From contig NZ_CP069535.1 of assembly GCF_016889805.1 (NCBI RefSeq), forward strand, positions 3,844,001 to 3,908,000: a DNA stretch of 64,000 bases, in the 5' to 3' direction. A program made the position numbers and the translations under genes. The notes beneath the pieces are model-generated. The model saw only the letters and a list, made by a program, of their open reading frames with translations, was not told the DNA's origin and made no database searches. The DNA comes from Rhodanobacter sp. FDAARGOS 1247. GTDB lineage: Bacteria; Pseudomonadota; Gammaproteobacteria; Xanthomonadales; Rhodanobacteraceae. Shown piece by piece: positions 1 through 64,000 of the stretch (positions are counted from its first letter, which is position 1; each line of letters starts with the position of its first letter).

Positions 1-1254
1 TACAACCGTGGTCGCACCACGGCCCTGGCCGACGGCATCGTGATCACGCCTTCGCACAACCCGCCCGACAACGGCGGCTTCAAGTACAACCCGACCAACG
101 GCGGCCCGGCCGACACCGACATCACCAAGTGGGTGGAGAACCGCGCCAACGCATTGATCGAGGGCGGGCTTAAGGACGTCAAGCGCCAGCCGTTCGCGCA
201 GGCGCGCAAGGCGGCCACCACGCACGAACACGACTACCTCAACAGCTACGTCGCCGACCTCGCCAGCATCATCGACTTCGACATCATCCGCAGCGCCGGC
301 GTGCACATGGGCGTCGACCCGCTGGGTGGCGCCGGCGTGCATTACTGGGCGCCGATCGCCGAGCGTTACAAGCTCGACCTCACCGTGGTCAGCGAGGTGG
401 TCGATCCGCAGTTCGCCTTCATGAGCGTGGACTGGGACGGCAAGATCCGCATGGACCCGTCGTCGAAGTACGCGATGCAGCGGCTGATCGGGCTGAAGGA
501 CCAGTACGACGTGGCGTTCGCCTGTGACACCGACCATGACCGCCACGGCGTGGTCACCCGCTCCAGCGGCCTGATGGAGCCGAACCATTACCTGTCGGTG
601 CTGATCGACTACCTGTACCGCCACCGCCCGCAATGGAGCAGCAACGCCGCCGTGGGCAAGACCGTGGTCACCACCGCGCTGATCGACCGCGTGGTGAAGC
701 GGCTGGGGCGCCAGTTGTACGAGGTGCCGGTGGGCTTCAAGTGGTTCTCCGCGGGACTGTTCGACGGCGCGCTGGGCTTCGGCTGCGAGGAAAGCGCGGG
801 CGCCTCGCTGCTGCGCCACGACGGTTCGGTGTGGACCACCGACAAGGACGGCCTGGTGCCGGCGCTGCTGTCCGCCGAGATCACGGCCCGCGAAGGCCGC
901 GACCCGGGCGAGCTGTTCGACCGGCTCACTGGCGAACTGGGCCGGCCGTACGCGAACCGTCTCGAGGCGGCGGCCACGCCCGCGCAGAAGGCGAAGCTGT
1001 CGAAGCTGTCGCCCGACCAGCTGAAGCGCGACCAGCTCGCCGGCGAGAAGATCGAACAGGTACTGGACAAGGCGCCGGGCAACGGCGCGGCGATCGGCGG
1101 CATCAAGGCGGTCGCCGCCAACGGCTGGTTCGCCGCCCGGCCGTCCGGCACCGAAGCGATTTACAAGATTTACGCGGAAAGCTTCAAGAGCGAAGAACAC
1201 CTCAAGAGCCTGCTCGACGAGGCGCAGAAGATCGTCGACGCCGCGCTCGCCTGA
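1..1254 (+). CDS. pgm: Phosphoglucomutase, alpha-D-glucose type (5' partial)
   Basis: Interconverts glucose 1-phosphate and glucose 6-phosphate in the cytoplasm, linking glycolysis with glycogen and UDP-glucose synthesis. The reading frame is open from base 1, so the first ~125 residues of a roughly 545-residue enzyme lie outside the window. Visible landmarks in order are the phosphoserine loop TPSHNP (residues 14-19 of the visible part), the metal loop CDTDHDRHG, the sugar-binding loop GCEESAG and the C-terminal phosphate loop [12 protein letters not shown]. These match the E. coli Pgm type rather than PgmB or ManB. The gene is followed by a palindromic repeat and then transketolase on the same strand. 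Confidence 0.95.
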
Positions 1255-1280
1255 TCGTGGGCTTGGGTCTTCTGGGCGAC

Positions 1281-1364
1281 GTCATTCCCGCGAAAGCGGG
1301 AATCCAGTGACCTCAAGGTCGCCGACAGGGAGAGGCACTGGATCCCCGCTTTCGCGGGGATGAC
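1281..1364. repeat. Dispersed inverted repeat (CCCGCGAAAGCGGG type)
   Basis: Left arm 1281-1309 and right arm 1336-1364 are 29 bases each and are reverse complements apart from two mismatches. Each arm holds its own smaller palindrome around CGCGAAAGCG. The core ATTCCCGCGAAAGCGGGAAT is a very common proteobacterial intergenic repeat, and its translations ([16 protein letters not shown]) turn up as spurious proteins. It lies between pgm and tkt and could form a long mRNA hairpin; no T-run follows, so terminator function is not evident. Confidence 0.85.
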
Positions 1365-1404
1365 GGTGGTTGCCTCGCACCATTCCCCCACACTGGAGAA
1401 CATC

Positions 1405-3453
1405 ATGTCCCACGACCTCGACCAGCAATGCATCAACATGCTTCGCTTCCTGTCGGTGGACATGGTGCAGAAGGCCGACAGCGGCCACCCCGGGCTGCCG
1501 CTGGGCGCGGCGCCGATGGCCTATGTGCTGTGGACGCGGCACATGAAGTTCCACCCGGCCGATCCGCACTGGGCCGACCGCGACCGTTTCGTGCTTTCCG
1601 CCGGCCACGGCTCGGCGCTGCTGTACAGCCTGCTGTTCGCCAGCGGCTACGACGTGTCGCTGGACGACATCAGGCAGTTCCGCCAGTGGGGCAGCAAGAC
1701 GCCCGGCCATCCCGAGTACGGCCATACGCCCGGCGTCGAAGTCACCACCGGGCCGCTCGGCCAGGGCCTGGCCAATGCGGTGGGCATGGCGCTGGGCGAG
1801 GCGCAGCTGGCGGCGACCTACAACCGCGAAGGCCATCGCATCATCGACCACCACACCTACGCCATCGTCAGCGACGGCGACCTGATGGAAGGCGTGGCCA
1901 GCGAGGCCGCGTCGCTGGCCGGCCATCTCAAGCTGGGCAAGCTGATCTGCCTGTACGACGACAACTACGTGACGCTCTCGGCCGGCACCGACATGACGTT
2001 CTCGGAAGATCGGGGCGCACGCTTCGACGCGTATGGCTGGCAGACCATCCATGTCGACGACGGCAACGACGTGGACGCGATCCATGCCGCCCTGCGCGCC
2101 GCCCGCGAGGACACCAGCCGGCCGTCGCTGGTCCTGGTGCGCACGCACATCGGCTACGGCTCGCCCGAACAGGACAGCTACAAGGCGCACGGCTCGCCGC
2201 TGGGCGTGGAGGACGTGAAGAAGACCAAGCAGAAGCTCGGCTGGCCGGTGGAACCGGACTTCCTGGTGCCCGAGCCCGCGCTGGCGCACATGCGCGAGGC
2301 GCTCGAGCGTGGCGCGAAAGCCCAGTCGGACTGGGACGAGCGGATGAGTGCCTACGCGGCGGCCTTCCCCGAGCTGGCCAGGGAGTTGCGCGCCCGCCTT
2401 GGGGGCGCGCTGCCGCAAGGCTGGGACGCGGACATCCCGCCGTTCCCCGCCGACCCGAAAGGCCTGGCCACCCGCGTGGCCGGCGGTCAGGTGATGAACG
2501 CGTTCGCGAAGAAACTGCCGGCGCTGTGCGGCGGTTCGGCCGACCTCGATCCGTCCACCTTCACCGCGCTGAAGGGCCTGGGCGACTTCAACCCGGCCGT
2601 CGTCCCGGGCGAAGACACCGAAGGCTCCGACGGCGGCGGCTGGAGCCGTGCCGGGCGCAACTTCCACTACGGCGTGCGCGAACACGCGATGGCCGCGATC
2701 AGCAACGGCCTGGCCGCGCATGGCGGCTTCATCCCGTTCGACGCCACCTTCCTGATCTTCTCCGACTACATGCGCCCGTCGATCCGGCTGGCCGCGCTGA
2801 TGGGGCTGCACGTGGTGCATGTGTTCACCCACGACAGCGTGGCGCTGGGCGAGGACGGCCCTACCCACCAGCCGATCGAACAGCTGGCCAGCCTGCGCGC
2901 GATCCCCAACCTCACCGTGATCCGTCCCGCCGACGCCAACGAGACGGCCGAGGCCTGGCGCGTCGCGGTGAGCTCGAAGAAGCATCCGGTGGCGCTGGCG
3001 CTGACCCGGCAGAAAGTGCCGACGCTGGACCGCCAGCACCACGCCGGCGCCGAAGGCCTGCGCAAGGGCGCGTATGTATTGAGCGATGCCACCGACGGCA
3101 AGCCGTCGCTGATCCTGATCGCCAGCGGCTCCGAGGTCGGACTGATCGTCGAGGCGGCGCAGAAGCTGCAGGCCGACGGCGTCGCCGTGCGCTGCGTGTC
3201 GATGCCGAGCTGGGAATTGTTCGATGCGCAGCCGCAGGCCTATCGCGACGAAGTGCTGCCGCCCGCCGTGGCCGCGCGGCTGGCGGTGGAGCTGGGGGCA
3301 TCGCAGGGATGGGAGCGTTACGTCGGCCCGAACGGCGACATGCTAGGCATCGACCGCTTCGGCGCCTCCGCGCCCGCCGAGGTGCTGCTGCGCGAGTTCG
3401 GCTTCACCGTCGCCAACGTGGTGGCGCGAGCGCGAGCCCTGTTGGCGGGGTGA
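1405..3453 (+). CDS. tkt: Transketolase
   Basis: Thiamine-diphosphate enzyme of the non-oxidative pentose phosphate pathway that moves two-carbon units between sugar phosphates. The 682-residue length is close to the usual ~665. The N-terminal part carries the substrate motif [15 protein letters not shown] and the ThDP/metal motif SDGDLMEGV followed by DDNYVT. The middle pyrimidine domain carries [12 protein letters not shown], and the C-terminal domain ends in ARALLAG. The start at 1405 is chosen because CTGGAGAA lies just upstream and the protein then begins at the family's usual position; an in-frame ATG at 1360 would add 15 residues that come partly from the repeat. Confidence 0.95.
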
Positions 3454-3562
3454 CGTCTCTGGCGAAGGGCGCCCGCGTCGCCCTGCGGCGGGACGCTGGC
3501 GCCGTCAGCTGAACCAAAACCGAAGACTGGTACACAAATTCGGCGTTTGTGGCCGTTAGCCT

Positions 3563-3582
3563 ATATATCTGAACTAATCAGT
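3563..3582 (+). promoter_or_regulatory. Possible efflux-operon promoter/operator
   Basis: In the 173-base gap before the efflux operon there is an AT-rich TATATA at 3563-3568, followed at once by the small palindrome CTGA-actaa-TCAG (3569-3581). A repressor site over a -10 box is usual for RND operons, but I see no good -35 match and no regulator gene next door. This is a suggestion from sequence pattern only. Confidence 0.3.
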
Positions 3583-3626
3583 CTGCTATTTTCCCGACCC
3601 GGTGCTCCCTCGCCCAGGTCAATCCC

Positions 3627-5129
3627 TTGTCCCTTTTTTCATCTGCTGCAAAGCCCGCCGCGGTCGCCGGCTGCGCCTTCACGTTGCTGGCCGGTCTGGC
3701 GCTGGCCGGTTGCGCGGTGGGTCCCGACTACCGGCGGCCCGACGCACCGTCGGCGGACCGCTACACGGCGCAGCCACTGCCGGCCAGCACCGCGACGGCG
3801 AAGGCCGCCGGTGGCGATGCCCAGCGTTTCCTGCAGGGCCGCGACGTGCCGGCGCGCTGGTGGACGACGTTCGGCAATGCCGAGCTGACCCGCCGGGTAA
3901 CCACGGCGCTGGAGCACAGCCCCACCGTGGCGTCGGCCCAGGCCGCGCTGCGCCAGGCGCAGGAAAACGCCAACGCGGCGCGCGGCGGGTTGTTCCCGTC
4001 GCTGGACGCCGGCGCCGGCGCCACCCGCCAGAAACAATCCGCCGCGCAGTCGGTGGGTCCGGGCGGGCGCGGCCCGTTCACCGTCTACAACGCCTCGGTC
4101 AGCATCGGCTACACCCTCGACCTGTTCGGCGGCGTGCGCCGCGGGATCGAGGCGCAGCTGGCGCTGGCCGACTACCAGCGCGCCCAGCTCGACACCACTT
4201 ACCTGACCCTGGCCGCGAACGTGGTCACCGCGTCGCTGCAGGAAGCCTCGCTGCGCGAGCAGCTGCGCGCGACCGAACATATCCTCGACATCCAGGGCAA
4301 GAGCCTCAAGATCGCCCGCCAGCAACAGCAGATCGGCTCGAAGTCGCTGTCCGACACGCTGGCCGTGCGCTCGCAAGTGGCCGCCACCGAAGCGACCCTG
4401 CCGCCGCTGCGCGCCCAGCTCGCCGCCACGCGCAACCAGCTCGCCACCTACCTGGGCACCACGCCAGCGCAACTGGAGTTGTCGCCACTGACGCTGGATG
4501 CGATCGGCCTGCCACGCGACATCCCGGTCAGCCTGCCCTCGGGCCTGGTCGAGCAGCGCCCGGATATCCGCGCGGCTTCGGCACAGTTGCATGCGGCTTC
4601 GGCCCAGGTCGGCGTGGCGACCGCGGCGATGCTGCCGCAGATCACGCTCTCCGGCAGCGCCGGTTCGCAGGTGTTGCGCGCCGGCGACCTGTTTTCCGCC
4701 GGCACCGGCGCCTGGTCGCTGGGCTTGGGCCTGACCCAGCCACTGTTCCACGGCGGCGAGCTGCTGCATAAAAAGCGCGCCGCCCAGGCCGGCCTGGACA
4801 AGGCCGTGGCGGACTGGCAGCAGACCGTGCTGGTCGCGTTCCAGAACGTCGCCGATGCGCTGCAGGCGCTGCAATACGACGCCGAGGGACTGGCGGCGCA
4901 GGCCGCCGCCGAGGACGCGGCATCGCAGCAGCTCGCCCTGGTCGAGCGCCAGTTCCAGCTCGGCTCGACCGGCTATCTCAACCTGCTCGACGCCCAGCGC
5001 AGCTATCAGCAAGCGCGCATCGCCCTGATCCAGGCACGCGTCGCGCGCCTGGCCGACACCGCCGCGCTGTACGCCGCCCTCGGCGGTGGCTGGCGCAGCG
5101 ACACCCTGGCAGCCGGTCAGAAGCCATAG
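3627..5129 (+). CDS. RND efflux outer membrane lipoprotein (NodT/OprM family)
   Basis: Outer membrane channel of a tripartite efflux pump. The N-terminus is a lipoprotein signal ending LALAGC with the lipidated cysteine at residue 29, followed by the family signature VGPDYRRPD. Two repeated helical/barrel halves follow, with typical stretches such as EQRPDIRAAS and STGYLNLLDAQRSYQQA. The 500-residue length is normal for NodT-type factors. The start codon is TTG at 3627; no ATG gives a complete signal peptide, so the TTG start is reasonable but not certain. First gene of a three-gene unit with the adaptor and the pump. Confidence 0.92.
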   Translation: MSLFSSAAKPAAVAGCAFTLLAGLALAGCAVGPDYRRPDAPSADRYTAQPLPASTATAKAAGGDAQRFLQGRDVPARWWTTFGNAELTRRVTTALEHSPTVASAQAALRQAQENANAARGGLFPSLDAGAGATRQKQSAAQSVGPGGRGPFTVYNASVSIGYTLDLFGGVRRGIEAQLALADYQRAQLDTTYLTLAANVVTASLQEASLREQLRATEHILDIQGKSLKIARQQQQIGSKSLSDTLAVRSQVAATEATLPPLRAQLAATRNQLATYLGTTPAQLELSPLTLDAIGLPRDIPVSLPSGLVEQRPDIRAASAQLHAASAQVGVATAAMLPQITLSGSAGSQVLRAGDLFSAGTGAWSLGLGLTQPLFHGGELLHKKRAAQAGLDKAVADWQQTVLVAFQNVADALQALQYDAEGLAAQAAAEDAASQQLALVERQFQLGSTGYLNLLDAQRSYQQARIALIQARVARLADTAALYAALGGGWRSDTLAAGQKP

Positions 5130-5211
5130 CTCTATCCATGAGTGCGGACAGGATGTCCGCTTATCGACTTTCGCGATCGTGGACGATCGCCCCAACCCAA
5201 GGAGTTCGCGC

Positions 5212-6372
5212 ATGCCCACGCGCGTCGACAAGAAACCCAGCACCACCAAGCGCATGATCTGGATGGTCGTCGGCGTGTTGCTGCTGATCGCGCTGATCGC
5301 CGGCATCAAGGTGCTGCTGGTCATGCGCATGATCCACGGCATGCCGAAGCCGGCGCCGTTCACGGTCAGCACCACCACCGCCCGCGCACAACCATGGCAA
5401 CCCGCGCTGAGTGCCGTCGGCACTTTGCGTGCAGCCAACGGTGCCGACCTGGCGATGGACGTGGCCGGCCTGGTCACCGGGGTGAGCCTGAAATCCGGCC
5501 AGGACGTGAAGCAGGGCCAGCTGCTGCTGCAGCTGCGCGACGGCGACGACGTGGCCCAGCTGCAACAGCTGGAGGCCGCGGCGCAGCTGTCCCAGCTGAC
5601 CTTCGAGCGGGCGCGCAAGCAGCTGGCGGCGCAGGCGATCAGCAAGGCCGATTACGACACCGCCGCCGCCGATCTCAAGGGCCGGCAGGCCGCGGTGGCG
5701 CAGCAGAAAGTGGTGGTGGCCAAGAAGCAGTTGCGCGCGCCGTTCGCCGGCCGCGCCGGCATCATCACCACCAGCCCCGGCGACTACCTCAGCGCCGGCA
5801 CCACGGTGGTGACGTTGCAGCAGCTCGATCCGCTGTTCGTCGATTTCTCCGTGCCGCAAAGCGAACTGGGCCGCCTGCAGGTGGGCCAGGTGGTGAACCT
5901 GAAGCTGGATGCGTATACCAACCGCAGCTTCACCGGCAAGCTCAGCGCGATCAGTCCCAAGGTCGACCTCGGCACGCGCAACGTGCAGGTCGAGGCGACC
6001 GTGCCCAACCACGACAAGGCGCTCACCCCGGGCATGTTCGCCAAGGTCAGCGTCGACGTCGGCAACGAGCAGCCCCGGCTGACCCTGCCGCAGGCCGCGA
6101 TCGTCTACAACCCGTACGGCGACACCGTGTACGTGGTGCAGCCGTCCAAGGGCAAGGACGACAAGGGCCAGCCGCTGCCGCCCACGGTGAAGCAGACCTT
6201 CGTCACGGTCGGCGAAACCCGCGGCGACCAGGTGGCGATCCTCAAGGGCATCGAGGCCGGCACCGTGGTCGTGACCAGTGGCCAGATCAAGCTGAAGAAC
6301 GACGCGCCGATCGCGATCGACAACCGCGTGAAGCCCGCCGACAGCGCCCATCCCGCGCCGCAGGAACACTGA
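5212..6372 (+). CDS. RND efflux periplasmic adaptor (MFP/HlyD-like)
   Basis: Membrane fusion protein bridging the inner membrane pump and outer membrane channel. It is 386 residues, with a cytoplasmic N-terminus rich in Lys/Arg, one membrane anchor at about residues 16-38, and a lipoyl/barrel-sandwich domain split by an alpha-helical hairpin (about residues 105-165). A beta-barrel and membrane-proximal domain follow. The motif LRAPFAGRAGI closes the lipoyl half, as in other adaptors. The start at 5212 is supported by CCCAAGGAG eight bases upstream. The stop lies nine bases before the pump start, so the two are probably translated from one message. Confidence 0.93.
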   Translation: MPTRVDKKPSTTKRMIWMVVGVLLLIALIAGIKVLLVMRMIHGMPKPAPFTVSTTTARAQPWQPALSAVGTLRAANGADLAMDVAGLVTGVSLKSGQDVKQGQLLLQLRDGDDVAQLQQLEAAAQLSQLTFERARKQLAAQAISKADYDTAAADLKGRQAAVAQQKVVVAKKQLRAPFAGRAGIITTSPGDYLSAGTTVVTLQQLDPLFVDFSVPQSELGRLQVGQVVNLKLDAYTNRSFTGKLSAISPKVDLGTRNVQVEATVPNHDKALTPGMFAKVSVDVGNEQPRLTLPQAAIVYNPYGDTVYVVQPSKGKDDKGQPLPPTVKQTFVTVGETRGDQVAILKGIEAGTVVVTSGQIKLKNDAPIAIDNRVKPADSAHPAPQEH

Positions 6373-6381
6373 GCGAACGCC

Positions 6382-9300
6382 ATGAAATTCACCGACCTGT
6401 TCATCAACAAGCCGGTGCTGGCGGTGGTCGTCAGCCTGCTGATCCTGGTGCTCGGCGTGCGTGCCGTCAGCAGCCTGACCGTGCGCCAGTACCCGAAGAC
6501 CGAGAACGCCACGGTCACCGTCAGCACCGCGTATTACGGTGCCGATGCGCAGACCATGGCCGGCTTCATCACCCAGCCGCTGGAGCAGGCGATTTCGCAG
6601 GCGCAGGGCATCGACTACCTGTCCTCCAGCAGCGTGCAGGGCGTGTCCACCATCACCGCGACCCTGCACCTGAACTACGACGCCAACCGCGCACTGACCG
6701 AGATCACCACCCAGGTGAATTCGGTGAAGAACCAGCTCCCGCCGCAGGCGCAGCAGCCGGTGCTGAACGTGCAGACCGGCGAGACCGTCGACGCGATGTA
6801 CATGGGCTTCTACAGCGATGTGCTGCCCACCAACAACATCACCGACTACCTGGCGCGGGTGGTGAAGCCCAAGCTCGATTCGATCGATGGCGTGCAGACC
6901 GCCGAGCTGCTCGGCGCGCGCCAGTTCGCCCTGCGCGCCTGGCTCGACCCGGCCAGGATGGCGGCGCACGGCATCACCGCCACCGACGTGAACACGGCGC
7001 TGGCGTCCAACAACTACCTGGCTGCGGTCGGCTCCAGCAAGGGCCAGGCGGTGACGGTCGACCTGACCGCCGACAGCAACCTGCATTCGGTCGACGAGTT
7101 CAAACAGCTGGCGATCAAGCAGGTCAACGGCGCGATCGTGCGCCTGCAGGACGTGGCCACGGTCTCGCTGGGTTCGGAAAACTACGACTTCAACGTGGCC
7201 TTCAGCGGCAAGCGCTCGGTGTTCATCGGCATCAAGGTCGCGCCCGACGCGAACGTGCTGGACGTCGCCAAGCGCGTGCGCGATGCGTTCCCGGAGATCC
7301 AGAGCCAGTTGCCCGGCGGCCTGACCGGGCGGATCGTCTACGACGGCACCGAGTTCGTGAACAGCTCGATCAACGAGGTGGTCAAGACCCTGGTCGAGGC
7401 GCTGCTGATCGTCACCCTGGTGATCTTCCTGTTCCTCGGCAGCCTGCGCGCGGTGATCATCCCGGTGATCGCGATGCCGCTGTCGCTGGTCGGCACCTTC
7501 TTCATGATGCTGGCGCTGGGCTACTCGATCAACCTGCTGACCCTGCTGGCGCTGGTGCTGGCGATCGGCCTGGTGGTGGACGACGCGATCATCGTGGTGG
7601 AGAACGTCGACCGGCACATGAAGGAAGAAGGCAAGACGCCGCTGCAGGCCGCCTTGCTGGCCGCGCGCGAACTGGGCGGCCCGATCCTGGCGATGACCGT
7701 GGTGCTGATCGCGGTGTATGTGCCGATCGGTTTCCAGAAGGGACTGACCGGCGCGCTGTTCAGCGAGTTCGCCTTCACCCTGGCCGGCGCGGTGACGGTA
7801 TCGGCGGTGATTGCGTTGACGCTGTCGCCGATGATGGCCTCGAAGTTCTTCCGCAGCGAGCAGGAGAGCGGTCGCTTCGTGCAGTTCATCGACCGCCAGT
7901 TCGACCGCGTGCACCACGGTTACCAGCGCGTGCTGCACAACACGCTGTCGACCAAGTCGGTGGTGATCGTGATGAGCGCGCTGCTGCTGCTGGCCACCAT
8001 CGCGCTGGGCGTCACCGCCCAGTCCGAGCTGGCCCCGGAAGAGGACCAGGGCATCGTGGTCGGCCAGATCGTGGGCGCACCGAACACGACGGCGCAGCAG
8101 ATGAACGTCTATGCGACGCAGATGTTCGAGCTGTCCAGGGAGCTGCCGGAATACGAGCAGATGTTCCAGCTGACCGGCGTGCCCACCATCAACCAGGGCA
8201 TCGGCGGCGTGCTGTTCAAGCCGTGGGACCAGCGTCATCGCAGCGCGCACGAACTGCAGCAGGTGCTGCAGCAGAAGTGGAACGGCATCGCCGGCGGCCG
8301 CGTGGCCGCGTTCCAGTTCCCGCCGCTGCCGGGCGCGTCGGGCCTGCCGATCCAGGTGGTGATCACCACCACCGAGCCATTCGAGAACCTCAACGAAGTG
8401 GCCTCCCAGGTGCTGCAGAAGGCGCAGGCCAGCGGCAAGTTCTACTTCGTCGACTCCGACCTCAAGGTCGACAAGCCGCAGGGCACGGTCAGCCTCGACC
8501 GCGACATGATCACCACGCTCGGGCTGACCCAGCAGGACGTGGGCGCCGCGCTCGGCTCGGCGCTGGGCGGCGGCTACGTCAACTACTTCTCGATCTCCGG
8601 CCGCTCGTACAAGGTGATCCCGCAGGTATTGCAGGCCGACCGGCTCAACCCGGACCAGGTGCTCGACTACTACATCCGCGTGCCGGACGGCTCGGTGATC
8701 CCGGCCTCGACCGTCGCCAGGATCACCAGGCAGGTGGTGCCGCAATCGCTGAACCGCTTCCAGCAGCTGAACTCGGCCACGATCTCCGGCGTCAGCGGGA
8801 TGTCGCAGGGCGATGCGCTGAATTACCTGCGCGATCTGGTGAAGGAGGTGGCGCCGACCGGCTACAACGTCGATTACGCCGGCCAGTCGCGCCAGTTCAC
8901 CCAGGAGTCCGGCGGTTTCGGCGCGACCTTGCTGTTCGCCGTGATCATCGTGTTCCTGGCCCTGGCCGCGCAGTTCAACAGCCTGCGCGATCCGATCGTG
9001 ATCCTGGTCTCGGTGCCGCTGGCGCTGTTCGGCGCGCTGATCTTCGTCAACCTGTTCACCAGCCTCAACATCTACACCGAGGTCGGCCTGGTGACCCTGA
9101 TGGGCCTGATCAGCAAGCACGGCATTTTGATCGTGCAGTTCGCCAACCAGTCGCAACTGGACGGCATGTCCAAACGCGAAGCGATCGAACATGCCGCGGC
9201 GGTGCGCCTGCGCCCGATCCTGATGACCACCGCGGCGATGGTGCTGGGCGTGCTGCCGCTGGTGATCGCCTCCGGCGCCGGTGCGGCGGGCCGCTTCAAC

Positions 9301-9456
9301 ATGGGCCTGGTGATCTCCACCGGCCTGGCGATTGGCACCGTGTTCACCCTGTTCGTGGTGCCGGCGTTCTATATGCTGCTGGCCGCCGATCGCCACGGCG
9401 GCCAGCCGTCGGATGATCCGCGATGGTTGGAACCCGGCTCGACGGCGCCGGCCTGA
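6382..9456 (+). CDS. RND efflux pump, HAE1 family permease
   Basis: Proton-driven inner membrane drug/metabolite exporter of the AcrB/MexB/MdtBC class. The 1024-residue length is typical. The protein starts with MKFTDLFINKPVLAVVVSLL, carries the large periplasmic loop after helix 1, and has the proton-relay aspartates in helix 4 (GLVVDDAIIVVEN). The second half repeats the pattern and ends with GRFNMGLVISTGLAIGTVFT. The substrate cannot be read from sequence. The operon has no adjacent local repressor gene, and a rho-independent terminator follows. Confidence 0.95.
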   Translation: MKFTDLFINKPVLAVVVSLLILVLGVRAVSSLTVRQYPKTENATVTVSTAYYGADAQTMAGFITQPLEQAISQAQGIDYLSSSSVQGVSTITATLHLNYDANRALTEITTQVNSVKNQLPPQAQQPVLNVQTGETVDAMYMGFYSDVLPTNNITDYLARVVKPKLDSIDGVQTAELLGARQFALRAWLDPARMAAHGITATDVNTALASNNYLAAVGSSKGQAVTVDLTADSNLHSVDEFKQLAIKQVNGAIVRLQDVATVSLGSENYDFNVAFSGKRSVFIGIKVAPDANVLDVAKRVRDAFPEIQSQLPGGLTGRIVYDGTEFVNSSINEVVKTLVEALLIVTLVIFLFLGSLRAVIIPVIAMPLSLVGTFFMMLALGYSINLLTLLALVLAIGLVVDDAIIVVENVDRHMKEEGKTPLQAALLAARELGGPILAMTVVLIAVYVPIGFQKGLTGALFSEFAFTLAGAVTVSAVIALTLSPMMASKFFRSEQESGRFVQFIDRQFDRVHHGYQRVLHNTLSTKSVVIVMSALLLLATIALGVTAQSELAPEEDQGIVVGQIVGAPNTTAQQMNVYATQMFELSRELPEYEQMFQLTGVPTINQGIGGVLFKPWDQRHRSAHELQQVLQQKWNGIAGGRVAAFQFPPLPGASGLPIQVVITTTEPFENLNEVASQVLQKAQASGKFYFVDSDLKVDKPQGTVSLDRDMITTLGLTQQDVGAALGSALGGGYVNYFSISGRSYKVIPQVLQADRLNPDQVLDYYIRVPDGSVIPASTVARITRQVVPQSLNRFQQLNSATISGVSGMSQGDALNYLRDLVKEVAPTGYNVDYAGQSRQFTQESGGFGATLLFAVIIVFLALAAQFNSLRDPIVILVSVPLALFGALIFVNLFTSLNIYTEVGLVTLMGLISKHGILIVQFANQSQLDGMSKREAIEHAAAVRLRPILMTTAAMVLGVLPLVIASGAGAAGRFNMGLVISTGLAIGTVFTLFVVPAFYMLLAADRHGGQPSDDPRWLEPGSTAPA

Positions 9457-9471
9457 GCGGCAGACAGAAAG

Positions 9472-9500
9472 AAGGCGCGGTCACCCGCGCCTTTCTTTTT
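9472..9500. terminator. Bidirectional rho-independent terminator
   Basis: AAGGCGCGG (9472-9480) pairs with CCGCGCCTT (9485-9493) around a four-base loop. TCTTTTT follows on the plus strand and an A-rich tract precedes it. It sits between the convergent efflux operon and the YccA-like gene, so it can serve both strands. Confidence 0.85.
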
Positions 9501-9515
9501 GCCGTGTCCGGCTCT

Positions 9516-10250
9516 TCAGTTGCGCGATTGCAGCTTCGACAGCAGGCGCAGCAGTTCCAGGTACAGCCAGACCAGGGTCACCACCAGCGCGAAGGCGCCG
9601 TACCACTCCATGTATTTCGGTGCGCCGGACTGGGCGCCGGTTTCGATCAGGTCGAAGTCGAGGATCAGGTTCAACGCGGCGATCACCACCACCACGGCGC
9701 TGAAGCCGATGCCCAGCATGCTGCTGCCATTGATGAAGCCCATCGAATGGCCGAAGAAACCCATCGCGAAATTGGCCACGTACAGCAACAAGATGCCGCC
9801 GGTGGCGGCGACCACGCCGAGCTTGAACTTCTCGGTGGCGCGGATCAGGCCGCTGCGGTAGGCCAGCAGCATCGCCGCCATGGTGCCGAAGGTCAGCCCC
9901 ACCGCCTGGATCACGATGCCCGGATAACGCATCTCGAAGATCGCCGACAGCGCACCGATGAACAGGCCTTCGGCCACCGCCGCCCAGGTCTTCTTGAACA
10001 CGGTGACCAGGCCCAGCACCAGGCCGCCGATGCAGCCGCCAAGCACCAGCGGCATGATCGTGGGCAGGCTGTCCGGGCCGCTGAAGCGGCTCCAGCTGAC
10101 GAACGCACCCACCAGTACCAGCAACAACAGCAGCCCGGTCTTGTTGACCGTGCCGTTGATCGTCATCGCGTCGTCGCTGCGGGTGACCACGGCGCCGCTG
10201 GCGGCGTCGAGGAAGGTGTTCTTGTTGAGCGCCGGATTGCCGCTTTGCAT
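9516..10250 (-). CDS. Bax inhibitor-1/YccA-like membrane protein (COG4760 type)
   Basis: A 244-residue integral membrane protein with seven predicted hydrophobic segments. A soluble N-terminus starting MQSGNPALNKNTF is a recognisable opening of the uncharacterised bacterial YccA/Bax-inhibitor branch. The helical signature LILDFDLIETGAQSGAPKYMEWYGA carries the paired Asp residues seen in the wider BI-1 superfamily. Function is unknown; relatives are linked to membrane quality control or calcium leak, which is not demonstrable here. GGAGCAGATC immediately before the ATG supports the start. Divergent from hemC across 133 bases. Confidence 0.85.
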   Translation of the reverse strand: MQSGNPALNKNTFLDAASGAVVTRSDDAMTINGTVNKTGLLLLLVLVGAFVSWSRFSGPDSLPTIMPLVLGGCIGGLVLGLVTVFKKTWAAVAEGLFIGALSAIFEMRYPGIVIQAVGLTFGTMAAMLLAYRSGLIRATEKFKLGVVAATGGILLLYVANFAMGFFGHSMGFINGSSMLGIGFSAVVVVIAALNLILDFDLIETGAQSGAPKYMEWYGAFALVVTLVWLYLELLRLLSKLQSRN

Positions 10251-10383
10251 GATCTGCTCCCGAGGTTTTCCCCATCCTAGCCCGGTCCATCGCGGTTTTG
10301 CAGCCGCCTGCGCCAATTCGCCGTTGCGCCGCGGCGCGGAAACTACGCGACAATGAGCGCTCGTTGAACCTCGCGGAGCCCTG

Positions 10384-11298
10384 ATGAATCCTTCCACCCT
10401 GCGTATCGCCACCCGCAAGAGCGCGCTCGCGCTGTGGCAGGCCGAGCACGTCGCCGCGTTGCTGCGCACGACGCACCCGGGGCTGACAGTGGAGCTGGTG
10501 CCGATGAGCACGCGCGGCGACGAGATCCTGGACAAGCCGCTGGCCACGATCGGCGGCAAGGGGCTGTTCCTGAAGGAACTGGAAGTGGCGATGCTGGAAG
10601 GCCGCGCGGATCTGGCCGTGCATTCCCTGAAGGACGTACCGGCGGAACTGGAACCCGGCTTCGTGCTGCCGGCGATCCTGCCCCGGGCGGACGCGGCGGA
10701 TGCCTTTGTCAGCAACGACCACGCCGAGCTGGCGTCACTGCCCCAGGGCGCCCGGGTGGGCACCTCCTCGCTGCGCCGGCAGGCGCAATTGCGGGCGTTG
10801 CGGCCGGATCTCCAGCTGCTGGATCTGCGCGGCAACGTGGGCACGCGACTGGGCAAGCTCGACGCCGGCGATTACGACGCGATCGTGCTGGCCTGCGCCG
10901 GACTGGAACGACTGGGCCTGGCCGCGCGCATCCGTTCGCGCCTGGCCGCGCCGGACTGGCTGCCGGCACCGGGCCAGGCGGCGATCGCGATCGAGGCACG
11001 CGGCGACCAGCCGGCCGTGCTCGCCTTGCTGGCCGCGCTGGACGACGCCGACACCCGCCTCACCGTCACCGCCGAGCGCGCGATGAACCATGCGCTGGGC
11101 GGCAGTTGCACGGTGCCGGTGGGTGCGTGGTGCATGCTCGGCGAACACGGCCTGCACCTGCGCGGACTGGTCGGTGACGCGCGCAGCGGCCGCCTGCTGC
11201 ATGCCGAAGCGAGCAGCCTCGGGGAACAGGCGGAGTCACTGGGTCGGCAGGTAGCCCGCGCCCTGCTGGCGCAGGGCGCGGGCGAGATGCTGGGGTAG
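10384..11298 (+). CDS. hemC: Porphobilinogen deaminase (hydroxymethylbilane synthase)
   Basis: Cytoplasmic haem pathway enzyme that joins four porphobilinogens into hydroxymethylbilane. It is 304 residues, a normal length. The start [15 protein letters not shown], the substrate motif [34 protein letters not shown] and [11 protein letters not shown] are all present. The dipyrromethane cofactor cysteine is Cys242 in GGSCTVPVG. hemD does not follow directly: the next gene is on the other strand, beyond a GC-rich repeat. Confidence 0.97.
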
Positions 11299-11299
11299 A

Positions 11300-11370
11300 A
11301 GCGGGAACGGGGAACAAGGACTCTGAGCTTCGCGCTCTTCCCGTTCCCCGTTCCCCGTTCCCTGTTTCCG
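11300..11370. repeat. Dispersed GGGAACGGGGAAC palindrome (copy 1)
   Basis: The segment begins GCGGGAACGGGGAACAAGG and ends with TTCCCGTTCCCCGTTCCCC plus one more CGTTCCC unit. The two sides can pair into a long stem around a short AT-richer centre. A second copy with the same arms lies between hslV and hslU (58409-58490). It fills the gap between convergent hemC and the DUF481 gene. Confidence 0.75.
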
Positions 11371-11378
11371 CACTTCCC

Positions 11379-12185
11379 TCAGAAACTGTAAACCAGGTTC
11401 GTCGTGGTCAGCGTGTCGGTCTTCTTGGTGCCGGGCAGCACGTCGCTGTTGTGGCGGAGCTGGAAACCCACCTTCAGCGCCAGCTTCTTGGTCATGCTGA
11501 CGGCGAGGCCCGCGTCGTTCTGCAGGTAGGTGTTCTTGGAGCCCGCTTCCATCAGGAAGGTATCCTCGAACGCGGTGTTCTCGGTGAGCTTGAACTTGTA
11601 GTTGATCAGGCCGCGGCCGACCATTTCGCTTTCGGTCGGCTGCTGCTGGTGCACCACCGCGCCGTCGACCACCACATCCACGTCGGCCGGGCGGTAGCGC
11701 TTGTAACCGGGGCCGATTTCGAACGACAGCTCGTTGCGGCCGTCCTTCAGCGCGATGTAGCCGTAACCCAGCGAGACGATGCCCTGCCACAGGTTGGCGC
11801 CGAAGTCGTCGTGCTCGTAGCGCGCGGCGCCCACGATGTAGCTGCGCGGATCGAGCTTGAGGCCGACCGAGGCACCACCGTCATAGCGGTTCGCGGTGGT
11901 GTTGAACTGCTTGATCGTGTTGCCGTCGGTGTCGACCAAGGTCTGCTGACTCTTCGAGCGCAGCGCGTCGACGAAGAAGTTGTTCTTCCACTGCTCGTTT
12001 TCCTGGCTCAGGCCGAGCTTGGCGTTGATGTTCTCCGAGCGCGAATTGCCGGTGGACGAGGCGAAACCGAATTCGCCCGAGCCACTCCAGCCGCCGTTGG
12101 CGGCCTGGGAGTCGGTATCCTGGGCCTGGACGGCGAAGCTCGAGAAGGCGGCCAGCAGCAGGCCGGCGATCAGGGTCTTTTTCAT
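11379..12185 (-). CDS. DUF481 (YdiY-like) outer membrane beta-barrel protein
   Basis: A 268-residue exported protein of unknown role. It has a signal peptide MKKTLIAGLLLAAFSSFAVQA cleaved before QDTDS. The body alternates short hydrophobic and polar strands with GEFGFASSTGNSRSENINAKLGL at its start, as in the DUF481 family of putative salt-induced outer membrane proteins. It ends in an aromatic residue (NLVYSF), the usual barrel-insertion signal. It stands alone on the minus strand with its own upstream region. Some relatives respond to acid or salt, but nothing here shows regulation. Confidence 0.85.
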   Translation of the reverse strand: MKKTLIAGLLLAAFSSFAVQAQDTDSQAANGGWSGSGEFGFASSTGNSRSENINAKLGLSQENEQWKNNFFVDALRSKSQQTLVDTDGNTIKQFNTTANRYDGGASVGLKLDPRSYIVGAARYEHDDFGANLWQGIVSLGYGYIALKDGRNELSFEIGPGYKRYRPADVDVVVDGAVVHQQQPTESEMVGRGLINYKFKLTENTAFEDTFLMEAGSKNTYLQNDAGLAVSMTKKLALKVGFQLRHNSDVLPGTKKTDTLTTTNLVYSF

Positions 12186-12266
12186 CGGGGCGATCCATTT
12201 GTTAAAAGATGGTAAGGCCGCTACCTTAACGTGGCGGTTTGAACTGCCAATGAACGTTCCGGAAAA

Positions 12267-13190
12267 TCACGGGAACGGATTCATTCCGGCGGCGGGGAGC
12301 CCCCGCGCCAGGGCCGTTTCATAGACATGCTGCTCGATCATCTTGCCGAGCAGGCAACTGGGAACGGCCAGCGCGGACGCCAGCAGCCCGCCGCCGAATC
12401 GGTCGGTGAACAGCAGGGCCGCGCAGGGCAGCACGTAGATCAGCAGCGCGGCGGCGACGCGGGGCATGGACAGGTGCTGGACGTACAGGTCATGGTCGCT
12501 GCCCTGGGCCGGGGCCAACGACTGCCAGCGCATGCCTTCGAGCAGGCCCAGCAGCAGGGCCAGCGCCAGCAACAGCAGAATCCACGGATAGGCGCCGTGT
12601 TCGGGGCCAGGCCCGCCCTGCATCATCACGCACAACCACAGCCACAGGCCGCCGCCATACCAGGCGGTGACCAGCCGGCTGACCGGCAGGGAGGAGGACA
12701 TCCGCTGCAGGTCGGGTGAAAGCTGGCTGCGGAAGCGGTACGCGCTGTGCACCAGGCTGACCAGGCTGCACAGCAGCAGGGCGACCCCGGCCATGCGCAT
12801 CGACAACACGTGTCCGTGTCCATCACCCAACACCAGCAGCAACAGCACGGGCAGGAAACAGGCCAGCGCCATCCACGCCGCCCGTTTGGGCCAGCGGCGT
12901 TCCGCCGGCGGCCCGCCGTACCACGCGGTGTTCGCCGAAAGACGCAAGCCGCCCAGGGCCAGTCCCGCGCACACCAGCGCCGTGCCCAGCACCAGCGGCA
13001 TCTGCATCGCGCCGTTGCCGATCTGGTTCATGCCCAGGGTCAGGCCCATGCCCAGCCAGATCCACAAGCCGTAGCCGCTGACCGCCAGCACGCGCAGCAG
13101 GATTTCGGCGTAGCTGGATCGCGTCGTCCCGGCATGGGAGAGGTCGTGCGTGCTGGTGACGTCTGTCGGCAATTCGCGGCTGGGCGACAT
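12267..13190 (-). CDS. Uncharacterised eight-helix membrane protein
   Basis: A 307-residue protein I do not recognise with confidence. About 30 polar residues are followed by eight hydrophobic segments, near residues 32-54, 63-82, 106-124, 130-150, 170-187, 198-217, 242-258 and 263-283, then a short polar tail. The eight-helix layout and a conserved-looking basic end (LLGKMIEQHVYETAL) loosely recall DmsC-type quinol anchors, but no Fe-S or molybdopterin partner gene is adjacent, so this is only a thought. It is divergent from the WYL regulator gene and may share its promoter region. Confidence 0.6.
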   Translation of the reverse strand: MSPSRELPTDVTSTHDLSHAGTTRSSYAEILLRVLAVSGYGLWIWLGMGLTLGMNQIGNGAMQMPLVLGTALVCAGLALGGLRLSANTAWYGGPPAERRWPKRAAWMALACFLPVLLLLVLGDGHGHVLSMRMAGVALLLCSLVSLVHSAYRFRSQLSPDLQRMSSSLPVSRLVTAWYGGGLWLWLCVMMQGGPGPEHGAYPWILLLLALALLLGLLEGMRWQSLAPAQGSDHDLYVQHLSMPRVAAALLIYVLPCAALLFTDRFGGGLLASALAVPSCLLGKMIEQHVYETALARGLPAAGMNPFP

Positions 13191-13294
13191 GAGGCATCCG
13201 ATGCTGGTTTCGACCGTGCCGGCGGCGACTTGTGAGCAACGCAGGCCGCCTCCATGCTACACAAGGCCTGCCATCGACGAAACGCCGACGCCCC

Positions 13295-14272
13295 ATGGAT
13301 CGCTACGAACGCATACTGACCCTGCACCGGCTGCTGAAGTCGGCGCACTACCCGATACCGCTGCCGCGCCTGCTCGACGAACTGGAATGTTCGCGTGCCA
13401 CGCTGTACCGCGACGTGGCCTTCCTGCGCGATGCATTGCGCGCGCCGATCGAAAGCGGCGGCAACGACCAGGCCGCCGCATTCCGCTACGAGCTGGGCGA
13501 AGGCGAGAAGTTCGAACTGCCCGGCCTGTGGCTCACCTCCGACGAGCTGGCCGCCCTGCTGGCGCTGAACGAGCTGATCGGCCGCTCCGGCCCCGGCGTG
13601 CTGGCCGGCGCACTGGCGCCGTTCAAGTCGCGCATCGAGGGCCTGCTTTCCAACCACGACAACGGCAAGGCGTTGCCGATCGAGCGGATCAGGGTGATTC
13701 CCTGGGGCGAGCGCAAGCTCGACCAGCAGGTGTTCCGCACGGTGGCCGGCGCGGTGCTGCAGCGCCAGCAGCTGCGCTTCCGCTATCGCGCGCGCACCAC
13801 CAATGCCGACAGCCGCCGCACGGTGTCGCCGCAGCGGCTGACCCATTACCGCGACAACTGGTACCTGGACGTGTGGGATCACGACCGCGAAGCGCTGCGC
13901 AGCTTCGCCGTCGACCGCATGGCCGAGGCGCACGCGCTGGACAGCGCCGCCATCGACGTCCCCGACAGCGACCTCAACGAACTGCTCGCCTCCAGCTACG
14001 GCATCTTCGCGGGCAAACCCAAGGCCTGGGCCACCATCCGCTTCTCGTCGCACGCGGCACGCTGGGTCGCCGACGAACACTGGCATTCGCAACAGAAAGG
14101 CGAATGGCTGCCCGACGGCCGCTACGAACTGAAGCTGCCCTACTCCAACTCGAAAGAGCTGCTGATGGACGTGCTCAAGTACGGCCCGGACGCGGAGATC
14201 GTGACGCCCATGTCGCTGCGCGAGGAGATGAAGATCCTGCTGCAGCTGGCATTGGGCGGATACGCCCAATAG
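13295..14272 (+). CDS. YafY-type transcriptional regulator (HTH + WYL domain)
   Basis: A 325-residue DNA-binding regulator. The N-terminal winged helix covers roughly residues 1-60 (ERILTLHRLLKSAHYPIPLP, then SRATLYRDVAFLRDAL). The central WYL ligand-sensing domain includes FRYRARTTNADSRRTVSPQRL and HYRDNWYLDVWDH, and a C-terminal WCX-like domain follows. The start at 13295 gives the standard MDRYERI opening; an in-frame ATG at 13232 would add a low-complexity leader. WYL regulators usually sense nucleic-acid-derived ligands or stress, but the target here is unknown. It may control the divergent membrane gene. Confidence 0.9.
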   Translation: MDRYERILTLHRLLKSAHYPIPLPRLLDELECSRATLYRDVAFLRDALRAPIESGGNDQAAAFRYELGEGEKFELPGLWLTSDELAALLALNELIGRSGPGVLAGALAPFKSRIEGLLSNHDNGKALPIERIRVIPWGERKLDQQVFRTVAGAVLQRQQLRFRYRARTTNADSRRTVSPQRLTHYRDNWYLDVWDHDREALRSFAVDRMAEAHALDSAAIDVPDSDLNELLASSYGIFAGKPKAWATIRFSSHAARWVADEHWHSQQKGEWLPDGRYELKLPYSNSKELLMDVLKYGPDAEIVTPMSLREEMKILLQLALGGYAQ

Positions 14273-14597
14273 AAAATGTAGCCACCACTCCCCAGCGACG
14301 CTCGCCCGTCCCGAATGCACGATGTGGCGACTCCCGCACGGCACGTTCGCCTCCTCTCCCTCCGGGAGAGGATTGAGGTGAGGGCCGGTGTACGACGAAG
14401 CTTGCTCGAAGTCGGCTTCGATGCTGGTTCCAGGTGGGGGAGCAAACGCAAAAAAGCGCATCGCGGCGTATTGGGGCACCCTCTCCCCAACCCTCTCCCG
14501 GAGGGAGAGGGAGCAAACGCGAAATGCGCTTTGCTTTATTGAAGCGGCCTCTCCCCTGCGGGGAGAGGGAGCAAACGCAAGAGGCGCTTTGGCTCCA
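14273..14597. repeat. 325-base gap filled by GGGAGAGG palindromes
   Basis: No gene is visible here. The stretch contains CCTCTCCCTCCGGGAGAGG (about 14343-14361), CCCTCTCCCGGAGGGAGAGG (about 14491-14510) and CCTCTCCCCTGCGGGGAGAGG (about 14549-14569). The unit GGGAGCAAACGC plus an AAnnGCGC partner recurs three times (near 14439, 14509 and 14569). The last unit runs into the stop codon region of the SLC13 gene. Each core can form a hairpin. The same family recurs at 18761, 23311, 42116 and 57768. Confidence 0.8.
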
Positions 14598-16358
14598 TTA
14601 AAACGGCCAGAACTTCGGGATCAGCCACATCGACAGCGCGCAGAAGATCAGGATCAGCGGGATACCCACCTTCATGAAGTCGGTGAAGCGATAGCCGCCG
14701 GCGTAATAGACCATGGTGTTGGTGGGATAGCCGACCGGGGTGGCGAATGACGTCGCCGCGGCGAACGCCACCGCCACCACGAATGGCCGGGGGTCCACCT
14801 TCATCGCGTGGGCGACCGACACCGCGATGCCCACCATCAGCACCACCGAGGGGTTGTGTCCCATCAGCTCGGTGAGCAGGGCGGTGAGCAGATAGACCAT
14901 CAGCAGGGCGGCCAGCGGGCCGTGTTCGCCGACCACGCCCAGGCCCATCTGCACCAGTTCCTGCGACAGGCCGCTGCGCTCGATGGCGATGCCCAGGGGC
15001 AGGATCGCGCCGAGCAGGATGATGATCTTCCAGTCGATGCCTTCGTAGACATCCTTGCGGCCGAAGCAGCCGGTCAGCGCCATGGCGATGGCGCCGCAGA
15101 TCGCGGCGATCGGAATCGGCAGCCAGTGCAGGCCCGAGGCCACCACCACGCCGGCCATGATGGCCGCCGCGTAGAACGCCTTGCGCGGCGTGCGATGCGT
15201 TTCCTCGCGCTCGCTCAGCACGATGAAGGCCTCGTCGTTGCGCAGGTTGGACAGTGCGTCGTCGTCCACCAGCACCAGCAGCACGTCACCCACCGCGAGG
15301 CTGACGTCGCTGAGCTTGTCGCGCAACAGCTGGCCGCGCCGATGGATGGCCAGGGCGACCGCGTCATAGCGCCAGTTCAGGCCGGTCTCGTCGAGCCGCC
15401 GGCTTTCCATCGGGCTGGCCGGCGCCACCATCAGCTCCACCATCACCCGCGAGCGGTCATCGCCCTTGGCATAACGCCGGTCCGGTGCGTTGCGCAGGCC
15501 GGTACGGCGCTGGAATTCCTCGATCTTTTCCCAGTCGCCGCGGACCAGCAGCACGTCGCCCACGGCGATCTCCTGGCTGCGCGGCGACCACATGCGCTTC
15601 TCGCCCCGCAGCAGCTCCAGCGGGTAGACGCCATAACGCTCGCCCAGCTTTGCATCGGCGATGCTGCCGCCGACCAGCGACGACTGTTCGGTCACCTCCA
15701 GCTCGGTGACGTACTTGCCGATGTCTTCCTGCTCCGGCATCTCCGCATCGATGTGGCGCGGCAGCAGCCAGCGCCCGACCAGCATCAGATAGAGGATGCC
15801 GACCACGGCGAGGATCACGCCCATGCGGGTGAACTCGAACACGCCGAACGCCGCCATGCCGTGCTTCTGCGCCAGCGTGTCGGCCAGCAGGTTGGACGAG
15901 GTGCCGATCAGGGTGCACACGCCACCCATCTGCGCGGCGTAGGCCATCGGCATCAGTACGCGGCCCGGTGGCGTATGCGTGCGCTGGCACACGCGCAGCG
16001 CCAGCGGCAGGAAGGTGGCGACCAGGGCGATGTTCTTGACGAAGGCGCCCAGCGGCGCGATCGCCAGCATCAGCGCCAGGGTCAGCAGCCAGGGGCGCCT
16101 GATCCGCATCAGCCAGCGGCTCAGCGGTTCCAGCGCGCCGGAACGCTCGATGCCCAGGCTCAGCGCGAACATCGCCGCCACCGTCACCGTGGCCTCGTTG
16201 CTGAAGCCGCTGAGCGCTTCCACCGGCGTGACGATGCCGAGGATCACCAGGGTCGCCAGCACCAGCAGGGCGACCAGGTCGATGCGCAGCTTCTCGCTGG
16301 CGAACAGCGCCATCGCCAGCGCGATCACCGCCACGGTCGCCCACGCCTGCCAGCTCAT
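14598..16358 (-). CDS. SLC13-family permease with two TrkA_C domains
   Basis: A 586-residue inner membrane transporter related to the divalent anion/Na+ symporter superfamily. An N-terminal half with about six helices carries NIALVATFLPLAL and GTSSNLLADTLA, the family substrate/ion loop. Two cytoplasmic RCK_C (TrkA_C) domains follow at about residues 205-290 and 300-385, both containing VGDVLLV. The second membrane half has the matching motif TPVGYPTNTMVYYAGGYRF. Relatives move sulfate, phosphate-like anions or dicarboxylates; the substrate here is not decidable. Transcribed away from the patatin gene. Confidence 0.88.
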   Translation of the reverse strand: MSWQAWATVAVIALAMALFASEKLRIDLVALLVLATLVILGIVTPVEALSGFSNEATVTVAAMFALSLGIERSGALEPLSRWLMRIRRPWLLTLALMLAIAPLGAFVKNIALVATFLPLALRVCQRTHTPPGRVLMPMAYAAQMGGVCTLIGTSSNLLADTLAQKHGMAAFGVFEFTRMGVILAVVGILYLMLVGRWLLPRHIDAEMPEQEDIGKYVTELEVTEQSSLVGGSIADAKLGERYGVYPLELLRGEKRMWSPRSQEIAVGDVLLVRGDWEKIEEFQRRTGLRNAPDRRYAKGDDRSRVMVELMVAPASPMESRRLDETGLNWRYDAVALAIHRRGQLLRDKLSDVSLAVGDVLLVLVDDDALSNLRNDEAFIVLSEREETHRTPRKAFYAAAIMAGVVVASGLHWLPIPIAAICGAIAMALTGCFGRKDVYEGIDWKIIILLGAILPLGIAIERSGLSQELVQMGLGVVGEHGPLAALLMVYLLTALLTELMGHNPSVVLMVGIAVSVAHAMKVDPRPFVVAVAFAAATSFATPVGYPTNTMVYYAGGYRFTDFMKVGIPLILIFCALSMWLIPKFWPF

Positions 16359-16547
16359 CCGGCAAGCTCCGGGCCGCGCGCGCGGCAGGGCTTTCGGGCA
16401 GAAGCGGGTGATGAAGAAGCCATGCGCGATTCCATGTTCGTTGCCGCCAGCCAGGTGCCGCAGCCCTGGTCATACTAACCAGCCGCCACCAGCCTCGCTC
16501 GCGTTCGATGCAGCCTGCCAACGGCAACGCCTGCATTTCGTGATTGA

Positions 16548-17510
16548 ATGCCTGCCATGAAAGCACATCAACCCGGGCCTTCTTTCACCACGCCGGACCT
16601 GCCCGCCGCGCCACTCGGGCCGACGGTGGCGCTGGCGCTCGGGGCCGGTGGCGCCAAGGGGCTGGCGCACATCGGCGTGATCGAGGAAATCGAGGCGCAG
16701 GGCTACCGGATCGTAGCGATCGCCGGCACCTCGATGGGCGCCCTGATCGGCGGCATCCATGCCAGCGGCAAGCTGGAGGTCTATCGCGACTGGGTCTGCG
16801 CGCTGGCCAAGCTCGACGTGCTCAGGCTGGTCGACTGGACCTTCACCGGCGGCGGACTGATCAAGGGCGAGAAGATCATCGAGACGATGCGCGGACTGAT
16901 CGGCGACGTGCAGATCGAGGAGCTGCCGCTGGCGTTCACCGCCGTGGCCACCGACATCGAACGGGGCCGCGAGGTGTGGCTCAGCCGGGGCTGCCTGTTC
17001 GACGCGATCCGCGCCTCGATCGCCATTCCCACCGTGTTTCGCCCGCACCTGATCGACGGTCACCGGCTGGTCGACGGCGCCCTGCTCAATCCGGTGCCGG
17101 TGACTCCGCTGATCCGCGAGAACGCCGACTACACGATCGCCGTCAGTGTCGACGGCGCGGCCGTGACCAGCACGCCACCGGAACCGCCGATCCGCGACGC
17201 GAACGCGTCATCGGGCTACCGCCAGCGGATCGGCGACTTCATCAGCCGGATGATTCCGCATGGCGAGAGCCACCCGCCGGTGCCGGGCACGCTCGACCTG
17301 CTGACCCAATCGATGGACCTGATGCAGGCCAACCTGGCGCGGCTGCGCCTGGCCGCCTACGAGCCGGACCTGCTGATCGAGTTGCCGCGCAACATCGCCA
17401 GCGCCTACGAGTTCTACCGGGCGCGCGAGCTGATCGAGATGGGCCGGCTGCAGGCCCGCGCCGCGCTGGCCAGCTGGCCGCGGGCGGGCACGCCGCAACG
17501 CGAGGCGTGA
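16548..17510 (+). CDS. Patatin-like phospholipase (RssA-like)
   Basis: A 320-residue serine hydrolase of the bacterial patatin family. The oxyanion loop is LALGAGGAKGLAHIGV, the nucleophile elbow GTSMG (Ser in AGTSMGA, about residue 63) and the catalytic Asp lies in VDGALLNPVPV, completing the Ser-Asp dyad. The ~190-residue lipase domain is followed by a helical tail. There is no signal peptide, so it is cytoplasmic or membrane-peripheral. An ATG at 16557 three codons downstream is an equally possible start, since neither has a strong ribosome site. Confidence 0.9.
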   Translation: MPAMKAHQPGPSFTTPDLPAAPLGPTVALALGAGGAKGLAHIGVIEEIEAQGYRIVAIAGTSMGALIGGIHASGKLEVYRDWVCALAKLDVLRLVDWTFTGGGLIKGEKIIETMRGLIGDVQIEELPLAFTAVATDIERGREVWLSRGCLFDAIRASIAIPTVFRPHLIDGHRLVDGALLNPVPVTPLIRENADYTIAVSVDGAAVTSTPPEPPIRDANASSGYRQRIGDFISRMIPHGESHPPVPGTLDLLTQSMDLMQANLARLRLAAYEPDLLIELPRNIASAYEFYRARELIEMGRLQARAALASWPRAGTPQREA

Positions 17511-17520
17511 CGGGCGCGGC

Positions 17521-17889
17521 TCAGCGCGGCCCGTGCGAGTGCAGCCAGTTTTCCAGATAGGCCTTCAGCGCCACCGCGTTGTTGTGTTCCTCGTCGCGTG
17601 CGCCATACAGCAGGGTGAGCTTGTGCCGGCTGGCGCGTTGCGCCAGCGGTTGCCAGTGTTCGGCGAGCTTGTCCAGTTCGCTGGCGTAGCGATGGCGGAA
17701 GCCGTCCCACAACGCGGGATCGTGCCCGAACCACTGGCGCAGCGCGGTCGACGGCGCCAGTTCCTTCGCCCACAGGTCCAGCGGCACCGCGTCCTTCTTC
17801 AGGCCGCGCGGCCACAGGCGATCGATCAGCACGCGGTAGCCATCGGTCGTCGCGGCCGGTTCGTAGACGCGTTTGACGGCAATGCTCAT
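17521..17889 (-). CDS. DUF488 (YeaO-like) protein
   Basis: A 122-residue cytoplasmic protein of unknown function. It has the family hallmarks VKRVYEPA near the start, GYRVLIDRLWPRGLKKD and LAPSTALRQWFGHDPALW, and ends with TLLYGARDEEHNNAVALKAYL. The length is normal for the family. It is convergent with the patatin gene across ten bases and stands alone. Confidence 0.88.
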   Translation of the reverse strand: MSIAVKRVYEPAATTDGYRVLIDRLWPRGLKKDAVPLDLWAKELAPSTALRQWFGHDPALWDGFRHRYASELDKLAEHWQPLAQRASRHKLTLLYGARDEEHNNAVALKAYLENWLHSHGPR

Positions 17890-17971
17890 GGGCGGTCTCC
17901 CGATGCTCCGGATCAGCCGAGGACAACACCACCCAGCATACGAGCATCCGGAACAGCCGACGTGACCTGGA

Positions 17972-18688
17972 TCAGAGTTCCTCGACCCTGGTCACCTTGC
18001 CGCGACGCATCAGCCAGGCCACGCCGCGCAGGTCGGCCAGGCCCACCCACAGCCGGTCCAGCATGCCGTACTTGGACACGCCGGCGGTGCGCGGACGATG
18101 GCCGACCGGCACGCTCTGGGCGGCGAAACCGGCACGCTTGACCAGCGCCGGCAGGTAGCGGTGCATGTGGTCGAAGTAGGGCAGGCGCAGGAACACCTCG
18201 CGCTCGAACAGCTTCAGGCCGCAGCCGGTGTCCGGGGTGGCGTCGCGCAGCATGCGCGAGCGCACCGCGTTGGCGATCTTCGAGGAGATCCGCTTGTTGA
18301 AGCTGTCGCGGCGGGTGGTGCGCCAGCCCGCGAACAGCCGCGTTTCGGCCGACGCCGCATCGCGGGCGGCCAGCAGTTTCGGGATGTCGGCCGGATCGTT
18401 CTGGCCGTCGCCGTCCAGCGTGGCGATCCACGGCGACTGCGCCGCGCGCACGCCGTTCCACACCGCCGTGCTCTGGCCGCTGCGGGTGACGTGGTGCAGC
18501 ACGCGCAGTTCCGGATGGCTCGCCTTCTGCGCCGCCAGCACCGCGCGACTGTCGTCGCTGGAATCGTCATCGATGTAGATGACCTCGTAGTCGACCTGGC
18601 CGCGCAGGGCGGCGGCGATCTCGGCCAGCAGCGGCGAGATGTTGTCGCGCTCGTTGAAGACGGGGACGACGACGGAGAGTTGCGGCAT
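17972..18688 (-). CDS. Family 2 glycosyltransferase (DPM1/ArnC-like)
   Basis: A 238-residue GT-A enzyme that probably moves a sugar from a nucleotide donor to a polyprenyl phosphate or lipid. It opens with LSVVVPVFNERDNI, then the donor-binding IDDDSSDDS and the metal motif DGDGQNDP, and carries SGQSTAVWNG. It lacks the C-terminal helix pair of ArnC-type enzymes but ends with a hydrophobic/basic segment (GLADLRGVAWLMRRGK) that could touch the membrane. It lies downstream of parB on the same strand, separated by a palindromic repeat. Confidence 0.88.
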   Translation of the reverse strand: MPQLSVVVPVFNERDNISPLLAEIAAALRGQVDYEVIYIDDDSSDDSRAVLAAQKASHPELRVLHHVTRSGQSTAVWNGVRAAQSPWIATLDGDGQNDPADIPKLLAARDAASAETRLFAGWRTTRRDSFNKRISSKIANAVRSRMLRDATPDTGCGLKLFEREVFLRLPYFDHMHRYLPALVKRAGFAAQSVPVGHRPRTAGVSKYGMLDRLWVGLADLRGVAWLMRRGKVTRVEEL

Positions 18689-18760
18689 GGGGAAGGCCTT
18701 TCAGCGGAAACAGATACGACGCGTGGCGCGGCAACGGGGCAGTTTAATGCCAAAGCACGT

Positions 18761-18880
18761 ACTGCTCCTCCCTCTGCCAGGCAGGAGAGGCTGGGAGGGG
18801 GTGGCTGTTGGCTTGAAAACCAGGATCAGCAGCGACCCCTCCCCGACCCTCCCCTGCCTTGCAGGAGAGGGAGCAGGGCA
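18761..18880. repeat. GGGAGAGG palindrome (parB 3' side)
   Basis: Outer arms around 18761-18790 and 18853-18880 are imperfect reverse complements: TGCTCCTCCCTCTGCC on one side and CTTGCAGGAGAGGGAGCA on the other. Shorter CTCCC/GGGAG blocks lie between. It sits between parB and the glycosyltransferase gene. No T-run is present. Confidence 0.7.
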
Positions 18881-18884
18881 TGCT

Positions 18885-19754
18885 TCAGCGGATCTTGCCC
18901 AGGATGCCGTCGAGCTCGTCGTTGCTGTGGTAGTGGATCACCAGCTTGCCGCGGCCGCCGCGGCCCTGGGCCAGCTCGACGCGGGTGGCGAAGCGCTCGC
19001 CCAGCTCGCGTTCCAGCGCGCTGATGTTCGGGTCGGTCGCGGGCGCGTTCCTGGCCTTGCCCTTGGGCGCGGTCTGCGCGCGGCGCGCGGCTTCCTCCAG
19101 TTCGCGCACCGACCAGCCCAGCGTCGAGGCCTGGCGCGCCAGCGGTACGGCGATGGACTCCTCCAGCGTCAGCAGGCAGCGGGCGTGGCCCATTTCCAGC
19201 TTGCCTTCGTCGAGCAGGCGCTTGATCGCCTCGGGCATCTCGGTCAGCCGCAGCATGTTCGACACCGATGCCCGCGAGCGGCCGACCGCATCGGCGGCCT
19301 GCTGGTGGGTGAGCTCGAAATCGTCGATCAGCCGCTTCAGCGCGTCGGCTTCTTCCAGCGGGGTGAGGTCCTGGCGCTGGATGTTCTCGATCAGCGCCAT
19401 CGCCGGCACCGCCGCCTCGGAGACCTGCTTGATCAGCGCGGGGATCTCGCTCATCTGGGCGCGCTGGGCCGCGCGCCAGCGGCGTTCGCCGGCGATCAGC
19501 TCGTAGCTGTGCTTGCCCAGCTCGCGCACCACCACCGGCTGGATCAGGCCCTGGGCCTTGATCGAGGCGGCCAGTTCGTCCAGCGCCTCGTCGTTCCAGT
19601 GCCGCCGCGGCTGGTACTTGCCGGGCTGGACCTGCTGGATCGGCAGCATGCGCAGCTCGCCTTCCTGCGCCAGCATCGACGGCGTGGCGTCACCATCGCC
19701 GCCGAGCAGGGCATCGAGCCCGCGTCCCAATCCACGTTTTTTCGCAGCAGCCAT
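18885..19754 (-). CDS. parB: Chromosome partitioning protein ParB
   Basis: CTPase/DNA-binding protein that loads on parS sites near the origin and spreads to drive segregation with ParA. It is 289 residues. It opens with KKRGLGRGLDALLGGD, then the nucleotide motif containing GERRWRAAQ (near residues 89-97), the helix-turn-helix that includes THQQAADAVGRSRASVSNML, and a C-terminal dimer domain ending DELDGILGKIR. It begins three bases after parA. No TGTTTCACGTGAAACA-like parS site was noticed in the window. Confidence 0.96.
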   Translation of the reverse strand: MAAAKKRGLGRGLDALLGGDGDATPSMLAQEGELRMLPIQQVQPGKYQPRRHWNDEALDELAASIKAQGLIQPVVVRELGKHSYELIAGERRWRAAQRAQMSEIPALIKQVSEAAVPAMALIENIQRQDLTPLEEADALKRLIDDFELTHQQAADAVGRSRASVSNMLRLTEMPEAIKRLLDEGKLEMGHARCLLTLEESIAVPLARQASTLGWSVRELEEAARRAQTAPKGKARNAPATDPNISALERELGERFATRVELAQGRGGRGKLVIHYHSNDELDGILGKIR

Positions 19755-19757
19755 GCC

Positions 19758-20636
19758 TTATTCCTGATGGTTGGCGGCCGGCGCCTTGAGCACCGGGCCG
19801 CTGTCGTCGTGTGCCGGCGTCGGCGCCGCCACCTCGATGTCTTCGACCGGCACCGCCGCCACGCTCCGCGGCAGCCCGCGCTCGCGCCGGATCACTTCGC
19901 CGGCCAGGCCGATGTAGGCGATCGCGCCGCGCGAGCTGCGATCGTACAGATGGATCGGCTGGCCGTGGCTGGGCGCCTCGGCCAGGCGCACGTTGCGGGG
20001 GATGATCGAACGCAGCACCTTGTCGCCGAAATGCTGGGTGAGCTGGGCCGACACCTCGTTGCCGAGGTTGTTGCGCACGTCGTACATGGTGCGCAGCAAG
20101 CCTTCGATCTCCAGCTTCGGGTTCAGCCGGTGGCGCACCGCCTTGACCGTGTCGAGCAGGCTGGAGAGCCCTTCCAGCGCGAAATATTCGCATTGCACCG
20201 GGATCAGCACGCCGTCGGCGGCGGTCAGCGCATTCAGGGTCAGCAGGTTCAGCGAGGGCGGGCAGTCGATCAGGATGGTGTGGTAGTTGTCCGTCACCGT
20301 GGCCAGCAGTTCCTTCAGCCGATGCTCGCGGGCCAGCGCATCCATCAGCTTCAGCTCGGCGGCGGTGAGGTCGCCATTGCCCGGCAGCAGGTCGTAATGC
20401 GCATCGGTGGACACGATCGCGGCGGCCAGCGGCACTTCCTCCAGCAGCACCTCGCACCCGCTGGCCTGGATGTCGCGCTTGTTGACGCCCGAGGCCATGG
20501 TGGCATTGCCCTGCGGATCGAGATCGATCAGCAATACCTTGCGCTTCGCCGCGGCCAGCGCCGCGGCGAGGTTGACGGCCGTGGTGGTCTTGCCGACACC
20601 GCCTTTCTGGTTGGCGACAGCGATGATGCGGGCCAT
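19758..20636 (-). CDS. parA: Chromosome partitioning ATPase ParA (Soj)
   Basis: Walker-type ATPase that forms the gradient pulling ParB-parS complexes. It is 292 residues with the deviant Walker A KGGVGKTTTAVNL near the N-terminus, the Walker A' LIDLDPQGNAT, and DCPPSLNLLTLNAL as Walker B. A C-terminal extension of about 30 residues (EDIEVAAPTPAHDDSGPVL) is acidic and proline-rich. In many gammaproteobacteria rsmG lies directly upstream; here an ABC ATPase and a beta-glucosidase gene lie between them (rsmG at 23479). Confidence 0.96.
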   Translation of the reverse strand: MARIIAVANQKGGVGKTTTAVNLAAALAAAKRKVLLIDLDPQGNATMASGVNKRDIQASGCEVLLEEVPLAAAIVSTDAHYDLLPGNGDLTAAELKLMDALAREHRLKELLATVTDNYHTILIDCPPSLNLLTLNALTAADGVLIPVQCEYFALEGLSSLLDTVKAVRHRLNPKLEIEGLLRTMYDVRNNLGNEVSAQLTQHFGDKVLRSIIPRNVRLAEAPSHGQPIHLYDRSSRGAIAYIGLAGEVIRRERGLPRSVAAVPVEDIEVAAPTPAHDDSGPVLKAPAANHQE

Positions 20637-20714
20637 GGATGGATAGCTACCGTTCGCGAAGGACGGCTAGATTAGCATTGCCGCCGCGGCTTGCCTGCCC
20701 GGCCGGCGCCTGGC

Positions 20715-21806
20715 TCACGCCACGATGCGCCCGCCGCTGTCCGCATCGAACAGGTGCAGCCGCTCGTTCGCCAGGCCCAATGGCACTGCGTTGCCGGGCT
20801 TGGGCAGGGCTCGCGGCGCCACGCGGGAGACCAGCGGCTGGCTGCCGTAGCGCAGGTTGAGGAAGACCTCGTTGCCGACCGGCTCGACCACTTCGAGCTG
20901 CGCGGTGAGGGCGGCCGCGCCGGACGGCTGCGGCTGCAGGTCCTCCGGGCGGACGCCCAGCACCACCGCACGATCGCGCCACAGCTCCCACGCGGACGCC
21001 TGCGGCGGTTCGCCCAGTGCGATGTCGCCCTGACCGGTGACCAGCTTCCAGCCGTCCTGCCGCTGCAGGGTGCCGTGCAGCAGGTTCATCGCCGGGCTGC
21101 CCACGAAGCCGGCCACGAACAGGTTGGCCGGCTTGTCATACAGGTTCATCGGCGTGTCGATCTGCTGGATCACCCCGCCATCGAGCACCACGATGCGCTG
21201 GCCCAGGGTCATCGCCTCGATCTGGTCGTGGGTGACGTAGACCATGGTGGCCTTGAGCTGCCGATGCAGCCGGGCGATCTCCACCCGCATCGACAGGCGC
21301 AGCTTCGCGTCGAGGTTGGACAGCGGCTCGTCCAGCAGGAACACTTTGGGATCGCGCACCAGCGCCCGGCCCAGCGCCACGCGCTGGCGCTGGCCGCCGG
21401 ACAGCGCGCCGGGGCGCGAGGCCAGCCGGCTTTCCAGCTCCAGCGTCTTCGCCGCGGCCGCCACGCGGCCGTCGATGTCGGCCTGCCTGTGGCCGCGCAG
21501 TTTCAGGCCGAAGCCCAGGTTCTCGGCCACCGTCATGTGCGGATACAGCGCGTAGTTCTGGAACACCATCGCGATGTCGCGATCCTTGGGCGCGACGTCG
21601 TTGACCACGCGGCCGTCGATCGCCAGGGTGCCGTCGCTGATCGTTTCCAGGCCGGCGATCATCCTGAGCAGGGTGGTCTTGCCGCAGCCGGACGGCCCCA
21701 CCAGCACCAGCAGTTCGCCGTCGGCGATCTCGAAACTGGCGCCCGCCACGCCGACGTGGCCGTTGGGGTAGACCTTGCGCAACTGATCCAGTTGTACGGC
21801 GGCCAT
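20715..21806 (-). CDS. Sugar ABC transporter ATPase (MsmK/UgpC/MalK type)
   Basis: Cytoplasmic ATPase that powers CUT1-type sugar importers. It has 363 residues: Walker A GPSGCGKTT, Q-loop FQNYALYPHMTV, signature LSGGQRQRVALGRAL, Walker B VFLLDEPLSNLD, H-loop VYVTHDQIEAM, then the C-terminal OB/TOBE regulatory domain ending HLFDADSGGRIVA. The start at 21806 has GGAG six bases upstream; an ATG at 21812 directly abuts that site. The binding protein and permeases encoded at 30719-33737 have no ATPase of their own, so this is their probable partner. A LacI-type operator covers its likely promoter. Confidence 0.92.
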   Translation of the reverse strand: MAAVQLDQLRKVYPNGHVGVAGASFEIADGELLVLVGPSGCGKTTLLRMIAGLETISDGTLAIDGRVVNDVAPKDRDIAMVFQNYALYPHMTVAENLGFGLKLRGHRQADIDGRVAAAAKTLELESRLASRPGALSGGQRQRVALGRALVRDPKVFLLDEPLSNLDAKLRLSMRVEIARLHRQLKATMVYVTHDQIEAMTLGQRIVVLDGGVIQQIDTPMNLYDKPANLFVAGFVGSPAMNLLHGTLQRQDGWKLVTGQGDIALGEPPQASAWELWRDRAVVLGVRPEDLQPQPSGAAALTAQLEVVEPVGNEVFLNLRYGSQPLVSRVAPRALPKPGNAVPLGLANERLHLFDADSGGRIVA

Positions 21807-21886
21807 CGGCATCTCCGGTGCGGGTGGCCACGATGGCCGTCCCGCCGAAGCATGCGCTGGTCTGCACATCGGCGGGGCATTGGGCT

Positions 21887-21914
21887 ATTCTGCCCATGTA
21901 ATCGTTTACATCAA
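21887..21914 (-). promoter_or_regulatory. Probable ATPase-gene promoter overlapped by operator
   Basis: On the minus strand TTGATG (21914-21909) and CAGAAT (21892-21887) are separated by 16 bases, and the LacI-type palindrome at 21896-21911 covers the -35 edge and the spacer. Binding there would block RNA polymerase. Deduced from sequence only. Confidence 0.45.
21896..21911. promoter_or_regulatory. LacI-family operator between ATPase and GH1 genes
   Basis: ATGTAATCGTTTACAT is a 16-base palindrome with one mismatch pair and a central CG, the usual LacI/GalR-family operator shape (TGTAAACGTTTACA). It lies in the 131-base divergent region, 27 bases before the GH1 start, so one site could control both genes. 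A related site precedes the LacI-family gene at 25064. Confidence 0.75.
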
Positions 21915-21937
21915 GCACTTTGATTGCAGGAACCCCG

Positions 21938-23293
21938 ATGACACGCCCCAGTTTCCGCTTTCCCGACGGCTTCCACTGGGGTGCCGCCACGTCGGCCTAC
22001 CAGATCGAGGGTTCGCCGCTGGCCGATGGCGCCGGCCCCAGCATCTGGCAGCGCTTCGCCCACACGCCGGGGATGATGGTGAACGGCGACACCGGCGACG
22101 TCGCCTGCGACCACTACCGCCGCTACAAGGGCGACGTGCAGCTGATGAAGGCGCTGGGCCTCAAGGGCTACCGCTTCAGCATCAACTGGGCGCGGGTGCT
22201 GCCCGAGGGCACCGGCCGGGTCAATCCGCAGGGACTGGATTTCTACTCGAGGCTGGTCGACGAACTGCTGGAGAACGGCATCGTGCCGAACGCCACGCTG
22301 TTCCACTGGGACCTGCCGGCGGCGCTGGACGACCGCGGCGGCTGGCTCAACCGCGACATCGCGCACTGGTTCGCCGAGTACGCCGAAGTGATGTTCAAGG
22401 CGCTGGACGACCGCGTGCCGCGCTGGGCCACGCTCAACGAACCCTGGGTGGTCACCGACGGCGGCTACCTGCACGGTGCACTGGCACCGGGCCATCGCAG
22501 CAAGTACGAGGCGCCGATCGCCACGCACAACCTGATGCGCGCCAGCGGCGCCGGCATCCAGGCCTATCGCGCCCATGGCAGGCACGAGATCGGCGTGGTG
22601 TTCAACATCGAGCCGAAGTACCCGCACAGCGACAACGCCGAGGATCTGGCCGCCACCCGCCGCGCGCATGCCTACATGAACGAGCAGTTCGCCGACCCCG
22701 CCCTGCTGGGCCGTTATCCGCCCGAGCTGAAGGAGATCTTCGGCGACGCGTGGCCGGACTTCCCCGAAGACGATTTCAAGCTGACGAACCAGAAGGTCGA
22801 CTTCGTCGGCATCAACTACTACACCCGCGCCGTGGTGAAGCACGATGCGAACGCCTACCCGCTGAAGGCGGTGCCGGTGCGCCAGCCTAACAAGACCTAT
22901 ACCGAGACCGGCTGGGAGGTGTTCGAGCAGGGCCTGACCGACACGCTGACCTGGTTCAAGGATCGCTACGGCGACATCCCGCTGTACATCACCGAGAACG
23001 GTTCCGCGTTCTACGATCCGCCGGTGGCCGAGAACGGCGAGCTGGACGACCCGCTGCGCACGAACTACCTGCGCAAGCACCTCAAGGCGCTGCACAAGGC
23101 GATCGGGGCCGGGGTGAACCTCAAGGGCTATTACGCGTGGTCACTGCTGGACAACCTCGAATGGTCGCTGGGTTTCTCCAAGCGCTTCGGGCTCTACCAC
23201 GTCGACTTCGCCACCCAGCAGCGCACGCCCAAGGCCACCGCGAAACTGTATGCCCGGGTGATCGAGAGCAACGGCGCCGTGCTGGACGACTGA
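21938..23293 (+). CDS. GH1 beta-glucosidase
   Basis: Retaining glycoside hydrolase that releases glucose from the non-reducing end of beta-linked oligosaccharides. It has 451 residues and no signal peptide, hence cytoplasmic. It shows the GH1 N-terminal signature FPDGFHWGAATSAYQIEGSP, acid/base Glu in ATLNEPW and the nucleophile Glu in YITENGSAF, then WSLLDNLEWSLGFSKRFGL binding the glycone. The start ATG at 21938 follows TGCAGGAAC. Divergent from the sugar ATPase with a shared operator, consistent with hydrolysis of imported oligosaccharides. GH1 sequence does not fix the linkage. Confidence 0.95.
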   Translation: MTRPSFRFPDGFHWGAATSAYQIEGSPLADGAGPSIWQRFAHTPGMMVNGDTGDVACDHYRRYKGDVQLMKALGLKGYRFSINWARVLPEGTGRVNPQGLDFYSRLVDELLENGIVPNATLFHWDLPAALDDRGGWLNRDIAHWFAEYAEVMFKALDDRVPRWATLNEPWVVTDGGYLHGALAPGHRSKYEAPIATHNLMRASGAGIQAYRAHGRHEIGVVFNIEPKYPHSDNAEDLAATRRAHAYMNEQFADPALLGRYPPELKEIFGDAWPDFPEDDFKLTNQKVDFVGINYYTRAVVKHDANAYPLKAVPVRQPNKTYTETGWEVFEQGLTDTLTWFKDRYGDIPLYITENGSAFYDPPVAENGELDDPLRTNYLRKHLKALHKAIGAGVNLKGYYAWSLLDNLEWSLGFSKRFGLYHVDFATQQRTPKATAKLYARVIESNGAVLDD

Positions 23294-23310
23294 CCCATCG
23301 GAAGCTTTTG

Positions 23311-23447
23311 CTTCCCCTGCCCCGCAGGGGAAGCTGCCCGAAGGGCTGATGGGGTAGTGCTTTTGCTTTTCGCTGCTCGGAGCGTGGCTGCGCCGCGCGC
23401 ACCCCCATCCGCCCTTCGGGCACCTTCCCCCACATGCGGGGAAAGGG
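23311..23447. repeat. Long inverted repeat beyond the GH1 gene
   Basis: Left arm 23311-23354 and right arm 23403-23447 are imperfect reverse complements. The inner 25 bases (around GCCCGAAGGGC) match with two differences. Each arm also contains its own hairpin (CCCCTGCCCCGCAGGGG and CCTTCCCCCACATGCGGGG). The spacer is about 48 bases and has no gene. It separates the convergent GH1 and rsmG genes and belongs with the other G-rich palindromes of the window. Confidence 0.75.
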
Positions 23448-23478
23448 ATCAGCGGACTGGTCGCGGAGGTGGTTTCGG

Positions 23479-24111
23479 TTAGGCGCCGCGGGCCAGCACC
23501 AGCAGGTGGCGTTCGGCCGGCAGGCCCGGCACCGTCAACTCGTGCGTGCTGCGCAGCGCGAAGCCCGGCGGAATGCCCGGCAGCTCGTCATCCGGCCGCT
23601 TGCCTTTCATCGCCAGCCAGATTCCGTCCGGGGCCAGCAGATGACCACCCCAGCCCAGCATGTCGGCGAGGCTGGCAAACGCCCGGGCGGTGACGCAGTC
23701 GAACCGGCCTTCGACGTCTTCCACCCGCGACTGTTCGGCACGAACCCCTTCCAGTTTCAGCGAACGGATCGCCTCGCGCAGGAAGCGCACCTTCTTGCCG
23801 TTCGAATCCACCAGCAGGATCTGCCGACCGGGCGCGGCAATCGCCAGCACGATGCCGGGCAGGCCAGGACCGGTGCCGAGATCGGCCAGGGTCTGGCCCT
23901 GCACGTACGGCAGGATCGCCAGCGAATCGAGCAGGTGACGGGTGATCATCTCGTCCGGATCGCGCACCGCGGTGAGGTTGTACGCCGCGTTCCAGCGCTG
24001 CAGCAGGGCCTGGTAATCGAGCAGGCGCGGCACCGCCTCGGACGGCAACGACAGGCCAAGCGTGGCGATGCCTTGTTCGAGTCGTGCCTGCAGGGCGTCG
24101 CGGCTGGTCAT
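23479..24111 (-). CDS. rsmG: 16S rRNA (guanine527-N7)-methyltransferase RsmG (GidB)
   Basis: Methylates G527 of 16S rRNA using S-adenosylmethionine. It has 210 residues, the usual length. RWNAAYNLTAVRDPDEMITRHLLDSL precedes the SAM-binding ADLGTGPGLPGIVLAI, followed by LVDSNGKKVRFLREA and the conserved RAFASLADML region. The start at 24111 gives the family's normal N-terminus; an upstream in-frame start at 24177 would add an alanine-rich leader overlapping the terminator region. Usually next to parA; here the carbohydrate genes lie between. Confidence 0.95.
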   Translation of the reverse strand: MTSRDALQARLEQGIATLGLSLPSEAVPRLLDYQALLQRWNAAYNLTAVRDPDEMITRHLLDSLAILPYVQGQTLADLGTGPGLPGIVLAIAAPGRQILLVDSNGKKVRFLREAIRSLKLEGVRAEQSRVEDVEGRFDCVTARAFASLADMLGWGGHLLAPDGIWLAMKGKRPDDELPGIPPGFALRSTHELTVPGLPAERHLLVLARGA

Positions 24112-24175
24112 CGGTTCACTCGTCACATGGGGCCGCAAAGTATCGGCGGCCGCTGCCGCGCTTGCCAGCCCCGCC

Positions 24176-24202
24176 AAAAAGAAAAACCCGCCGTAGCGGG
24201 TT
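24176..24202 (-). terminator. Rho-independent terminator of the SPFH-like gene
   Basis: On the minus strand AACCCGC-TACG-GCGGGTT is followed by TTTTCTTTTTGG. It lies 62 bases beyond the stop of the SPFH-like gene and upstream of rsmG, separating the two transcripts. Confidence 0.85.
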
Positions 24203-24263
24203 CAATACCTGCAAATCCCCTGCGGCGCGGGCGTTCTGGGACGCCCTGGCGCGACCCCTTGAT

Positions 24264-24722
24264 TCAGGCGGCGTCCAATTCGACCCGCGTCACCATCATG
24301 CCGCGCTCGCGGAGCGCGCTGTTCAAGGACTGTTTCATCCGGGCGCCAAGGTCGCGCCGATCGGCGCCGGCGGCGACGGGCTCGTTGCGCAGCGCTTCAC
24401 GGGCGCCGCGGCGAATCAGCTGGTCGACCTGCTCGAACACCGCGTCCGCCCGCTCCGGCTCCAGCACCTGCCAGTACACGGTGCCGCGTACCTCGCCGGC
24501 ATCCTCCTGCGACGCATCCAGCCGCAGCGTCTGCCCGGCCAGGTTGATCTTGTGGGCCACCCGGTCGAGCAACGGCAACACCAGATGCGTTCCCTGCTGC
24601 AGTACCCGCACCAGCTTGCCGCGGCGATACAGGCTGTAGACCTGACCGGCCGGCACATGACGCACGGCGCTGGCGATCAGCGCGGTGGAGACAAGCAGCA
24701 AGGTGAGAGCAGCAGTCATCAT
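24264..24722 (-). CDS. Small SPFH/band-7-like membrane protein
   Basis: A 152-residue protein with an N-terminal hydrophobic segment (TAALTLLLVSTALIASAV) followed by a region resembling the start of SPFH/prohibitin domains: VPAGQVYSLYRRGKLVRVLQQGTHLVLPLLDRVAHKINL. It ends in a short helical part with MKQSLNSALRERGMMVTRVELD, which recalls the end of the SPFH domain. Typical SPFH proteins are 250-300 residues with a coiled-coil tail, so this is a short form. Role unknown. Two ATG codons in tandem (24722, 24719) are possible starts. Confidence 0.65.
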   Translation of the reverse strand: MMTAALTLLLVSTALIASAVRHVPAGQVYSLYRRGKLVRVLQQGTHLVLPLLDRVAHKINLAGQTLRLDASQEDAGEVRGTVYWQVLEPERADAVFEQVDQLIRRGAREALRNEPVAAGADRRDLGARMKQSLNSALRERGMMVTRVELDAA

Positions 24723-25039
24723 GGTCTTGAAAAACAGCAGGTTGCCTATCGTTTATTGAGTAACCGCGATAACTTGAGGATACAGTTGCCTGAGTCCACA
24801 AAGATTAACCTTCATTTAACGGTGAAACTGAAAATTTAACAAGTGGTCAGGCGAGGGCGGCGAATGACTCCGGTCACAGAACCACCAAGTCACTGAATGC
24901 CATGCCTGAATCGTGCCAAATCAAGGGCTGCTGCAACGCCGCAGCGGGAAACCGGTCGATCCGGGCCCGCGTCAGGGGATCTGCCGGCGACGGCGCGCGG
25001 CGATCGACGGCGACTGCCGCAGCGCAGCAGAGGTATCGT

Positions 25040-25057
25040 TTTACAAGCGCTTTACAA
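25040..25057. promoter_or_regulatory. AAGCGCTT-type LacI-family operator
   Basis: A perfect eight-base palindrome AAGCGCTT (25045-25052) lies within TTTACAAGCGCTTTACAA. LacI-family regulators of glucoside systems commonly recognise AAGCGCTT-centred sites. It also contains a TTTACA -35-like box. It lies 70 bases before the regulator gene. Confidence 0.45.
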
Positions 25058-25063
25058 TCCGCC

Positions 25064-25079
25064 ATGAAAACGTTTACGT
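25064..25079. promoter_or_regulatory. LacI-family operator upstream of its probable regulator gene
   Basis: ATGAAAACGTTTACGT is a 16-base palindrome with a central CG and two mismatched pairs, related to the site at 21896. It lies 43 bases before the LacI-type start, consistent with autoregulation and with co-control of the ATPase/GH1 pair. Confidence 0.6.
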
Positions 25080-25121
25080 TGGCGCCGCAATGCGGTTCCC
25101 TGTTCGCGGATCGGGTCACCA

Positions 25122-26132
25122 ATGCCAGCAGCAACCATCAAAGACGTGGCGCGCGAGGCCGGTGTATCGGTGGCCTCGGTGTCGCGCGCGCTGAACGGCG
25201 GCCGTGGCGTCACCGCCGAAACCTGCCGGCGCATCGTCGAGGCGGCCCAGCGCCTGCGCTACGTGCCGCACGCCGCCGCCCGCATGCTGATCACCCGGCG
25301 CACCAATACGGTGGGCGCCCTGCTGCCCGACCTGTACGGCGAATTCTTTTCCGAGCTGATCCGCGGCATCGACCTGGCGGCGCGGGCGCGCGGCCTGCAC
25401 CTGCTGGTCTCCAGCTCGCACGATGACGCGGAAGCGGCGGCGGCAGCCCTGCGCGCGATGCAGGGGCGGGTCGACGGCCTGCTGCTGATGTCGCCCCACG
25501 CCGATGCTGACTTCCTGCGGCAGAACCTGCCGCAGAATCTTCCCACCGTGCTGATCAACACCCGGCTGTCCGGCACCGACTACTGCGCCCTGTCGGTCGA
25601 CAACGACGGCGGCGCGCGGCTGATGGTCGAACATCTGCTGTCGCTGGGTCGACGGCGCATCGTGTTCATCCAGGGCCCACCGGGCAACCGCGACGCCACC
25701 CAGCGCGAACTCGGCTATCGCGAATCGCTGGCCAGCCATGCACCGGACAGTCCGGTGATGATGCTTCGCGGGGACTTCAGCGAGGAATCCGGCTATCGCG
25801 CCGGCCAGCAGGTGCTGGCGATGCGGCCGCGGCCGGATGCGGTGTTCGCCGCCAACGACATGATGGCGATCGGCTGCCTGGCGGCCCTGCGCGAGGCAGG
25901 CCTGCGCATCCCGCAGGACATCGCCGTGGGCGGCTTCGACGACGTGCCGATGGCGCGCTACGTGACGCCGCCGCTGACCACGATCCAGGTGCACATCGCG
26001 GAACTCGGCGGACAGGCGATGGCCCTGCTGGGCGAGCAACTCGACCACCCGGACGACGTGCGCGCGGGCCACCGGCGCCAGGTCGGCGCCGAGCTGGTGG
26101 TGCGCGCATCCAGCGCCGCACCATCGGGCTGA
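25122..26132 (+). CDS. LacI-family transcriptional regulator
   Basis: A 336-residue repressor. The N-terminal helix-turn-helix is TIKDVAREAGVSVASVSRAL followed by the hinge helix YVPHAAARMLITRRTNTVG, which reads the CG centre of operators. The periplasmic-binding-protein-like sensing domain includes DGLLLMSPH, DNDGGARLMVEHLL and AVGGFDDVPMARYVTPPLTTI. The context of glucan and ABC genes suggests it senses a gluco-oligosaccharide or glucose derivative and represses the locus; two to four operator-like palindromes nearby support this. The ribosome site is weak. Confidence 0.92.
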   Translation: MPAATIKDVAREAGVSVASVSRALNGGRGVTAETCRRIVEAAQRLRYVPHAAARMLITRRTNTVGALLPDLYGEFFSELIRGIDLAARARGLHLLVSSSHDDAEAAAAALRAMQGRVDGLLLMSPHADADFLRQNLPQNLPTVLINTRLSGTDYCALSVDNDGGARLMVEHLLSLGRRRIVFIQGPPGNRDATQRELGYRESLASHAPDSPVMMLRGDFSEESGYRAGQQVLAMRPRPDAVFAANDMMAIGCLAALREAGLRIPQDIAVGGFDDVPMARYVTPPLTTIQVHIAELGGQAMALLGEQLDHPDDVRAGHRRQVGAELVVRASSAAPSG

Positions 26133-26173
26133 AACGCATCGACATACCGGCGCCGGATCGCGCCGGAAGGAAC

Positions 26174-26196
26174 TGCACCGGGCAGCGGTCGGTGCA
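26174..26196 (+). other. Hairpin in the leader between regulator and TonB receptor
   Basis: TGCACCG (26174-26180) and CGGTGCA (26190-26196) pair perfectly around nine bases. It lies 42 bases after the LacI-type stop and about 100 bases before the receptor start. No T-run follows, so it may be an mRNA structure or an operator rather than a terminator. Confidence 0.4.
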
Positions 26197-26292
26197 CTCC
26201 AGGCGGGCCACGGTAGCGGTCCGCAGACAATGGCACGGCAACGACGGAAGAGCGTTCCACCACCTTGCAACGATTACGGGAGAGGGTCAGTC

Positions 26293-29118
26293 ATGGTCAA
26301 TCAACGTACGTTATCCAGGCACATCTCGCTGGCACTCGCCGGCCTGCTGGTCACCGCATTCGCGCTGCCGGGCGCGCACGCCCAGACCAGCACGGCGATC
26401 CTGCGCGGGCACGTCAGCGCACCGCAGGGCGCGATGCCCACCCAGGTGGTGGCCACCAATACCGCCAACGGTTTCGTCAGCAAGGCGAAGGTCGGTGCGG
26501 ACGGCAACTACACCCTGGCCGGACTGAGCCCGGGCAGCTACACCATCGTGGCCAGCGGCAACGGCAGCAGCGCCAGCCGCACCGTCACGGTGCAGGTCGG
26601 CCAGGCGCTGAACCTCAACCTGGACGCCGGCGCCGCCGCGGCCGGACCCAGCACCAGCAATGCCACCGAGCTGCAGGGCGTCTCGGTGAACGCCACCACC
26701 CTGGTCGAGACGCGCACTTCGGAAGTGGCCACCAACATCAGCCAGAAGCAGATCCAGCAACTGCCCCAGAACGAGCGCAACTTCCTGGATTTCGCCAAGC
26801 TGGTGCCGGGCGTGACCACCTCGCGCGACCCCAACTCGAAAAGCTTTTCGGCGGGCGGTCAGTCGGCCGAGAATGTAAACGTTTTCATCGACGGCGCCAG
26901 CCTGAAGAACAACGTGCTCAAGGGCGGCATCGCCGGCCAGGACTCCACCCGCGGCAACCCGTTCTCGCAGGAGGCGGTGCAGGAATTCCGCGTACTCACC
27001 AACAACTACAAGGCCGAGTACGAGCAGGCCGGCACCGCGATCATCACCGCGGTGACCAAGTCCGGCACCAACGAATTCCACGGTTCGCTCTACGACTACT
27101 TCCAGAACACGTCGATGATCGCGCAGAACTCGTTCGACAAGAAAAACCACGTCAAGAAACCCGAATACAAGCGCGAACAGCGCGGCTTCACCCTGGGCGG
27201 CCCGATCATCAAGGACGTGGCGCAGTTCTTCATCAACTACGAGGAACGCAAGGACACCGCCAACAAGACCGTACAGATCAACGACCCGCGCTTCGCCCAG
27301 TACAACGGCACGTTCTCGGCGCCGTTCAACGAGAAGACCTTCTTCGGCAAGTTGAGCTGGCAGCCGAACCATGACAACAACGTCGACCTCAGCCTGACCA
27401 CCCGGCGCGACAGCGAGCAGCTCGGCTTCGGCGGCACCACCGCCTACAGCGCCCGCAGCAACCGCAAGAACAACGTCGACGACCTGCTGCTGAAATGGCA
27501 GAAGCGTGGCGACAGCTACACCAATGATTTGCTGCTGGATGCGGGCACGGCAAAATGGCGCCCCACCTCGGCCGAATCCGGCACGGCGCGGGCCATCGTC
27601 GATCCCGGCATCGCGGTGATCGGCGCCGGCGGCGACCTGCAGGACAAGGGCCAGGACCAGCGCACCTTCCGCGACGATTTCACCTGGTTCGGCCTGCCCG
27701 ACCACACGATCAAGGCGGGCATCAAGTACGCCGCGTACGGCATCACGCTGGAGCAGAACAGCGCCACCGTGCCGACCTACTACTTCCAGGAAGGCCCGGA
27801 TTATCCCGGCGGCTTCAACACTCCCTACAAGGCGGTGTACGCGCCCAACGGGGCCAGTGCCAACCTGCACACCAACCAGTTCGGCCTGTATGTACAGGAC
27901 GACTGGGACATCACCGAACGCCTGCAGTTGAACCTGGGCATCCGCTGGGATTACGAGACCAACGCCCTCAACAAGGACTACGTGACGCCGGCCGCGCAGA
28001 TCCCCACGCTGGAATACCTGGGCCTGCAGAACTACATCAGCAACGGCCACAACCGTGACGGCTACAAGGGGGCGATCCAGCCGCGGCTGGGCTTCTCGCT
28101 GGACGTCAGCAAGGACGGCGACCAGAGCACCACCATCTTCGGCGGCGCCGGCCGCTACTACGACCGCACGCCGTTCGACTGGATCAGCCAGGAACAGCTG
28201 CACTCGCTGGTGCCGAACTACACCTTCCTGTTCAGTCCCGGCGGCGTCACCCCCGGCACCATCGCATGGGACCCGAGCTACCTGACGCCGGCCGGCCTCA
28301 ACGGTCTGCTGGCATCCGGCTCGGCCGGTTTCAGTTCCGAAATCGACGTGGTCAACAACAACACCAAGCCGCCGCACACCGACCAGTTCAGCCTGGGCGT
28401 GCGTCAGGTGATGGGTGACTGGACCGCCTCGCTGACGTTGGCCCGCGTGCTGGGCTACGACCAGTTCACCTGGGTGTGGAACCGCCTGCCACTGCCGGGC
28501 TTCACGCTCGACATCATGCCCGGCAGCCCGTACGGCGCGGTGCTGCACAACACCGACAAGAAGACCCAGTCCAGCAGCGTGCTGGTCAGCATCGACAAGC
28601 CGTACACCGAAGCGTCCGGCTGGGGCGTGGGCCTGGCCTACACCTACCAGCGCGCGCGCCAGCAGGGCAACGACAACTACTCGCTGGACTATGTCGATCC
28701 GGCGGGCTACCCCGCCGGCAACGTGGGCGAGAAACAGCACCTGGTGCTCAACGGCATCGTGCGCGGGCCATGGGATACCCGGCTGACCGGCATCTTCACC
28801 TATGGCTCGGGCCTGCCCTGGGACTACTTCGATACCCGTCCGGGCTGCGACTACAACTGCGTCTTCTACAAGGGCGGCAAGTACGGCCAGAAGTACCTCA
28901 ACCTCGACCTGTCGATCGCCAAGGAATTCCGCTGGGGCGAAAGCCAGGCGCTGGAGCTGCGCTTCGACGTGATGAACGTGTTCAACCGCGACGTCGACAA
29001 CGGTTACGTCAACAACCTCTACAACGGAGCGAACCCGAATCCTGATTTCGGCCGGGCCACCAGTGCCGACCCGAACCAGACCCGCCGCTTCCAGATCGGC
29101 GCGCGCTACACGTTCTGA
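26293..29118 (+). CDS. Oar-like TonB-dependent outer membrane receptor
   Basis: A 941-residue outer membrane transporter. It has a signal peptide to about residue 33 (ending PGAHAQTS), a carboxypeptidase-regulatory-like Ig domain at about residues 36-115 (ATNTANGFVSKAKVGADGNY, LSPGSYTI), a plug domain with QQLPQNERNFLDFAKLVPG, and the Oar signature IITAVTKSGTNEFHGSLYDY. A 22-stranded barrel ends in the aromatic GARYTF. It probably captures the locus substrate at the cell surface using TonB energy. The start at 26293 follows GGGAGAGGG. An operator-like palindrome lies inside the gene (26873-26888). It is followed by the GH144 gene. Confidence 0.92.
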   Translation: MVNQRTLSRHISLALAGLLVTAFALPGAHAQTSTAILRGHVSAPQGAMPTQVVATNTANGFVSKAKVGADGNYTLAGLSPGSYTIVASGNGSSASRTVTVQVGQALNLNLDAGAAAAGPSTSNATELQGVSVNATTLVETRTSEVATNISQKQIQQLPQNERNFLDFAKLVPGVTTSRDPNSKSFSAGGQSAENVNVFIDGASLKNNVLKGGIAGQDSTRGNPFSQEAVQEFRVLTNNYKAEYEQAGTAIITAVTKSGTNEFHGSLYDYFQNTSMIAQNSFDKKNHVKKPEYKREQRGFTLGGPIIKDVAQFFINYEERKDTANKTVQINDPRFAQYNGTFSAPFNEKTFFGKLSWQPNHDNNVDLSLTTRRDSEQLGFGGTTAYSARSNRKNNVDDLLLKWQKRGDSYTNDLLLDAGTAKWRPTSAESGTARAIVDPGIAVIGAGGDLQDKGQDQRTFRDDFTWFGLPDHTIKAGIKYAAYGITLEQNSATVPTYYFQEGPDYPGGFNTPYKAVYAPNGASANLHTNQFGLYVQDDWDITERLQLNLGIRWDYETNALNKDYVTPAAQIPTLEYLGLQNYISNGHNRDGYKGAIQPRLGFSLDVSKDGDQSTTIFGGAGRYYDRTPFDWISQEQLHSLVPNYTFLFSPGGVTPGTIAWDPSYLTPAGLNGLLASGSAGFSSEIDVVNNNTKPPHTDQFSLGVRQVMGDWTASLTLARVLGYDQFTWVWNRLPLPGFTLDIMPGSPYGAVLHNTDKKTQSSSVLVSIDKPYTEASGWGVGLAYTYQRARQQGNDNYSLDYVDPAGYPAGNVGEKQHLVLNGIVRGPWDTRLTGIFTYGSGLPWDYFDTRPGCDYNCVFYKGGKYGQKYLNLDLSIAKEFRWGESQALELRFDVMNVFNRDVDNGYVNNLYNGANPNPDFGRATSADPNQTRRFQIGARYTF

Positions 29119-29149
29119 TCCACCCGCGGCAAGGCAGTACCGATTCATC

Positions 29150-29215
29150 CGTCCGCTTCGTGAGAACGGACGTCTGGACGTCCACCTGAACCTGCGCTCC
29201 CCCGCGGGTCCAGGT
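29150..29215 (+). other. Structured intercistronic region, receptor to GH144
   Basis: Within the 128-base gap, CGTCCG/CGGACG (29150-29172) and CCACCTG/CAGGTGG (about 29182-29217) can each form a stem, the second enclosing a GC-rich loop. No T-run is present. Such stems often set different expression levels for genes in one message. Confidence 0.35.
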
Positions 29216-29246
29216 GGCGTCGCTCACAAAGTACGGCAGACCGATC

Positions 29247-30722
29247 ATGACGTTTCCCCACCGGCCCGCATGGCTTGCCTCCCTCCTGCTCGGCCTGGCC
29301 CTGGTGCTGGCAGCTCCCGCCAGCCCGGCCTGGCAGGCCCGACCCGACCCCGCTCCCGCCACAACCGCCACAACCGCCAGCACGCCCGAAGTACCGGCGC
29401 TGGTCAACGACCTCGAACAGCGCACCTTCCAGTTCTTCTGGGACAGCGCGGACCCGGCCAATGGCCTGGTGCCCGACCACTATCCGGGCGAATCGTTCTC
29501 CAGCATCGCCGCGGTCGGCTTCGGCCTGACCGCCTACGGCGTGGGCGTGGAGCGCGGCTACATCACCCGTGAACAGGCGGTGGAGCGCACGCTCGCCACG
29601 CTGCGCTTCTTCGACACTGCGCCGCAGGGCGACAGCGAGGACGACGACAGCGGCTACCACGGTTTCTTCTATCACTTCCTCGACATGAAGAGCGGCCGGC
29701 GCTTCGCCCGCTGGACCGAGGTGTCCACGGTCGACACCTCGCTGCTGCTGGGCGGCGTGCTGTTCGCGCAGTCGTACTACGACCGCGACACGCCGGCCGA
29801 GCAGGAAATCCGCACGCTGGCCGACCGCATCTACCGGCGGGTCGACTGGCCCTGGGCACAGGTGCGCGCGCCGCTGATCAGCATGGGCTGGACGCCGGGC
29901 GGCAAGTTCATCCCGCACGACTGGGAAGGCTACAACGAGGCGATGCTGGTCTACGTGCTGGCGCTGGGCTCGCCCACGCATCCGGTGGACGCCGACGCCT
30001 GGACGGCGTGGACCCGCACCTACGACCGCAGCTGGGGCAGCTTCCACGGCGAGCAGCTACTGAACTTCGGCCCGTTGTTCGGCCACCAGTACAGCCATGT
30101 GTGGATCGACTTCCGCGGCATCCGCGATGCCTGGAACCGCCAGCACGACCTCGACTATTTCGAGAACAGCCGCCGCGCGGTGATCGCCCAGAGGAACTAC
30201 GCGATCGCCAACCCGGGCGGCTGGACCGGCTATGGCCCGAACATGTGGGGGCTCACCGCCAGCAACGGTCCCGGCGGCATCGTCATGGACGGCAAGAGCA
30301 AGCGCCAGTTCTACGGCTACACGGCGCGGGGCGCCGGACTGGGCTACCTGGTCGACGACGGCACCCTCGTGCCCACCGCGGTCGCCGGCTCGATCGCGTT
30401 CGCGCCCGAGCTGGTGATTCCCGCGCTGGAGGAGATGAAGCGCCGCTACGGCAGCGCGATCTACAACCGGCACGGCTTCGTCGACGCCTTCAACCCCAGC
30501 TTCCACGTGCAAACGGAGTTGCGCACGGGCAAAGTGCTGCCGATGGGCTGGGTCGACAGCGAGCAGCTGGGCATCGACCAGGGGCCGATCGTGCTGATGA
30601 TCGAGAACTGGCGCAGCGACTTCGTCTGGAACGTGATGAAGAAGAACCCGTACATCCGCAAGGGACTTCAGCGCGCCGGCTTCGAAGGCGGCTGGCTGGC
30701 CGCGCAGGCGTCGAAAAAATGA
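29247..30722 (+). CDS. GH144-type secreted glucanase (probable endo-beta-1,2-glucanase)
   Basis: A 491-residue exported protein of the glucoamylase-like fold. A signal peptide ends near ASPAWQA, followed by a short Ala/Thr/Pro linker, then an (alpha/alpha)6 barrel. Recognisable blocks are LEQRTFQFFWDSADPANGLV, STVDTSLLLGGVLFAQ, SMGWTPGGKFIPHDWEGYNE, FGHQYSHVWIDFRGIRDAW and GYGPNMWGLTASNGPGG. The known activity of characterised GH144 members is endo-cleavage of linear beta-1,2-glucan; this protein's substrate is inferred. It probably acts in the periplasm. The last codon overlaps the start of the binding-protein gene (ATGA). A GTG at 29214 is a less likely start. Confidence 0.8.
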   Translation: MTFPHRPAWLASLLLGLALVLAAPASPAWQARPDPAPATTATTASTPEVPALVNDLEQRTFQFFWDSADPANGLVPDHYPGESFSSIAAVGFGLTAYGVGVERGYITREQAVERTLATLRFFDTAPQGDSEDDDSGYHGFFYHFLDMKSGRRFARWTEVSTVDTSLLLGGVLFAQSYYDRDTPAEQEIRTLADRIYRRVDWPWAQVRAPLISMGWTPGGKFIPHDWEGYNEAMLVYVLALGSPTHPVDADAWTAWTRTYDRSWGSFHGEQLLNFGPLFGHQYSHVWIDFRGIRDAWNRQHDLDYFENSRRAVIAQRNYAIANPGGWTGYGPNMWGLTASNGPGGIVMDGKSKRQFYGYTARGAGLGYLVDDGTLVPTAVAGSIAFAPELVIPALEEMKRRYGSAIYNRHGFVDAFNPSFHVQTELRTGKVLPMGWVDSEQLGIDQGPIVLMIENWRSDFVWNVMKKNPYIRKGLQRAGFEGGWLAAQASKK

Positions 30723-32044
30723 GCTGCCGTGCGCGCCCGTGGCGGCACGCATGGCTGGTGGCGATCGCCTGCTGCAGCGCCCTGCTGGGCAGTTGCACGC
30801 AAGCGCCGGACAACCACGAACTCACGTTCTGGACGATCGGCCGCGAAGGCGAAGCCATCGTCCAGTTGCTGCCCGCGTTCGAGCGCGCCCACCCGGACAT
30901 CCACGTCAGGGTGCAGCAGCTGCCGCTGACCGCCGCGCACCAGAAGCTGCTTACCGCCTTTGCCGGCGATTCCACCCCGGACCTCAGCCAGCTCGGCAAC
31001 ACCTGGCTGCCCGAGCTGGCCGCATTGCACGCGCTGGAGCCCTTGCAGGCGCGGGTCGACCGTTCGCGGGTGATCCAGCCGCGTGACTACTTCGCCAGCA
31101 TCTGGGCCACCAACGTGATCGACGGCACGCTGTACGGCGTGCCGTGGTACGTCGACACGCGGCTGCTGTTCTATCGCCGCGACCTGTTGCAGGCCGCCGG
31201 TTTCGACGCACCGCCGCGCAACTGGGCCCAGTGGCGGCAACAGCTTGCTGCATTGAGCGATCCCGCCCGCCACCGCTACGGCATCCTCTTGCCGACCAAC
31301 GAGTACGAGCAGCTGATGTCGCTGGCGCTGCAGCAGGACTACGGCCCGCATCCCGGCGACGGGCTGTTGCGTGACGGCGGTCGCTACGGCAATTTCGAAA
31401 GCGCGGGGTTCAAGCAGGCGCTGGCCTTCTACGTCGACACCTTCCGGCTGCGCCAGGCGCCGGCGATCACGAATGTCGAAGCGGGCAATCCGTGGACCGA
31501 GTTTGGCCGCGGCGTGTACGCGTTCTACCTGTCCGGCCCGTGGAACATCGGCGAATTCCGCGCGCGCCTGCCGGCAGCGCAGCAGGACGACTGGGCCACC
31601 GCGCCCCTGCCCGGCCCGACCGGTTCCGGCATCGGCGTGGCCGGCGGTTCCAGCCTGGTGATCTTCCGTCGCTCGCGGCACAAGGACGCGGCGTGGCAGC
31701 TGATCGAGTACCTGTCGCAGCCCGCGGTGCAGCGACAGTTCTACGACCTGCTCGGCGACATGCCGCCCCGGCGCAGCTCATGGGAGGGCGGCGCCCTGCA
31801 TGACGATCCCAAGGCGCGCGCGTTCCGCCAGCAGCTGGAGCAGGTGCGGCCCGCGCCGGCCGTGCCGGAGTGGGAGCGCATCGCCAACGAGATGCAGCTG
31901 GTCGCCGCCGAGGCGATCGCCGGCCGGCTGACGATTGACCAGGCCGCCGCCGAGATGGATCGCCGCGCCGACGCGATCCTGGCCAAACGGCGCTGGGTGC
32001 TCGACCACGCCCATCCTGACCAGCTCCGTGGGCACACGCCATGA
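30719..32044 (+). CDS. ABC sugar-binding lipoprotein (CUT1 family)
   Basis: Solute-binding protein of 441 residues, tethered to the inner membrane by a lipobox ending LLGSC (Cys26). The mature start NHELTFWTIGREGEAIVQLLPAFERAHPDI is typical of oligosaccharide-binding family 1 proteins. STPDLSQLGNTWLPELAAL and GTLYGVPWYVDTRLLFYRRDLL form the inter-domain hinge and ligand pocket. The start overlaps the GH144 stop by four bases (ATGA), and its stop overlaps the permease start the same way, so all are translationally coupled. Expected to bind oligosaccharides made by the neighbouring glucanase. Confidence 0.92.
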   Translation: MSCRARPWRHAWLVAIACCSALLGSCTQAPDNHELTFWTIGREGEAIVQLLPAFERAHPDIHVRVQQLPLTAAHQKLLTAFAGDSTPDLSQLGNTWLPELAALHALEPLQARVDRSRVIQPRDYFASIWATNVIDGTLYGVPWYVDTRLLFYRRDLLQAAGFDAPPRNWAQWRQQLAALSDPARHRYGILLPTNEYEQLMSLALQQDYGPHPGDGLLRDGGRYGNFESAGFKQALAFYVDTFRLRQAPAITNVEAGNPWTEFGRGVYAFYLSGPWNIGEFRARLPAAQQDDWATAPLPGPTGSGIGVAGGSSLVIFRRSRHKDAAWQLIEYLSQPAVQRQFYDLLGDMPPRRSSWEGGALHDDPKARAFRQQLEQVRPAPAVPEWERIANEMQLVAAEAIAGRLTIDQAAAEMDRRADAILAKRRWVLDHAHPDQLRGHTP

Positions 32045-32919
32045 ATCCGCAACGGACGGCCTGGCTGTTCCTCGCCCCGGCGCTGCTGGTGCTGGGCGTG
32101 TTCTTCCTGCTGCCGGTGCTGGCCGCGCTGCTGCTCAGCCTCACCGACTACGACCTCTACGCGCTGGCCGACATCCGCAACCTGCGTTTCGTGGCGCTGG
32201 GCAATTACTGGGAACTGCTGCAGCGGCCGCTGTTCTGGTCGGCGCTGGGACACACGATGTACTTCGTGGCGGTGGGCGTGCCGTTGTCGATGGGCGCCTC
32301 GCTGGGCGCGGCGATGCTGCTGAACTCGCCGCTGGCGCGCTGCAAGCCGTTCTTCCGCACCGCGCTGTTCGCGCCGGTGGTGACCACGGTGGTGGCCACC
32401 GCGGTGATCTGGCGCTACCTGTTCAACACCAAATACGGCATGGCGAATTATGTGCTGGGGCTGCTCGGCATCCATCCGGTGGACTGGCTGGGCGATCCGC
32501 ACTGGGCGATGCCCACGATCATCGCGTTCGCGGTGTGGAAGAACTTCGGCTACAACATGATCATCTTCCTGGCCGGCCTGCAGGCGATCCCGCCGGACCT
32601 GTACGAAGCCGCCCGCATCGACGGCGCCTCGCCCTGGCGGCAATTCCGCCACATCACCCTGCCGATGCTCAAACCCACCATGCTGATGGTGGGCATCCTC
32701 ACCGTGTCGGGCTACTTCCAGCTGTTCGCCGAACCCTACGTGATGACCGAGGGCGGCCCGCTGCAAAGCACGGTCAGCGTGCTGTACCTGATGTACGACG
32801 AAGGCTTCAAGTGGTGGAACCTCGGCTCCGCTTCGGCGGTGGCGTTCCTGCTGTTCCTGATCATGTTCGCGGTGACCGTGCTGATGCTGAAACTGTCCCG
32901 ACACGGAGAGCAGGCATGA
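32041..32919 (+). CDS. ABC sugar transporter permease (MalF type)
   Basis: Inner membrane subunit, 292 residues with six helices. The first (AWLFLAPALLVLGVFFLLPVLAALLLSLTDYDL) is the typical opening. The ATPase-coupling EAA loop is EAARIDGASPWRQFRHITLP at about residues 190-209. It pairs with the next gene to form the CUT1 channel. Start and stop each overlap the flanking genes by four bases. Confidence 0.93.
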   Translation: MNPQRTAWLFLAPALLVLGVFFLLPVLAALLLSLTDYDLYALADIRNLRFVALGNYWELLQRPLFWSALGHTMYFVAVGVPLSMGASLGAAMLLNSPLARCKPFFRTALFAPVVTTVVATAVIWRYLFNTKYGMANYVLGLLGIHPVDWLGDPHWAMPTIIAFAVWKNFGYNMIIFLAGLQAIPPDLYEAARIDGASPWRQFRHITLPMLKPTMLMVGILTVSGYFQLFAEPYVMTEGGPLQSTVSVLYLMYDEGFKWWNLGSASAVAFLLFLIMFAVTVLMLKLSRHGEQA

Positions 32920-33737
32920 ATCCGCGGCTGGCCAGGGCGCTGGTCAACGGCCTGCTGATCGGCGTGGCCGCGGTGGCGCTGTTCCCGCTGCTGTGGATGC
33001 TATCGGTGTCGTTCATGGCGCCGGGCGCGGCCAGCGCGCTGCCGCCGCCGCTGCTGCCGCGCCATGCCGGCTGGGACAACTACCGCGAATTGTTCGTGCA
33101 CGCCGGCATGGGCCGCTACCTGCTCAACAGCCTGCTGGTGGCCGGCACCATCACCGTGCTGTCGCTGGCCTGCAACCTGCTGGCCGGCTACGCCTTCGCC
33201 AAGCTGCGCTTCGCCGGGCGCGAGCGGCTGTTCCAGGCCTTGCTGGGCGCACTGGTGATCCCCGCCCAGGTGGCCATGCTGCCGCTGTTCCTGCTGCTGA
33301 AGTACATCGGGCTGGTGAACAGCTACGCCGGCGTGGTGGTGCCCGCGCTGGCCACCGTGTTCGGCATCTTCCTGGTGCGCCAGTACGCCCGCGGCATTCC
33401 CGACGAACTGCTGGAAGCGGCGCGGATCGACGGCGCCGGCGAGTGGCGGATCTTCGCGCAGATCGTGCTGCCGCTGCTGAAGCCGATCATCGTGACACTG
33501 GCCATCTTCACCTTCCTCGCCGCGTGGAACGACTTCATGTGGCCGCTGATCGTGCTGACCGGGCAGGACCACTACACCTTGCCGATCGGCCTGGCCTCGC
33601 TGGCGCGCGAACACTCGCAGGACAGCGAGCTGATGATGGCCGGCTCGGTGGTCACCGTGCTGCCGGTGCTGCTGCTGTTCCTGTCGCTGCAGCGCTACTA
33701 CCTCGAAGGCCTGCTGCTGGGCAGCGTGAAGGGCTGA
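32916..33737 (+). CDS. ABC sugar transporter permease (MalG type)
   Basis: Second channel subunit, 273 residues with six helices and the EAA loop EAARIDGAGEWRIFAQIVLP at about residues 167-186. The start ATGA overlap with the first permease argues for coupled translation. No ATPase follows; the MsmK-like ATPase at 20715 is the likely motor. Confidence 0.93.
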   Translation: MNPRLARALVNGLLIGVAAVALFPLLWMLSVSFMAPGAASALPPPLLPRHAGWDNYRELFVHAGMGRYLLNSLLVAGTITVLSLACNLLAGYAFAKLRFAGRERLFQALLGALVIPAQVAMLPLFLLLKYIGLVNSYAGVVVPALATVFGIFLVRQYARGIPDELLEAARIDGAGEWRIFAQIVLPLLKPIIVTLAIFTFLAAWNDFMWPLIVLTGQDHYTLPIGLASLAREHSQDSELMMAGSVVTVLPVLLLFLSLQRYYLEGLLLGSVKG

Positions 33738-33739
33738 CG

Positions 33740-36523
33740 ATGCGTCGCTACCTTCCCGTGCTGCTTGCCCTGCTCGCGATCAACCACTTCGCACATGCCG
33801 AAGCGGCGTCACGAACCCTCGACGACTTCACCCAGCCGAACGCCTGGCAAGCCATCGCCACCGACGACATCGGCGTATCCCTGCGCCCGGCCAGCGGGCC
33901 GCACGGCAAGGCGATCTGCCTGGACTTCGACTTCAACGGCGTGTCCGGCGGGCCGAGCCTGCGTCGCACGCTGCCGATCACTTTTCCCGACAACTACGCG
34001 CTGTCGTTCGACGTGCGCGGCAACATGCCGACGAACGACCTGCAACTGAAACTGATCGACGCCAGCGGCGACAACGTGTGGTGGTATCGACAACAGAACT
34101 TCCGGCCGACCGATGCGTGGCAGACGATCACCGCCAACAGGCGCGACATCGTTTCGGCTTGGGGTCCGGCGCAGGACCGCACGCTGCGCCACACGCAGAC
34201 GCTGGAATTCACCCTGTATGCCGGGCAGGGCGGTCGCGGCGAATTCTGCCTCGGCAATCTCCGCCTGACGCCGTTGCCGCCCGCACCCGTCGACGAGCCC
34301 ACGCCGGCCAGCCTCACCCCGAATGCCCGGCTGATGCGGCAGGCGCGCAGCGCCCCGCGCGGCATCTACCCGCGGGGCTTCTCCGGCGAGCAGAGCTACT
34401 GGACCCTGGTCGGCGTGGACGGTGGCGCGAAGCAATCGGCGCTGCTCTCCGAGGACGGCGCGGTGGAGGTGCGCAAGGGCGGCTGGTCGATCGAGCCGAT
34501 GCTGCTGGACGGCGACACGCTGATCGACTGGGGCACGGTGAAAGCCACGCAAAGCCTGCAGGACGGCTACCTGCCGATTCCCACCGTGCACTGGCAGGCC
34601 GACGGCCTGCGGCTGGACACCACAGCCTTCGCCAACGGCACGTCGGCTCGTTCGAACCTGCTGCTGCAATACCGCCTGCACAACGACGGCTCGCAACCGC
34701 GCACGCTGACGCTGGCCTTGCTGTTGCGACCGTTCCAGGTCAATCCGCCCACCCAGTTTCTCAACACGCCCGGCGGCATCAGCGCGATCCGCGACCTCGA
34801 GCGGGATGGCCATGGCGTGCAGGTCAATCGGGCGCTGCGCGTCGTGCCGCTGCAGACACCCACCGCGTTTGTCGGCAGTCGCCATGGCGAGCTCACCTTG
34901 CCGCAGCGGCTGGCCCGCGGCGAACGGCCGCGCATCACCGCGCTGCACGACGACAGCGGCTACGCCCAAGGCGCGCTGCTGTATCGGCTGACCGTGCCGG
35001 CTCACTCGGCCGTGACGCTGGGCCTGGTGGTGCCTTCGGATGCGTCTTCGTTCGCCACTCCCGCCGACGCCATGCGCTGGCTGCAGCAACAGCGCGACGA
35101 GGTGGCGGCCGCATGGCGCGAAAAGCTCGATCGCGTGACCCTGCAATTGCCGGCTGCCCAACAGGCGCTGGTCGACACCGCGCGCAGCGCGCAGGCCCAG
35201 ATGCTGATTTCGCGCGATGGCCCGGCGCTGCAACCGGGCACGCGTTCGTATGCGCGCACGTGGATTCGCGACGGCGCGATGATGAGCGAGGCGCTGCTGC
35301 GCAGCGGCCACGCCGACGTTGCGGGCGCGTTCGTGCAGTGGTACGCGCCGCACCAGTTCGCCACCGGCAAGGTGCCGTGCTGCGTCGATGCGCGCGGTGC
35401 CGACCCGGTGGTGGAGAACGACAGTCCCGGCGAATTGCTGTTCGCGATCGCCGAATGGTGGCGCTACGGCCATGACCGTGCCGGCCTGCGGCGGCTATGG
35501 CCGCACGTGGAACGCACGGTGGCCTACATGGACCGGCTGCGCGCCAGCGAGCGCACCCCGGCGCAGCAGGGCAGCTCGCGCTACGGCCTGATGCCGGCCT
35601 CGATCAGCCACGAAGGCTACTCGGCCAAGCCGATGCATTCGTACTGGGACGACTTCTGGGCGCTGCGCGGCTACGACGATGCGGTCGAGCTGGCGCGCGT
35701 CCTGGCCAGGCACGACGAGGCGATCCGCTACGCCGCCTCGCGCGATGCCTTCCGCGCCGACCTGCAGGCCTCGATCCTGGCGGCGGTGCACGAACACCGC
35801 ATCGACTTCATCCCCGGCGCGGCCGAGCTGGGCGACTTCGATGCCACCTCCACCACCATCGCGCTGTCGCCCGGCGGCACCCAGGCGTGGTTGCCGCCAG
35901 CGTTGCTGCAGCAGACCTTCGAGCGCTACTGGCAGGGCTTCATCGCGCGGCGCGACGGCGACAAGCCATGGGATGACTACACCCCGTACGAGTGGCGCAA
36001 CGTGGCGGCCTTCGTCCGGCTGGGCTGGCGCCAGCGGGTGCCGGCGCTGCTCGACTTCTTCATGGCCGACCGCCGTCCCGCGGGGTGGAACCAGTGGGCC
36101 GAAGTGGTGGGTCGCGACGCGCGCGAGCCGCGCTTTGTCGGCGACATGCCGCATGCGTGGATCGCCTCGGACTTCCTGCGCTCGCTGTACGACCTGTTTG
36201 CCTGGGAGCGCCGCAGCGACCAGGCGCTGGTGCTGGCCGACGGCATGCCGGTGGACTGGCTGCGCGGCGAAGGCATCGGCATTGAGCACCTGCGCACGCC
36301 CTACGGCGAGCTGAGTTACCGCCTGCGCGAACACGACGGGCGGCTGGAGCTGTCGCTGCCGGCCGGCAACGCGATGCCGCCCGGCGGCCTGGTGCTGCGC
36401 TGGCCGTACGCCGGCCAGCCCGGCGGCACGGCGCGGCTGAATGGTGCGCCGGTGGCGTGGCGGCACGGCGAGATCGTCGTCCGCTCGCTGCCCGCCACGG
36501 TGCAGATCGACCCCGCCCGCTGA
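33740..36523 (+). CDS. Secreted (alpha/alpha)6-like putative glycosidase with N-terminal CBM-like domain
   Basis: A 927-residue protein with signal peptide ending NHFAHAEA. Residues ~25-180 look like a jelly-roll carbohydrate-binding/galactose-binding module (TLDDFTQPNAWQAI, YALSFDVRGNMP, FCLGNLRLTPLP). A beta-rich domain (about 200-470) follows, then an (alpha/alpha)6-like catalytic part with YARTWIRDGAMMSEALLRSG, DARGADPVVENDSPGELLF, SYWDDFWALRGYDDAV and DYTPYEWRNVAAFVRLGW. Similar proteins are often labelled coagulation factor 5/8-type or six-hairpin glycosidase-like. Candidate acidic catalytic residues lie in WIRDGAM and ENDSPGE. It begins two bases after the permease stop, so it belongs to the glucan operon. 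Exact family uncertain. Confidence 0.7.
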   Translation: MRRYLPVLLALLAINHFAHAEAASRTLDDFTQPNAWQAIATDDIGVSLRPASGPHGKAICLDFDFNGVSGGPSLRRTLPITFPDNYALSFDVRGNMPTNDLQLKLIDASGDNVWWYRQQNFRPTDAWQTITANRRDIVSAWGPAQDRTLRHTQTLEFTLYAGQGGRGEFCLGNLRLTPLPPAPVDEPTPASLTPNARLMRQARSAPRGIYPRGFSGEQSYWTLVGVDGGAKQSALLSEDGAVEVRKGGWSIEPMLLDGDTLIDWGTVKATQSLQDGYLPIPTVHWQADGLRLDTTAFANGTSARSNLLLQYRLHNDGSQPRTLTLALLLRPFQVNPPTQFLNTPGGISAIRDLERDGHGVQVNRALRVVPLQTPTAFVGSRHGELTLPQRLARGERPRITALHDDSGYAQGALLYRLTVPAHSAVTLGLVVPSDASSFATPADAMRWLQQQRDEVAAAWREKLDRVTLQLPAAQQALVDTARSAQAQMLISRDGPALQPGTRSYARTWIRDGAMMSEALLRSGHADVAGAFVQWYAPHQFATGKVPCCVDARGADPVVENDSPGELLFAIAEWWRYGHDRAGLRRLWPHVERTVAYMDRLRASERTPAQQGSSRYGLMPASISHEGYSAKPMHSYWDDFWALRGYDDAVELARVLARHDEAIRYAASRDAFRADLQASILAAVHEHRIDFIPGAAELGDFDATSTTIALSPGGTQAWLPPALLQQTFERYWQGFIARRDGDKPWDDYTPYEWRNVAAFVRLGWRQRVPALLDFFMADRRPAGWNQWAEVVGRDAREPRFVGDMPHAWIASDFLRSLYDLFAWERRSDQALVLADGMPVDWLRGEGIGIEHLRTPYGELSYRLREHDGRLELSLPAGNAMPPGGLVLRWPYAGQPGGTARLNGAPVAWRHGEIVVRSLPATVQIDPAR

Positions 36524-36542
36524 TCCCGACTGCGAAAACCGC

Positions 36543-36585
36543 TTGACCGAGACGTTGCGCCTACTGTACTAATGCACACAGTACA
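36543..36585 (+). promoter_or_regulatory. Promoter/operator of the GntR-ABC unit
   Basis: TTGACC (36543-36548) resembles a -35 box. TGTACT (36565-36570) and AGTACA (36580-36585) form a perfect six-base inverted repeat with a nine-base spacer over the expected -10 region (TACTAAT). It lies 27 bases before the YtrA-type regulator, fitting autorepression of the unit. Confidence 0.6.
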
Positions 36586-36611
36586 CAAGGTACAGCCAAG
36601 CGGAGACCCTG

Positions 36612-37022
36612 ATGGCCCGAACCCAAGCCCTGCTGATCCAGATCGCCACCGGCGATCCGCGGCCGATCAGCAAGCAGATCGTCGACGGCGTGCGCATGAA
36701 GATCGCCACCGGCGAGCTCGCCGTCGGCGCGCAGCTGCCCAGCGTGCGCGGACTGGCGCAGCAGTTGACGATCAACCCGAACACCGTGGCCAAGGCCTAT
36801 GCCGAACTCACCGGCGACGGCTGGCTGGAATCGCGCCAGGGCCTGGGCCTGTACGTGGCCACGCCGCGCCAGCGGCTGAGCAATGCCGAACGCGACCGCC
36901 GCATGGATGACGCCGTGCAGAACTTCGTGCACGAGGTGGCCGCGCTGGACTATCCGCCCGAGCGCGCGCTGAGCCGGCTGGAACGCGCGCTGCGCGTGCT
37001 GGCCCCGAAGAAATCCGCCTGA
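36612..37022 (+). CDS. GntR-family regulator, YtrA subfamily
   Basis: A 136-residue repressor: winged helix at about residues 14-80 (PISKQIVDGVRMKIATGELA, QLPSVRGLAQQLTINPNTVAKAYAELTGDGWLE) and a short helical tail that serves for dimerisation, as in YtrA. It lacks the large effector domain of other GntR types. It begins an apparent operon with an ABC ATPase (20 bases later) and a membrane protein, the standard YtrA arrangement; those systems often respond to cell envelope stress or antibiotics. The start is preceded by CGGAGA. Confidence 0.92.
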   Translation: MARTQALLIQIATGDPRPISKQIVDGVRMKIATGELAVGAQLPSVRGLAQQLTINPNTVAKAYAELTGDGWLESRQGLGLYVATPRQRLSNAERDRRMDDAVQNFVHEVAALDYPPERALSRLERALRVLAPKKSA

Positions 37023-37042
37023 CCCGGAGGCGAGAGACGAGC

Positions 37043-37963
37043 ATGACCGAGCCCACGCCTTCCGAGTACGTGATCGAGACCGCAGCGTTGTGCAAGCGCT
37101 ACGGCACCAAGCTGGCGCTGGACCAGCTGGACCTGCGCATCGCCAGCGGCCGCATCCACGCCATCGTGGGCGCGAACGGGGCGGGCAAGTCCACGCTGTT
37201 CCGCATCCTGCTCGGCTTCCTGCCACCGAGCTCGGGCCAGGCCCGCATCCTCGGCCGCGACAGCCAGCGATTGACACCGACCGACCGCGGCCGCATCGGT
37301 TTCGTCAACGAGGAACACACGCTGCCGAACTGGATGCGCGTGGCGGCGGTGACCGCGATGCAGCGCCACCACTACCCGCGCTGGGACCAGCGCGCGTTCG
37401 ACGAGGTGATCGGCCACTACCACGTGCTGCCGGAGCAAAAGGTCGGCCAGCTGTCGCGCGGCGAGCGCGCCGGTTTCAACCTCGCGCTGACCCTGGCGCA
37501 ACGGCCGGAGCTGCTGGTGCTGGACGAGCCGACCCTGGGGCTGGACGTGGTGGCCAAGCGCGCCTTCCTCGAATCGCTGCTGTATTCGAACGCGGCCGGC
37601 CAGTGCACGGTGATCTATTGCTCGCACCAGATGGAAGAGGTCGAACGGGTCGCCGACAACCTGATCATCCTCGAACGCGGCCGACTGATGAACATGTCGG
37701 CGCCCGACGATTTCTGCGCGCGGGTGACCCACTGGGTGGCGGACATCCCGTTCGCCGGCCCGCCCCCGGCCAGCGTGCCCGGACTGCTGCAGGTACAGCG
37801 CATCGACGGCTTGCACCACTACCTGGTGCTGGACCAGGACGAGGACTTCGCCAGCTTCCTGCAAGCCAGCGGCGCGCGTTCGGTGCAGAGCATGCCGGTG
37901 AGCCTGGACCGTGCGGTCAACGGCTTCCTGGCCAAGAACCACGCCGTACCGGCCGCGGCCTGA
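37043..37963 (+). CDS. ABC transporter ATPase (YtrB-like)
   Basis: A 306-residue ATPase: Walker A GANGAGKST, signature LSRGERAGF (a variant of LSGGQ), Walker B LLVLDEPTLGLD and H-loop IYCSHQMEEVERVAD. The C-terminal ~80 residues are an extra domain of unknown role. GGAGG precedes the start. It should energise the following membrane protein. Confidence 0.92.
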   Translation: MTEPTPSEYVIETAALCKRYGTKLALDQLDLRIASGRIHAIVGANGAGKSTLFRILLGFLPPSSGQARILGRDSQRLTPTDRGRIGFVNEEHTLPNWMRVAAVTAMQRHHYPRWDQRAFDEVIGHYHVLPEQKVGQLSRGERAGFNLALTLAQRPELLVLDEPTLGLDVVAKRAFLESLLYSNAAGQCTVIYCSHQMEEVERVADNLIILERGRLMNMSAPDDFCARVTHWVADIPFAGPPPASVPGLLQVQRIDGLHHYLVLDQDEDFASFLQASGARSVQSMPVSLDRAVNGFLAKNHAVPAAA

Positions 37964-37989
37964 GCGCCGCCCTTTTTCGAGGAAACAAC

Positions 37990-39840
37990 ATGCGCGATCT
38001 TTTCAGGGCCGAACTGCTGCGCTTCCGCAGCTGGGCCATCGCCGGCGCGTTGCTGCATCTGCTGGTGCTGGGTTTCCTGACCCGGGTGGTCGACCTGGCG
38101 CAGCAGCCACTGCTGGTTTACCGCGTGTTCGGCGGCGTCTACGCGCTGGCCGGCCTGTTGCTGGGGCTGTTCCAGATGGGCAGCTACCGGCGTCCCAGCA
38201 CCTGGCTGAACCTGCTGCACCGGCCGTTGCCGAACTGGCGCATCGCCGCGGCGCTGCTGGGTGCGGGCGTCGTGTTGCTGGCGCTGGCCGCGGCGCTGCC
38301 GATCCTGCTGATCGCCGTCTACCAGCACGGCATGACCGCACGCGTGGTCGACCTGCGCCACTGGCTGTTCCCGCTGGCCGCGCTGCTGATCGCCGCCTGC
38401 GGTTACCTGGCCGGCGCCTACTGCATGCTCGGCGGTCGTCGTCATTCGACCTGCGCGCTGGTGTTCCTGGTGTTGCTGGCGGTGAGCCAGGCCATCGGTC
38501 CGCGGATGCTGATCGTGCAGGCGCTGGCCCTGCTGTGGCTGGCGGCGATGGTGCTGGCCGCGTTCAAGCCCGACCTCAGTGCGCCGCCGCGTTCGCTCAC
38601 CGCCACCGTGATCACCGCCCTGCCGCTGCAGATGGGCGTCTATCTGCTGGCCCTGCTGCTGGGCTTCGGCGTGGAGATGCTGTGGATCATGCAGGGCACG
38701 CATCCGAACAACATGAGCGTGCCGCCACCCGGCGGCCACAACGAAACCGAACGGATGACGCCGCAGCAGCGCATGCTGGCTGGCCTGGCCGCCAGCCGCG
38801 CGGCGCAGGCGCCGCTGTGGCGCGAGCAGGTGGCGCTGTCCGAAGTGCATGAGATCGGGTCGCAGCTGGCGGCCACCCCGGTGCGCAACGAACTCACCCA
38901 CGCCGCGGCGGCGCAGATGGAATTCGACGACGAGGAACTGCGCGTGCGCTGGGTGTTCAGCCACGATCGCATGCGCTTCGAAGGCTACCGCCTCACCGAT
39001 GGCCGCCATTTCGGCGAGCTTGGCGTGGGCGCCGGCGATGCTGCATTCCCGGCACCGGCGCAGGCGGCCGGCAGCCTGCCGGCCCTGCCCAGGGGTGATG
39101 GCGCGCTGGTCGCCGGCAACACGCTGTATCACTACGTCAGCGCCAGCCATCAGGCACGGCCGCGCATCCGCCTGGCCGCCGGTGAAATCCTGGCCGGGGT
39201 GACGCCGGTGGGCGAAAGCCTGGTGGTGGCGAGCGATCGCGCGCTGTACTTCTTCGATGGTCGCGACGCGGCCGCCAGCGACGCCTTGTTGAGCCCGCGC
39301 CAGCGACTGTCGATGCCCGGCCGCAGCGGCGACCTGAGCAACATCGATCTGATCGAGCTGGTGGACGGCTACCTGGTGTCGTTCTCCTTCACCACCTACG
39401 CACATGAACTCACCGGCGCGGCGCCGTACCAGAGCGTGCTGTGGCTGGACGACGCCGGCTACGTCACCGAAGCTGCCCATCGCGCGATCGGCTACGACTA
39501 CCCCGCGTTGTACCGCTACAAGGCGTGGTGGCCATCGCCGGCGCTGTATGCCTTGCGCGTGGCGGCGCTGGAGCTGTTCGCGGTACACGATCCGCTGGAC
39601 GTCACCGCGCCACCGCCGATTCCCCGCCGCATCCAGCTGTTCGCCGGCGCCCTGATGCTGCTGTCGCTGCTGGCGGCGATCTGGCTGTGCCGTCGACGCG
39701 CCCTGTCCACGCCGGCGCGGCTGGCCTGGCTGCTGGCTTGCGCCGTGGTCGGACTGCCGGCGCTGGCCAGTCTGTGGCTGCTGTATCCCGCCGGCGAATA
39801 CGCGCCGTCCCGACGCAAGCTGCTGCCCGCAACCGCCTGA
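37990..39840 (+). CDS. ABC-associated membrane protein with large extracytoplasmic domain
   Basis: A 616-residue partner of the upstream ATPase, with no close family I can name. Residues 1-240 contain about six hydrophobic helices (GALLHLLVLGFLTRVV, YALAGLLLGLFQMG, LLGAGVVLLALAAALPILL and others). About residues 240-545 form a mainly beta, propeller-like soluble region with repeats such as LYHYVSASHQARPRIRLAAG and LYFFDGRDAAAS. Two further helices lie near the end. GAGGAAACAAC precedes the start. The architecture differs from simple six-helix ABC-2 permeases and may sense something outside the membrane. Confidence 0.75.
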   Translation: MRDLFRAELLRFRSWAIAGALLHLLVLGFLTRVVDLAQQPLLVYRVFGGVYALAGLLLGLFQMGSYRRPSTWLNLLHRPLPNWRIAAALLGAGVVLLALAAALPILLIAVYQHGMTARVVDLRHWLFPLAALLIAACGYLAGAYCMLGGRRHSTCALVFLVLLAVSQAIGPRMLIVQALALLWLAAMVLAAFKPDLSAPPRSLTATVITALPLQMGVYLLALLLGFGVEMLWIMQGTHPNNMSVPPPGGHNETERMTPQQRMLAGLAASRAAQAPLWREQVALSEVHEIGSQLAATPVRNELTHAAAAQMEFDDEELRVRWVFSHDRMRFEGYRLTDGRHFGELGVGAGDAAFPAPAQAAGSLPALPRGDGALVAGNTLYHYVSASHQARPRIRLAAGEILAGVTPVGESLVVASDRALYFFDGRDAAASDALLSPRQRLSMPGRSGDLSNIDLIELVDGYLVSFSFTTYAHELTGAAPYQSVLWLDDAGYVTEAAHRAIGYDYPALYRYKAWWPSPALYALRVAALELFAVHDPLDVTAPPPIPRRIQLFAGALMLLSLLAAIWLCRRRALSTPARLAWLLACAVVGLPALASLWLLYPAGEYAPSRRKLLPATA

Positions 39841-39917
39841 CCACGCGCGGCGCAGGCCGCCTCGTCCCCTTGATGATGCGGCCCGTCGGCATGACGGGCC
39901 GACAGCCGGAGAAATCC

Positions 39918-42011
39918 ATGTCCACGTTCCCGAAGTGGTTGGCGGCGCTGTGCGCCCTCGTGCTGGCGCTGGCGAGCGGAACGGTGCGCGCCGACGAGGC
40001 AGCAGACGCTGCCGCCCTGCATCGCGCGGTCGCCATCGAGCAGGCGCGCGCGCCGGCGCCGCGCTTTCCGCGCAGCGCGTTCCTGGTCGATCGGATGATC
40101 GACAGCGTGAGCCTGTCGCCCGACGGGCGATCCGTCGCCTGGCTGCGCGTGCAGGGCAACCAGCGCAGCGTGTGGCTGCAGTCGACCGCGGGTGGCGCCG
40201 CACGCCAGCTGCTCTCGCGTACCGAGGCGCGCCAGTTGTACTGGTCGCGCGACAGCCGGTGGCTGCTGCTGGAATCGCCGCGCCAGCTGTTTGCGCTGGC
40301 GGCGGCCGACCAGGGCGGCTCCGGCATCGTCACCGCGCTGGGTGGCGGCGAACGGCGCGAAGTGCGTGCCGTCGATCCGCTGCAGGGCGCCGCGGTCATC
40401 GTCAGCGAGCAGGTGCCGACCACGTCGCCGGCATCGGCCAAGACGTGGCGCCTGTTGCGCGTGGACATCCACGGCAAGCGCAGCGTGCTGCACGAAGACG
40501 CCGATGAACTGGCCGGGTTCGCGTTCGATCCGCAGGGTCGGCTGGCCTTCCTCGAACGGGTCGAACACGAGGACCTGGTGATCCATCGCGTCGACGCGGA
40601 CGGCGGCCTGCACGAGGTGCTGCGCTGCGCGCAGTTGCAGCGCTGCAGCCTGTTGCCGGTGACCGCGCCAGACGGCGAGCTGCTGCTGCGCACGGATCGC
40701 GGCGGCAGCCTGCTCGACCTGGCGCGGCTGGATGCGCAAGGCAAGCTGCATACCCTGCTCACCGATCCGGCGGGCAAAGCCGACCTCGATGCGCTGCTGC
40801 TCGATCCCGTCGACGGCCAGCCGCTGATCGCCAGCTGGCGCAGCAGCACGTCGGCGCAGCGCGGGCTGGATGCGCAGACGCAGCAGGCGGTCGAAGCCAT
40901 CACCCGCCACTTCCCGCAACGCGATCTGGACATCCAGGTCGGTCGCGGCGCGCAGGCCGCGTGGCTGGTCGGCGAACGCGGGCCCACGCTGCAGGCCGGG
41001 CGCTGGCATCTCTACGAGCCGTGGTCGGGTCGATTCAAGCCGTTCCTCGACGACGCGCTGACGCAGCAGCGCAGCGGCAAGCCGCTGTCGCCGTTGCCCG
41101 AGTCGGCACTGGCACGCAAGATTCCGTTTACCTGGAAAGCCTCCGACGGCATGCGCCTGCATGGCTTCCTGCTGCTGCCGCCGGGCGCCGATCCGGCCAC
41201 GCTGCCACTGGTGGTGACGCCGCATGGCGGTCCGTGGAACCACGATCGCCCGGACTACGGCAGCTTCGGGCAGTTCCTGGTCAACCGCGGCTACGCGGTG
41301 TTCCAGCCGCAGTTCCGCGGCTCCACCGGCTACGGCCGCGACTACGTGCTCGCCGCGCACGGCGACTTCGGCAACGGCCGGGTGCAGCAGGACATCGTGG
41401 AAGGCACGCGTTACCTGCTGGCGCAGGGCATCGGCGATGCGCAGCGGGTCGGCATCGCCGGCGCCTCGTTCGGCGGCTACGCGACCCTGCTCGGGGTGAC
41501 CTTCCAGCCGGAGTTGTTCAAGGTGGGCGTGGCGATCGTGCCGCCGGCGGATTTCGGCTGGGATCTGCGCTGGGTTTCGCGCAGCCACGAGGCGCTGAAC
41601 CTGTCGCGCTACATCCCGTTCATCGCCTGGCTGCGCCTGCTGTCGCTGGACCTGGACGACGACGCCACCATGGCGCGGCTGCATGCGCAGTCGCCGCTGG
41701 CCAACGCGGCACGGATGCAGCGTCCGTTGTTGTTGATCGCCGGTGGCGCGGATCACCGGGTGGCGATCCGTGGCGTCATCGCGTACGCCGCGCAGCTGAA
41801 GCTGATGGAGCGGGAGGTCAGCCTGCTGGTCGATGACCAGGCCGGCCACACCAACGAGGATCCGCTGGCCAGGGAGGCGATGTTCTACCTCACCGGACGA
41901 CTGTTGCAGCGTCAGCTGGGCGGCGTCGCAGCCGCGCCGCCGGACGCGGCGATGCGCGAATACCTGAAGAAAAATTTGCGACTCAGTGGAAAGGATCTGC
42001 GCGGCGAGTGA
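39918..42011 (+). CDS. Secreted S9-family peptidase (prolyl oligopeptidase-like)
   Basis: A 697-residue exported serine peptidase. It has a signal peptide MSTFPKWLAALCALVLALAS ending near VRADEA, a beta-propeller gate domain (about residues 60-390: SVSLSPDGRSVAWLRVQGNQ, LYWSRDSRWLLLES), then an alpha/beta hydrolase domain. It shows GGPWNHDRPDYGSFGQFLVNRGYAV, the nucleophile motif GASFGGYA, Asp in GGADHRV and His in QAGHTNE. GGAGAAATCC supports the start. It follows the ABC membrane gene after 77 bases and may be a separate transcript. Probably degrades peptides in the periplasm or outside. Confidence 0.9.
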   Translation: MSTFPKWLAALCALVLALASGTVRADEAADAAALHRAVAIEQARAPAPRFPRSAFLVDRMIDSVSLSPDGRSVAWLRVQGNQRSVWLQSTAGGAARQLLSRTEARQLYWSRDSRWLLLESPRQLFALAAADQGGSGIVTALGGGERREVRAVDPLQGAAVIVSEQVPTTSPASAKTWRLLRVDIHGKRSVLHEDADELAGFAFDPQGRLAFLERVEHEDLVIHRVDADGGLHEVLRCAQLQRCSLLPVTAPDGELLLRTDRGGSLLDLARLDAQGKLHTLLTDPAGKADLDALLLDPVDGQPLIASWRSSTSAQRGLDAQTQQAVEAITRHFPQRDLDIQVGRGAQAAWLVGERGPTLQAGRWHLYEPWSGRFKPFLDDALTQQRSGKPLSPLPESALARKIPFTWKASDGMRLHGFLLLPPGADPATLPLVVTPHGGPWNHDRPDYGSFGQFLVNRGYAVFQPQFRGSTGYGRDYVLAAHGDFGNGRVQQDIVEGTRYLLAQGIGDAQRVGIAGASFGGYATLLGVTFQPELFKVGVAIVPPADFGWDLRWVSRSHEALNLSRYIPFIAWLRLLSLDLDDDATMARLHAQSPLANAARMQRPLLLIAGGADHRVAIRGVIAYAAQLKLMEREVSLLVDDQAGHTNEDPLAREAMFYLTGRLLQRQLGGVAAAPPDAAMREYLKKNLRLSGKDLRGE

Positions 42012-42031
42012 ATCGCGCCGACGGCCCGGTG

Positions 42032-42200
42032 CCGCCCTGCGCGGAAGCCGCGCAGGGCGGGCAGTGCCCGCCCCTTTCGACGGAAGCGCGCTTCGCCCAG
42101 GCAACGCTGGACGCGTGGACCCTCACCCCAACCCTCTCTCCCGCAAGGGGACTTCCTGCGGTCGCCGGGGGAGAGGGAGCAACGCGCAAGAAGCGCGTTA
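42032..42200. repeat. Palindrome cluster between peptidase and pirin genes
   Basis: CCGCCCTGCGCGG-AAG-CCGCGCAGGGCGG (42032-42060) is a perfect 13-base stem. A second stem GGGCGGGCA/TGCCCGCCC overlaps it. CCCTCTCTCCC...GGGGGAGAGGG (about 42131-42177) and AACGCGC-AAGAA-GCGCGTT (42181-42199) follow. The last two parts repeat the GGGAGAGGGAGCAAACGC unit seen at 14273-14597 and again run up to the end of a minus-strand gene. Confidence 0.75.
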
Positions 42201-42205
42201 CTTGA

Positions 42206-43039
42206 TCAAAAGCGGCCGGCGCGAAAGTCGGCGATTGCCTCGTGGATCTGCTCGGGCGTGTTCATCACGAACGGCCCGTAGCGCGCCACGCTTTCGTTCA
42301 GCGGCTTGCCGGCGACCACCAGCAGACGTGACGGTTTGTCAGTACCCGCCAGCTGCAGTTGCCCGCCTTCGGACAGCACGCCCAGTTCGCTGCGCCGCAG
42401 TGATTCGCCGCCGACCAGGGCCGATTCGCCCTCGAACACATAGGCGAAGCCGTGATGGCCGGCGGGCAGATCCAGCGTGAACTGCGCGCCGGGCTGCAGG
42501 CTGATGTCCAGGTACACCGGCGCGGTGACGATGCCTTCGACCGGGCCGGTGGCACCGGCCAGCTCACCGGCGATCAACTTCACCTCGACGCCGGCGGCCG
42601 GATGCACCACCGGGATCCGTTCCGGGCCGATGTCCTGGTAGCGCGGCGCGGTCATCTTGTCTTTCGCCGGCAGGTTCACCCACAGCTGGAAACCCCACAT
42701 CAGGCCGTTTTCCTGCTGCGGCATTTCCGAATGCAGGATGCCGCGGCCGGCAGTCATCCACTGCACGCTGCCGGGCACCAGATTGCCCCGGTTGCCGTGG
42801 TTGTCGCCGTGCTGCATGTGGCCGGCCAGCATGTAGGTCACCGTCTCGAAGCCGCGGTGCGGATGTTCCGGGAAGCCGGCGATGTAGTCGCCGGCCTGGT
42901 CGGAGCGGAACTCGTCCAGCAACAGGAACGGGTCGAGCATGTCCAGCCCGGGCTGGCCGATCACGCGCTTCAGCTTCACGCCCGCGCCGTCGGAGGTGTC
43001 CATGCCGCGGATGCGGCGGGTGATGTGGCGATCGCTCAT
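42206..43039 (-). CDS. Pirin family protein
   Basis: A 277-residue double cupin. The metal site HPHRGFETVTYMLAG and the following MQHGDNHGN carry the conserved His residues, with GRGILHSEMP downstream. This cupin is typical of bacterial pirins, some of which show quercetinase activity; the function here is unproven. GGAGCAAGCC precedes the start at 43039; an in-frame upstream extension to 43138 has no support. The C-terminal residues GRF overlap the edge of the palindromic repeat. Confidence 0.92.
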   Translation of the reverse strand: MSDRHITRRIRGMDTSDGAGVKLKRVIGQPGLDMLDPFLLLDEFRSDQAGDYIAGFPEHPHRGFETVTYMLAGHMQHGDNHGNRGNLVPGSVQWMTAGRGILHSEMPQQENGLMWGFQLWVNLPAKDKMTAPRYQDIGPERIPVVHPAAGVEVKLIAGELAGATGPVEGIVTAPVYLDISLQPGAQFTLDLPAGHHGFAYVFEGESALVGGESLRRSELGVLSEGGQLQLAGTDKPSRLLVVAGKPLNESVARYGPFVMNTPEQIHEAIADFRAGRF

Positions 43040-43145
43040 GGCTTGCTCCGGTAAAGGGAAGGACTGGCCGCCAAGATGGCCCCGTTCGAGCGTCTGTCCA
43101 AGCGCCGCCGCGGGAACGGATCGTTCCGGCAGGGGCAACGCCGGG

Positions 43146-43892
43146 TCAGTCGAGCCAGCGGAATGCCCGGGCCAGCTCGGCCGGCGCGTTGTCCAGGTAG
43201 CAGCGACCGTGGGCGAGGATCACCCGCTGCGGCTGCCAGGCCAGCATCCGCGCCAGGCAGGCGCGCGCTTCGTCCTTGTGCCCGAGATAGGTCAGGCGCA
43301 TGTCCAGCGGCGCCTTGCCGTCGGGATCGGTCACGCCGCCCAGTCGCGCCATCCAGCGCATCGCCGTGGGCAGCTTCCCAGCTTCGAAGTTCTCGATCAG
43401 GTCAGTCAGGATCAGCGTGGCGCTGGCGCGATGCAGGAACACGATTTCCTGCAGCACGCGGCTGCCACGGAAGCGCAGCTGGTCGATCGCGGCGGCCCAG
43501 TCCGGCGGCGGCGCGTCATCGAGATCCGCGTCGAACGCGACCTCGATGTGCTGGCTGGCGGCGCGCTGCCGTACGCCTGGCGAGGCCCACGCCGTCGCCT
43601 GCGGATAGCGTCGTTTCCAGGCCGCGATGTGCGCGTAATGCAGCAGGTTCGGCGAAACCAGGTGACGCACCGGGCCGAGTGCGTCGATCGCGGCGAACAA
43701 GGCTTCGTCAGGCGCGATCGGCGAGTGGCACCACAAACCGCCATCGGCCAGCCGCACCACCGTCATGCGGGTGGGAAACGGCACGCGCATGCCGAGTGTG
43801 GCCATCTGCACCAGCGGGCCATCGGCGATCCAGATCCCGGACGCGACCGGCTTGAGCGTGTTGAGCGGGGTGTACAGGCCGACTTCGGACAT
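43146..43892 (-). CDS. DUF4336 protein (metallo-beta-lactamase-like)
   Basis: A 248-residue cytoplasmic protein with the DUF4336 opening [34 protein letters not shown] and the central [20 protein letters not shown]. Toward the end are AHGRCYLDN and [13 protein letters not shown]. The fold resembles metallo-beta-lactamases but the canonical HxHxDH motif is degenerate ([10 protein letters not shown]), so catalysis is doubtful. It stands between pirin and UPF0149 genes on the same strand. Confidence 0.8.
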
Positions 43893-43943
43893 GGCAGCTT
43901 CCGTTTCGCAGTAACGCGCCAGCAGCCTCCCGCAGGACCCTGT

Positions 43944-44627
43944 TCAGTGCACCCAGTGGCCGCTGCGCTGGCGCGGCGGGGTGGCTTCTTCCTGCTTGCC
44001 CGGGCGTTGCTGCAGCACCATCGTCTCCACTTCGGCCTCGGTGGCGGGCTTGGCCTGCCAGTACTGGTTGACCGCGCCAAGCACGGTCGGCACCTGGGAC
44101 AGGCACTCGTCGTATTCTTCTTCGCTGAGCTTCTCGAATTCGGTGTCGGCGCTGAGGATGCCTTCGTCGACCGCCAACGCCATCACCGGGCCCAGCAGTT
44201 CCATCAGTTGCGGGTCTTCGGCCAGACGGTTTTCCCACAGCACAGCGCGCAGGTCGATGCCGCGGCTGAAGCCCTCGCACCAGCCCGCGGCCGACAGCAT
44301 CGGGCCGCCTTCCATCTCCACTTCGCCCAGGATCGGCTCATAGGCGTCGACATCGAGCTCGGCGCTGATCGAATCGTTGAGCTTGGCCAGCAAGGCCAGC
44401 ACGCGATTGCCTTCGTCCTCGTCGGTGAACGGCTCGTGCAGCACTTCATGCAGCCATTCGTCGGGCAGCACCAGCAGCGGGCCCACCGCCAGTGCGCTGA
44501 GCAGGCCGTGGACGCCATCCAGCAGCAGGTCGCCTTCGCCGGTGTGCGCGCGCAGGTAGCGGTCCAGTTCTTCCAGTTCGTTGTCGTCCAGCGAGCTGGG
44601 CCATTCGGCTTTCGTCATGTCGTTCAT
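43944..44627 (-). CDS. UPF0149 (YgfB/YecA-like) protein
   Basis: A 227-residue acidic helical protein. It shows SLDDNELEELDRYL, LLLDGVHGLLSALAVGPLLV, the family core GWCEGFSRGIDLRAVLW and a C-terminal tail. No C-terminal SEC-like zinc motif is present, unlike longer YecA forms. The start at 44627 overlaps the stop of xthA by four bases (ATATGA), indicating translational coupling and favouring it over the ATG at 44618. Function unknown. Confidence 0.88.
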   Translation of the reverse strand: MNDMTKAEWPSSLDDNELEELDRYLRAHTGEGDLLLDGVHGLLSALAVGPLLVLPDEWLHEVLHEPFTDEDEGNRVLALLAKLNDSISAELDVDAYEPILGEVEMEGGPMLSAAGWCEGFSRGIDLRAVLWENRLAEDPQLMELLGPVMALAVDEGILSADTEFEKLSEEEYDECLSQVPTVLGAVNQYWQAKPATEAEVETMVLQQRPGKQEEATPPRQRSGHWVH

Positions 44628-45391
44628 ATATCCAGTTCCAGCGTCACCGGCGTGTGATCGGAAGGGCGTTCCCAGCGTCGCGGTTCGCGGTCGATCGCTG
44701 CCGCCGTGGCAGCGGATTTCAACGCCTCGCCGATCAGGATCAGATCGATGCGCAGGCCCATGTTGCGGCGGAATGCCGCCTGCCGATAGTCCCACCAGCT
44801 GAAGTGCCCGGACTCGGGCTGGAACAGGCGGAAGCTGTCGTGCAGGCCGAGGTCGGTGATCGCCTTCAGCGCAGCGCGTTCCGGCGGCGAACAGAGGATG
44901 TCCTCGCCCCAGGCCACCGGATCGTAGACGTCGCGATCGTCCGGGCAGATGTTGAAATCGCCCAGCACCACCAGGTTCGGATACCGCTCGTGTTCGCGGG
45001 CCAGGAACTCGCGCACCCGGGCCATCCAGTCCAGCTTGTAGGCGTATTTTTCGTCGCCGACCGCCTTGCCGTTGACCACGTACAGGTCGACCACCCGCAG
45101 GCCGCCGACGGTCGCCGCCAGGATGCGCCGCTGCGGATCATCCAGGCCGGGAATGTCGGTGACGATGTCGGCGGGTTCCTCGCGGGCCAGGATCGCCACC
45201 CCGTTGTAGGTCTTCTGGCCGGAATACACCGCCCGGTAGCCGGCGGCGGCCAGCTCGTCGACCGGAAACTTCGCGTCTTCCAGCTTGGTTTCCTGCAGCG
45301 CCACCACGTCCGGCTGCGCGTCCGCCAGCCACTGGGTCAGGTGCGGCAGGCGCACTTTCAGCGAATTGACGTTCCACGAGGCGATTTTCAT
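44624..45391 (-). CDS. xthA: Exodeoxyribonuclease III
   Basis: Mg-dependent AP endonuclease/3'-5' exonuclease of base excision repair, 255 residues. It has the EEP-fold motifs MKIASWNVNSLKVRL, LQETKLEDAKFP (metal Glu), GDFNICPDDRDVY, WWDYRQAAFRRNMGLRIDLIL and the catalytic His in RPSDHTPVTLEL. The length fits the ExoA/Xth type. Its stop codon overlaps the UPF0149 start. Confidence 0.95.
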   Translation of the reverse strand: MKIASWNVNSLKVRLPHLTQWLADAQPDVVALQETKLEDAKFPVDELAAAGYRAVYSGQKTYNGVAILAREEPADIVTDIPGLDDPQRRILAATVGGLRVVDLYVVNGKAVGDEKYAYKLDWMARVREFLAREHERYPNLVVLGDFNICPDDRDVYDPVAWGEDILCSPPERAALKAITDLGLHDSFRLFQPESGHFSWWDYRQAAFRRNMGLRIDLILIGEALKSAATAAAIDREPRRWERPSDHTPVTLELDI

Positions 45392-45657
45392 CGGGTCATT
45401 GTAAGGGGAAGCGCCGGCACGAGGCAGCGCAGGCGAGCGCCAGGCGCGCCACGACGCGGTTTCGGGGAAAAAGGGGTGGTTTCGATGAACGGGAACGCGG
45501 GTTCGGGGATGTTTGCCTGAAAAACCCACCAAACCGCCGAAATACGGTGTATGCTGGTCGAGCAAGAGTACCGCGTAAAGGCGACCCCTTGCTTCTATTG
45601 CGGTTCGGCGCACGTCGCCAGGGCCGCAAATCATCCATGCTTCAAAGGTAATGTTAC

Positions 45658-45867
45658 ATGTCGGATCGTCAGAGCGGTACAGTCAAGTGGTTCAACGACG
45701 CCAAGGGTTTTGGCTTCATCACCCCGGAAAGCGGTGACGACCTGTTCGTGCATTTCCGCGCGATCCAGGGCACGGGCTTCAAGTCCCTGCAGGAAGGCCA
45801 GCGCGTCACGTTCGTCGTCACCAAGGGCCAGAAAGGCCTGCAGGCTGAGGAAGTCCAGGTTGCCTGA
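45658..45867 (+). CDS. Cold shock protein (CspA family)
   Basis: A 69-residue OB-fold RNA chaperone with RNP1 KGFGFITPE and RNP2 DLFVHFRAI. It begins [20 protein letters not shown] and ends EEVQVA. Translation likely starts at 45658 with AAAGG upstream. The 266 bases before it hold no other gene and probably include a long untranslated leader, usual for csp genes; I cannot fix the promoter, though GGTGTATGCT near 45546-45555 resembles an extended -10. It is followed by a strong terminator. Confidence 0.95.
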
Positions 45868-45895
45868 TTCCCCCGGGAATTGAGCGATCTTGAAG

Positions 45896-45919
45896 AAACC
45901 CGCTTCGGCGGGTTTTTTC
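45896..45919 (+). terminator. Rho-independent terminator of the cold shock gene
   Basis: AACCCGC-TTCG-GCGGGTT followed by TTTTCTT. The UUCG loop makes it very stable. It lies 29 bases after the stop. Confidence 0.92.
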
Positions 45920-45979
45920 TTGCCCGGCGTTTGACCTTGCCCGGACAACGCCGCGGCGGTGGCCGCGGCGTTGCGTCGA

Positions 45980-48022
45980 TCAGGCCAGCCCGTGGCTGCG
46001 CAGCAGCGCCTCGGGTTCCGGCTTGCGGCCACGGAAGGCGATGAAGCTTTCCAGCGCCGGCCGGCTGGCGCCCACCGAGAGGAACTCGGCGCGGAAGCGT
46101 TCGCCGGTGGCGCGATCGATGACGCCATGTTCCTCGAACTCGCCGAACGCATCGGCGCTGAGCAGTTCGGCCCACAGATAGCTGTAGTACCCGGCGGCGT
46201 AACCGCCGGCGAAGATGTGGCTGAAGCCGTGCGGAAACCGCTGCCAGGCCGGCGGATGCAACACGGCCACCTGCTTGCGGACCTGCTCCAGCACCGCCAG
46301 CGTGCGCGCGCCCTGCGTCGGCTCGTACTCCAGGTGCAGCAGGAAATCGAACAGCGCGAATTCCAGCTGGCGCACCAGGAACAGGCCGGCGTGGAAGTGG
46401 CGCGCGGCCAGCATGCGGTCGAACAAGGCGTCCGGCAGGCGTTCGCCGGTCTCGTAATGCTTCGCGAACAGGTCCAGCGCCTCGCGGTTCCAGCCGAAGT
46501 TCTCCATGAACTGGCTGGGCAGCTCCACCGCGTCCCATTCGACGCCATCGATGCCGCCGATCGAGGGCAGCGCGATCCCGGTCAGCAGGTGGTGCAGGCC
46601 GTGGCCGAATTCGTGGAACAGGGTCAGCACGTCGTCGTGGGTGAGCAGGGCCGGCCTGCCTTCGGTCGGCGGCGCGAAATTGCAAGTGAGGAAAGCCACC
46701 GGCCGCTGCTTCCGGTCGCCGTCGTCGAAGCGGGCGCGGCAGACGTCCATCCACGCGCCGCCGCGCTTGCCGTTGCGCGCGTACAGGTCGACATAGGCGC
46801 CGGCGAACACCTGGCCGTCGGCATCACGCACGTCGTAATAGCGCACGTCCGGATGCCACACATCGACGCCATCGCGCGCGGCCAGGGCGATGCCGTAGAG
46901 CTTTTCGGTGAGGCCGAACAGTCCGTCGATCACCGCCGGCAAGGGGAAGTACGGCTTCAGTCGCTCCTCGTCCAGTGCGTACTCGCGCTGGCGCAGCTTC
47001 TCCGAGGCATAGCCGACGTCCCACGGTTCGAGGTTGTCGAGCTGCAATTCCTCGCGGGCGAAGGCGCGCAAGGTCGCCAGCTCCTGTTGCGCCACCGGCT
47101 TGGCGCGGGCGGCCAGGTCATGCAGGAATTCCAGCACCTCGGCCGGCGAGCCGGCCATCTTGGTCGCCAGCGACTCCTCGGCGGCGTTGGCGAAGCCCAG
47201 CAGCCCGGCCGCCTCGTGGCGCAGCGCCATGATCTGCTCGATGCGCGCGCTGTTGTCGAACTTGCCCGCGTTCGGGCCCTGGTCCGAGGCGCGCGTCTGG
47301 TACGCCCAGTACACCCGTTCGCGCAAGCCGCGGTTGTCGGCGTAGGTCAGCACCGCCTGCACGCTGGGCTGCTTCAGGGTGACCAGGTAGCCATCCAGCT
47401 GCTGGTCTTCGGCGTACTGGCGCAGCACCGCGCGACCGGAGTCGGGGATGCCGGCGAGATCACGCTCGTCGGTGACGTGTTCGTGCCACGCCTCGCTGGC
47501 ATCGAGCACGGCGTTGGAAAATTCGGTCGAAAGCTTGCTGAGCTCGACGCCGATCTCGCGGAAGCGCGAGCGCGCCGGCTCTTCGAGCGCCACGCCGGAC
47601 AGGCGGAAATCCCGCAAGGCGTGCTCGACCAGCGCACGCTCCGGCCGCGGCAGCGACGGAAAGTCCGCCGCGTCGGCCAGCGCCTGCACCGCGGCGTACA
47701 GCTCGCGGTTCTGGCCCAGTTCGATCGCGTGATCGGTGAGCTTTTCCTCGGCCGGCGCGTAGACCTCGCGCAGCGCCTCGCTGTCGGCGACGGAATGCAG
47801 ATGGGACACCGGCGCCCAGGCGCGCGCCAGGCGTTGTTCCAGCCTTTCCTGGGTCAGCATCACCGTGGCGAAGTCGCGCGGCGCCGCGGGCGCCAGCAAG
47901 GCGTCGATGCCGGCGCGATAGTCGGCCAGAAGGGACTCGACGGCCGGCAGCACGTGTTCGGGGCGGATCTGCGAGAACGCCGGCAGGGTATCGTCAGCCA
48001 GCAGGGGGTTGTCGTGACTCAT
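45980..48022 (-). CDS. prlC: Oligopeptidase A (M3 family zinc metallopeptidase)
   Basis: A 680-residue cytoplasmic peptidase that degrades signal peptides and other oligopeptides. The zinc motif LFHEFGHGLHHLLT (HEXXH) lies near residues 467-475, with the third ligand Glu in SIGGIDGVEWDAVELPSQFMENF. The length matches E. coli OpdA (680). AAGGAG seven bases before the ATG at 48022 fixes the start; a longer open frame to 48073 is less likely. It is convergent with the cold shock gene. Confidence 0.95.
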   Translation of the reverse strand: MSHDNPLLADDTLPAFSQIRPEHVLPAVESLLADYRAGIDALLAPAAPRDFATVMLTQERLEQRLARAWAPVSHLHSVADSEALREVYAPAEEKLTDHAIELGQNRELYAAVQALADAADFPSLPRPERALVEHALRDFRLSGVALEEPARSRFREIGVELSKLSTEFSNAVLDASEAWHEHVTDERDLAGIPDSGRAVLRQYAEDQQLDGYLVTLKQPSVQAVLTYADNRGLRERVYWAYQTRASDQGPNAGKFDNSARIEQIMALRHEAAGLLGFANAAEESLATKMAGSPAEVLEFLHDLAARAKPVAQQELATLRAFAREELQLDNLEPWDVGYASEKLRQREYALDEERLKPYFPLPAVIDGLFGLTEKLYGIALAARDGVDVWHPDVRYYDVRDADGQVFAGAYVDLYARNGKRGGAWMDVCRARFDDGDRKQRPVAFLTCNFAPPTEGRPALLTHDDVLTLFHEFGHGLHHLLTGIALPSIGGIDGVEWDAVELPSQFMENFGWNREALDLFAKHYETGERLPDALFDRMLAARHFHAGLFLVRQLEFALFDFLLHLEYEPTQGARTLAVLEQVRKQVAVLHPPAWQRFPHGFSHIFAGGYAAGYYSYLWAELLSADAFGEFEEHGVIDRATGERFRAEFLSVGASRPALESFIAFRGRKPEPEALLRSHGLA

Positions 48023-48117
48023 GAACGCTCCTTTGCGATGCGCCAGCGTGGCGACCGGGACGGGCGAAATCAAGCGCGGCGACGTGACGACGCGGCCCCC
48101 GCCGCTAGAATGCCCGG

Positions 48118-48654
48118 ATGAACTCCTTGCGCAGCTTCCAGGGCGTCACGCCCACTCTCGGCCAACGCGTCTACGTCGACCCGGCCGCCAGCGTGATCGG
48201 TGACGTGGTGCTCGGCGACGACGTCTCGATCTGGCCCGGCACGGTGCTGCGCGGCGACGTCCACCACATCCGCGTCGGCGCAAGGACCAGCATCCAGGAC
48301 GGCAGCGTGGTGCACGTGGCCCACGCCGGTCCGTACGGTCCGGGCTTTCCCTGCCTGATCGGCGCCGGCGTCACCATCGGCCACGCCGCCGTGGTGCACG
48401 CCTGCACCATCGGCGACTACTGCATGATCGGCATGCACGCCACCGTGATGGACGGCGCGGTCGTCCACAAATACGGCTTCGTCGGCGCCGGCAGCCTGGT
48501 GGCGCCGGGCAAGGTGGTCGGCGAGCGCGAACTGTGGCTGGGCAATCCGGCGCGGTTCGTGCGCCTGCTCAGCGACCGGCAGATCGAGCAGCTGCATTAT
48601 TCGGCCGACCACTACGTGCGGCTGAAGGACCGCTACCTGGCCGGAGCCGAATGA
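48118..48654 (+). CDS. Gamma-carbonic anhydrase-like protein (YrdA family)
   Basis: A 178-residue left-handed beta-helix protein. Hexapeptide repeats run from PAASVIGDVVLGDDVSIWPGTVLRGD onward, with zinc ligands suggested by VVHVAHAG, TIGHAAVVHAC and MIGMHATVMDG. Some YrdA-type proteins are active carbonic anhydrases, others are not; activity is unknown here. It ends overlapping the next gene (ATGA). Confidence 0.92.
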   Translation: MNSLRSFQGVTPTLGQRVYVDPAASVIGDVVLGDDVSIWPGTVLRGDVHHIRVGARTSIQDGSVVHVAHAGPYGPGFPCLIGAGVTIGHAAVVHACTIGDYCMIGMHATVMDGAVVHKYGFVGAGSLVAPGKVVGERELWLGNPARFVRLLSDRQIEQLHYSADHYVRLKDRYLAGAE

Positions 48655-48980
48655 GCGCACGGCGCGTGCTGTTCCTGTGCAGCCGCAACCGGCTGCGCAG
48701 TCCCACCGCCGAACAGGTGTTCGGCGCGTGGCCGGAACTCGAGGTGGATTCGGCCGGTCTCGCCGACGATGCCGAAACGCTGCTCAGCGCCGAACAGCTG
48801 GACTGGGCCGAACTCATCGTGGTGATGGAGGCGGCCCATCGCCGGCGTCTGCAGGCGCGCCATCGCCGCCGGCTGCGCGGCAAGAAGGTGATCTGCCTCG
48901 ACATTCCCGACCACTACGCGTTCATGCAGCCGGAGCTGGTCGCCTTGCTGCTGAAGAAGGCCGGGCCGCTGCTGCGTTGA
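48651..48980 (+). CDS. Small low-molecular-weight tyrosine phosphatase-like protein
   Basis: A 109-residue protein with the P-loop LFLCSRNRLRSPTAE, matching CX5R(S/T), at residues 10-17. Typical enzymes are about 150 residues with a DPY loop; here the corresponding part is CLDIPDHYAFM, and the protein is a short form, so activity is uncertain. The start overlaps the carbonic anhydrase stop by four bases (ATGA), implying coupling. It carries a strongly basic stretch (AAHRRRLQARHRRRLRGKK). Confidence 0.8.
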   Translation: MSARRVLFLCSRNRLRSPTAEQVFGAWPELEVDSAGLADDAETLLSAEQLDWAELIVVMEAAHRRRLQARHRRRLRGKKVICLDIPDHYAFMQPELVALLLKKAGPLLR

Positions 48981-48992
48981 GCTGGCCCCGCT

Positions 48993-49259
48993 TCAGGCCG
49001 GCGTGGTGGCGGCCTCCAGCGCCGCCAGCCAGGCCAACGCGTGCGCCCGGTCGTCGCCGCACATCACCACTTCGGCGCGCAGGCTGCTGCACACCGCGGG
49101 GCGCTCGGGCTGGCCGAAGATCGCACAGCGGTTGTCGTCGGTGAGTTGCACGCAACGCACGCCGGCCGGCTTGCCGTGCGGCATGCCGGGGATCGGCGAG
49201 GAGATCGACGGCGCGATGCAGCAGGCGCCGCAACCGATCCGGCAAATCACCGAACTCAC
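48993..49259 (-). CDS. YkgJ-type cysteine cluster protein
   Basis: An 88-residue protein with the cluster CRIGCGACC near the start, then GVRCVQLTDDNRCAIFG and VCSSLRAEVVMCG: eight or more cysteines that probably bind zinc or iron-sulfur. It starts with GTG at 49259, whose GTGA overlaps the aroE stop, so it is coupled to aroE. Function unknown; relatives are often called zinc/iron-chelating domain proteins. It is convergent with the phosphatase-like gene across 12 bases. Confidence 0.82.
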   Translation of the reverse strand: MSSVICRIGCGACCIAPSISSPIPGMPHGKPAGVRCVQLTDDNRCAIFGQPERPAVCSSLRAEVVMCGDDRAHALAWLAALEAATTPA

Positions 49260-50086
49260 GCGGCTTGCTGACGCAGGGACTGATAGACCGGTTCGGTCTC
49301 GGGGCGCCGGCCATGCCACAACTCGAACGCGTCGGCCGCGGTTTCCACCAGCATGCCGAGGCCGTCGACCGCATAGCGCGCGCCCGCCGCCTTGGCCCAG
49401 GCCAGGAAGCTGCCGGCGGCGGGGCCGTAGGACAGGTCGTAGCACAGCGCACGCGCGCCGATCAGCGAAAACGGCAGTTGCAGCGCTACCCCCAGCACGC
49501 CGGCCGAGGTCGCGTTGACGATCAGGTCGTAGCTGCCGATGTTGGCCAGGTCGTCCCAGTAGCGCGTGTGCGCACGCGCCGGGTCGCCGATCGCGTCGGC
49601 CAGCACGTCGGCCGCCTCGGGCGAACGGTTGACGATGGTCAGCGTTTCCACGCCGGCGTCCAGCAGGTTCCACGCCACGCCATGCGCGGCGCCGCCCGCG
49701 CCCAGCAGCAGCGCGGTGTGGCCGCGCAGGTCCAGGTCGTGGCGTTCGGTGATGTCGCGCACCATGCCGGCACCATCGGTGTTGTGCGCCGCGAGCCGGC
49801 CATCGGCGAGCCGGGTCAGCACGTTCGCGCTGCCGGCGCGGGTGGCCGCCGCACTGCGCTCATCGGCCAGCGCGAAAGCGGCGGCCTTGTGCGGCAGGGT
49901 GACGTTGGCGCCGCGGCCGCCGGTGGCAAAGAACCGCCTCACGGCCTCGGCGAAATCGGCCGGTGCCGTGTCGATCGCGCGGTATTCCAGTTCGATGCCG
50001 AACTGTTGCGCGAACGCCTGGTGGATGCGCGGTGACAGCGAATGGCTGATCGGATGGCCGAATACGGCGAACTGGGCGATGGGCAT
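49256..50086 (-). CDS. aroE: Shikimate dehydrogenase (NADP+)
   Basis: Reduces 3-dehydroshikimate to shikimate in aromatic amino acid synthesis. It has 276 residues. It shows the substrate-binding HPISHSLSPRIHQAF and GANVTLPHKAAAF (catalytic Lys), NTDGAGMVRD, and the nucleotide-binding GAGGAAHGVAWNL followed by VNRSPEAADVL. The start at 50086 gives the conserved N-terminus MPIAQFAVFG. It is followed by a coupled cysteine-cluster gene. Confidence 0.95.
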   Translation of the reverse strand: MPIAQFAVFGHPISHSLSPRIHQAFAQQFGIELEYRAIDTAPADFAEAVRRFFATGGRGANVTLPHKAAAFALADERSAAATRAGSANVLTRLADGRLAAHNTDGAGMVRDITERHDLDLRGHTALLLGAGGAAHGVAWNLLDAGVETLTIVNRSPEAADVLADAIGDPARAHTRYWDDLANIGSYDLIVNATSAGVLGVALQLPFSLIGARALCYDLSYGPAAGSFLAWAKAAGARYAVDGLGMLVETAADAFELWHGRRPETEPVYQSLRQQAA

Positions 50087-50206
50087 GTGATTCCCCGCAG
50101 GATGTCTGGCAACCATTCTACAAGCCGGATTTTTGGGGAAGCGAAGTCGCAGGTGATGAGATGGCGGTCCGGCAACTTGCGGACAACCTGTCCGAGGAGA
50201 ACTCCC

Positions 50207-50458
50207 ATGCGCATGCCCGTCCTGCCCTCGCCGCGCCACCTGCGCCTGCTCGGCGCCGCCGTGCTCTGGTTGCTGGGCGGAACCCTGTTGCTTCTGAGCA
50301 TGCTGGTGCCAGCTCATACGGAGCTGCTCGGCTGGACGCCGGCGTTCTGGCTGGGCGGTGCGCCACTGATGGTGGTGCTGGTGCTGGAGCCGACGCTGCC
50401 GCGGCAGGTGCTGGCGTTGTGCCGACCGCAGCGACGCGCGATCCGCCGCGCCATGTGA
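50207..50458 (+). CDS. Small hypothetical membrane protein
   Basis: An 83-residue protein with two hydrophobic segments (LRLLGAAVLWLLGGTLLLLSML and WLGGAPLMVVLVL) and a basic C-terminus (RPQRRAIRRAM). CCGAGGAGAACTCCC gives a good ribosome site. It is divergent from aroE. No family recognised. Confidence 0.65.
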   Translation: MRMPVLPSPRHLRLLGAAVLWLLGGTLLLLSMLVPAHTELLGWTPAFWLGGAPLMVVLVLEPTLPRQVLALCRPQRRAIRRAM

Positions 50459-50648
50459 CCCCGGCGGATTGTCCGGCCGGTCCTGTGCAGGGCAGCTGGC
50501 GAGTCGGTATCTGCCTACGCACTTTTCGGGATTCCCGCAGCAGCTCCAGCGCTACCCTCGACGTTGGCGTTCAACGCCGCAGGGTGGCCCGACGTGGCCG
50601 GTATCCGGCACCGGCTCGGCGCCCGGATTTGACGGAGGAGATGCGCAG

Positions 50649-51386
50649 ATGGCGGGGCCGCCCCATGCGAAGTCGGGTTTCCAGAAGTGGCAGGACACGA
50701 TTCGTCGTGCCCGCTGCGATACGAAGTGGGCCGAATACGACGCCGACATCAGGAGAACCGTCGGGGAGTTCAACACGCACCTGAAACCGAGCTCGGGCTA
50801 CGTCCCGCTCGACTGGCGGTTGATCAAGGCCATGGCGTGGACGGAAACTGGCGCGGCGGCAAGCTTGTGGAAGTCGAACCCGATGCAGATCGGCATGTTC
50901 AATGATCCAGGGCTGGATCAGCTGCTGTCGGGAGCGCCGGCGTCGCGCTTGATTCTTCCGGCCTGGAAGCAGCCGCTGACCAGGAAGGACGTGCGCACGA
51001 CGCCGCTTTACAACATTCGCGCGGGCGTGGGCTATCTGCTGCTGAAACTCGCAAGGTTCGAGGTGAGGGACGTGCTCGACAAGGACAACACGATCCACCA
51101 GCTGACCGTGAAGGCTGGCGACAGCTTCGACAAGTTGGCGCATGCGCACGGAAGCACGGTTGCGGTCATGCAGGCATTGAACCCCGGGGTGCGCGTGCTG
51201 CACCCAGGCCAGGTTCTGAAATATCAAAAGGCCTCCCGCCAAACGGTCATCGCGGGGTGGCGGGCTGCCACCACGGCAAACGTCGCCATGTATTACAACG
51301 GCGGAGGTGACGCGGCCTACGCGAAAAAGCTGGATTTCGCCCTGTCGGTCATCCAGCAGGGGAACGTTCCGCCATGCCGGCCGTGA
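50649..51386 (+). CDS. Transglycosylase-like + LysM protein without signal peptide (possible secreted effector)
   Basis: A 245-residue protein. Residues ~50-125 (DWRLIKAMAWTETGAAASLW, NPMQIGMFNDPGLDQLLSG, NIRAGVGYLLLKLARF) look like a lysozyme/soluble lytic transglycosylase core, with Glu in WTETG as the candidate catalytic acid. Residues ~152-196 are a LysM peptidoglycan-binding module (LTVKAGDSFDKLAHAHGSTV, ALNPGVRVLHPGQVL). There is no signal peptide, although such enzymes must reach the periplasm; this, with the overlapping lipoprotein gene, suggests a toxin delivered by a secretion machine. GGAGGAG (50634-50640) sits eight bases before the chosen ATG; an upstream in-frame start is unlikely. 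Confidence 0.7.
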   Translation: MAGPPHAKSGFQKWQDTIRRARCDTKWAEYDADIRRTVGEFNTHLKPSSGYVPLDWRLIKAMAWTETGAAASLWKSNPMQIGMFNDPGLDQLLSGAPASRLILPAWKQPLTRKDVRTTPLYNIRAGVGYLLLKLARFEVRDVLDKDNTIHQLTVKAGDSFDKLAHAHGSTVAVMQALNPGVRVLHPGQVLKYQKASRQTVIAGWRAATTANVAMYYNGGGDAAYAKKLDFALSVIQQGNVPPCRP

Positions 51387-51796
51387 TCCGACGCAGGATG
51401 GCCGTGCTGGCGGGCCTGATCCTGCTGGTCGGTTGCGCCAACGCGGGCGATGGCATGCTGACTGGCCAGTTCGAGGGAAGCGGCCGGCAATGTCGGGGCG
51501 TCCTGTTGGTGCAGGCCAGGACCATCGCGTGGCACACCCCGTTCGCAAGCTGTGCAAGAACATCCTACGAAGTTCTCGACCAGCCCGCCGTTGGCGGCGC
51601 GACGCGCAGGGTCTTCCTGTTGAAGCCGGGTTCCGCCTGCGCCTTCGCGGTGATTTCGCTGGAGCGGGATGCCGAACATCCGGAATACTGGAATGCCACG
51701 GGCTACCGTTCGCGCCAGGATTACGAAGACGGCAGCGACGACACGCTGCGTTGCAACCTCACCAGGAAGGAAATCGCGTCAGCGTCGTCCCGCTGA
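51374..51796 (+). CDS. Small cysteine-rich lipoprotein (possible immunity protein)
   Basis: A 140-residue protein with a lipoprotein signal ending LILLVGC (Cys21; an alternative start is Met9). The mature part has four further cysteines (GRQCRG, ASCART, SACAFA, LRCNL) and could form two disulfides in the periplasm. It overlaps the end of the transglycosylase-like gene by 13 bases in another frame, so the two are co-expressed. No family recognised. A periplasmic lipoprotein encoded right after a wall-hydrolysing protein is a typical immunity layout, but this is inference. Confidence 0.65.
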   Translation: MPAVIRRRMAVLAGLILLVGCANAGDGMLTGQFEGSGRQCRGVLLVQARTIAWHTPFASCARTSYEVLDQPAVGGATRRVFLLKPGSACAFAVISLERDAEHPEYWNATGYRSRQDYEDGSDDTLRCNLTRKEIASASSR

Positions 51797-51945
51797 CGAA
51801 GCGCGCCTGCCTGAACCCACCCGTTGCGCACGGAACATCGCGGGAACCGTCGAGCACCATCGGCCCCGACCCACCCTCTGCACGAGACGATCGTCCTGCG
51901 CTCAGCGCCTGTGAAGAAAGCCACTTCCTGTGGTTTTCTTCTATC

Positions 51946-51972
51946 GCGAGTCCGGTACACGCCCGGACTCGC
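51946..51972. other. Strong hairpin in convergent gap
   Basis: GCGAGTCCGG (51946-51955) and CCGGACTCGC (51963-51972) pair perfectly around seven bases. No T-run on either side. It lies between the lipoprotein gene and the RimK-like gene. Confidence 0.6.
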
Positions 51973-51975
51973 TCA

Positions 51976-52007
51976 CATGAAACAGTCACTTGCATGACTG
52001 CTTCATG
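51976..52007. other. Second hairpin in convergent gap
   Basis: CATGAAACAGTCA (51976-51988) and TGACTGCTTCATG (51995-52007) pair with one mismatch around CTTGCA. It begins three bases after the previous hairpin. The pair could act together as a barrier to transcription or decay. Confidence 0.6.
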
Positions 52008-52053
52008 CTCGGCCATCCATGGCCGACCTGAGAGGTTGAAAACTCACAACCTC

Positions 52054-53541
52054 TCAGCGCGCGCTGCCGCCCTGACGCTTGCGCTCCATCCGGCGCAGGA
52101 ACTCCTGCATGATGCGCGAATACAACTCGTCGCCGAGATGGGCGTCCTCGACACCGGCATCGATCGACGGATTGTCGTTGACCTCGATCACCACCGGCTT
52201 GCTGCCGACCTGTTTCAGGTCGACGCCGTAGAGACCATCGCCGATCGGCTGGGTGGCCTTCAGCGCCAGCTTGACCACCTCGGCCGGCGCGTCCTTCACC
52301 GCAATCGTCTCGAAGCCGCCGGACTTCGCGGTGCCCTTGGCGCCGTGGTTGTAGATCTGCCAGTGGCCGCGCGACATGTAGTACTTGCAGGCGTACAGCG
52401 GCTCGCGGTTGAGCACGCCGATGCGCCAGTCGAATTCGGTGTAGACGTATTCCTGCGCCAGCAGCAGCGCGCTGTGCTGGAACAGGCCGCTGGCCGCTGC
52501 GGCCAGCGCCGCCTCGTCCTCGACCTTGACCACGCCCCGCGAAAACGAGCCGTCCGGAATCTTCAGCACCAGCGGGAAGCCCAGCTTGGCGACGACTTCC
52601 TTCATACCCTTGCTGTCGTCGCGGTAGAGAATTTCCGTACGAGGGACAGCAAGCTTGCGCGAGACCATCAGATCGTTGAGGTAGATCTTGTTGGTGCAGC
52701 GCAGGATCGAGCTGGGGTCGTCGATCACCACCATGCCTTCCTTCTCCGCGCGATGGGCGAAGCGGTAGGTGTGGTTGTCCGACGCGGTGGTCTCGCGGAT
52801 GAACAGGCCGTCGTATTCGGCCAGCCGCTGGTAGTCGTTCTTGCCGATCGGGTCGACCTCGATGCCGAGTTCCTTGCCCGCGTCGATGAAGGCCTTCAAC
52901 GCCTTCTTGTTCGACGGCGGCATCTTTTCCTTCGGATCGACCAGCATCGCGAGGTCGTAGCGGAACTGCCGGCGCGCGCGCGGCTTGCGCCACAACTTGC
53001 GCGAGAAGCGGTCGAGCTCCTCGGCGAAGGCGTCTTCCTGGGCGTCGTCCAGCGTGTGCAGGCCGACCGGCTTGATCGAGCTGACCTGCCACACGCGGTC
53101 GCGCTCGAACTCGATGCGCAGCAGCGGGCAGGGGAACATTTCGAACACCTGCCGGGCCAGGTCCTGCAGCGCCGGATAGGCGGTCTCGCCGAAGTAGACC
53201 AGGATGCCGAAGTCGGTGGTGTCGCGCCCGCCCGCAGGCAGGAAGTGGGTGAGCTTCTGGTTGAGGTCGTCGATGTCCAGGCCGTACAGCGAGCGTCGGC
53301 GCAGGTCGTTCACCGTGCGCACCGACGGCATCACCTTGTGCCCGCGCGCCTCGGCCAGCAACGACACGTAGTAACCGGTGCCCAGATATTTGTAACTGCG
53401 GCACAGGTTGATCACGTGGGTGCGCTCGTCGTCGCCGCCGACCGGCTTGCGCAGGTAGTCCATCGCGCTCATGACATCGACGGACGGGTAGTACGAGCCC
53501 CAGTCGGAGGCTTTTTCGACAACGATGACCAGACGGGTCAT
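52054..53541 (-). CDS. RimK-like ATP-grasp ligase with N-terminal RLAN domain
   Basis: A 495-residue putative peptide ligase. Residues ~1-160 are the RLAN-type N-terminal domain (VIVVEKASDWGSYYPSVDVM, INLCRSYKYLGTGYYVSLLAEARGHKVMPS). Residues ~285-480 are an ATP-grasp domain (CTNKIYLNDLMVSRKLAVPRT, FPLVLKIPDGSFSRGVVKV, metal motif VIEVNDNPSIDAG). RimK relatives join amino acids such as glutamate to proteins or peptides; the substrate here is unknown. It lies next to, and is divergent from, a GNAT acetyltransferase gene, an association noted for this domain class in published comparative work on amidoligases. Confidence 0.85.
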   Translation of the reverse strand: MTRLVIVVEKASDWGSYYPSVDVMSAMDYLRKPVGGDDERTHVINLCRSYKYLGTGYYVSLLAEARGHKVMPSVRTVNDLRRRSLYGLDIDDLNQKLTHFLPAGGRDTTDFGILVYFGETAYPALQDLARQVFEMFPCPLLRIEFERDRVWQVSSIKPVGLHTLDDAQEDAFAEELDRFSRKLWRKPRARRQFRYDLAMLVDPKEKMPPSNKKALKAFIDAGKELGIEVDPIGKNDYQRLAEYDGLFIRETTASDNHTYRFAHRAEKEGMVVIDDPSSILRCTNKIYLNDLMVSRKLAVPRTEILYRDDSKGMKEVVAKLGFPLVLKIPDGSFSRGVVKVEDEAALAAAASGLFQHSALLLAQEYVYTEFDWRIGVLNREPLYACKYYMSRGHWQIYNHGAKGTAKSGGFETIAVKDAPAEVVKLALKATQPIGDGLYGVDLKQVGSKPVVIEVNDNPSIDAGVEDAHLGDELYSRIMQEFLRRMERKRQGGSAR

Positions 53542-53720
53542 GACACCACTCAGGCGATGCGGCGACGGCGGACAGGCCTGCGTGGGCAGGGCGGTACGTG
53601 CAAGGCGCGCAGTTTGGCACAGCAACCACGGTGCACAAGGGCAGGCGCTGAAGCGTGACTAAACGGCACGACTGCGCTGCGAAGCGCACCTTCAGGCCCG
53701 CCGGCTGCTAGAGTCCGCGC

Positions 53721-54254
53721 GTGCCGACCCATACGCCCCAAGCCTCACCCGACTACGCGCGCCGCGTCGTGGCGGAATCCGCCGACATGCCGCCGGTTCC
53801 TGCTGGCACGCGCGTGCGCCGCGCTGCCTCGTCCGACCTGGATGAGCTGGTCGCCCTGGAACAGCGCAGCTTCAGCAGCGACCGCTTGAGCCGCGCGCAG
53901 TATCGTCGCCACCTGGACAGCGACAGCGCCGTGGTCCTGGTCGCCACCGGCCATCCCCGGCCGCTGCTGGGCAGTGCCGTGCTGTTCTTCCGCAAGCGCA
54001 GCAGCGTGGGCCGGCTCTATTCGCTGGCGACCCGGCCCGAGGCACGCGGCCAGGGCGTCGGTGCGGCCTTGCTCGAAGCGGCGGTGAACGCCTGCCGACA
54101 CCGTGGCTGCCACGCGCTGCGACTGGAAGTGCGCACCGACAACGCCGCCGCGATCGGCCTGTACGAGCGCGCGGGATTCCGGCACATCGGCTGCTACGAG
54201 CGCTACTACCAGGACGGCGCCGATGCGTGGCGCTACGAGAAGTCGCTGGACTGA
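53721..54254 (+). CDS. GNAT-family N-acetyltransferase
   Basis: A 177-residue acetyl-CoA-dependent acetyltransferase. It shows RRAASSDLDELVALEQRSFSSDRLS, the acetyl-CoA motif RPEARGQGVGAALLEAAV, then LRLEVRTDNAAAIGLYERAGFRHIGCYERYY. A GTG at 53721 is used; an ATG at 53787 would trim 22 residues and still keep the domain. It is divergent from the RimK-like ligase and may act with it, for example acetylating an amino group. Target unknown. Confidence 0.85.
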   Translation: MPTHTPQASPDYARRVVAESADMPPVPAGTRVRRAASSDLDELVALEQRSFSSDRLSRAQYRRHLDSDSAVVLVATGHPRPLLGSAVLFFRKRSSVGRLYSLATRPEARGQGVGAALLEAAVNACRHRGCHALRLEVRTDNAAAIGLYERAGFRHIGCYERYYQDGADAWRYEKSLD

Positions 54255-54266
54255 GCGCCGGCCCGC

Positions 54267-54965
54267 TCAGCCGCCCAGCGGCTGCCCGATGCGCCGCTCG
54301 GTCGCCTCGTCCGGCCGCGCCACCAGCGCGCCGGTGCGCATCAGGCTCACCGTGTAGTGGCCCTGGTCGACCAGCGGCAGGAACGCGCCGCTGCCGTAGA
54401 CCGTGTCCACTTCGGGCAGCCAGCGCGGGTACTGCTTCTTGAGGTCGAGCAGATCGAAGCCGCCGTTCTCGCCGAAGCCGATCACCGTGCGCGGTGCATT
54501 CATTTCCTGCGCCGCATCGTCATAGCGGCCGGACAGGCGGTCGAGCCGGTACAGCGGCGGCACGCCGGCCAGCAGGGCCGGCAGTTTCCATTTCAGCACC
54601 ACCGCCTCGATGCGCCACTGGTCTCCCGCCAGTTGCACCTGGCGCGTGCTGCCGTCCGGCCAGTTGAGGGTGACGTCCCAGCGCTGCGGCGACAGGATCC
54701 GCGCGTCGATCTCCACCACCGGCGCCTCCTCGCCGAGCAGGCGGTAGCCGCGCAAGGCATAGCCGGCGCCGGCCAGCAGCAGGGTCAGCGCGAAGCAGGT
54801 CAGGCAAAGCAGCGCGCGCCAGCTGGCCGCCAGTCGACGACCGCGCTGCAGGCGCTGACGCACGGCCACCAGTTGCACCAGGGTGACCAGTGCAAGCACG
54901 GCGGCCAGCACCAGCAGCATGGTCGTCGGCAAGCGCAGCAGGGTGGCCCAGTCCATCGTGTTCAT
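54267..54965 (-). CDS. Uncharacterised two-helix membrane protein
   Basis: A 232-residue protein: two N-terminal helices (TTMLLVLAAVLALVTLVQLV and ALLCLTCFALTLLLAGAGYAL) followed by a periplasm-facing beta-rich domain (DVTLNWPDGSTRQVQLAGDQWRIEAVVLKW, VDTVYGSGAFLPLVDQGHYTVSL). Similar proteins are sometimes labelled multidrug transporters but it has no transporter fold. It is convergent with the GNAT gene. Tandem ATGs at 54965 and 54956 are possible starts. Confidence 0.7.
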   Translation of the reverse strand: MNTMDWATLLRLPTTMLLVLAAVLALVTLVQLVAVRQRLQRGRRLAASWRALLCLTCFALTLLLAGAGYALRGYRLLGEEAPVVEIDARILSPQRWDVTLNWPDGSTRQVQLAGDQWRIEAVVLKWKLPALLAGVPPLYRLDRLSGRYDDAAQEMNAPRTVIGFGENGGFDLLDLKKQYPRWLPEVDTVYGSGAFLPLVDQGHYTVSLMRTGALVARPDEATERRIGQPLGG

Positions 54966-55068
54966 CCTCGTCGCCGCGACCGGCGACCTGCGTCGGCATG
55001 ATAACCGGCGCCCGCGAAGCAGGGCGGCCGGCCTCGCTATACTGCGCGAATCCACAGGAAATCCCGCC

Positions 55069-55224
55069 ATGTCCCGTACCCTTTCGCTGCTGGCCTGCTG
55101 CCTCGTCCTCGCCCTGCTTGCCGGCTGTGGCAACAAGGGCCCGCTGGTGCTGCCGAGCCATCCCGCCGCCGCTTCCACCGCGCCGGCCCCGGCAGCGGTT
55201 GCACCGGCCAGCCAGCCGCGCTGA
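55069..55224 (+). CDS. lptM: LptM/YifL-type small lipoprotein
   Basis: A 51-residue lipoprotein too small for many gene finders. The signal ends LLAGC with Cys20, followed by the family core GNKGPLVLP and a Pro/Ala-rich tail. In E. coli LptM (YifL) helps mature the LptD translocon and sits just before dapF; here it also precedes dapF, by 13 bases. The conserved lptM-dapF-DUF484-xerC order confirms the call. Confidence 0.88.
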   Translation: MSRTLSLLACCLVLALLAGCGNKGPLVLPSHPAAASTAPAPAAVAPASQPR

Positions 55225-55237
55225 GCGGCGTGACCTG

Positions 55238-56098
55238 ATGCGGCTGCACTTCTCCAAGATGCACGGCATCGGCAACGACTTCGTCGTGCTGGATTGCCGG
55301 CAGCACCCGTTTCCGCTGAACCCGGAACAGATCCGTGTGCTGGGCGATCGCCATGTCGGCGTCGGTTTCGACCAGTTGCTGAGCGTCGAGCCCGCGCGCG
55401 ATCCGTCCTGCGCGTTCTACTACGGCATCTGGAACGCCGATGGTTCGCCGTCGGGCCAGTGCGGCAACGGCGTGCGCTGCGTGGCGGCGTGGCTGCATCG
55501 CGCCGGCGCGCTGGCGCTCGGCGAGCAGGTGATGATCGAAAGCCCTTCGGGGCCGGTGACGGTACGCCTGCTGGACGCCCACGAGGTGACCGTGGACATG
55601 GGCGAACCACGCTTCGAACCCGGGCGCATTCCGCTGGTGGCCGAGGCGGGGACGGACCGCCACGAAATCCTCGTCGGTGAGCGCAAGGTCGAGTTCGGCG
55701 CGGTCTCGATGGGCAATCCCCATGCGGTGGTGAGCGTGGCTGATCTGGCCGACCCGGCGCTGCAGCAGCTCGGCCCGCTGCTGACCAGCCATCCGCGGTT
55801 TGCCGAAGGCGCCAACGCCGGCTTCGTCCTGCAGCTGGACCGCACGCAGCTGCGCCTGCGCGTGCACGAACGCGGCGCCGGCTGGACGCGCGCCTGCGGC
55901 ACCGGCGCCTGTGCCGCGATGGCGGTGCTGCATCAGCGCGGCGAGGTGGACGACTCGGTGAGCGTCGAACTGCCCGGCGGCAAGTTGCGGATCGATTGGG
56001 CCGGCCCCGGCCATCCGTTGTGGATGACCGGCCCGGCCGCCTTCGTGTTCGAGGGCGAATGGCCGGTTCCGGCGGTCGACGGCGACCGGGGCGGTTGA
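55238..56098 (+). CDS. dapF: Diaminopimelate epimerase
   Basis: Converts LL- to meso-diaminopimelate for lysine and peptidoglycan. It is a 286-residue two-cysteine enzyme: the first catalytic Cys in GQCGNGVRC, the second in ACGTGACAAM. It starts FSKMHGIGNDFVVLD, as usual. It begins 13 bases after lptM and is followed by the DUF484 gene after 82 bases. Confidence 0.96.
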   Translation: MRLHFSKMHGIGNDFVVLDCRQHPFPLNPEQIRVLGDRHVGVGFDQLLSVEPARDPSCAFYYGIWNADGSPSGQCGNGVRCVAAWLHRAGALALGEQVMIESPSGPVTVRLLDAHEVTVDMGEPRFEPGRIPLVAEAGTDRHEILVGERKVEFGAVSMGNPHAVVSVADLADPALQQLGPLLTSHPRFAEGANAGFVLQLDRTQLRLRVHERGAGWTRACGTGACAAMAVLHQRGEVDDSVSVELPGGKLRIDWAGPGHPLWMTGPAAFVFEGEWPVPAVDGDRGG

Positions 56099-56180
56099 AG
56101 CGCGCCCCGGTCCATCGCACACTCGCGCCAGGCGGCACGCATCCTGCGCGTGTCCCGGAACGGTTCGAGGAACTTCGCGC

Positions 56181-56867
56181 ATGACCGCAACCCTGCTCGA
56201 CGACGCCACCCAGGCCCGGGTGGTCGCCGCTTACCTGAAGCGCCATCCGGAGTTCCTCAGCGAGTATCCCGAGCTGGCGGCCAAGCTGACCATGCCGCGC
56301 CCCGAGGGCGCGGTGGCCTCGCTGGCGGTGTATCAACTGCAGAGCCTGCGCGACAAGAACGCGGAGCTGGAACGCCAGCTGGCCGAGCTGGTCGCCATCG
56401 CCGCCGAGAACGAAAAGCTGATGGAGCGCGTCCATGCGCTGACCGTGGCCCTGCTGCGGGCGAACACCATGGAAGTCACCGTGCGCACGGTCATCGCCAG
56501 GCTGTCCGCGGATTTCCACACCGAACAGGTGCGCCTGCTGCTGTTTGGCGACGAGCCCCAGCTGCCGCGCACCGACTGGATGCAGCAGATTCCCGAAGGC
56601 GCCAGCGCACTGCCTGAGTTCAGCGAGTTCCTGCACAAGAACGAACCCGTGTCCGGGCGGCTGGCGAGCGAAAAACTCGTGCGCCTGTTCGGCGTCGATG
56701 CCCCACAGATCCATTCGGTGGCGATGATGCGGCTGGGCGACTGCGGCATCCTGGCCATCGGCAGCGCCGACCCGGACCGCTTCCAGCCAGGCATGGGCAC
56801 GCTGTTCCTGAAGATGATCTCGGCCACCATCACCGCGGCGCTGGCGCGCTCACGGGACGTCTCCTGA
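56181..56867 (+). CDS. DUF484 (YigA) protein
   Basis: A 228-residue GAF-like cytoplasmic protein: ARVVAAYLKRHPEFLSEYPEL is the family opening, then a coiled-coil (QLQSLRDKNAELERQLAELV), and a GAF-like part with RLASEKLVRLFG and CGILAIGSADPDRFQPGMGTLFL. Function unknown; its place between dapF and xerC is conserved. CGAGGAAC precedes the start. Confidence 0.92.
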   Translation: MTATLLDDATQARVVAAYLKRHPEFLSEYPELAAKLTMPRPEGAVASLAVYQLQSLRDKNAELERQLAELVAIAAENEKLMERVHALTVALLRANTMEVTVRTVIARLSADFHTEQVRLLLFGDEPQLPRTDWMQQIPEGASALPEFSEFLHKNEPVSGRLASEKLVRLFGVDAPQIHSVAMMRLGDCGILAIGSADPDRFQPGMGTLFLKMISATITAALARSRDVS

Positions 56868-56874
56868 GCCGGCG

Positions 56875-57762
56875 ATGACGCCCGAACAACAGGTCGAACG
56901 CTGGCTCGGCCGCCTCGCCGAAGAACGCCACGCTTCGCCGCACACGATCGCCGGCTACCGGCGCGACCTGGCCAAGCTGCTGCGCTTCATGCGGGCGCAG
57001 CGGCTGGCCTCGTTCGATGCGCTGGATGCGAACCGGATGCGCACCTTCATCGCCGGCGAGCATCGCGACGGGCTGGCGCCGAAGAGCCTGCAACGCCTGC
57101 TGTCGTCCTGCCGCAGCCTGTTCCGCCAGCTCACCCGCGAAGGCCAGCTGGCGAACGATCCGCTGCTGGGCGTGCGCGGCCCCAAGGTGCGCCGCAAGCT
57201 GCCCCAGGTGCTCGACGTCGACGAAGCCACCGCCCTGGTCGAGACCGACAGCGGCGGCCAGCTCGCCGTGCGCGACCGCGCGATGCTGGAGCTGTTCTAT
57301 TCCAGCGGCCTGCGCCTGTCCGAACTGGTCGGCCTGCGCTGGCTCGACCTCAACCTCGACGACGGCGAGGTGCGCGTGCTGGGCAAGGGCGGCAAGACCC
57401 GCATCGTGCCGGTCGGCCGTCACGCCGTGATGGCGCTGCGCGCACTAGGCGCGGAGCAGGGCATGCCGGCCGACGGTCCGGTGTTCCGCGGCCGCGGCGG
57501 CGCGCCGATCAACCCCCGCACGATCCAGCTGCGCATGAACAAGCTGGCGCTGCAGCAGGGCATCCCGAAGCACATCCACCCGCACCTGCTGCGCCACACC
57601 TTCGCCAGCCACATGCTGGAATCCTCCGGCGACCTGCGCGCCGTGCAGGAGCTGCTCGGCCACGCCGACATCGCCACCACCCAGATCTACACCCACCTGG
57701 ATTTCCAGCATCTGGCCAGGGTCTACGACGCCGCGCATCCGCGAGCCAAACGCAAACCGTAA
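56875..57762 (+). CDS. xerC: Tyrosine recombinase XerC
   Basis: Resolves chromosome dimers at dif together with XerD. It has 295 residues: SAM-like N-terminal domain ([25 protein letters not shown]) and catalytic domain with Arg in [15 protein letters not shown], Lys in [24 protein letters not shown], and the nucleophile Tyr in [10 protein letters not shown]. It starts seven bases after the DUF484 stop. No dif site was searched in detail. Confidence 0.96.
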
Positions 57763-57767
57763 GCTGT

Positions 57768-57797
57768 GCTCCCTCCCCTGCATGCAGGGGGAGGAGC
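57768..57797. repeat. GGGAGAGG-family hairpin, xerC-hslV gap
   Basis: GCTCCCTCCCCTGCA (57768-57782) and TGCAGGGGGAGGAGC (57783-57797) are near-perfect reverse complements with no loop spacer. Same family as the elements at 14273, 18761 and 42131. Confidence 0.75.
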
Positions 57798-57871
57798 TCG
57801 ATCCCCCAACGTTGAAGCCCCATCCCCACGCCCCCATCTCATCCGCTCAGACATCCTCTTGCGGAGCACCC

Positions 57872-58408
57872 ATGGAATCGTTTCACGCCACCACCATCGT
57901 CTGCGTGCGCCGCGAAGGCCGCGTCGTGATCGGCAGCGATGGCCAGGTCACCCTTGGCAACACGGTGATGAAGGGCAACGCGCGCAAGGTGCGCCGGCTC
58001 GGCAAGGCCGGCGAGGTGGTGGCCGGTTTCGCCGGCGCGACAGCCGATGCATTCACCCTGTTCGAGCTGTTCGAGCAGAAGCTCGAGAAGCACAACAACA
58101 ACCTCACCCGCGCCGCGGTGGAGATGGCCAAGGAATGGCGCACCGACCGCCGCTTCGGCAAGCTCGAGGCGATGCTCGCGGTGGCCGACAAGGAAACCTC
58201 GCTGCTGATCTCCGGCAACGGCGACGTGGTCGAGCCCGAACACGGCCTGATCGCGATCGGCTCGGGTGGCCCGTTCGCCCAGTCCGCGGCGATGGCCCTG
58301 CTGGAAAACACCGAACTGGATGCCCGAACCATCGTCGAGAAGGCGCTGAAGATCGCCGGCGACATCTGCATCTATACCAATCACAACGTCAGTATCGAAG
58401 AGCTTTGA
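57872..58408 (+). CDS. hslV: HslV protease subunit (ClpQ) with short N-terminal propeptide
   Basis: Threonine protease of the HslUV machine, 178 residues. In most HslV proteins the catalytic Thr follows Met directly. Here MESFHA precedes [10 protein letters not shown], so six residues must be removed to free the catalytic threonine. The following [27 protein letters not shown] and [19 protein letters not shown] are standard. The start has GCGGAGCACCC upstream. Paired with hslU 95 bases later, across a palindromic repeat. Confidence 0.93.
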
Positions 58409-58490
58409 GGCGGGAACGGGGAACAGGGAACGAGGAACGGCAAACCGCCGACCGCTGTTCCCCGTTCCCCGTTCCCTGTCCCCCGTTCCT
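58409..58490. repeat. Dispersed GGGAACGGGGAAC palindrome (copy 2)
   Basis: GCGGGAACGGGGAACAGGG plus an AACGAGGAACGG unit on the left faces TGTTCCCCGTTCCCCGTTCC and CTGTCCCCCGTTCC on the right, giving a long imperfect stem around CAAACCGCCGACC. The arms are the same as those at 11300-11370. It lies between hslV and hslU. Confidence 0.8.
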
Positions 58491-58503
58491 TTGAGTAAAG
58501 CCC

Positions 58504-59847
58504 ATGTCCGAACTCACCCCCCGCGAAATCGTCAACGAACTCGACCGCTACATCATCGGCCAGCACGACGCCAAGCGCGCCGTGGCGGTGGCACTGCGCA
58601 GCCGCTGGCGGCGCATGCAGTTGCCGGCCGAGATGCGCAACGAGATCACCCCGAAGAACATCCTGATGATCGGCCCCACCGGCGTGGGCAAGACCGAGAT
58701 CGCGCGGCGCCTGGCCACGCTGGCCAATGCGCCGTTCGTGAAGGTCGAGGCGACCAAGTTCACCGAGGTGGGTTACGTGGGCAAGGATGTCGAGTCGATC
58801 ATCCGTGACCTGGCCGACGGCGCCTACAAGCTGACCCGCGAGCAGGCAGTCAAGCGCGTGCGCTCGCAGGCCGAGGACCGCGCCGAGGATCGCATCCTCG
58901 ACGCGCTGCTGCCGCGCCGGCAGTCCCAGCCCACCGACTGGAGCCACGACGCCGCGCCCGAGCCCGCCATCGAAAGCGACACCCGCCAGAAGCTGCGCAA
59001 GCAGTTGCGCGAAGGCGCGCTGGACGATCGCGAGATCGAGCTGGATTTCGCCATGAACGTGGGCGTGGAAATCATGTCGCCGCCGGGCATGGAGGAGATG
59101 GGCGCGCAGCTGCGCCAGATGTTCCAGAACATCGGCGGCGCCAAGACGCAGCAGCGCAAGCTGGCGATCAAACTGGCGCGCCCGCTGCTGATTGACGAAG
59201 AAGCCGGCAAGCTGCTCAACGACGATGAAATCCGCGCCCAGGCGATGGAAAACGCCGAGCAGAACGGCATCGTCTTCATCGACGAGATCGACAAGGTCGC
59301 CCAGCGCAGCGACCACGGCCACGCCGGGGTCAGCCGCGAGGGCGTGCAGCGCGACCTGCTGCCGCTGGTGGAAGGCTCCACCGTATCGACCAAGTACGGC
59401 CCGATCAAGACCGACCACATGCTGTTCATCGCCTCCGGCGCGTTCTCGCTGGCCAAGCCGTCCGACCTGATCCCCGAGCTGCAGGGCCGGTTGCCGATCC
59501 GGGTCGAGCTGTCCGCGCTTTCGGTGGACGACTTCAAGCGCATCCTGCGCGAACCGCACAACGCGCTGACCAAGCAATACGTCGCCCTGCTCGGCACCGA
59601 AGGCGTCACCATCGAATTCACCGATGCCGGTGTCGATCGGCTGGCCGAGGTGGCGTTCCAGGTGAACGAACGCACCGAGAACATCGGCGCGCGCCGGCTG
59701 CATACGGTAATGGAGCGCCTGCTGGAGAAGATCTCCTACGAAGCGGCGGACAAATCCGGCGAGAAGTACCTGATCGACGCCGCGCACGTGGACAGCTCAC
59801 TGGGCAGCCTGGTGCTGGACGAAGACCTCAGCCGATACATTCTGTAA
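58504..59847 (+). CDS. hslU: HslU ATPase (ClpY)
   Basis: AAA+ unfoldase that feeds proteins to HslV. It has 447 residues: [32 protein letters not shown], Walker [16 protein letters not shown], pore motif [10 protein letters not shown]-domain about residues 110-240, Walker [12 protein letters not shown], sensor [17 protein letters not shown], and the extreme C-terminus LSRYIL that activates HslV. Confidence 0.96.
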
Positions 59848-59882
59848 CGCCACCCGCTCGGGGCGTTCGTCGCCAGCGCCAC

Positions 59883-60902
59883 TCAGCGGCGCACGTCGAA
59901 CGCTCCAGCTTCCATCGCCGCCATGACATCGGCCACGCCGACCGGACTGAAATCGCCGGGAATGGCATGCTTCAGGCACCCGGCAGCCAAGCCAAAACCG
60001 ATGGTGGCATTGCTGTCGAACCCTTCCATCAGCCCGTGCAGCACGCCGGCGGCAAACGCATCGCCGGCGCCGATCCGGTCGACGATGCCCGCCAGTTCCC
60101 GGGTCGGTGCCACCGCCCGGGTACCGTCACGGCCGAGCAGCATCGCGCCCAGCGAGTGCTGGCTCGCACTGTGCGCCGCGCGTTGGGTGCAGGCCATGTA
60201 CTGGAGCTGGGGAAACGCCGCGAACGCCGCCGCGGCCGCCGCGTCGACCCGTGCCTGGGCATCAGCCTGGGCGAACTCGCCACCCAGCACCACGGCCATG
60301 TCGCGATGGTCGGCAAACACGATGTGAGCGCAAGCGAACAGCTCGCGCAGAATCGCCCGGGCGTCGCCCCCGGAGCGTTCCCACAAGCGGGGTCGGAAGT
60401 TGCCGTCGAACGAAACCTTGATGCCCTGCTCGCAGGCCGTCCGCGCCGCCGCCAGCGTGGCTTGCGCCGCCTGCGTGCCGAGCGCCGGACTGATGCCGGA
60501 AAGATGCAGCCACTGTGCGCCCTGCAACAGGGCCGGCCAGTCGTAGTGGTCTGCCTGCGCCGTGGCAAACGCCGACTCGGCGCGGTCGTACACCACCTCG
60601 CCGGAACGCAGACCGGCGCCGGCCGTCATGAAGTAGAGACCCATGCGTCCCGCGCTGCGCCGCACGTGGCGGGTGTCCACCCCGTGCCGGCGCAACTCGC
60701 CCGAAGCGGCGGCGCCCAGCGGGTTGTCGGCCACCACGCTGACCATTGCCACGGCATGGCCCAGGCAGCTCAGTGCCACGCCCACATTGGCCTCGGCACC
60801 GCCGACATGCACGTCCAGGGCAGGTGTCTGCAGCAGCAGCTGCTGGCCCGGCGCGCCCAGGCGGAGCAACAGTTCACCAAAGCAAACCACGCGAGCGGAC
60901 AT
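59883..60902 (-). CDS. kdgK: 2-dehydro-3-deoxygluconokinase (PfkB family)
   Basis: Phosphorylates 2-keto-3-deoxygluconate, the end product of uronate and pectin/alginate breakdown, before Entner-Doudoroff cleavage. It has 339 residues: VVCFGELLLRLGAPGQQLL, the sugar-binding VHVGGAEANVGVALSCLG, SFDGNFRPRLW, and the catalytic/anion-hole DRIGAGDAFAAGVLHGL. The start at 60902 begins the conserved core. The KDG assignment rests on similarity of motifs; another PfkB sugar substrate is possible. Divergent from a TonB receptor with a palindrome between. Confidence 0.8.
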   Translation of the reverse strand: MSARVVCFGELLLRLGAPGQQLLLQTPALDVHVGGAEANVGVALSCLGHAVAMVSVVADNPLGAAASGELRRHGVDTRHVRRSAGRMGLYFMTAGAGLRSGEVVYDRAESAFATAQADHYDWPALLQGAQWLHLSGISPALGTQAAQATLAAARTACEQGIKVSFDGNFRPRLWERSGGDARAILRELFACAHIVFADHRDMAVVLGGEFAQADAQARVDAAAAAAFAAFPQLQYMACTQRAAHSASQHSLGAMLLGRDGTRAVAPTRELAGIVDRIGAGDAFAAGVLHGLMEGFDSNATIGFGLAAGCLKHAIPGDFSPVGVADVMAAMEAGAFDVRR

Positions 60903-60991
60903 GGGAGTTCCTGATTCAGACGGTAAGGAAGGCATGTTGCCATATTCCTTAGCTACCGGTGTCATCGGGCTGGTGAAGTGGCGTTTGCGGC

Positions 60992-61017
60992 TCAGTGATT
61001 ATCTTGCAAATCACTGA
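60992..61017. promoter_or_regulatory. Palindromic operator between kdgK and TonB receptor
   Basis: TCAGTGATT (60992-61000) and AATCACTGA (61009-61017) are perfect nine-base reverse complements around eight bases. It lies 90 bases before kdgK and 157 bases before the receptor. Its right arm overlaps the likely receptor -35 box (TTGCAA, 61004-61009), with TATACA (61028-61033) 18 bases on as a -10. Suits a repressor of both genes. Confidence 0.65.
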
Positions 61018-61173
61018 TAATAAAGACTATACAAGAGCTGCTGCGGTGCAAGATGCGGCATCCACGAGTAACTGTTACGTTTCCGTATGACCAGCGGTGT
61101 CATTTGTGGTTCATTGTTGCGTAACCACGTTGCGTGACCAGATAACGGGCAGGATCTTCGGGAGGGGAACACC

Positions 61174-64000
61174 ATGAAGCTACTCAGCAACCAGAAAAAG
61201 ACACCGGTTACCGCGCTTGCGCTGGCGATCGGTTTCGCCTTGCATGCGGGCGCCGTGATGGCCCAGGACACAGCCGCGTCGGTCCAAGACGCCAGCCCGG
61301 TCGCGCAAAGCGCCGCCACGCCGGCCGCCAACCAGAAAGACGCCACCTCGCTCAATGTGGTCACCGTCACCGGTTATCGTGCCAGCGTCGAGAAGGCGCT
61401 GGACGTCAAGCGCGGCGAACTGGGCATGGTCGATGCGATCGTCGCCGAAGACGTGGGCAAGTTTCCCGATCTGAACCTGGCCGATTCGTTGCAGCGCATT
61501 CCCGGCGTGGTCATCACGCGCGACGCCGGTGAGGGCCGCAACATCACCGTGCGCGGCCTGGGCCCGGATTTCACCCGGGTGCGCATCAACGGACTGGAGG
61601 CGCTGACCACTGTGGGCGCCACCGACCAGAGCGGCGGCACCAACCGCAGCCGCGGTTTCGATTTCAACGTTTTCGCCGCCGATCTGTTCTCGGCCATGAT
61701 CGTGCGCAAGACCGCCTCGGCCGACGTGGAAGAGGGTTCCCTCGGCGCCACCGTGGACCTGAATACCGCACGTCCCTTCGACTACGACGGCTTCACCCTG
61801 GCAGCCAACGCCCAGGCCAGCTACGGCAGCATGTCGGAAAAGACCGACCCCCGCGTGTCGGCGCTGATCGCCAACACCTCGGCCGACGGCCGGTTCGGCG
61901 CCCTGCTTTCGGTGGCCTATTCCGAAAAGCACACGCTGGAGGAAGGCAGTGGCACCGGACGTTGGGCCAACGGCCCCAGCAACGGCGGCTACAACGCCAG
62001 CTCGCCGTTCACCGATGCGCTGCGCTCGGACGTCTACACCCCGCGCTTTCCCCGCTATACGCAGATGCTGCACGACCAGAAGCGGCTGGGCGTCACCGGC
62101 TCGCTGCAGTTCAAGCCGGACGAGGACACCCTGTTCACCCTCGACGCGCTGTATTCCAAGATCGACGCCAAACGTGACGAGCATTACATCGAGGCCATTT
62201 CGTTCAGCCGCAACGTGACCAAGTTGCCGGACGGCAGCTCCTTCACCGGCAAACCGGAAACCATCGTCAAGGACGGCTACATCGATCCGGCCAGCGGCGG
62301 CTTGCTGTACGGCAGCTTCGACAACGTGGACGTGCGCGCGGAGAACCGCCACGACGAATGGTCCACGGTCTTCACGCAGTTCACCCTGAATGGCGAGCAC
62401 CGCTTCTCCGACGACTTCAAGATCGACGGCAAGATCGGCACCTCTTCGTCCGAGCATGACAATCCGGTGCAAGCCACGGTCATGATGGACAAGCTAAACG
62501 TCGACAACTACAGCTACGACTATCGGGGCGACAAGTGGTCGCCGGTGATCAACTACGGCATCAACCCGACCGATCCGACAGGCTGGAACCTTTCCACCAT
62601 CCGCATGCGCCAGTCCGCGGTCGACAACAACTTCCACACCGGCGAACTCAATTTCAACTGGCACCTTTCGCCCGGCTTCACCTTGCGCGGCGGCGTTTTG
62701 GCCAAGAACTATGGCTTCGAGTCGAGTGAGTCGCGACGCACCGCCAACGAGGCGATCGTGCCCACCTTTGCCGGCGGCACCACGGTGGTACCGGCCAACC
62801 TGATCGACCAGGTCAGCCTGGGTGGCATCTCCGGTTCGCCGGGCAGCTGGGTGGTGCCGGACTTCAACGGCATCGCCAACAATTTCGACATCTTCGGTGG
62901 CGATGGCACGTTCGCGCTGAGCCCGTATGCGGCGAGCGAGCGCAGCGTCACCGAGAAGGACCGGGGCGCCTGGCTGATGGGCGAATTCGGCTTTGACGTC
63001 GGCGCGATCCCGGTATCGGGAAACCTGGGCGTGCGCTACGTCCGGACCAGCCAGAGCTCCCACGGTATCGCCGTCATCAACGGCGTCAATACGCCGGTCG
63101 AGGCCAGGCGCGAATACGACGACACGCTGCCTGCGCTGAACCTGGTGGCCGCGCTGACCCCGGACTTCCTGCTGCGCTTTGGCGCCGCCAAGGTGATGGC
63201 ACGTCCGGGCCTGGGCAGCCTCACGCCCGGCGTGACGGTCAGCGTCAGCGGTGGCGCGCGCACGGTCAAGGGCGGCAACCCGAACCTGGACCCGATCCGG
63301 GCGACCACCTACGACTTCGCGGCCGAGTGGTATTTCCAGGAATCGTCGCTGCTCAGCCTCGGCCTGTTCTACAAGGACATCGCCAGCTTCGCGCAGAACA
63401 CCAACGAGGTGCGTCCGTTCAACACCAGCGGCCTGCCCGACAATGTGGCCACCGACCTGGGTGCCAGCCCCACCGACGACTTCTCGTTCCAGGTGCCGAT
63501 CAACACGCCCGGAGGTGCGCTCAAGGGCGCCGAGGCCAACTTCGTCCAGACGTTCAAGTTCCTTCCCGGCAAGCTCGGCAACCTGGGCGCACAGCTGAAC
63601 TACACGTTCGTCGATTCGAAGATCCAGTACATGACCAGCAGCGGCGCCAATTCGTTGAAGACCGATCTGACCGGCCTGTCGCGGCATTCCTGGAGCGCTA
63701 CCTTGTTCTACGAAGGCAAGCGCTTCTCCGGCCGCGTTTCGGCCACCAACCGCGACGACTTCCTGATCCAGGTGCCGGGTACCGAGCAGGGCTTCACCAA
63801 TGATGTCCATGGCCAGAGCGGCAGCACCTATGTCGATGCCTCGCTGCGCTACGAGCTCAACGACAACATGGAGCTGAGCCTGGAAGGGAGCAACCTGACC
63901 AACGAGTCTTCCAAGACCTGGATCGGCGCCAACTCGCAATTGCCGCTTGACTACAGCGAAACCGGTCGCGTGTATCTTGTGGGCTTCCGTTACAAGCTTT
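61174..64000 (+). CDS. TonB-dependent receptor, Xanthomonas/Caulobacter type (3' partial)
   Basis: Outer membrane active transporter, 942 residues visible and open to the window edge, probably lacking only the last residue or two, because the sequence reaches GFRYKL where the family ends with an aromatic residue. The signal peptide ends GAVMAQD. A TonB-box-like VVTVTGYRASVEKAL precedes the plug (VAEDVGKFPDLNLADSLQRIPGVVITRDAGEGRNITVRGLGPDFTRV), followed by the 22-strand barrel. GGGAGGGGAACACC gives a strong ribosome site. Adjacency to kdgK suggests an acidic-sugar or oligo-uronate substrate, which is inference. Confidence 0.93.
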   Translation, partial: MKLLSNQKKTPVTALALAIGFALHAGAVMAQDTAASVQDASPVAQSAATPAANQKDATSLNVVTVTGYRASVEKALDVKRGELGMVDAIVAEDVGKFPDLNLADSLQRIPGVVITRDAGEGRNITVRGLGPDFTRVRINGLEALTTVGATDQSGGTNRSRGFDFNVFAADLFSAMIVRKTASADVEEGSLGATVDLNTARPFDYDGFTLAANAQASYGSMSEKTDPRVSALIANTSADGRFGALLSVAYSEKHTLEEGSGTGRWANGPSNGGYNASSPFTDALRSDVYTPRFPRYTQMLHDQKRLGVTGSLQFKPDEDTLFTLDALYSKIDAKRDEHYIEAISFSRNVTKLPDGSSFTGKPETIVKDGYIDPASGGLLYGSFDNVDVRAENRHDEWSTVFTQFTLNGEHRFSDDFKIDGKIGTSSSEHDNPVQATVMMDKLNVDNYSYDYRGDKWSPVINYGINPTDPTGWNLSTIRMRQSAVDNNFHTGELNFNWHLSPGFTLRGGVLAKNYGFESSESRRTANEAIVPTFAGGTTVVPANLIDQVSLGGISGSPGSWVVPDFNGIANNFDIFGGDGTFALSPYAASERSVTEKDRGAWLMGEFGFDVGAIPVSGNLGVRYVRTSQSSHGIAVINGVNTPVEARREYDDTLPALNLVAALTPDFLLRFGAAKVMARPGLGSLTPGVTVSVSGGARTVKGGNPNLDPIRATTYDFAAEWYFQESSLLSLGLFYKDIASFAQNTNEVRPFNTSGLPDNVATDLGASPTDDFSFQVPINTPGGALKGAEANFVQTFKFLPGKLGNLGAQLNYTFVDSKIQYMTSSGANSLKTDLTGLSRHSWSATLFYEGKRFSGRVSATNRDDFLIQVPGTEQGFTNDVHGQSGSTYVDASLRYELNDNMELSLEGSNLTNESSKTWIGANSQLPLDYSETGRVYLVGFRYKL

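Follow-up and report, generated by a model that had tools for sequence, protein, structure and literature searches.

Results and Discussion

The locus and its proposed function

The 64-kb stretch of DNA analysed here (the window), from a Rhodanobacter-related soil bacterium, very probably carries a LacI-controlled system for the utilization of beta-1,2-glucan. In the proposed pathway: i) a secreted GH144 enzyme would cut the polymer into beta-1,2-glucooligosaccharides; ii) an Oar-like TonB-dependent receptor would bring glucan or its fragments across the outer membrane; iii) a large protein of 927 residues (X927) would trim glucan or fragments outside the cytoplasm; iv) a lipoprotein would pass the oligosaccharides to two permeases powered by an MsmK-type ATPase; and v) a cytoplasmic GH1 enzyme would yield glucose. 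The substrate of the receptor, the role of X927 and the cell locations are those that we infer. A path of this kind, from surface binding to cytoplasmic glucose, had been proposed from the letters of the DNA by a sequence-only reading, and computation of the gene identities, the GH144 signature, the conserved neighbourhood, the operator-like sites and the X927 fold largely supports that interpretation.

The gene set named in that reading is real, every member being an intact frame in the window:

20715-21806, minus strand: UgpC/MsmK-type ABC ATPase (PRK11650)
21897-21910, no strand: LacI-type operator-like site TGTAATCGTTTACA between the ATPase and GH1 genes (14/14 positions)
21938-23293, plus strand: GH1 beta-glucosidase (PF00232, TIGR03356)
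23479-24111, minus strand: rsmG (GidB)
25065-25078, no strand: LacI-type operator-like site TGAAAACGTTTACG 5' of lacI (12/14 positions)
25122-26132, plus strand: LacI-family regulator (PF00356, PF13377)
26293-29118, plus strand: Oar-like TonB-dependent receptor (PF25183, OMP_b-brl_4; PF13620, CarboxypepD_reg; PF07715, Plug; PF00593)
29247-30722, plus strand: predicted GH144-type endo-beta-1,2-glucanase (PF10091; signal-peptide-like start by eye)
30719-32044, plus strand: ABC solute-binding lipoprotein (PDB relatives; lipobox by eye)
32041-32919, plus strand: ABC permease 1 (PF00528)
32916-33737, plus strand: ABC permease 2 (PF00528; start taken from the sequence, translation checked)
33740-36523, plus strand: X927, 927 aa (predicted fold)

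The gene for the large protein is thus present, but the start first given to it, 32993, has to be moved: beginning the reading frame at 32993 lengthens it in frame so that it overlaps permease 2, and the likely start is the ATG at 33740, which would give an N-terminus that by eye resembles a signal peptide.

The predicted secreted glucanase

Membership of the 29247-30722 protein in GH144 had been set as the test of the proposal. In a profile search PF10091 scored 281.8 bits against a cut-off of 27 (scored on a longer frame), and the closest solved relative was XcSGL of Xanthomonas (XCC2207, PDB 8xul), a named GH144 enzyme with 259 identical residues among 441 aligned (58.7%). Moreover, the residues that define the SGL clan are kept in the alignment (E231, F278 and Y358, equivalent to E239, F286 and Y367 in XcSGL numbering). 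Thus the family profile with the top match to a characterized GH144 on the one hand, and the clan residues on the other, agree that by its sequence the protein is a GH144-type glucanase. XcSGL is described as narrowly specific for beta-1,2-glucan, with no activity detected on other glucans in the available text of the report (PMC12102758), and the Rhodanobacter-related enzyme would probably act on the same polymer.

Conservation of the gene set

Among genomes of the same family, 95 with the binding protein were compared with 52 lacking it. In 94 of the 95, GH144 and the binding protein are at most 2 kb apart, and in the remaining one they lie on separate contigs; the pairing of GH144 with the ABC genes therefore recurs in relatives, as does the gene set more widely (GH1 in 82/95). 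The neighbourhood of X927 is similarly constant. Among the matches listed, all 80 named X927 loci have the gene within 700 bases of permease 2, and the genes in view include that for the binding protein in 79, GH144 in 76 (in the four others X927 starts less than 3 kb from a contig end), a TonB-dependent receptor in 73, a LacI regulator in 67 and a GH94 match in 12. Eight Oxalobacteraceae loci carry X927, GH1, a GH94 of the cyclic-glucan-synthase type and the ATPase consecutively on one strand. These counts overstate independence, because the genomes and loci are kin and the sets of 40 unnamed and 80 named loci partly overlap.

X927 itself is not found in 56 of the 95 genomes that encode the binding protein, and within the genus only 3 of 11 carry it. 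Of the 95, 26 have GH1 and X927, 56 GH1 only, 13 X927 only and none neither (Fisher 2e-6, uncorrected), a split on which we do not rely because 11 of the 13 X927-only genomes share one genus label (g11). At least one of these 13 (G062) has a GH1 paralogue of 46% identity. In two Luteibacter loci, no glucosidase was recognized downstream of X927 from the starts of the predicted frames.

The binding protein and the importer

The PDB relatives of the binding protein are led by "MalE" of Xanthomonas citri (Xac-MalE, 3uor; 498 bits), followed by Lin1841 of Listeria (5ysb; 196 bits), a binder of beta-1,2-oligoglucans, and the next relative scored 107 bits; Lin1841 is therefore closer than any other solved binder except Xac-MalE. 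After the name of its top relative, the importer could be one for maltose or trehalose. We regard this as most improbable: i) the paper that calls Xac-MalE a putative maltose/trehalose binder lists, in its available text, the ligand as unknown; ii) the second relative is Lin1841, by a wide interval in score; iii) the neighbouring genes encode beta-glucan enzymes. The importer would instead carry beta-1,2-glucooligosaccharides. The linkage had formerly rested on a single family call, and it now goes beyond that call because the binding protein resembles Lin1841 and GH94 occurs in the 12 listed loci.

The distant ATPase and GH1 genes

The sequence-only reading had assigned the importer an ATPase encoded, with GH1, on the far side of rsmG. 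The ATPase scored 478.8 bits with PRK11650 (cut-off 432), which places it in the MsmK/UgpC-type subfamily, and it has no close paralogue in the genome, the next best match being 37% identical over part of the protein only. The GH1 protein matched PF00232 (E 7.5e-155) and the BGL equivalog TIGR03356 (580 bits, cut-off 478.5), and no signal peptide was seen on it by eye. Its orthologue is found in 82 of the 95 genomes with the binding protein (missing in 13) versus one of the 52 without, and in some loci the ATPase and GH1 genes are found next to those of the permeases or in a row with X927. This co-occurrence, the linked loci and the lack of a close ATPase paralogue support the two genes as part of the system, although GH1 is more than 20 kb away from or unlinked to the binding protein in 30 of 83 genomes.

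The best PDB relatives of the GH1 protein bear the names of general beta-glucosidases, which would also suit an importer of other beta-glucosides (cello-, laminari- or gentio-oligosaccharides) with the glucanase as one feeder among several. That alternative appears improbable, since the glucanase regularly found next to the importer belongs to GH144, XcSGL has the narrow specificity described above, and the GH94 of a Duganella locus (the one GH94 tested) scored best as the cyclic-glucan-synthase type (873 bits vs 276 for the next kind). Under the beta-1,2-glucan reading, the GH1 enzyme would act on beta-1,2 linkages.

LacI-type operators

LacI-type operators had been claimed on both sides of the locus. 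A scan for the motif TGTAANCGNTTACA at 12 or more of 14 positions found three operator-like sites in the 64 kb, compared with a mean of 0.35 in 20 simulated sequences. Two of them bear out the claim, at 21897 in the ATPase/GH1 intergenic region and at 25065 upstream of lacI, and the third, at 26874, is inside the receptor gene. In relatives, such a site precedes lacI in 100/103 loci, GH1 in 25/38 and the ATPase match in 27/46 (where the ATPase and GH1 genes are divergent, a single site was scored for both). None of 105 loci had a site upstream of X927, and none was found in the stretches around a second GH94/GH144 pair or the glucan synthase described below. We infer that the locus is regulated by its LacI protein.

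The source of the glucan

With unchanged biochemistry, the locus might chiefly recycle the cell's own cyclic beta-1,2-glucan and not the glucan of other organisms. We retain this as a rival because a full cyclic glucan synthase of NdvB type is encoded ~45 kb away (C1:3811191-3819917, Pfam). The synthase occurs in 55 of the 95 genomes with the binding protein versus 20 of the 52 without (Fisher p 0.026, uncorrected for kinship); on the other hand, 40 of the 95 lack a match to it, none of the 30 GH186-positive genomes in a 200-genome sample of the order comes from this family, and a secreted glucanase with a TonB receptor suggests an outward orientation. On balance, self-recycling seems unlikely but deserves to be kept in view. 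Recycling of an OpgG/D-type glucan was dropped, as the genome has no GH186 match while the E. coli control was positive. A search of the genome with E. coli OpgH, run without a positive control, found nothing.

X927 and the possible use of foreign glucan

For X927, which would serve the same beta-1,2-glucan pathway, no Pfam family scored above its cut-off. Its AF2 model (pLDDT 88.7, pTM 0.89) and fold matches give an N-terminal beta-sandwich, a supersandwich and an (alpha/alpha)6 domain. We are confident from this model that the fold is of the (alpha/alpha)6 glycosidase type, as had been suspected of the large protein. The modelled supersandwich plus (alpha/alpha)6 architecture is shared with GH94 phosphorylases, GH65, GH78, GH116, dextran dextrinase and glucodextranase, the last two of which we take to be GH15 members, but a family-level sequence match to these fold relatives is absent. 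X927 alone matched no PDB sequence at E up to 1, and its profile gave weak matches only, the best two being a hyaluronate lyase domain (to the N-terminal part) and laminaribiose phosphorylase. Neither the GH15 nor the GH94 profile scored above its cut-off: PF00723 gave no match to the window protein (E 0.13 in one of 13 relatives), and the 12 families with matches in 13 X927-group proteins do not include PF17167. The hhalign probabilities, 6.6% against GH15 and 18.7% against GH94 with 6-sequence sets, are not significant. D637 and E788 are invariant in an 80-row alignment of X927 and may, as a guess by analogy with GH15 motifs, be the acid and the base, respectively.

Somewhat doubtfully, X927 could be the founder of a glycoside hydrolase family that is new and devoted to beta-1,2-glucan; it would then be secreted and act as an exo-enzyme on what GH144 leaves. 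One conceivable target is the alpha-1,6 link, or its remnant, of the cyclic glucohexadecaose made by Xanthomonas; alternatively, the enzyme may have exo-beta-1,2 activity. The alpha-1,6 idea has no clear support from the distribution of X927 relative to GH186: X927 is in 7/7 loci sampled from a GH186-rich family (f2, 25 of the 30 positives), and also in 39 genomes of the family without GH186 positives in the order sample.

Comparison with known systems

In the open literature we found no published description of the whole locus in Xanthomonadales. The closest systems share parts of it, each comparison being limited to the available text of its source. Listeria innocua lin1839-1843 has an ABC importer with the related binder Lin1841 and enzymes that degrade beta-1,2-oligosaccharides, but these include a GH94 phosphorylase and a GH3 beta-glucosidase, and GH144, a TonB receptor and X927 go unmentioned (PMC12369401). 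The Ignavibacterium album cluster has two GH144 genes, a putative Sop-binding ABC protein, a GH94 similar to the C-terminal portion of cyclic glucan synthase and speculated TonB-dependent and ABC transport; it differs by a GH35 transglycosylase, and GH1, LacI and an X927-like protein are not named (PMC8861115). Streptomyces griseus SGR_2423-2427 combines a Lin1841-type importer, a GH1 beta-1,2-glucosidase and an SGL-type glucanase, but GH193 replaces GH144 and a TonB receptor and X927 are unmentioned (PMC12369401); its SGR_2426 is a sophorose-specific GH1 for which Gln229 and Trp291 are described for beta-1,2 preference. XcSGL, unlike the glucanase in the present context, is treated as an enzyme, with TonB and ABC transporters unmentioned (PMC12102758), and XCC2208, numbered after XCC2207, is placed among receptor-type proteins without a canonical plug. 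Other literature cited, likewise available in part, is PMC11228985, PMC11842490, PMC7676653 and PMC1790865.

Conclusions

Enzymes of beta-1,2-glucan have so far been found singly, whereas here Xanthomonadales and Oxalobacteraceae share, in conserved form, what is probably a path from the cell surface to glucose. The locus offers a likely ligand for the solved Xanthomonas citri protein Xac-MalE, would tie one GH1 group to beta-1,2-glucan, and presents X927 as a large, glycosidase-like family outside existing classes with a short list of candidate substrates. Beta-1,2-glucan matters in symbiosis and disease; if X927 does found a family dedicated to it, cells that have it could consume the cyclic glucan of plant-associated bacteria completely.

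Genes of the locus and the GH144 glucanase

All genes named in the sequence-only reading were present as intact frames, as judged by frame and domain checks, in a host genome that is nearly complete (3.92 Mb; window at C1:3844001-3908000, where C1 is the contig). For the large protein, the presence of the gene was borne out and the proposed start at 32993 was not, since that position lies inside the second permease gene (perm2) in another frame: the start is most likely 33740, directly 3' of perm2, giving a protein of 927 aa (X927) that is 96% identical to a protein of Rhodanobacter sp. Root179. No close paralogue of the ATPase was found in the genome, the next best of 41 matches being 37% identical. 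A small gene between rsmG and lacI (24264-24722, minus strand) carried a Band_7/SPFH match.

The assignment of the 29247-30722 product to GH144 held: PF10091 matched at 281.8 bits, and the closest solved relative was XcSGL (XCC2207; 8xul), a GH144 protein of Xanthomonas campestris (PMC12102758), with 259 of 441 aligned residues identical. XcSGL was named a beta-1,2-glucanase for its narrow specificity; in the available text of that paper, it showed 3.85 U/mg with beta-1,2-glucan alditol, and no activity was detected on the other substrates in the available part of its table (PMC12102758). The crystallised XcSGL chain has Q at the first clan residue position, which we take to be a mutant residue made for the complex, and the offset in XcSGL numbering follows from this reading (E239, F286 and Y367 there being E231, F278 and Y358 here).

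Conservation of the locus within the family

Among 147 genomes of the family, the binding protein was matched in 96, of which the 95 strong ones were counted and one weak match (G006) was dropped. The expected co-occurrence of GH144 with the ABC genes was found in 94 of the 95, where a GH144 gene lay within 2 kb of the binding protein gene; in the one exception (G108), the two genes sit on separate contigs. Moreover, a GH1 orthologue (at least 62% identity) was present in 82 of the 95 genomes versus 1 of the 52 others (Fisher p 5e-26, kinship not corrected). Its distance from the binding protein gene in these 83 GH1 genomes was up to 6 kb in 37 and up to 15 or 20 kb in 53; in 30, GH1 did not lie within 20 kb.

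X927 was counted in 39 genomes by strong matches (the weak one, again in G006, being left out): in 37, the gene lay no more than 6 kb from that of the binding protein; the other two were pieces of split genes on separate contigs. Only 3 of 11 genomes under the window's own genus label encoded it. Distant paralogues of X927 (32 to 39% identical) occurred in several genomes, either elsewhere or inside the same locus: those of 36 to 39% lay elsewhere in genomes of genus label g11, and one f2 genome had a second paralogue inside the locus (L050:11498-14605, 33% identical, with an N-terminal F5/8 domain).

Conservation beyond the family

Searching species genomes with the X927 alignment gave at least 571 relatives; the analysis used the best 80, which include several strains of one species and are not independent. 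In view among these best 80 loci were perm2 (80), the binding protein and the first permease (79 each), GH144 (76), the receptor (73), LacI (67), an ATPase match (34, some of them distant paralogues) and GH1 (27), and X927 started less than 700 bases from perm2 in all 80. In each of the four loci lacking GH144, a contig end was less than 3 kb from X927. Twelve of the 80 loci had a GH94 match in view, and eight of these 12, all from Duganella or Rugamonas (Oxalobacteraceae), carried X927, GH1, GH94 and an ATPase (46 to 49% identity) as a series on one strand. Where X927 was absent, the ATPase and GH1 pair often directly followed perm2 (e.g., loci L055 to L059). Among all loci with both GH1 and an ATPase of at least 40% identity in view, the gap between the two was under 300 bases in 22 of 32.

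In 31 of 120 loci, a tryptophan-halogenase family gene separated the receptor gene from GH144 (Pfam matches were obtained for two of these genes, L084:9135-10655 and L046:12026-13591); by receptor class, it occurred in 31 of 98 loci of the divergent class versus 0 of 14 of the window's class.

LacI-type sites

Operator-like sites were scored by likeness to TGTAANCGNTTACA in two partly overlapping sets of 40 and 80 loci, with a single site scored for both GH1 and the ATPase where the two are divergent. The share of loci with such a site upstream was 100 of 103 for lacI, 25 of 38 for GH1, 27 of 46 for the ATPase match, 41 of 116 for GH144, 17 of 112 for the receptor and none of 105 for X927. This distribution is consistent with one LacI protein governing both arms of the locus, but the motif itself is a generic LacI-type one. 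A further operator-like site (26874-26887, 13/14) lies within the receptor coding sequence.

Source of the glucan

GH186 (OpgG/D) had no match in the host genome, and all 30 positives in a sample of 200 genomes from the order came from other families. Two other stretches of the host genome encode a protein of the cyclic glucan synthase type:

C1:3811191-3819917, cyclic glucan synthase by Pfam, ~45 kb from the ATPase gene
L063:4912-10401 (C1 about 108.9-114.4 kb), second GH94 and GH144 gene pair, divergent

In the second pair, the GH94 protein is of cyclic-glucan-synthase type (1292 aa) and its partner is a second GH144 paralogue; no LacI-type site was found in this stretch. The synthase was present in 55 of the 95 genomes with the binding protein and in 20 of the 52 others. 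Because it was absent in the remaining 40 of the 95, the locus is not tied to the cell's own glucan synthesis, and self-recycling of glucan is possible in this organism.

Known systems and the binding protein

For Ignavibacterium album, the available text of PMC8861115 already suggests a path of GH144, TonB transporter and Sop-binding ABC importer, together with a GH94 resembling the one in cyclic glucan synthase; for Streptomyces griseus, the available text of PMC12369401 suggests a GH1 paired with a Lin1841-type importer. What is new, as far as open-paper searches reach, is the conserved form in Xanthomonadales and Oxalobacteraceae, its LacI sites, X927 and the place of Xac-MalE.

The best PDB match of the binding protein was Xac-MalE of Xanthomonas citri (3uor, 498 bits), followed by Lin1841 of Listeria innocua (196 bits) and a third at 107 bits. 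Lin1841 is described as binding beta-1,2-glucooligosaccharides (PMC12369401), and the ligand of Xac-MalE is entered as unknown in the available part of PMC7676653. The same-locus binding protein of a genome from the neighbouring family f2 (L051:11033-12262) matched 3uor at 728 bits and Lin1841 at 228. With family f2 taken to be Xanthomonadaceae, the Xanthomonas version of this locus most likely has Xac-MalE as its binding protein, and the maltose/trehalose label of Xac-MalE may be wrong.
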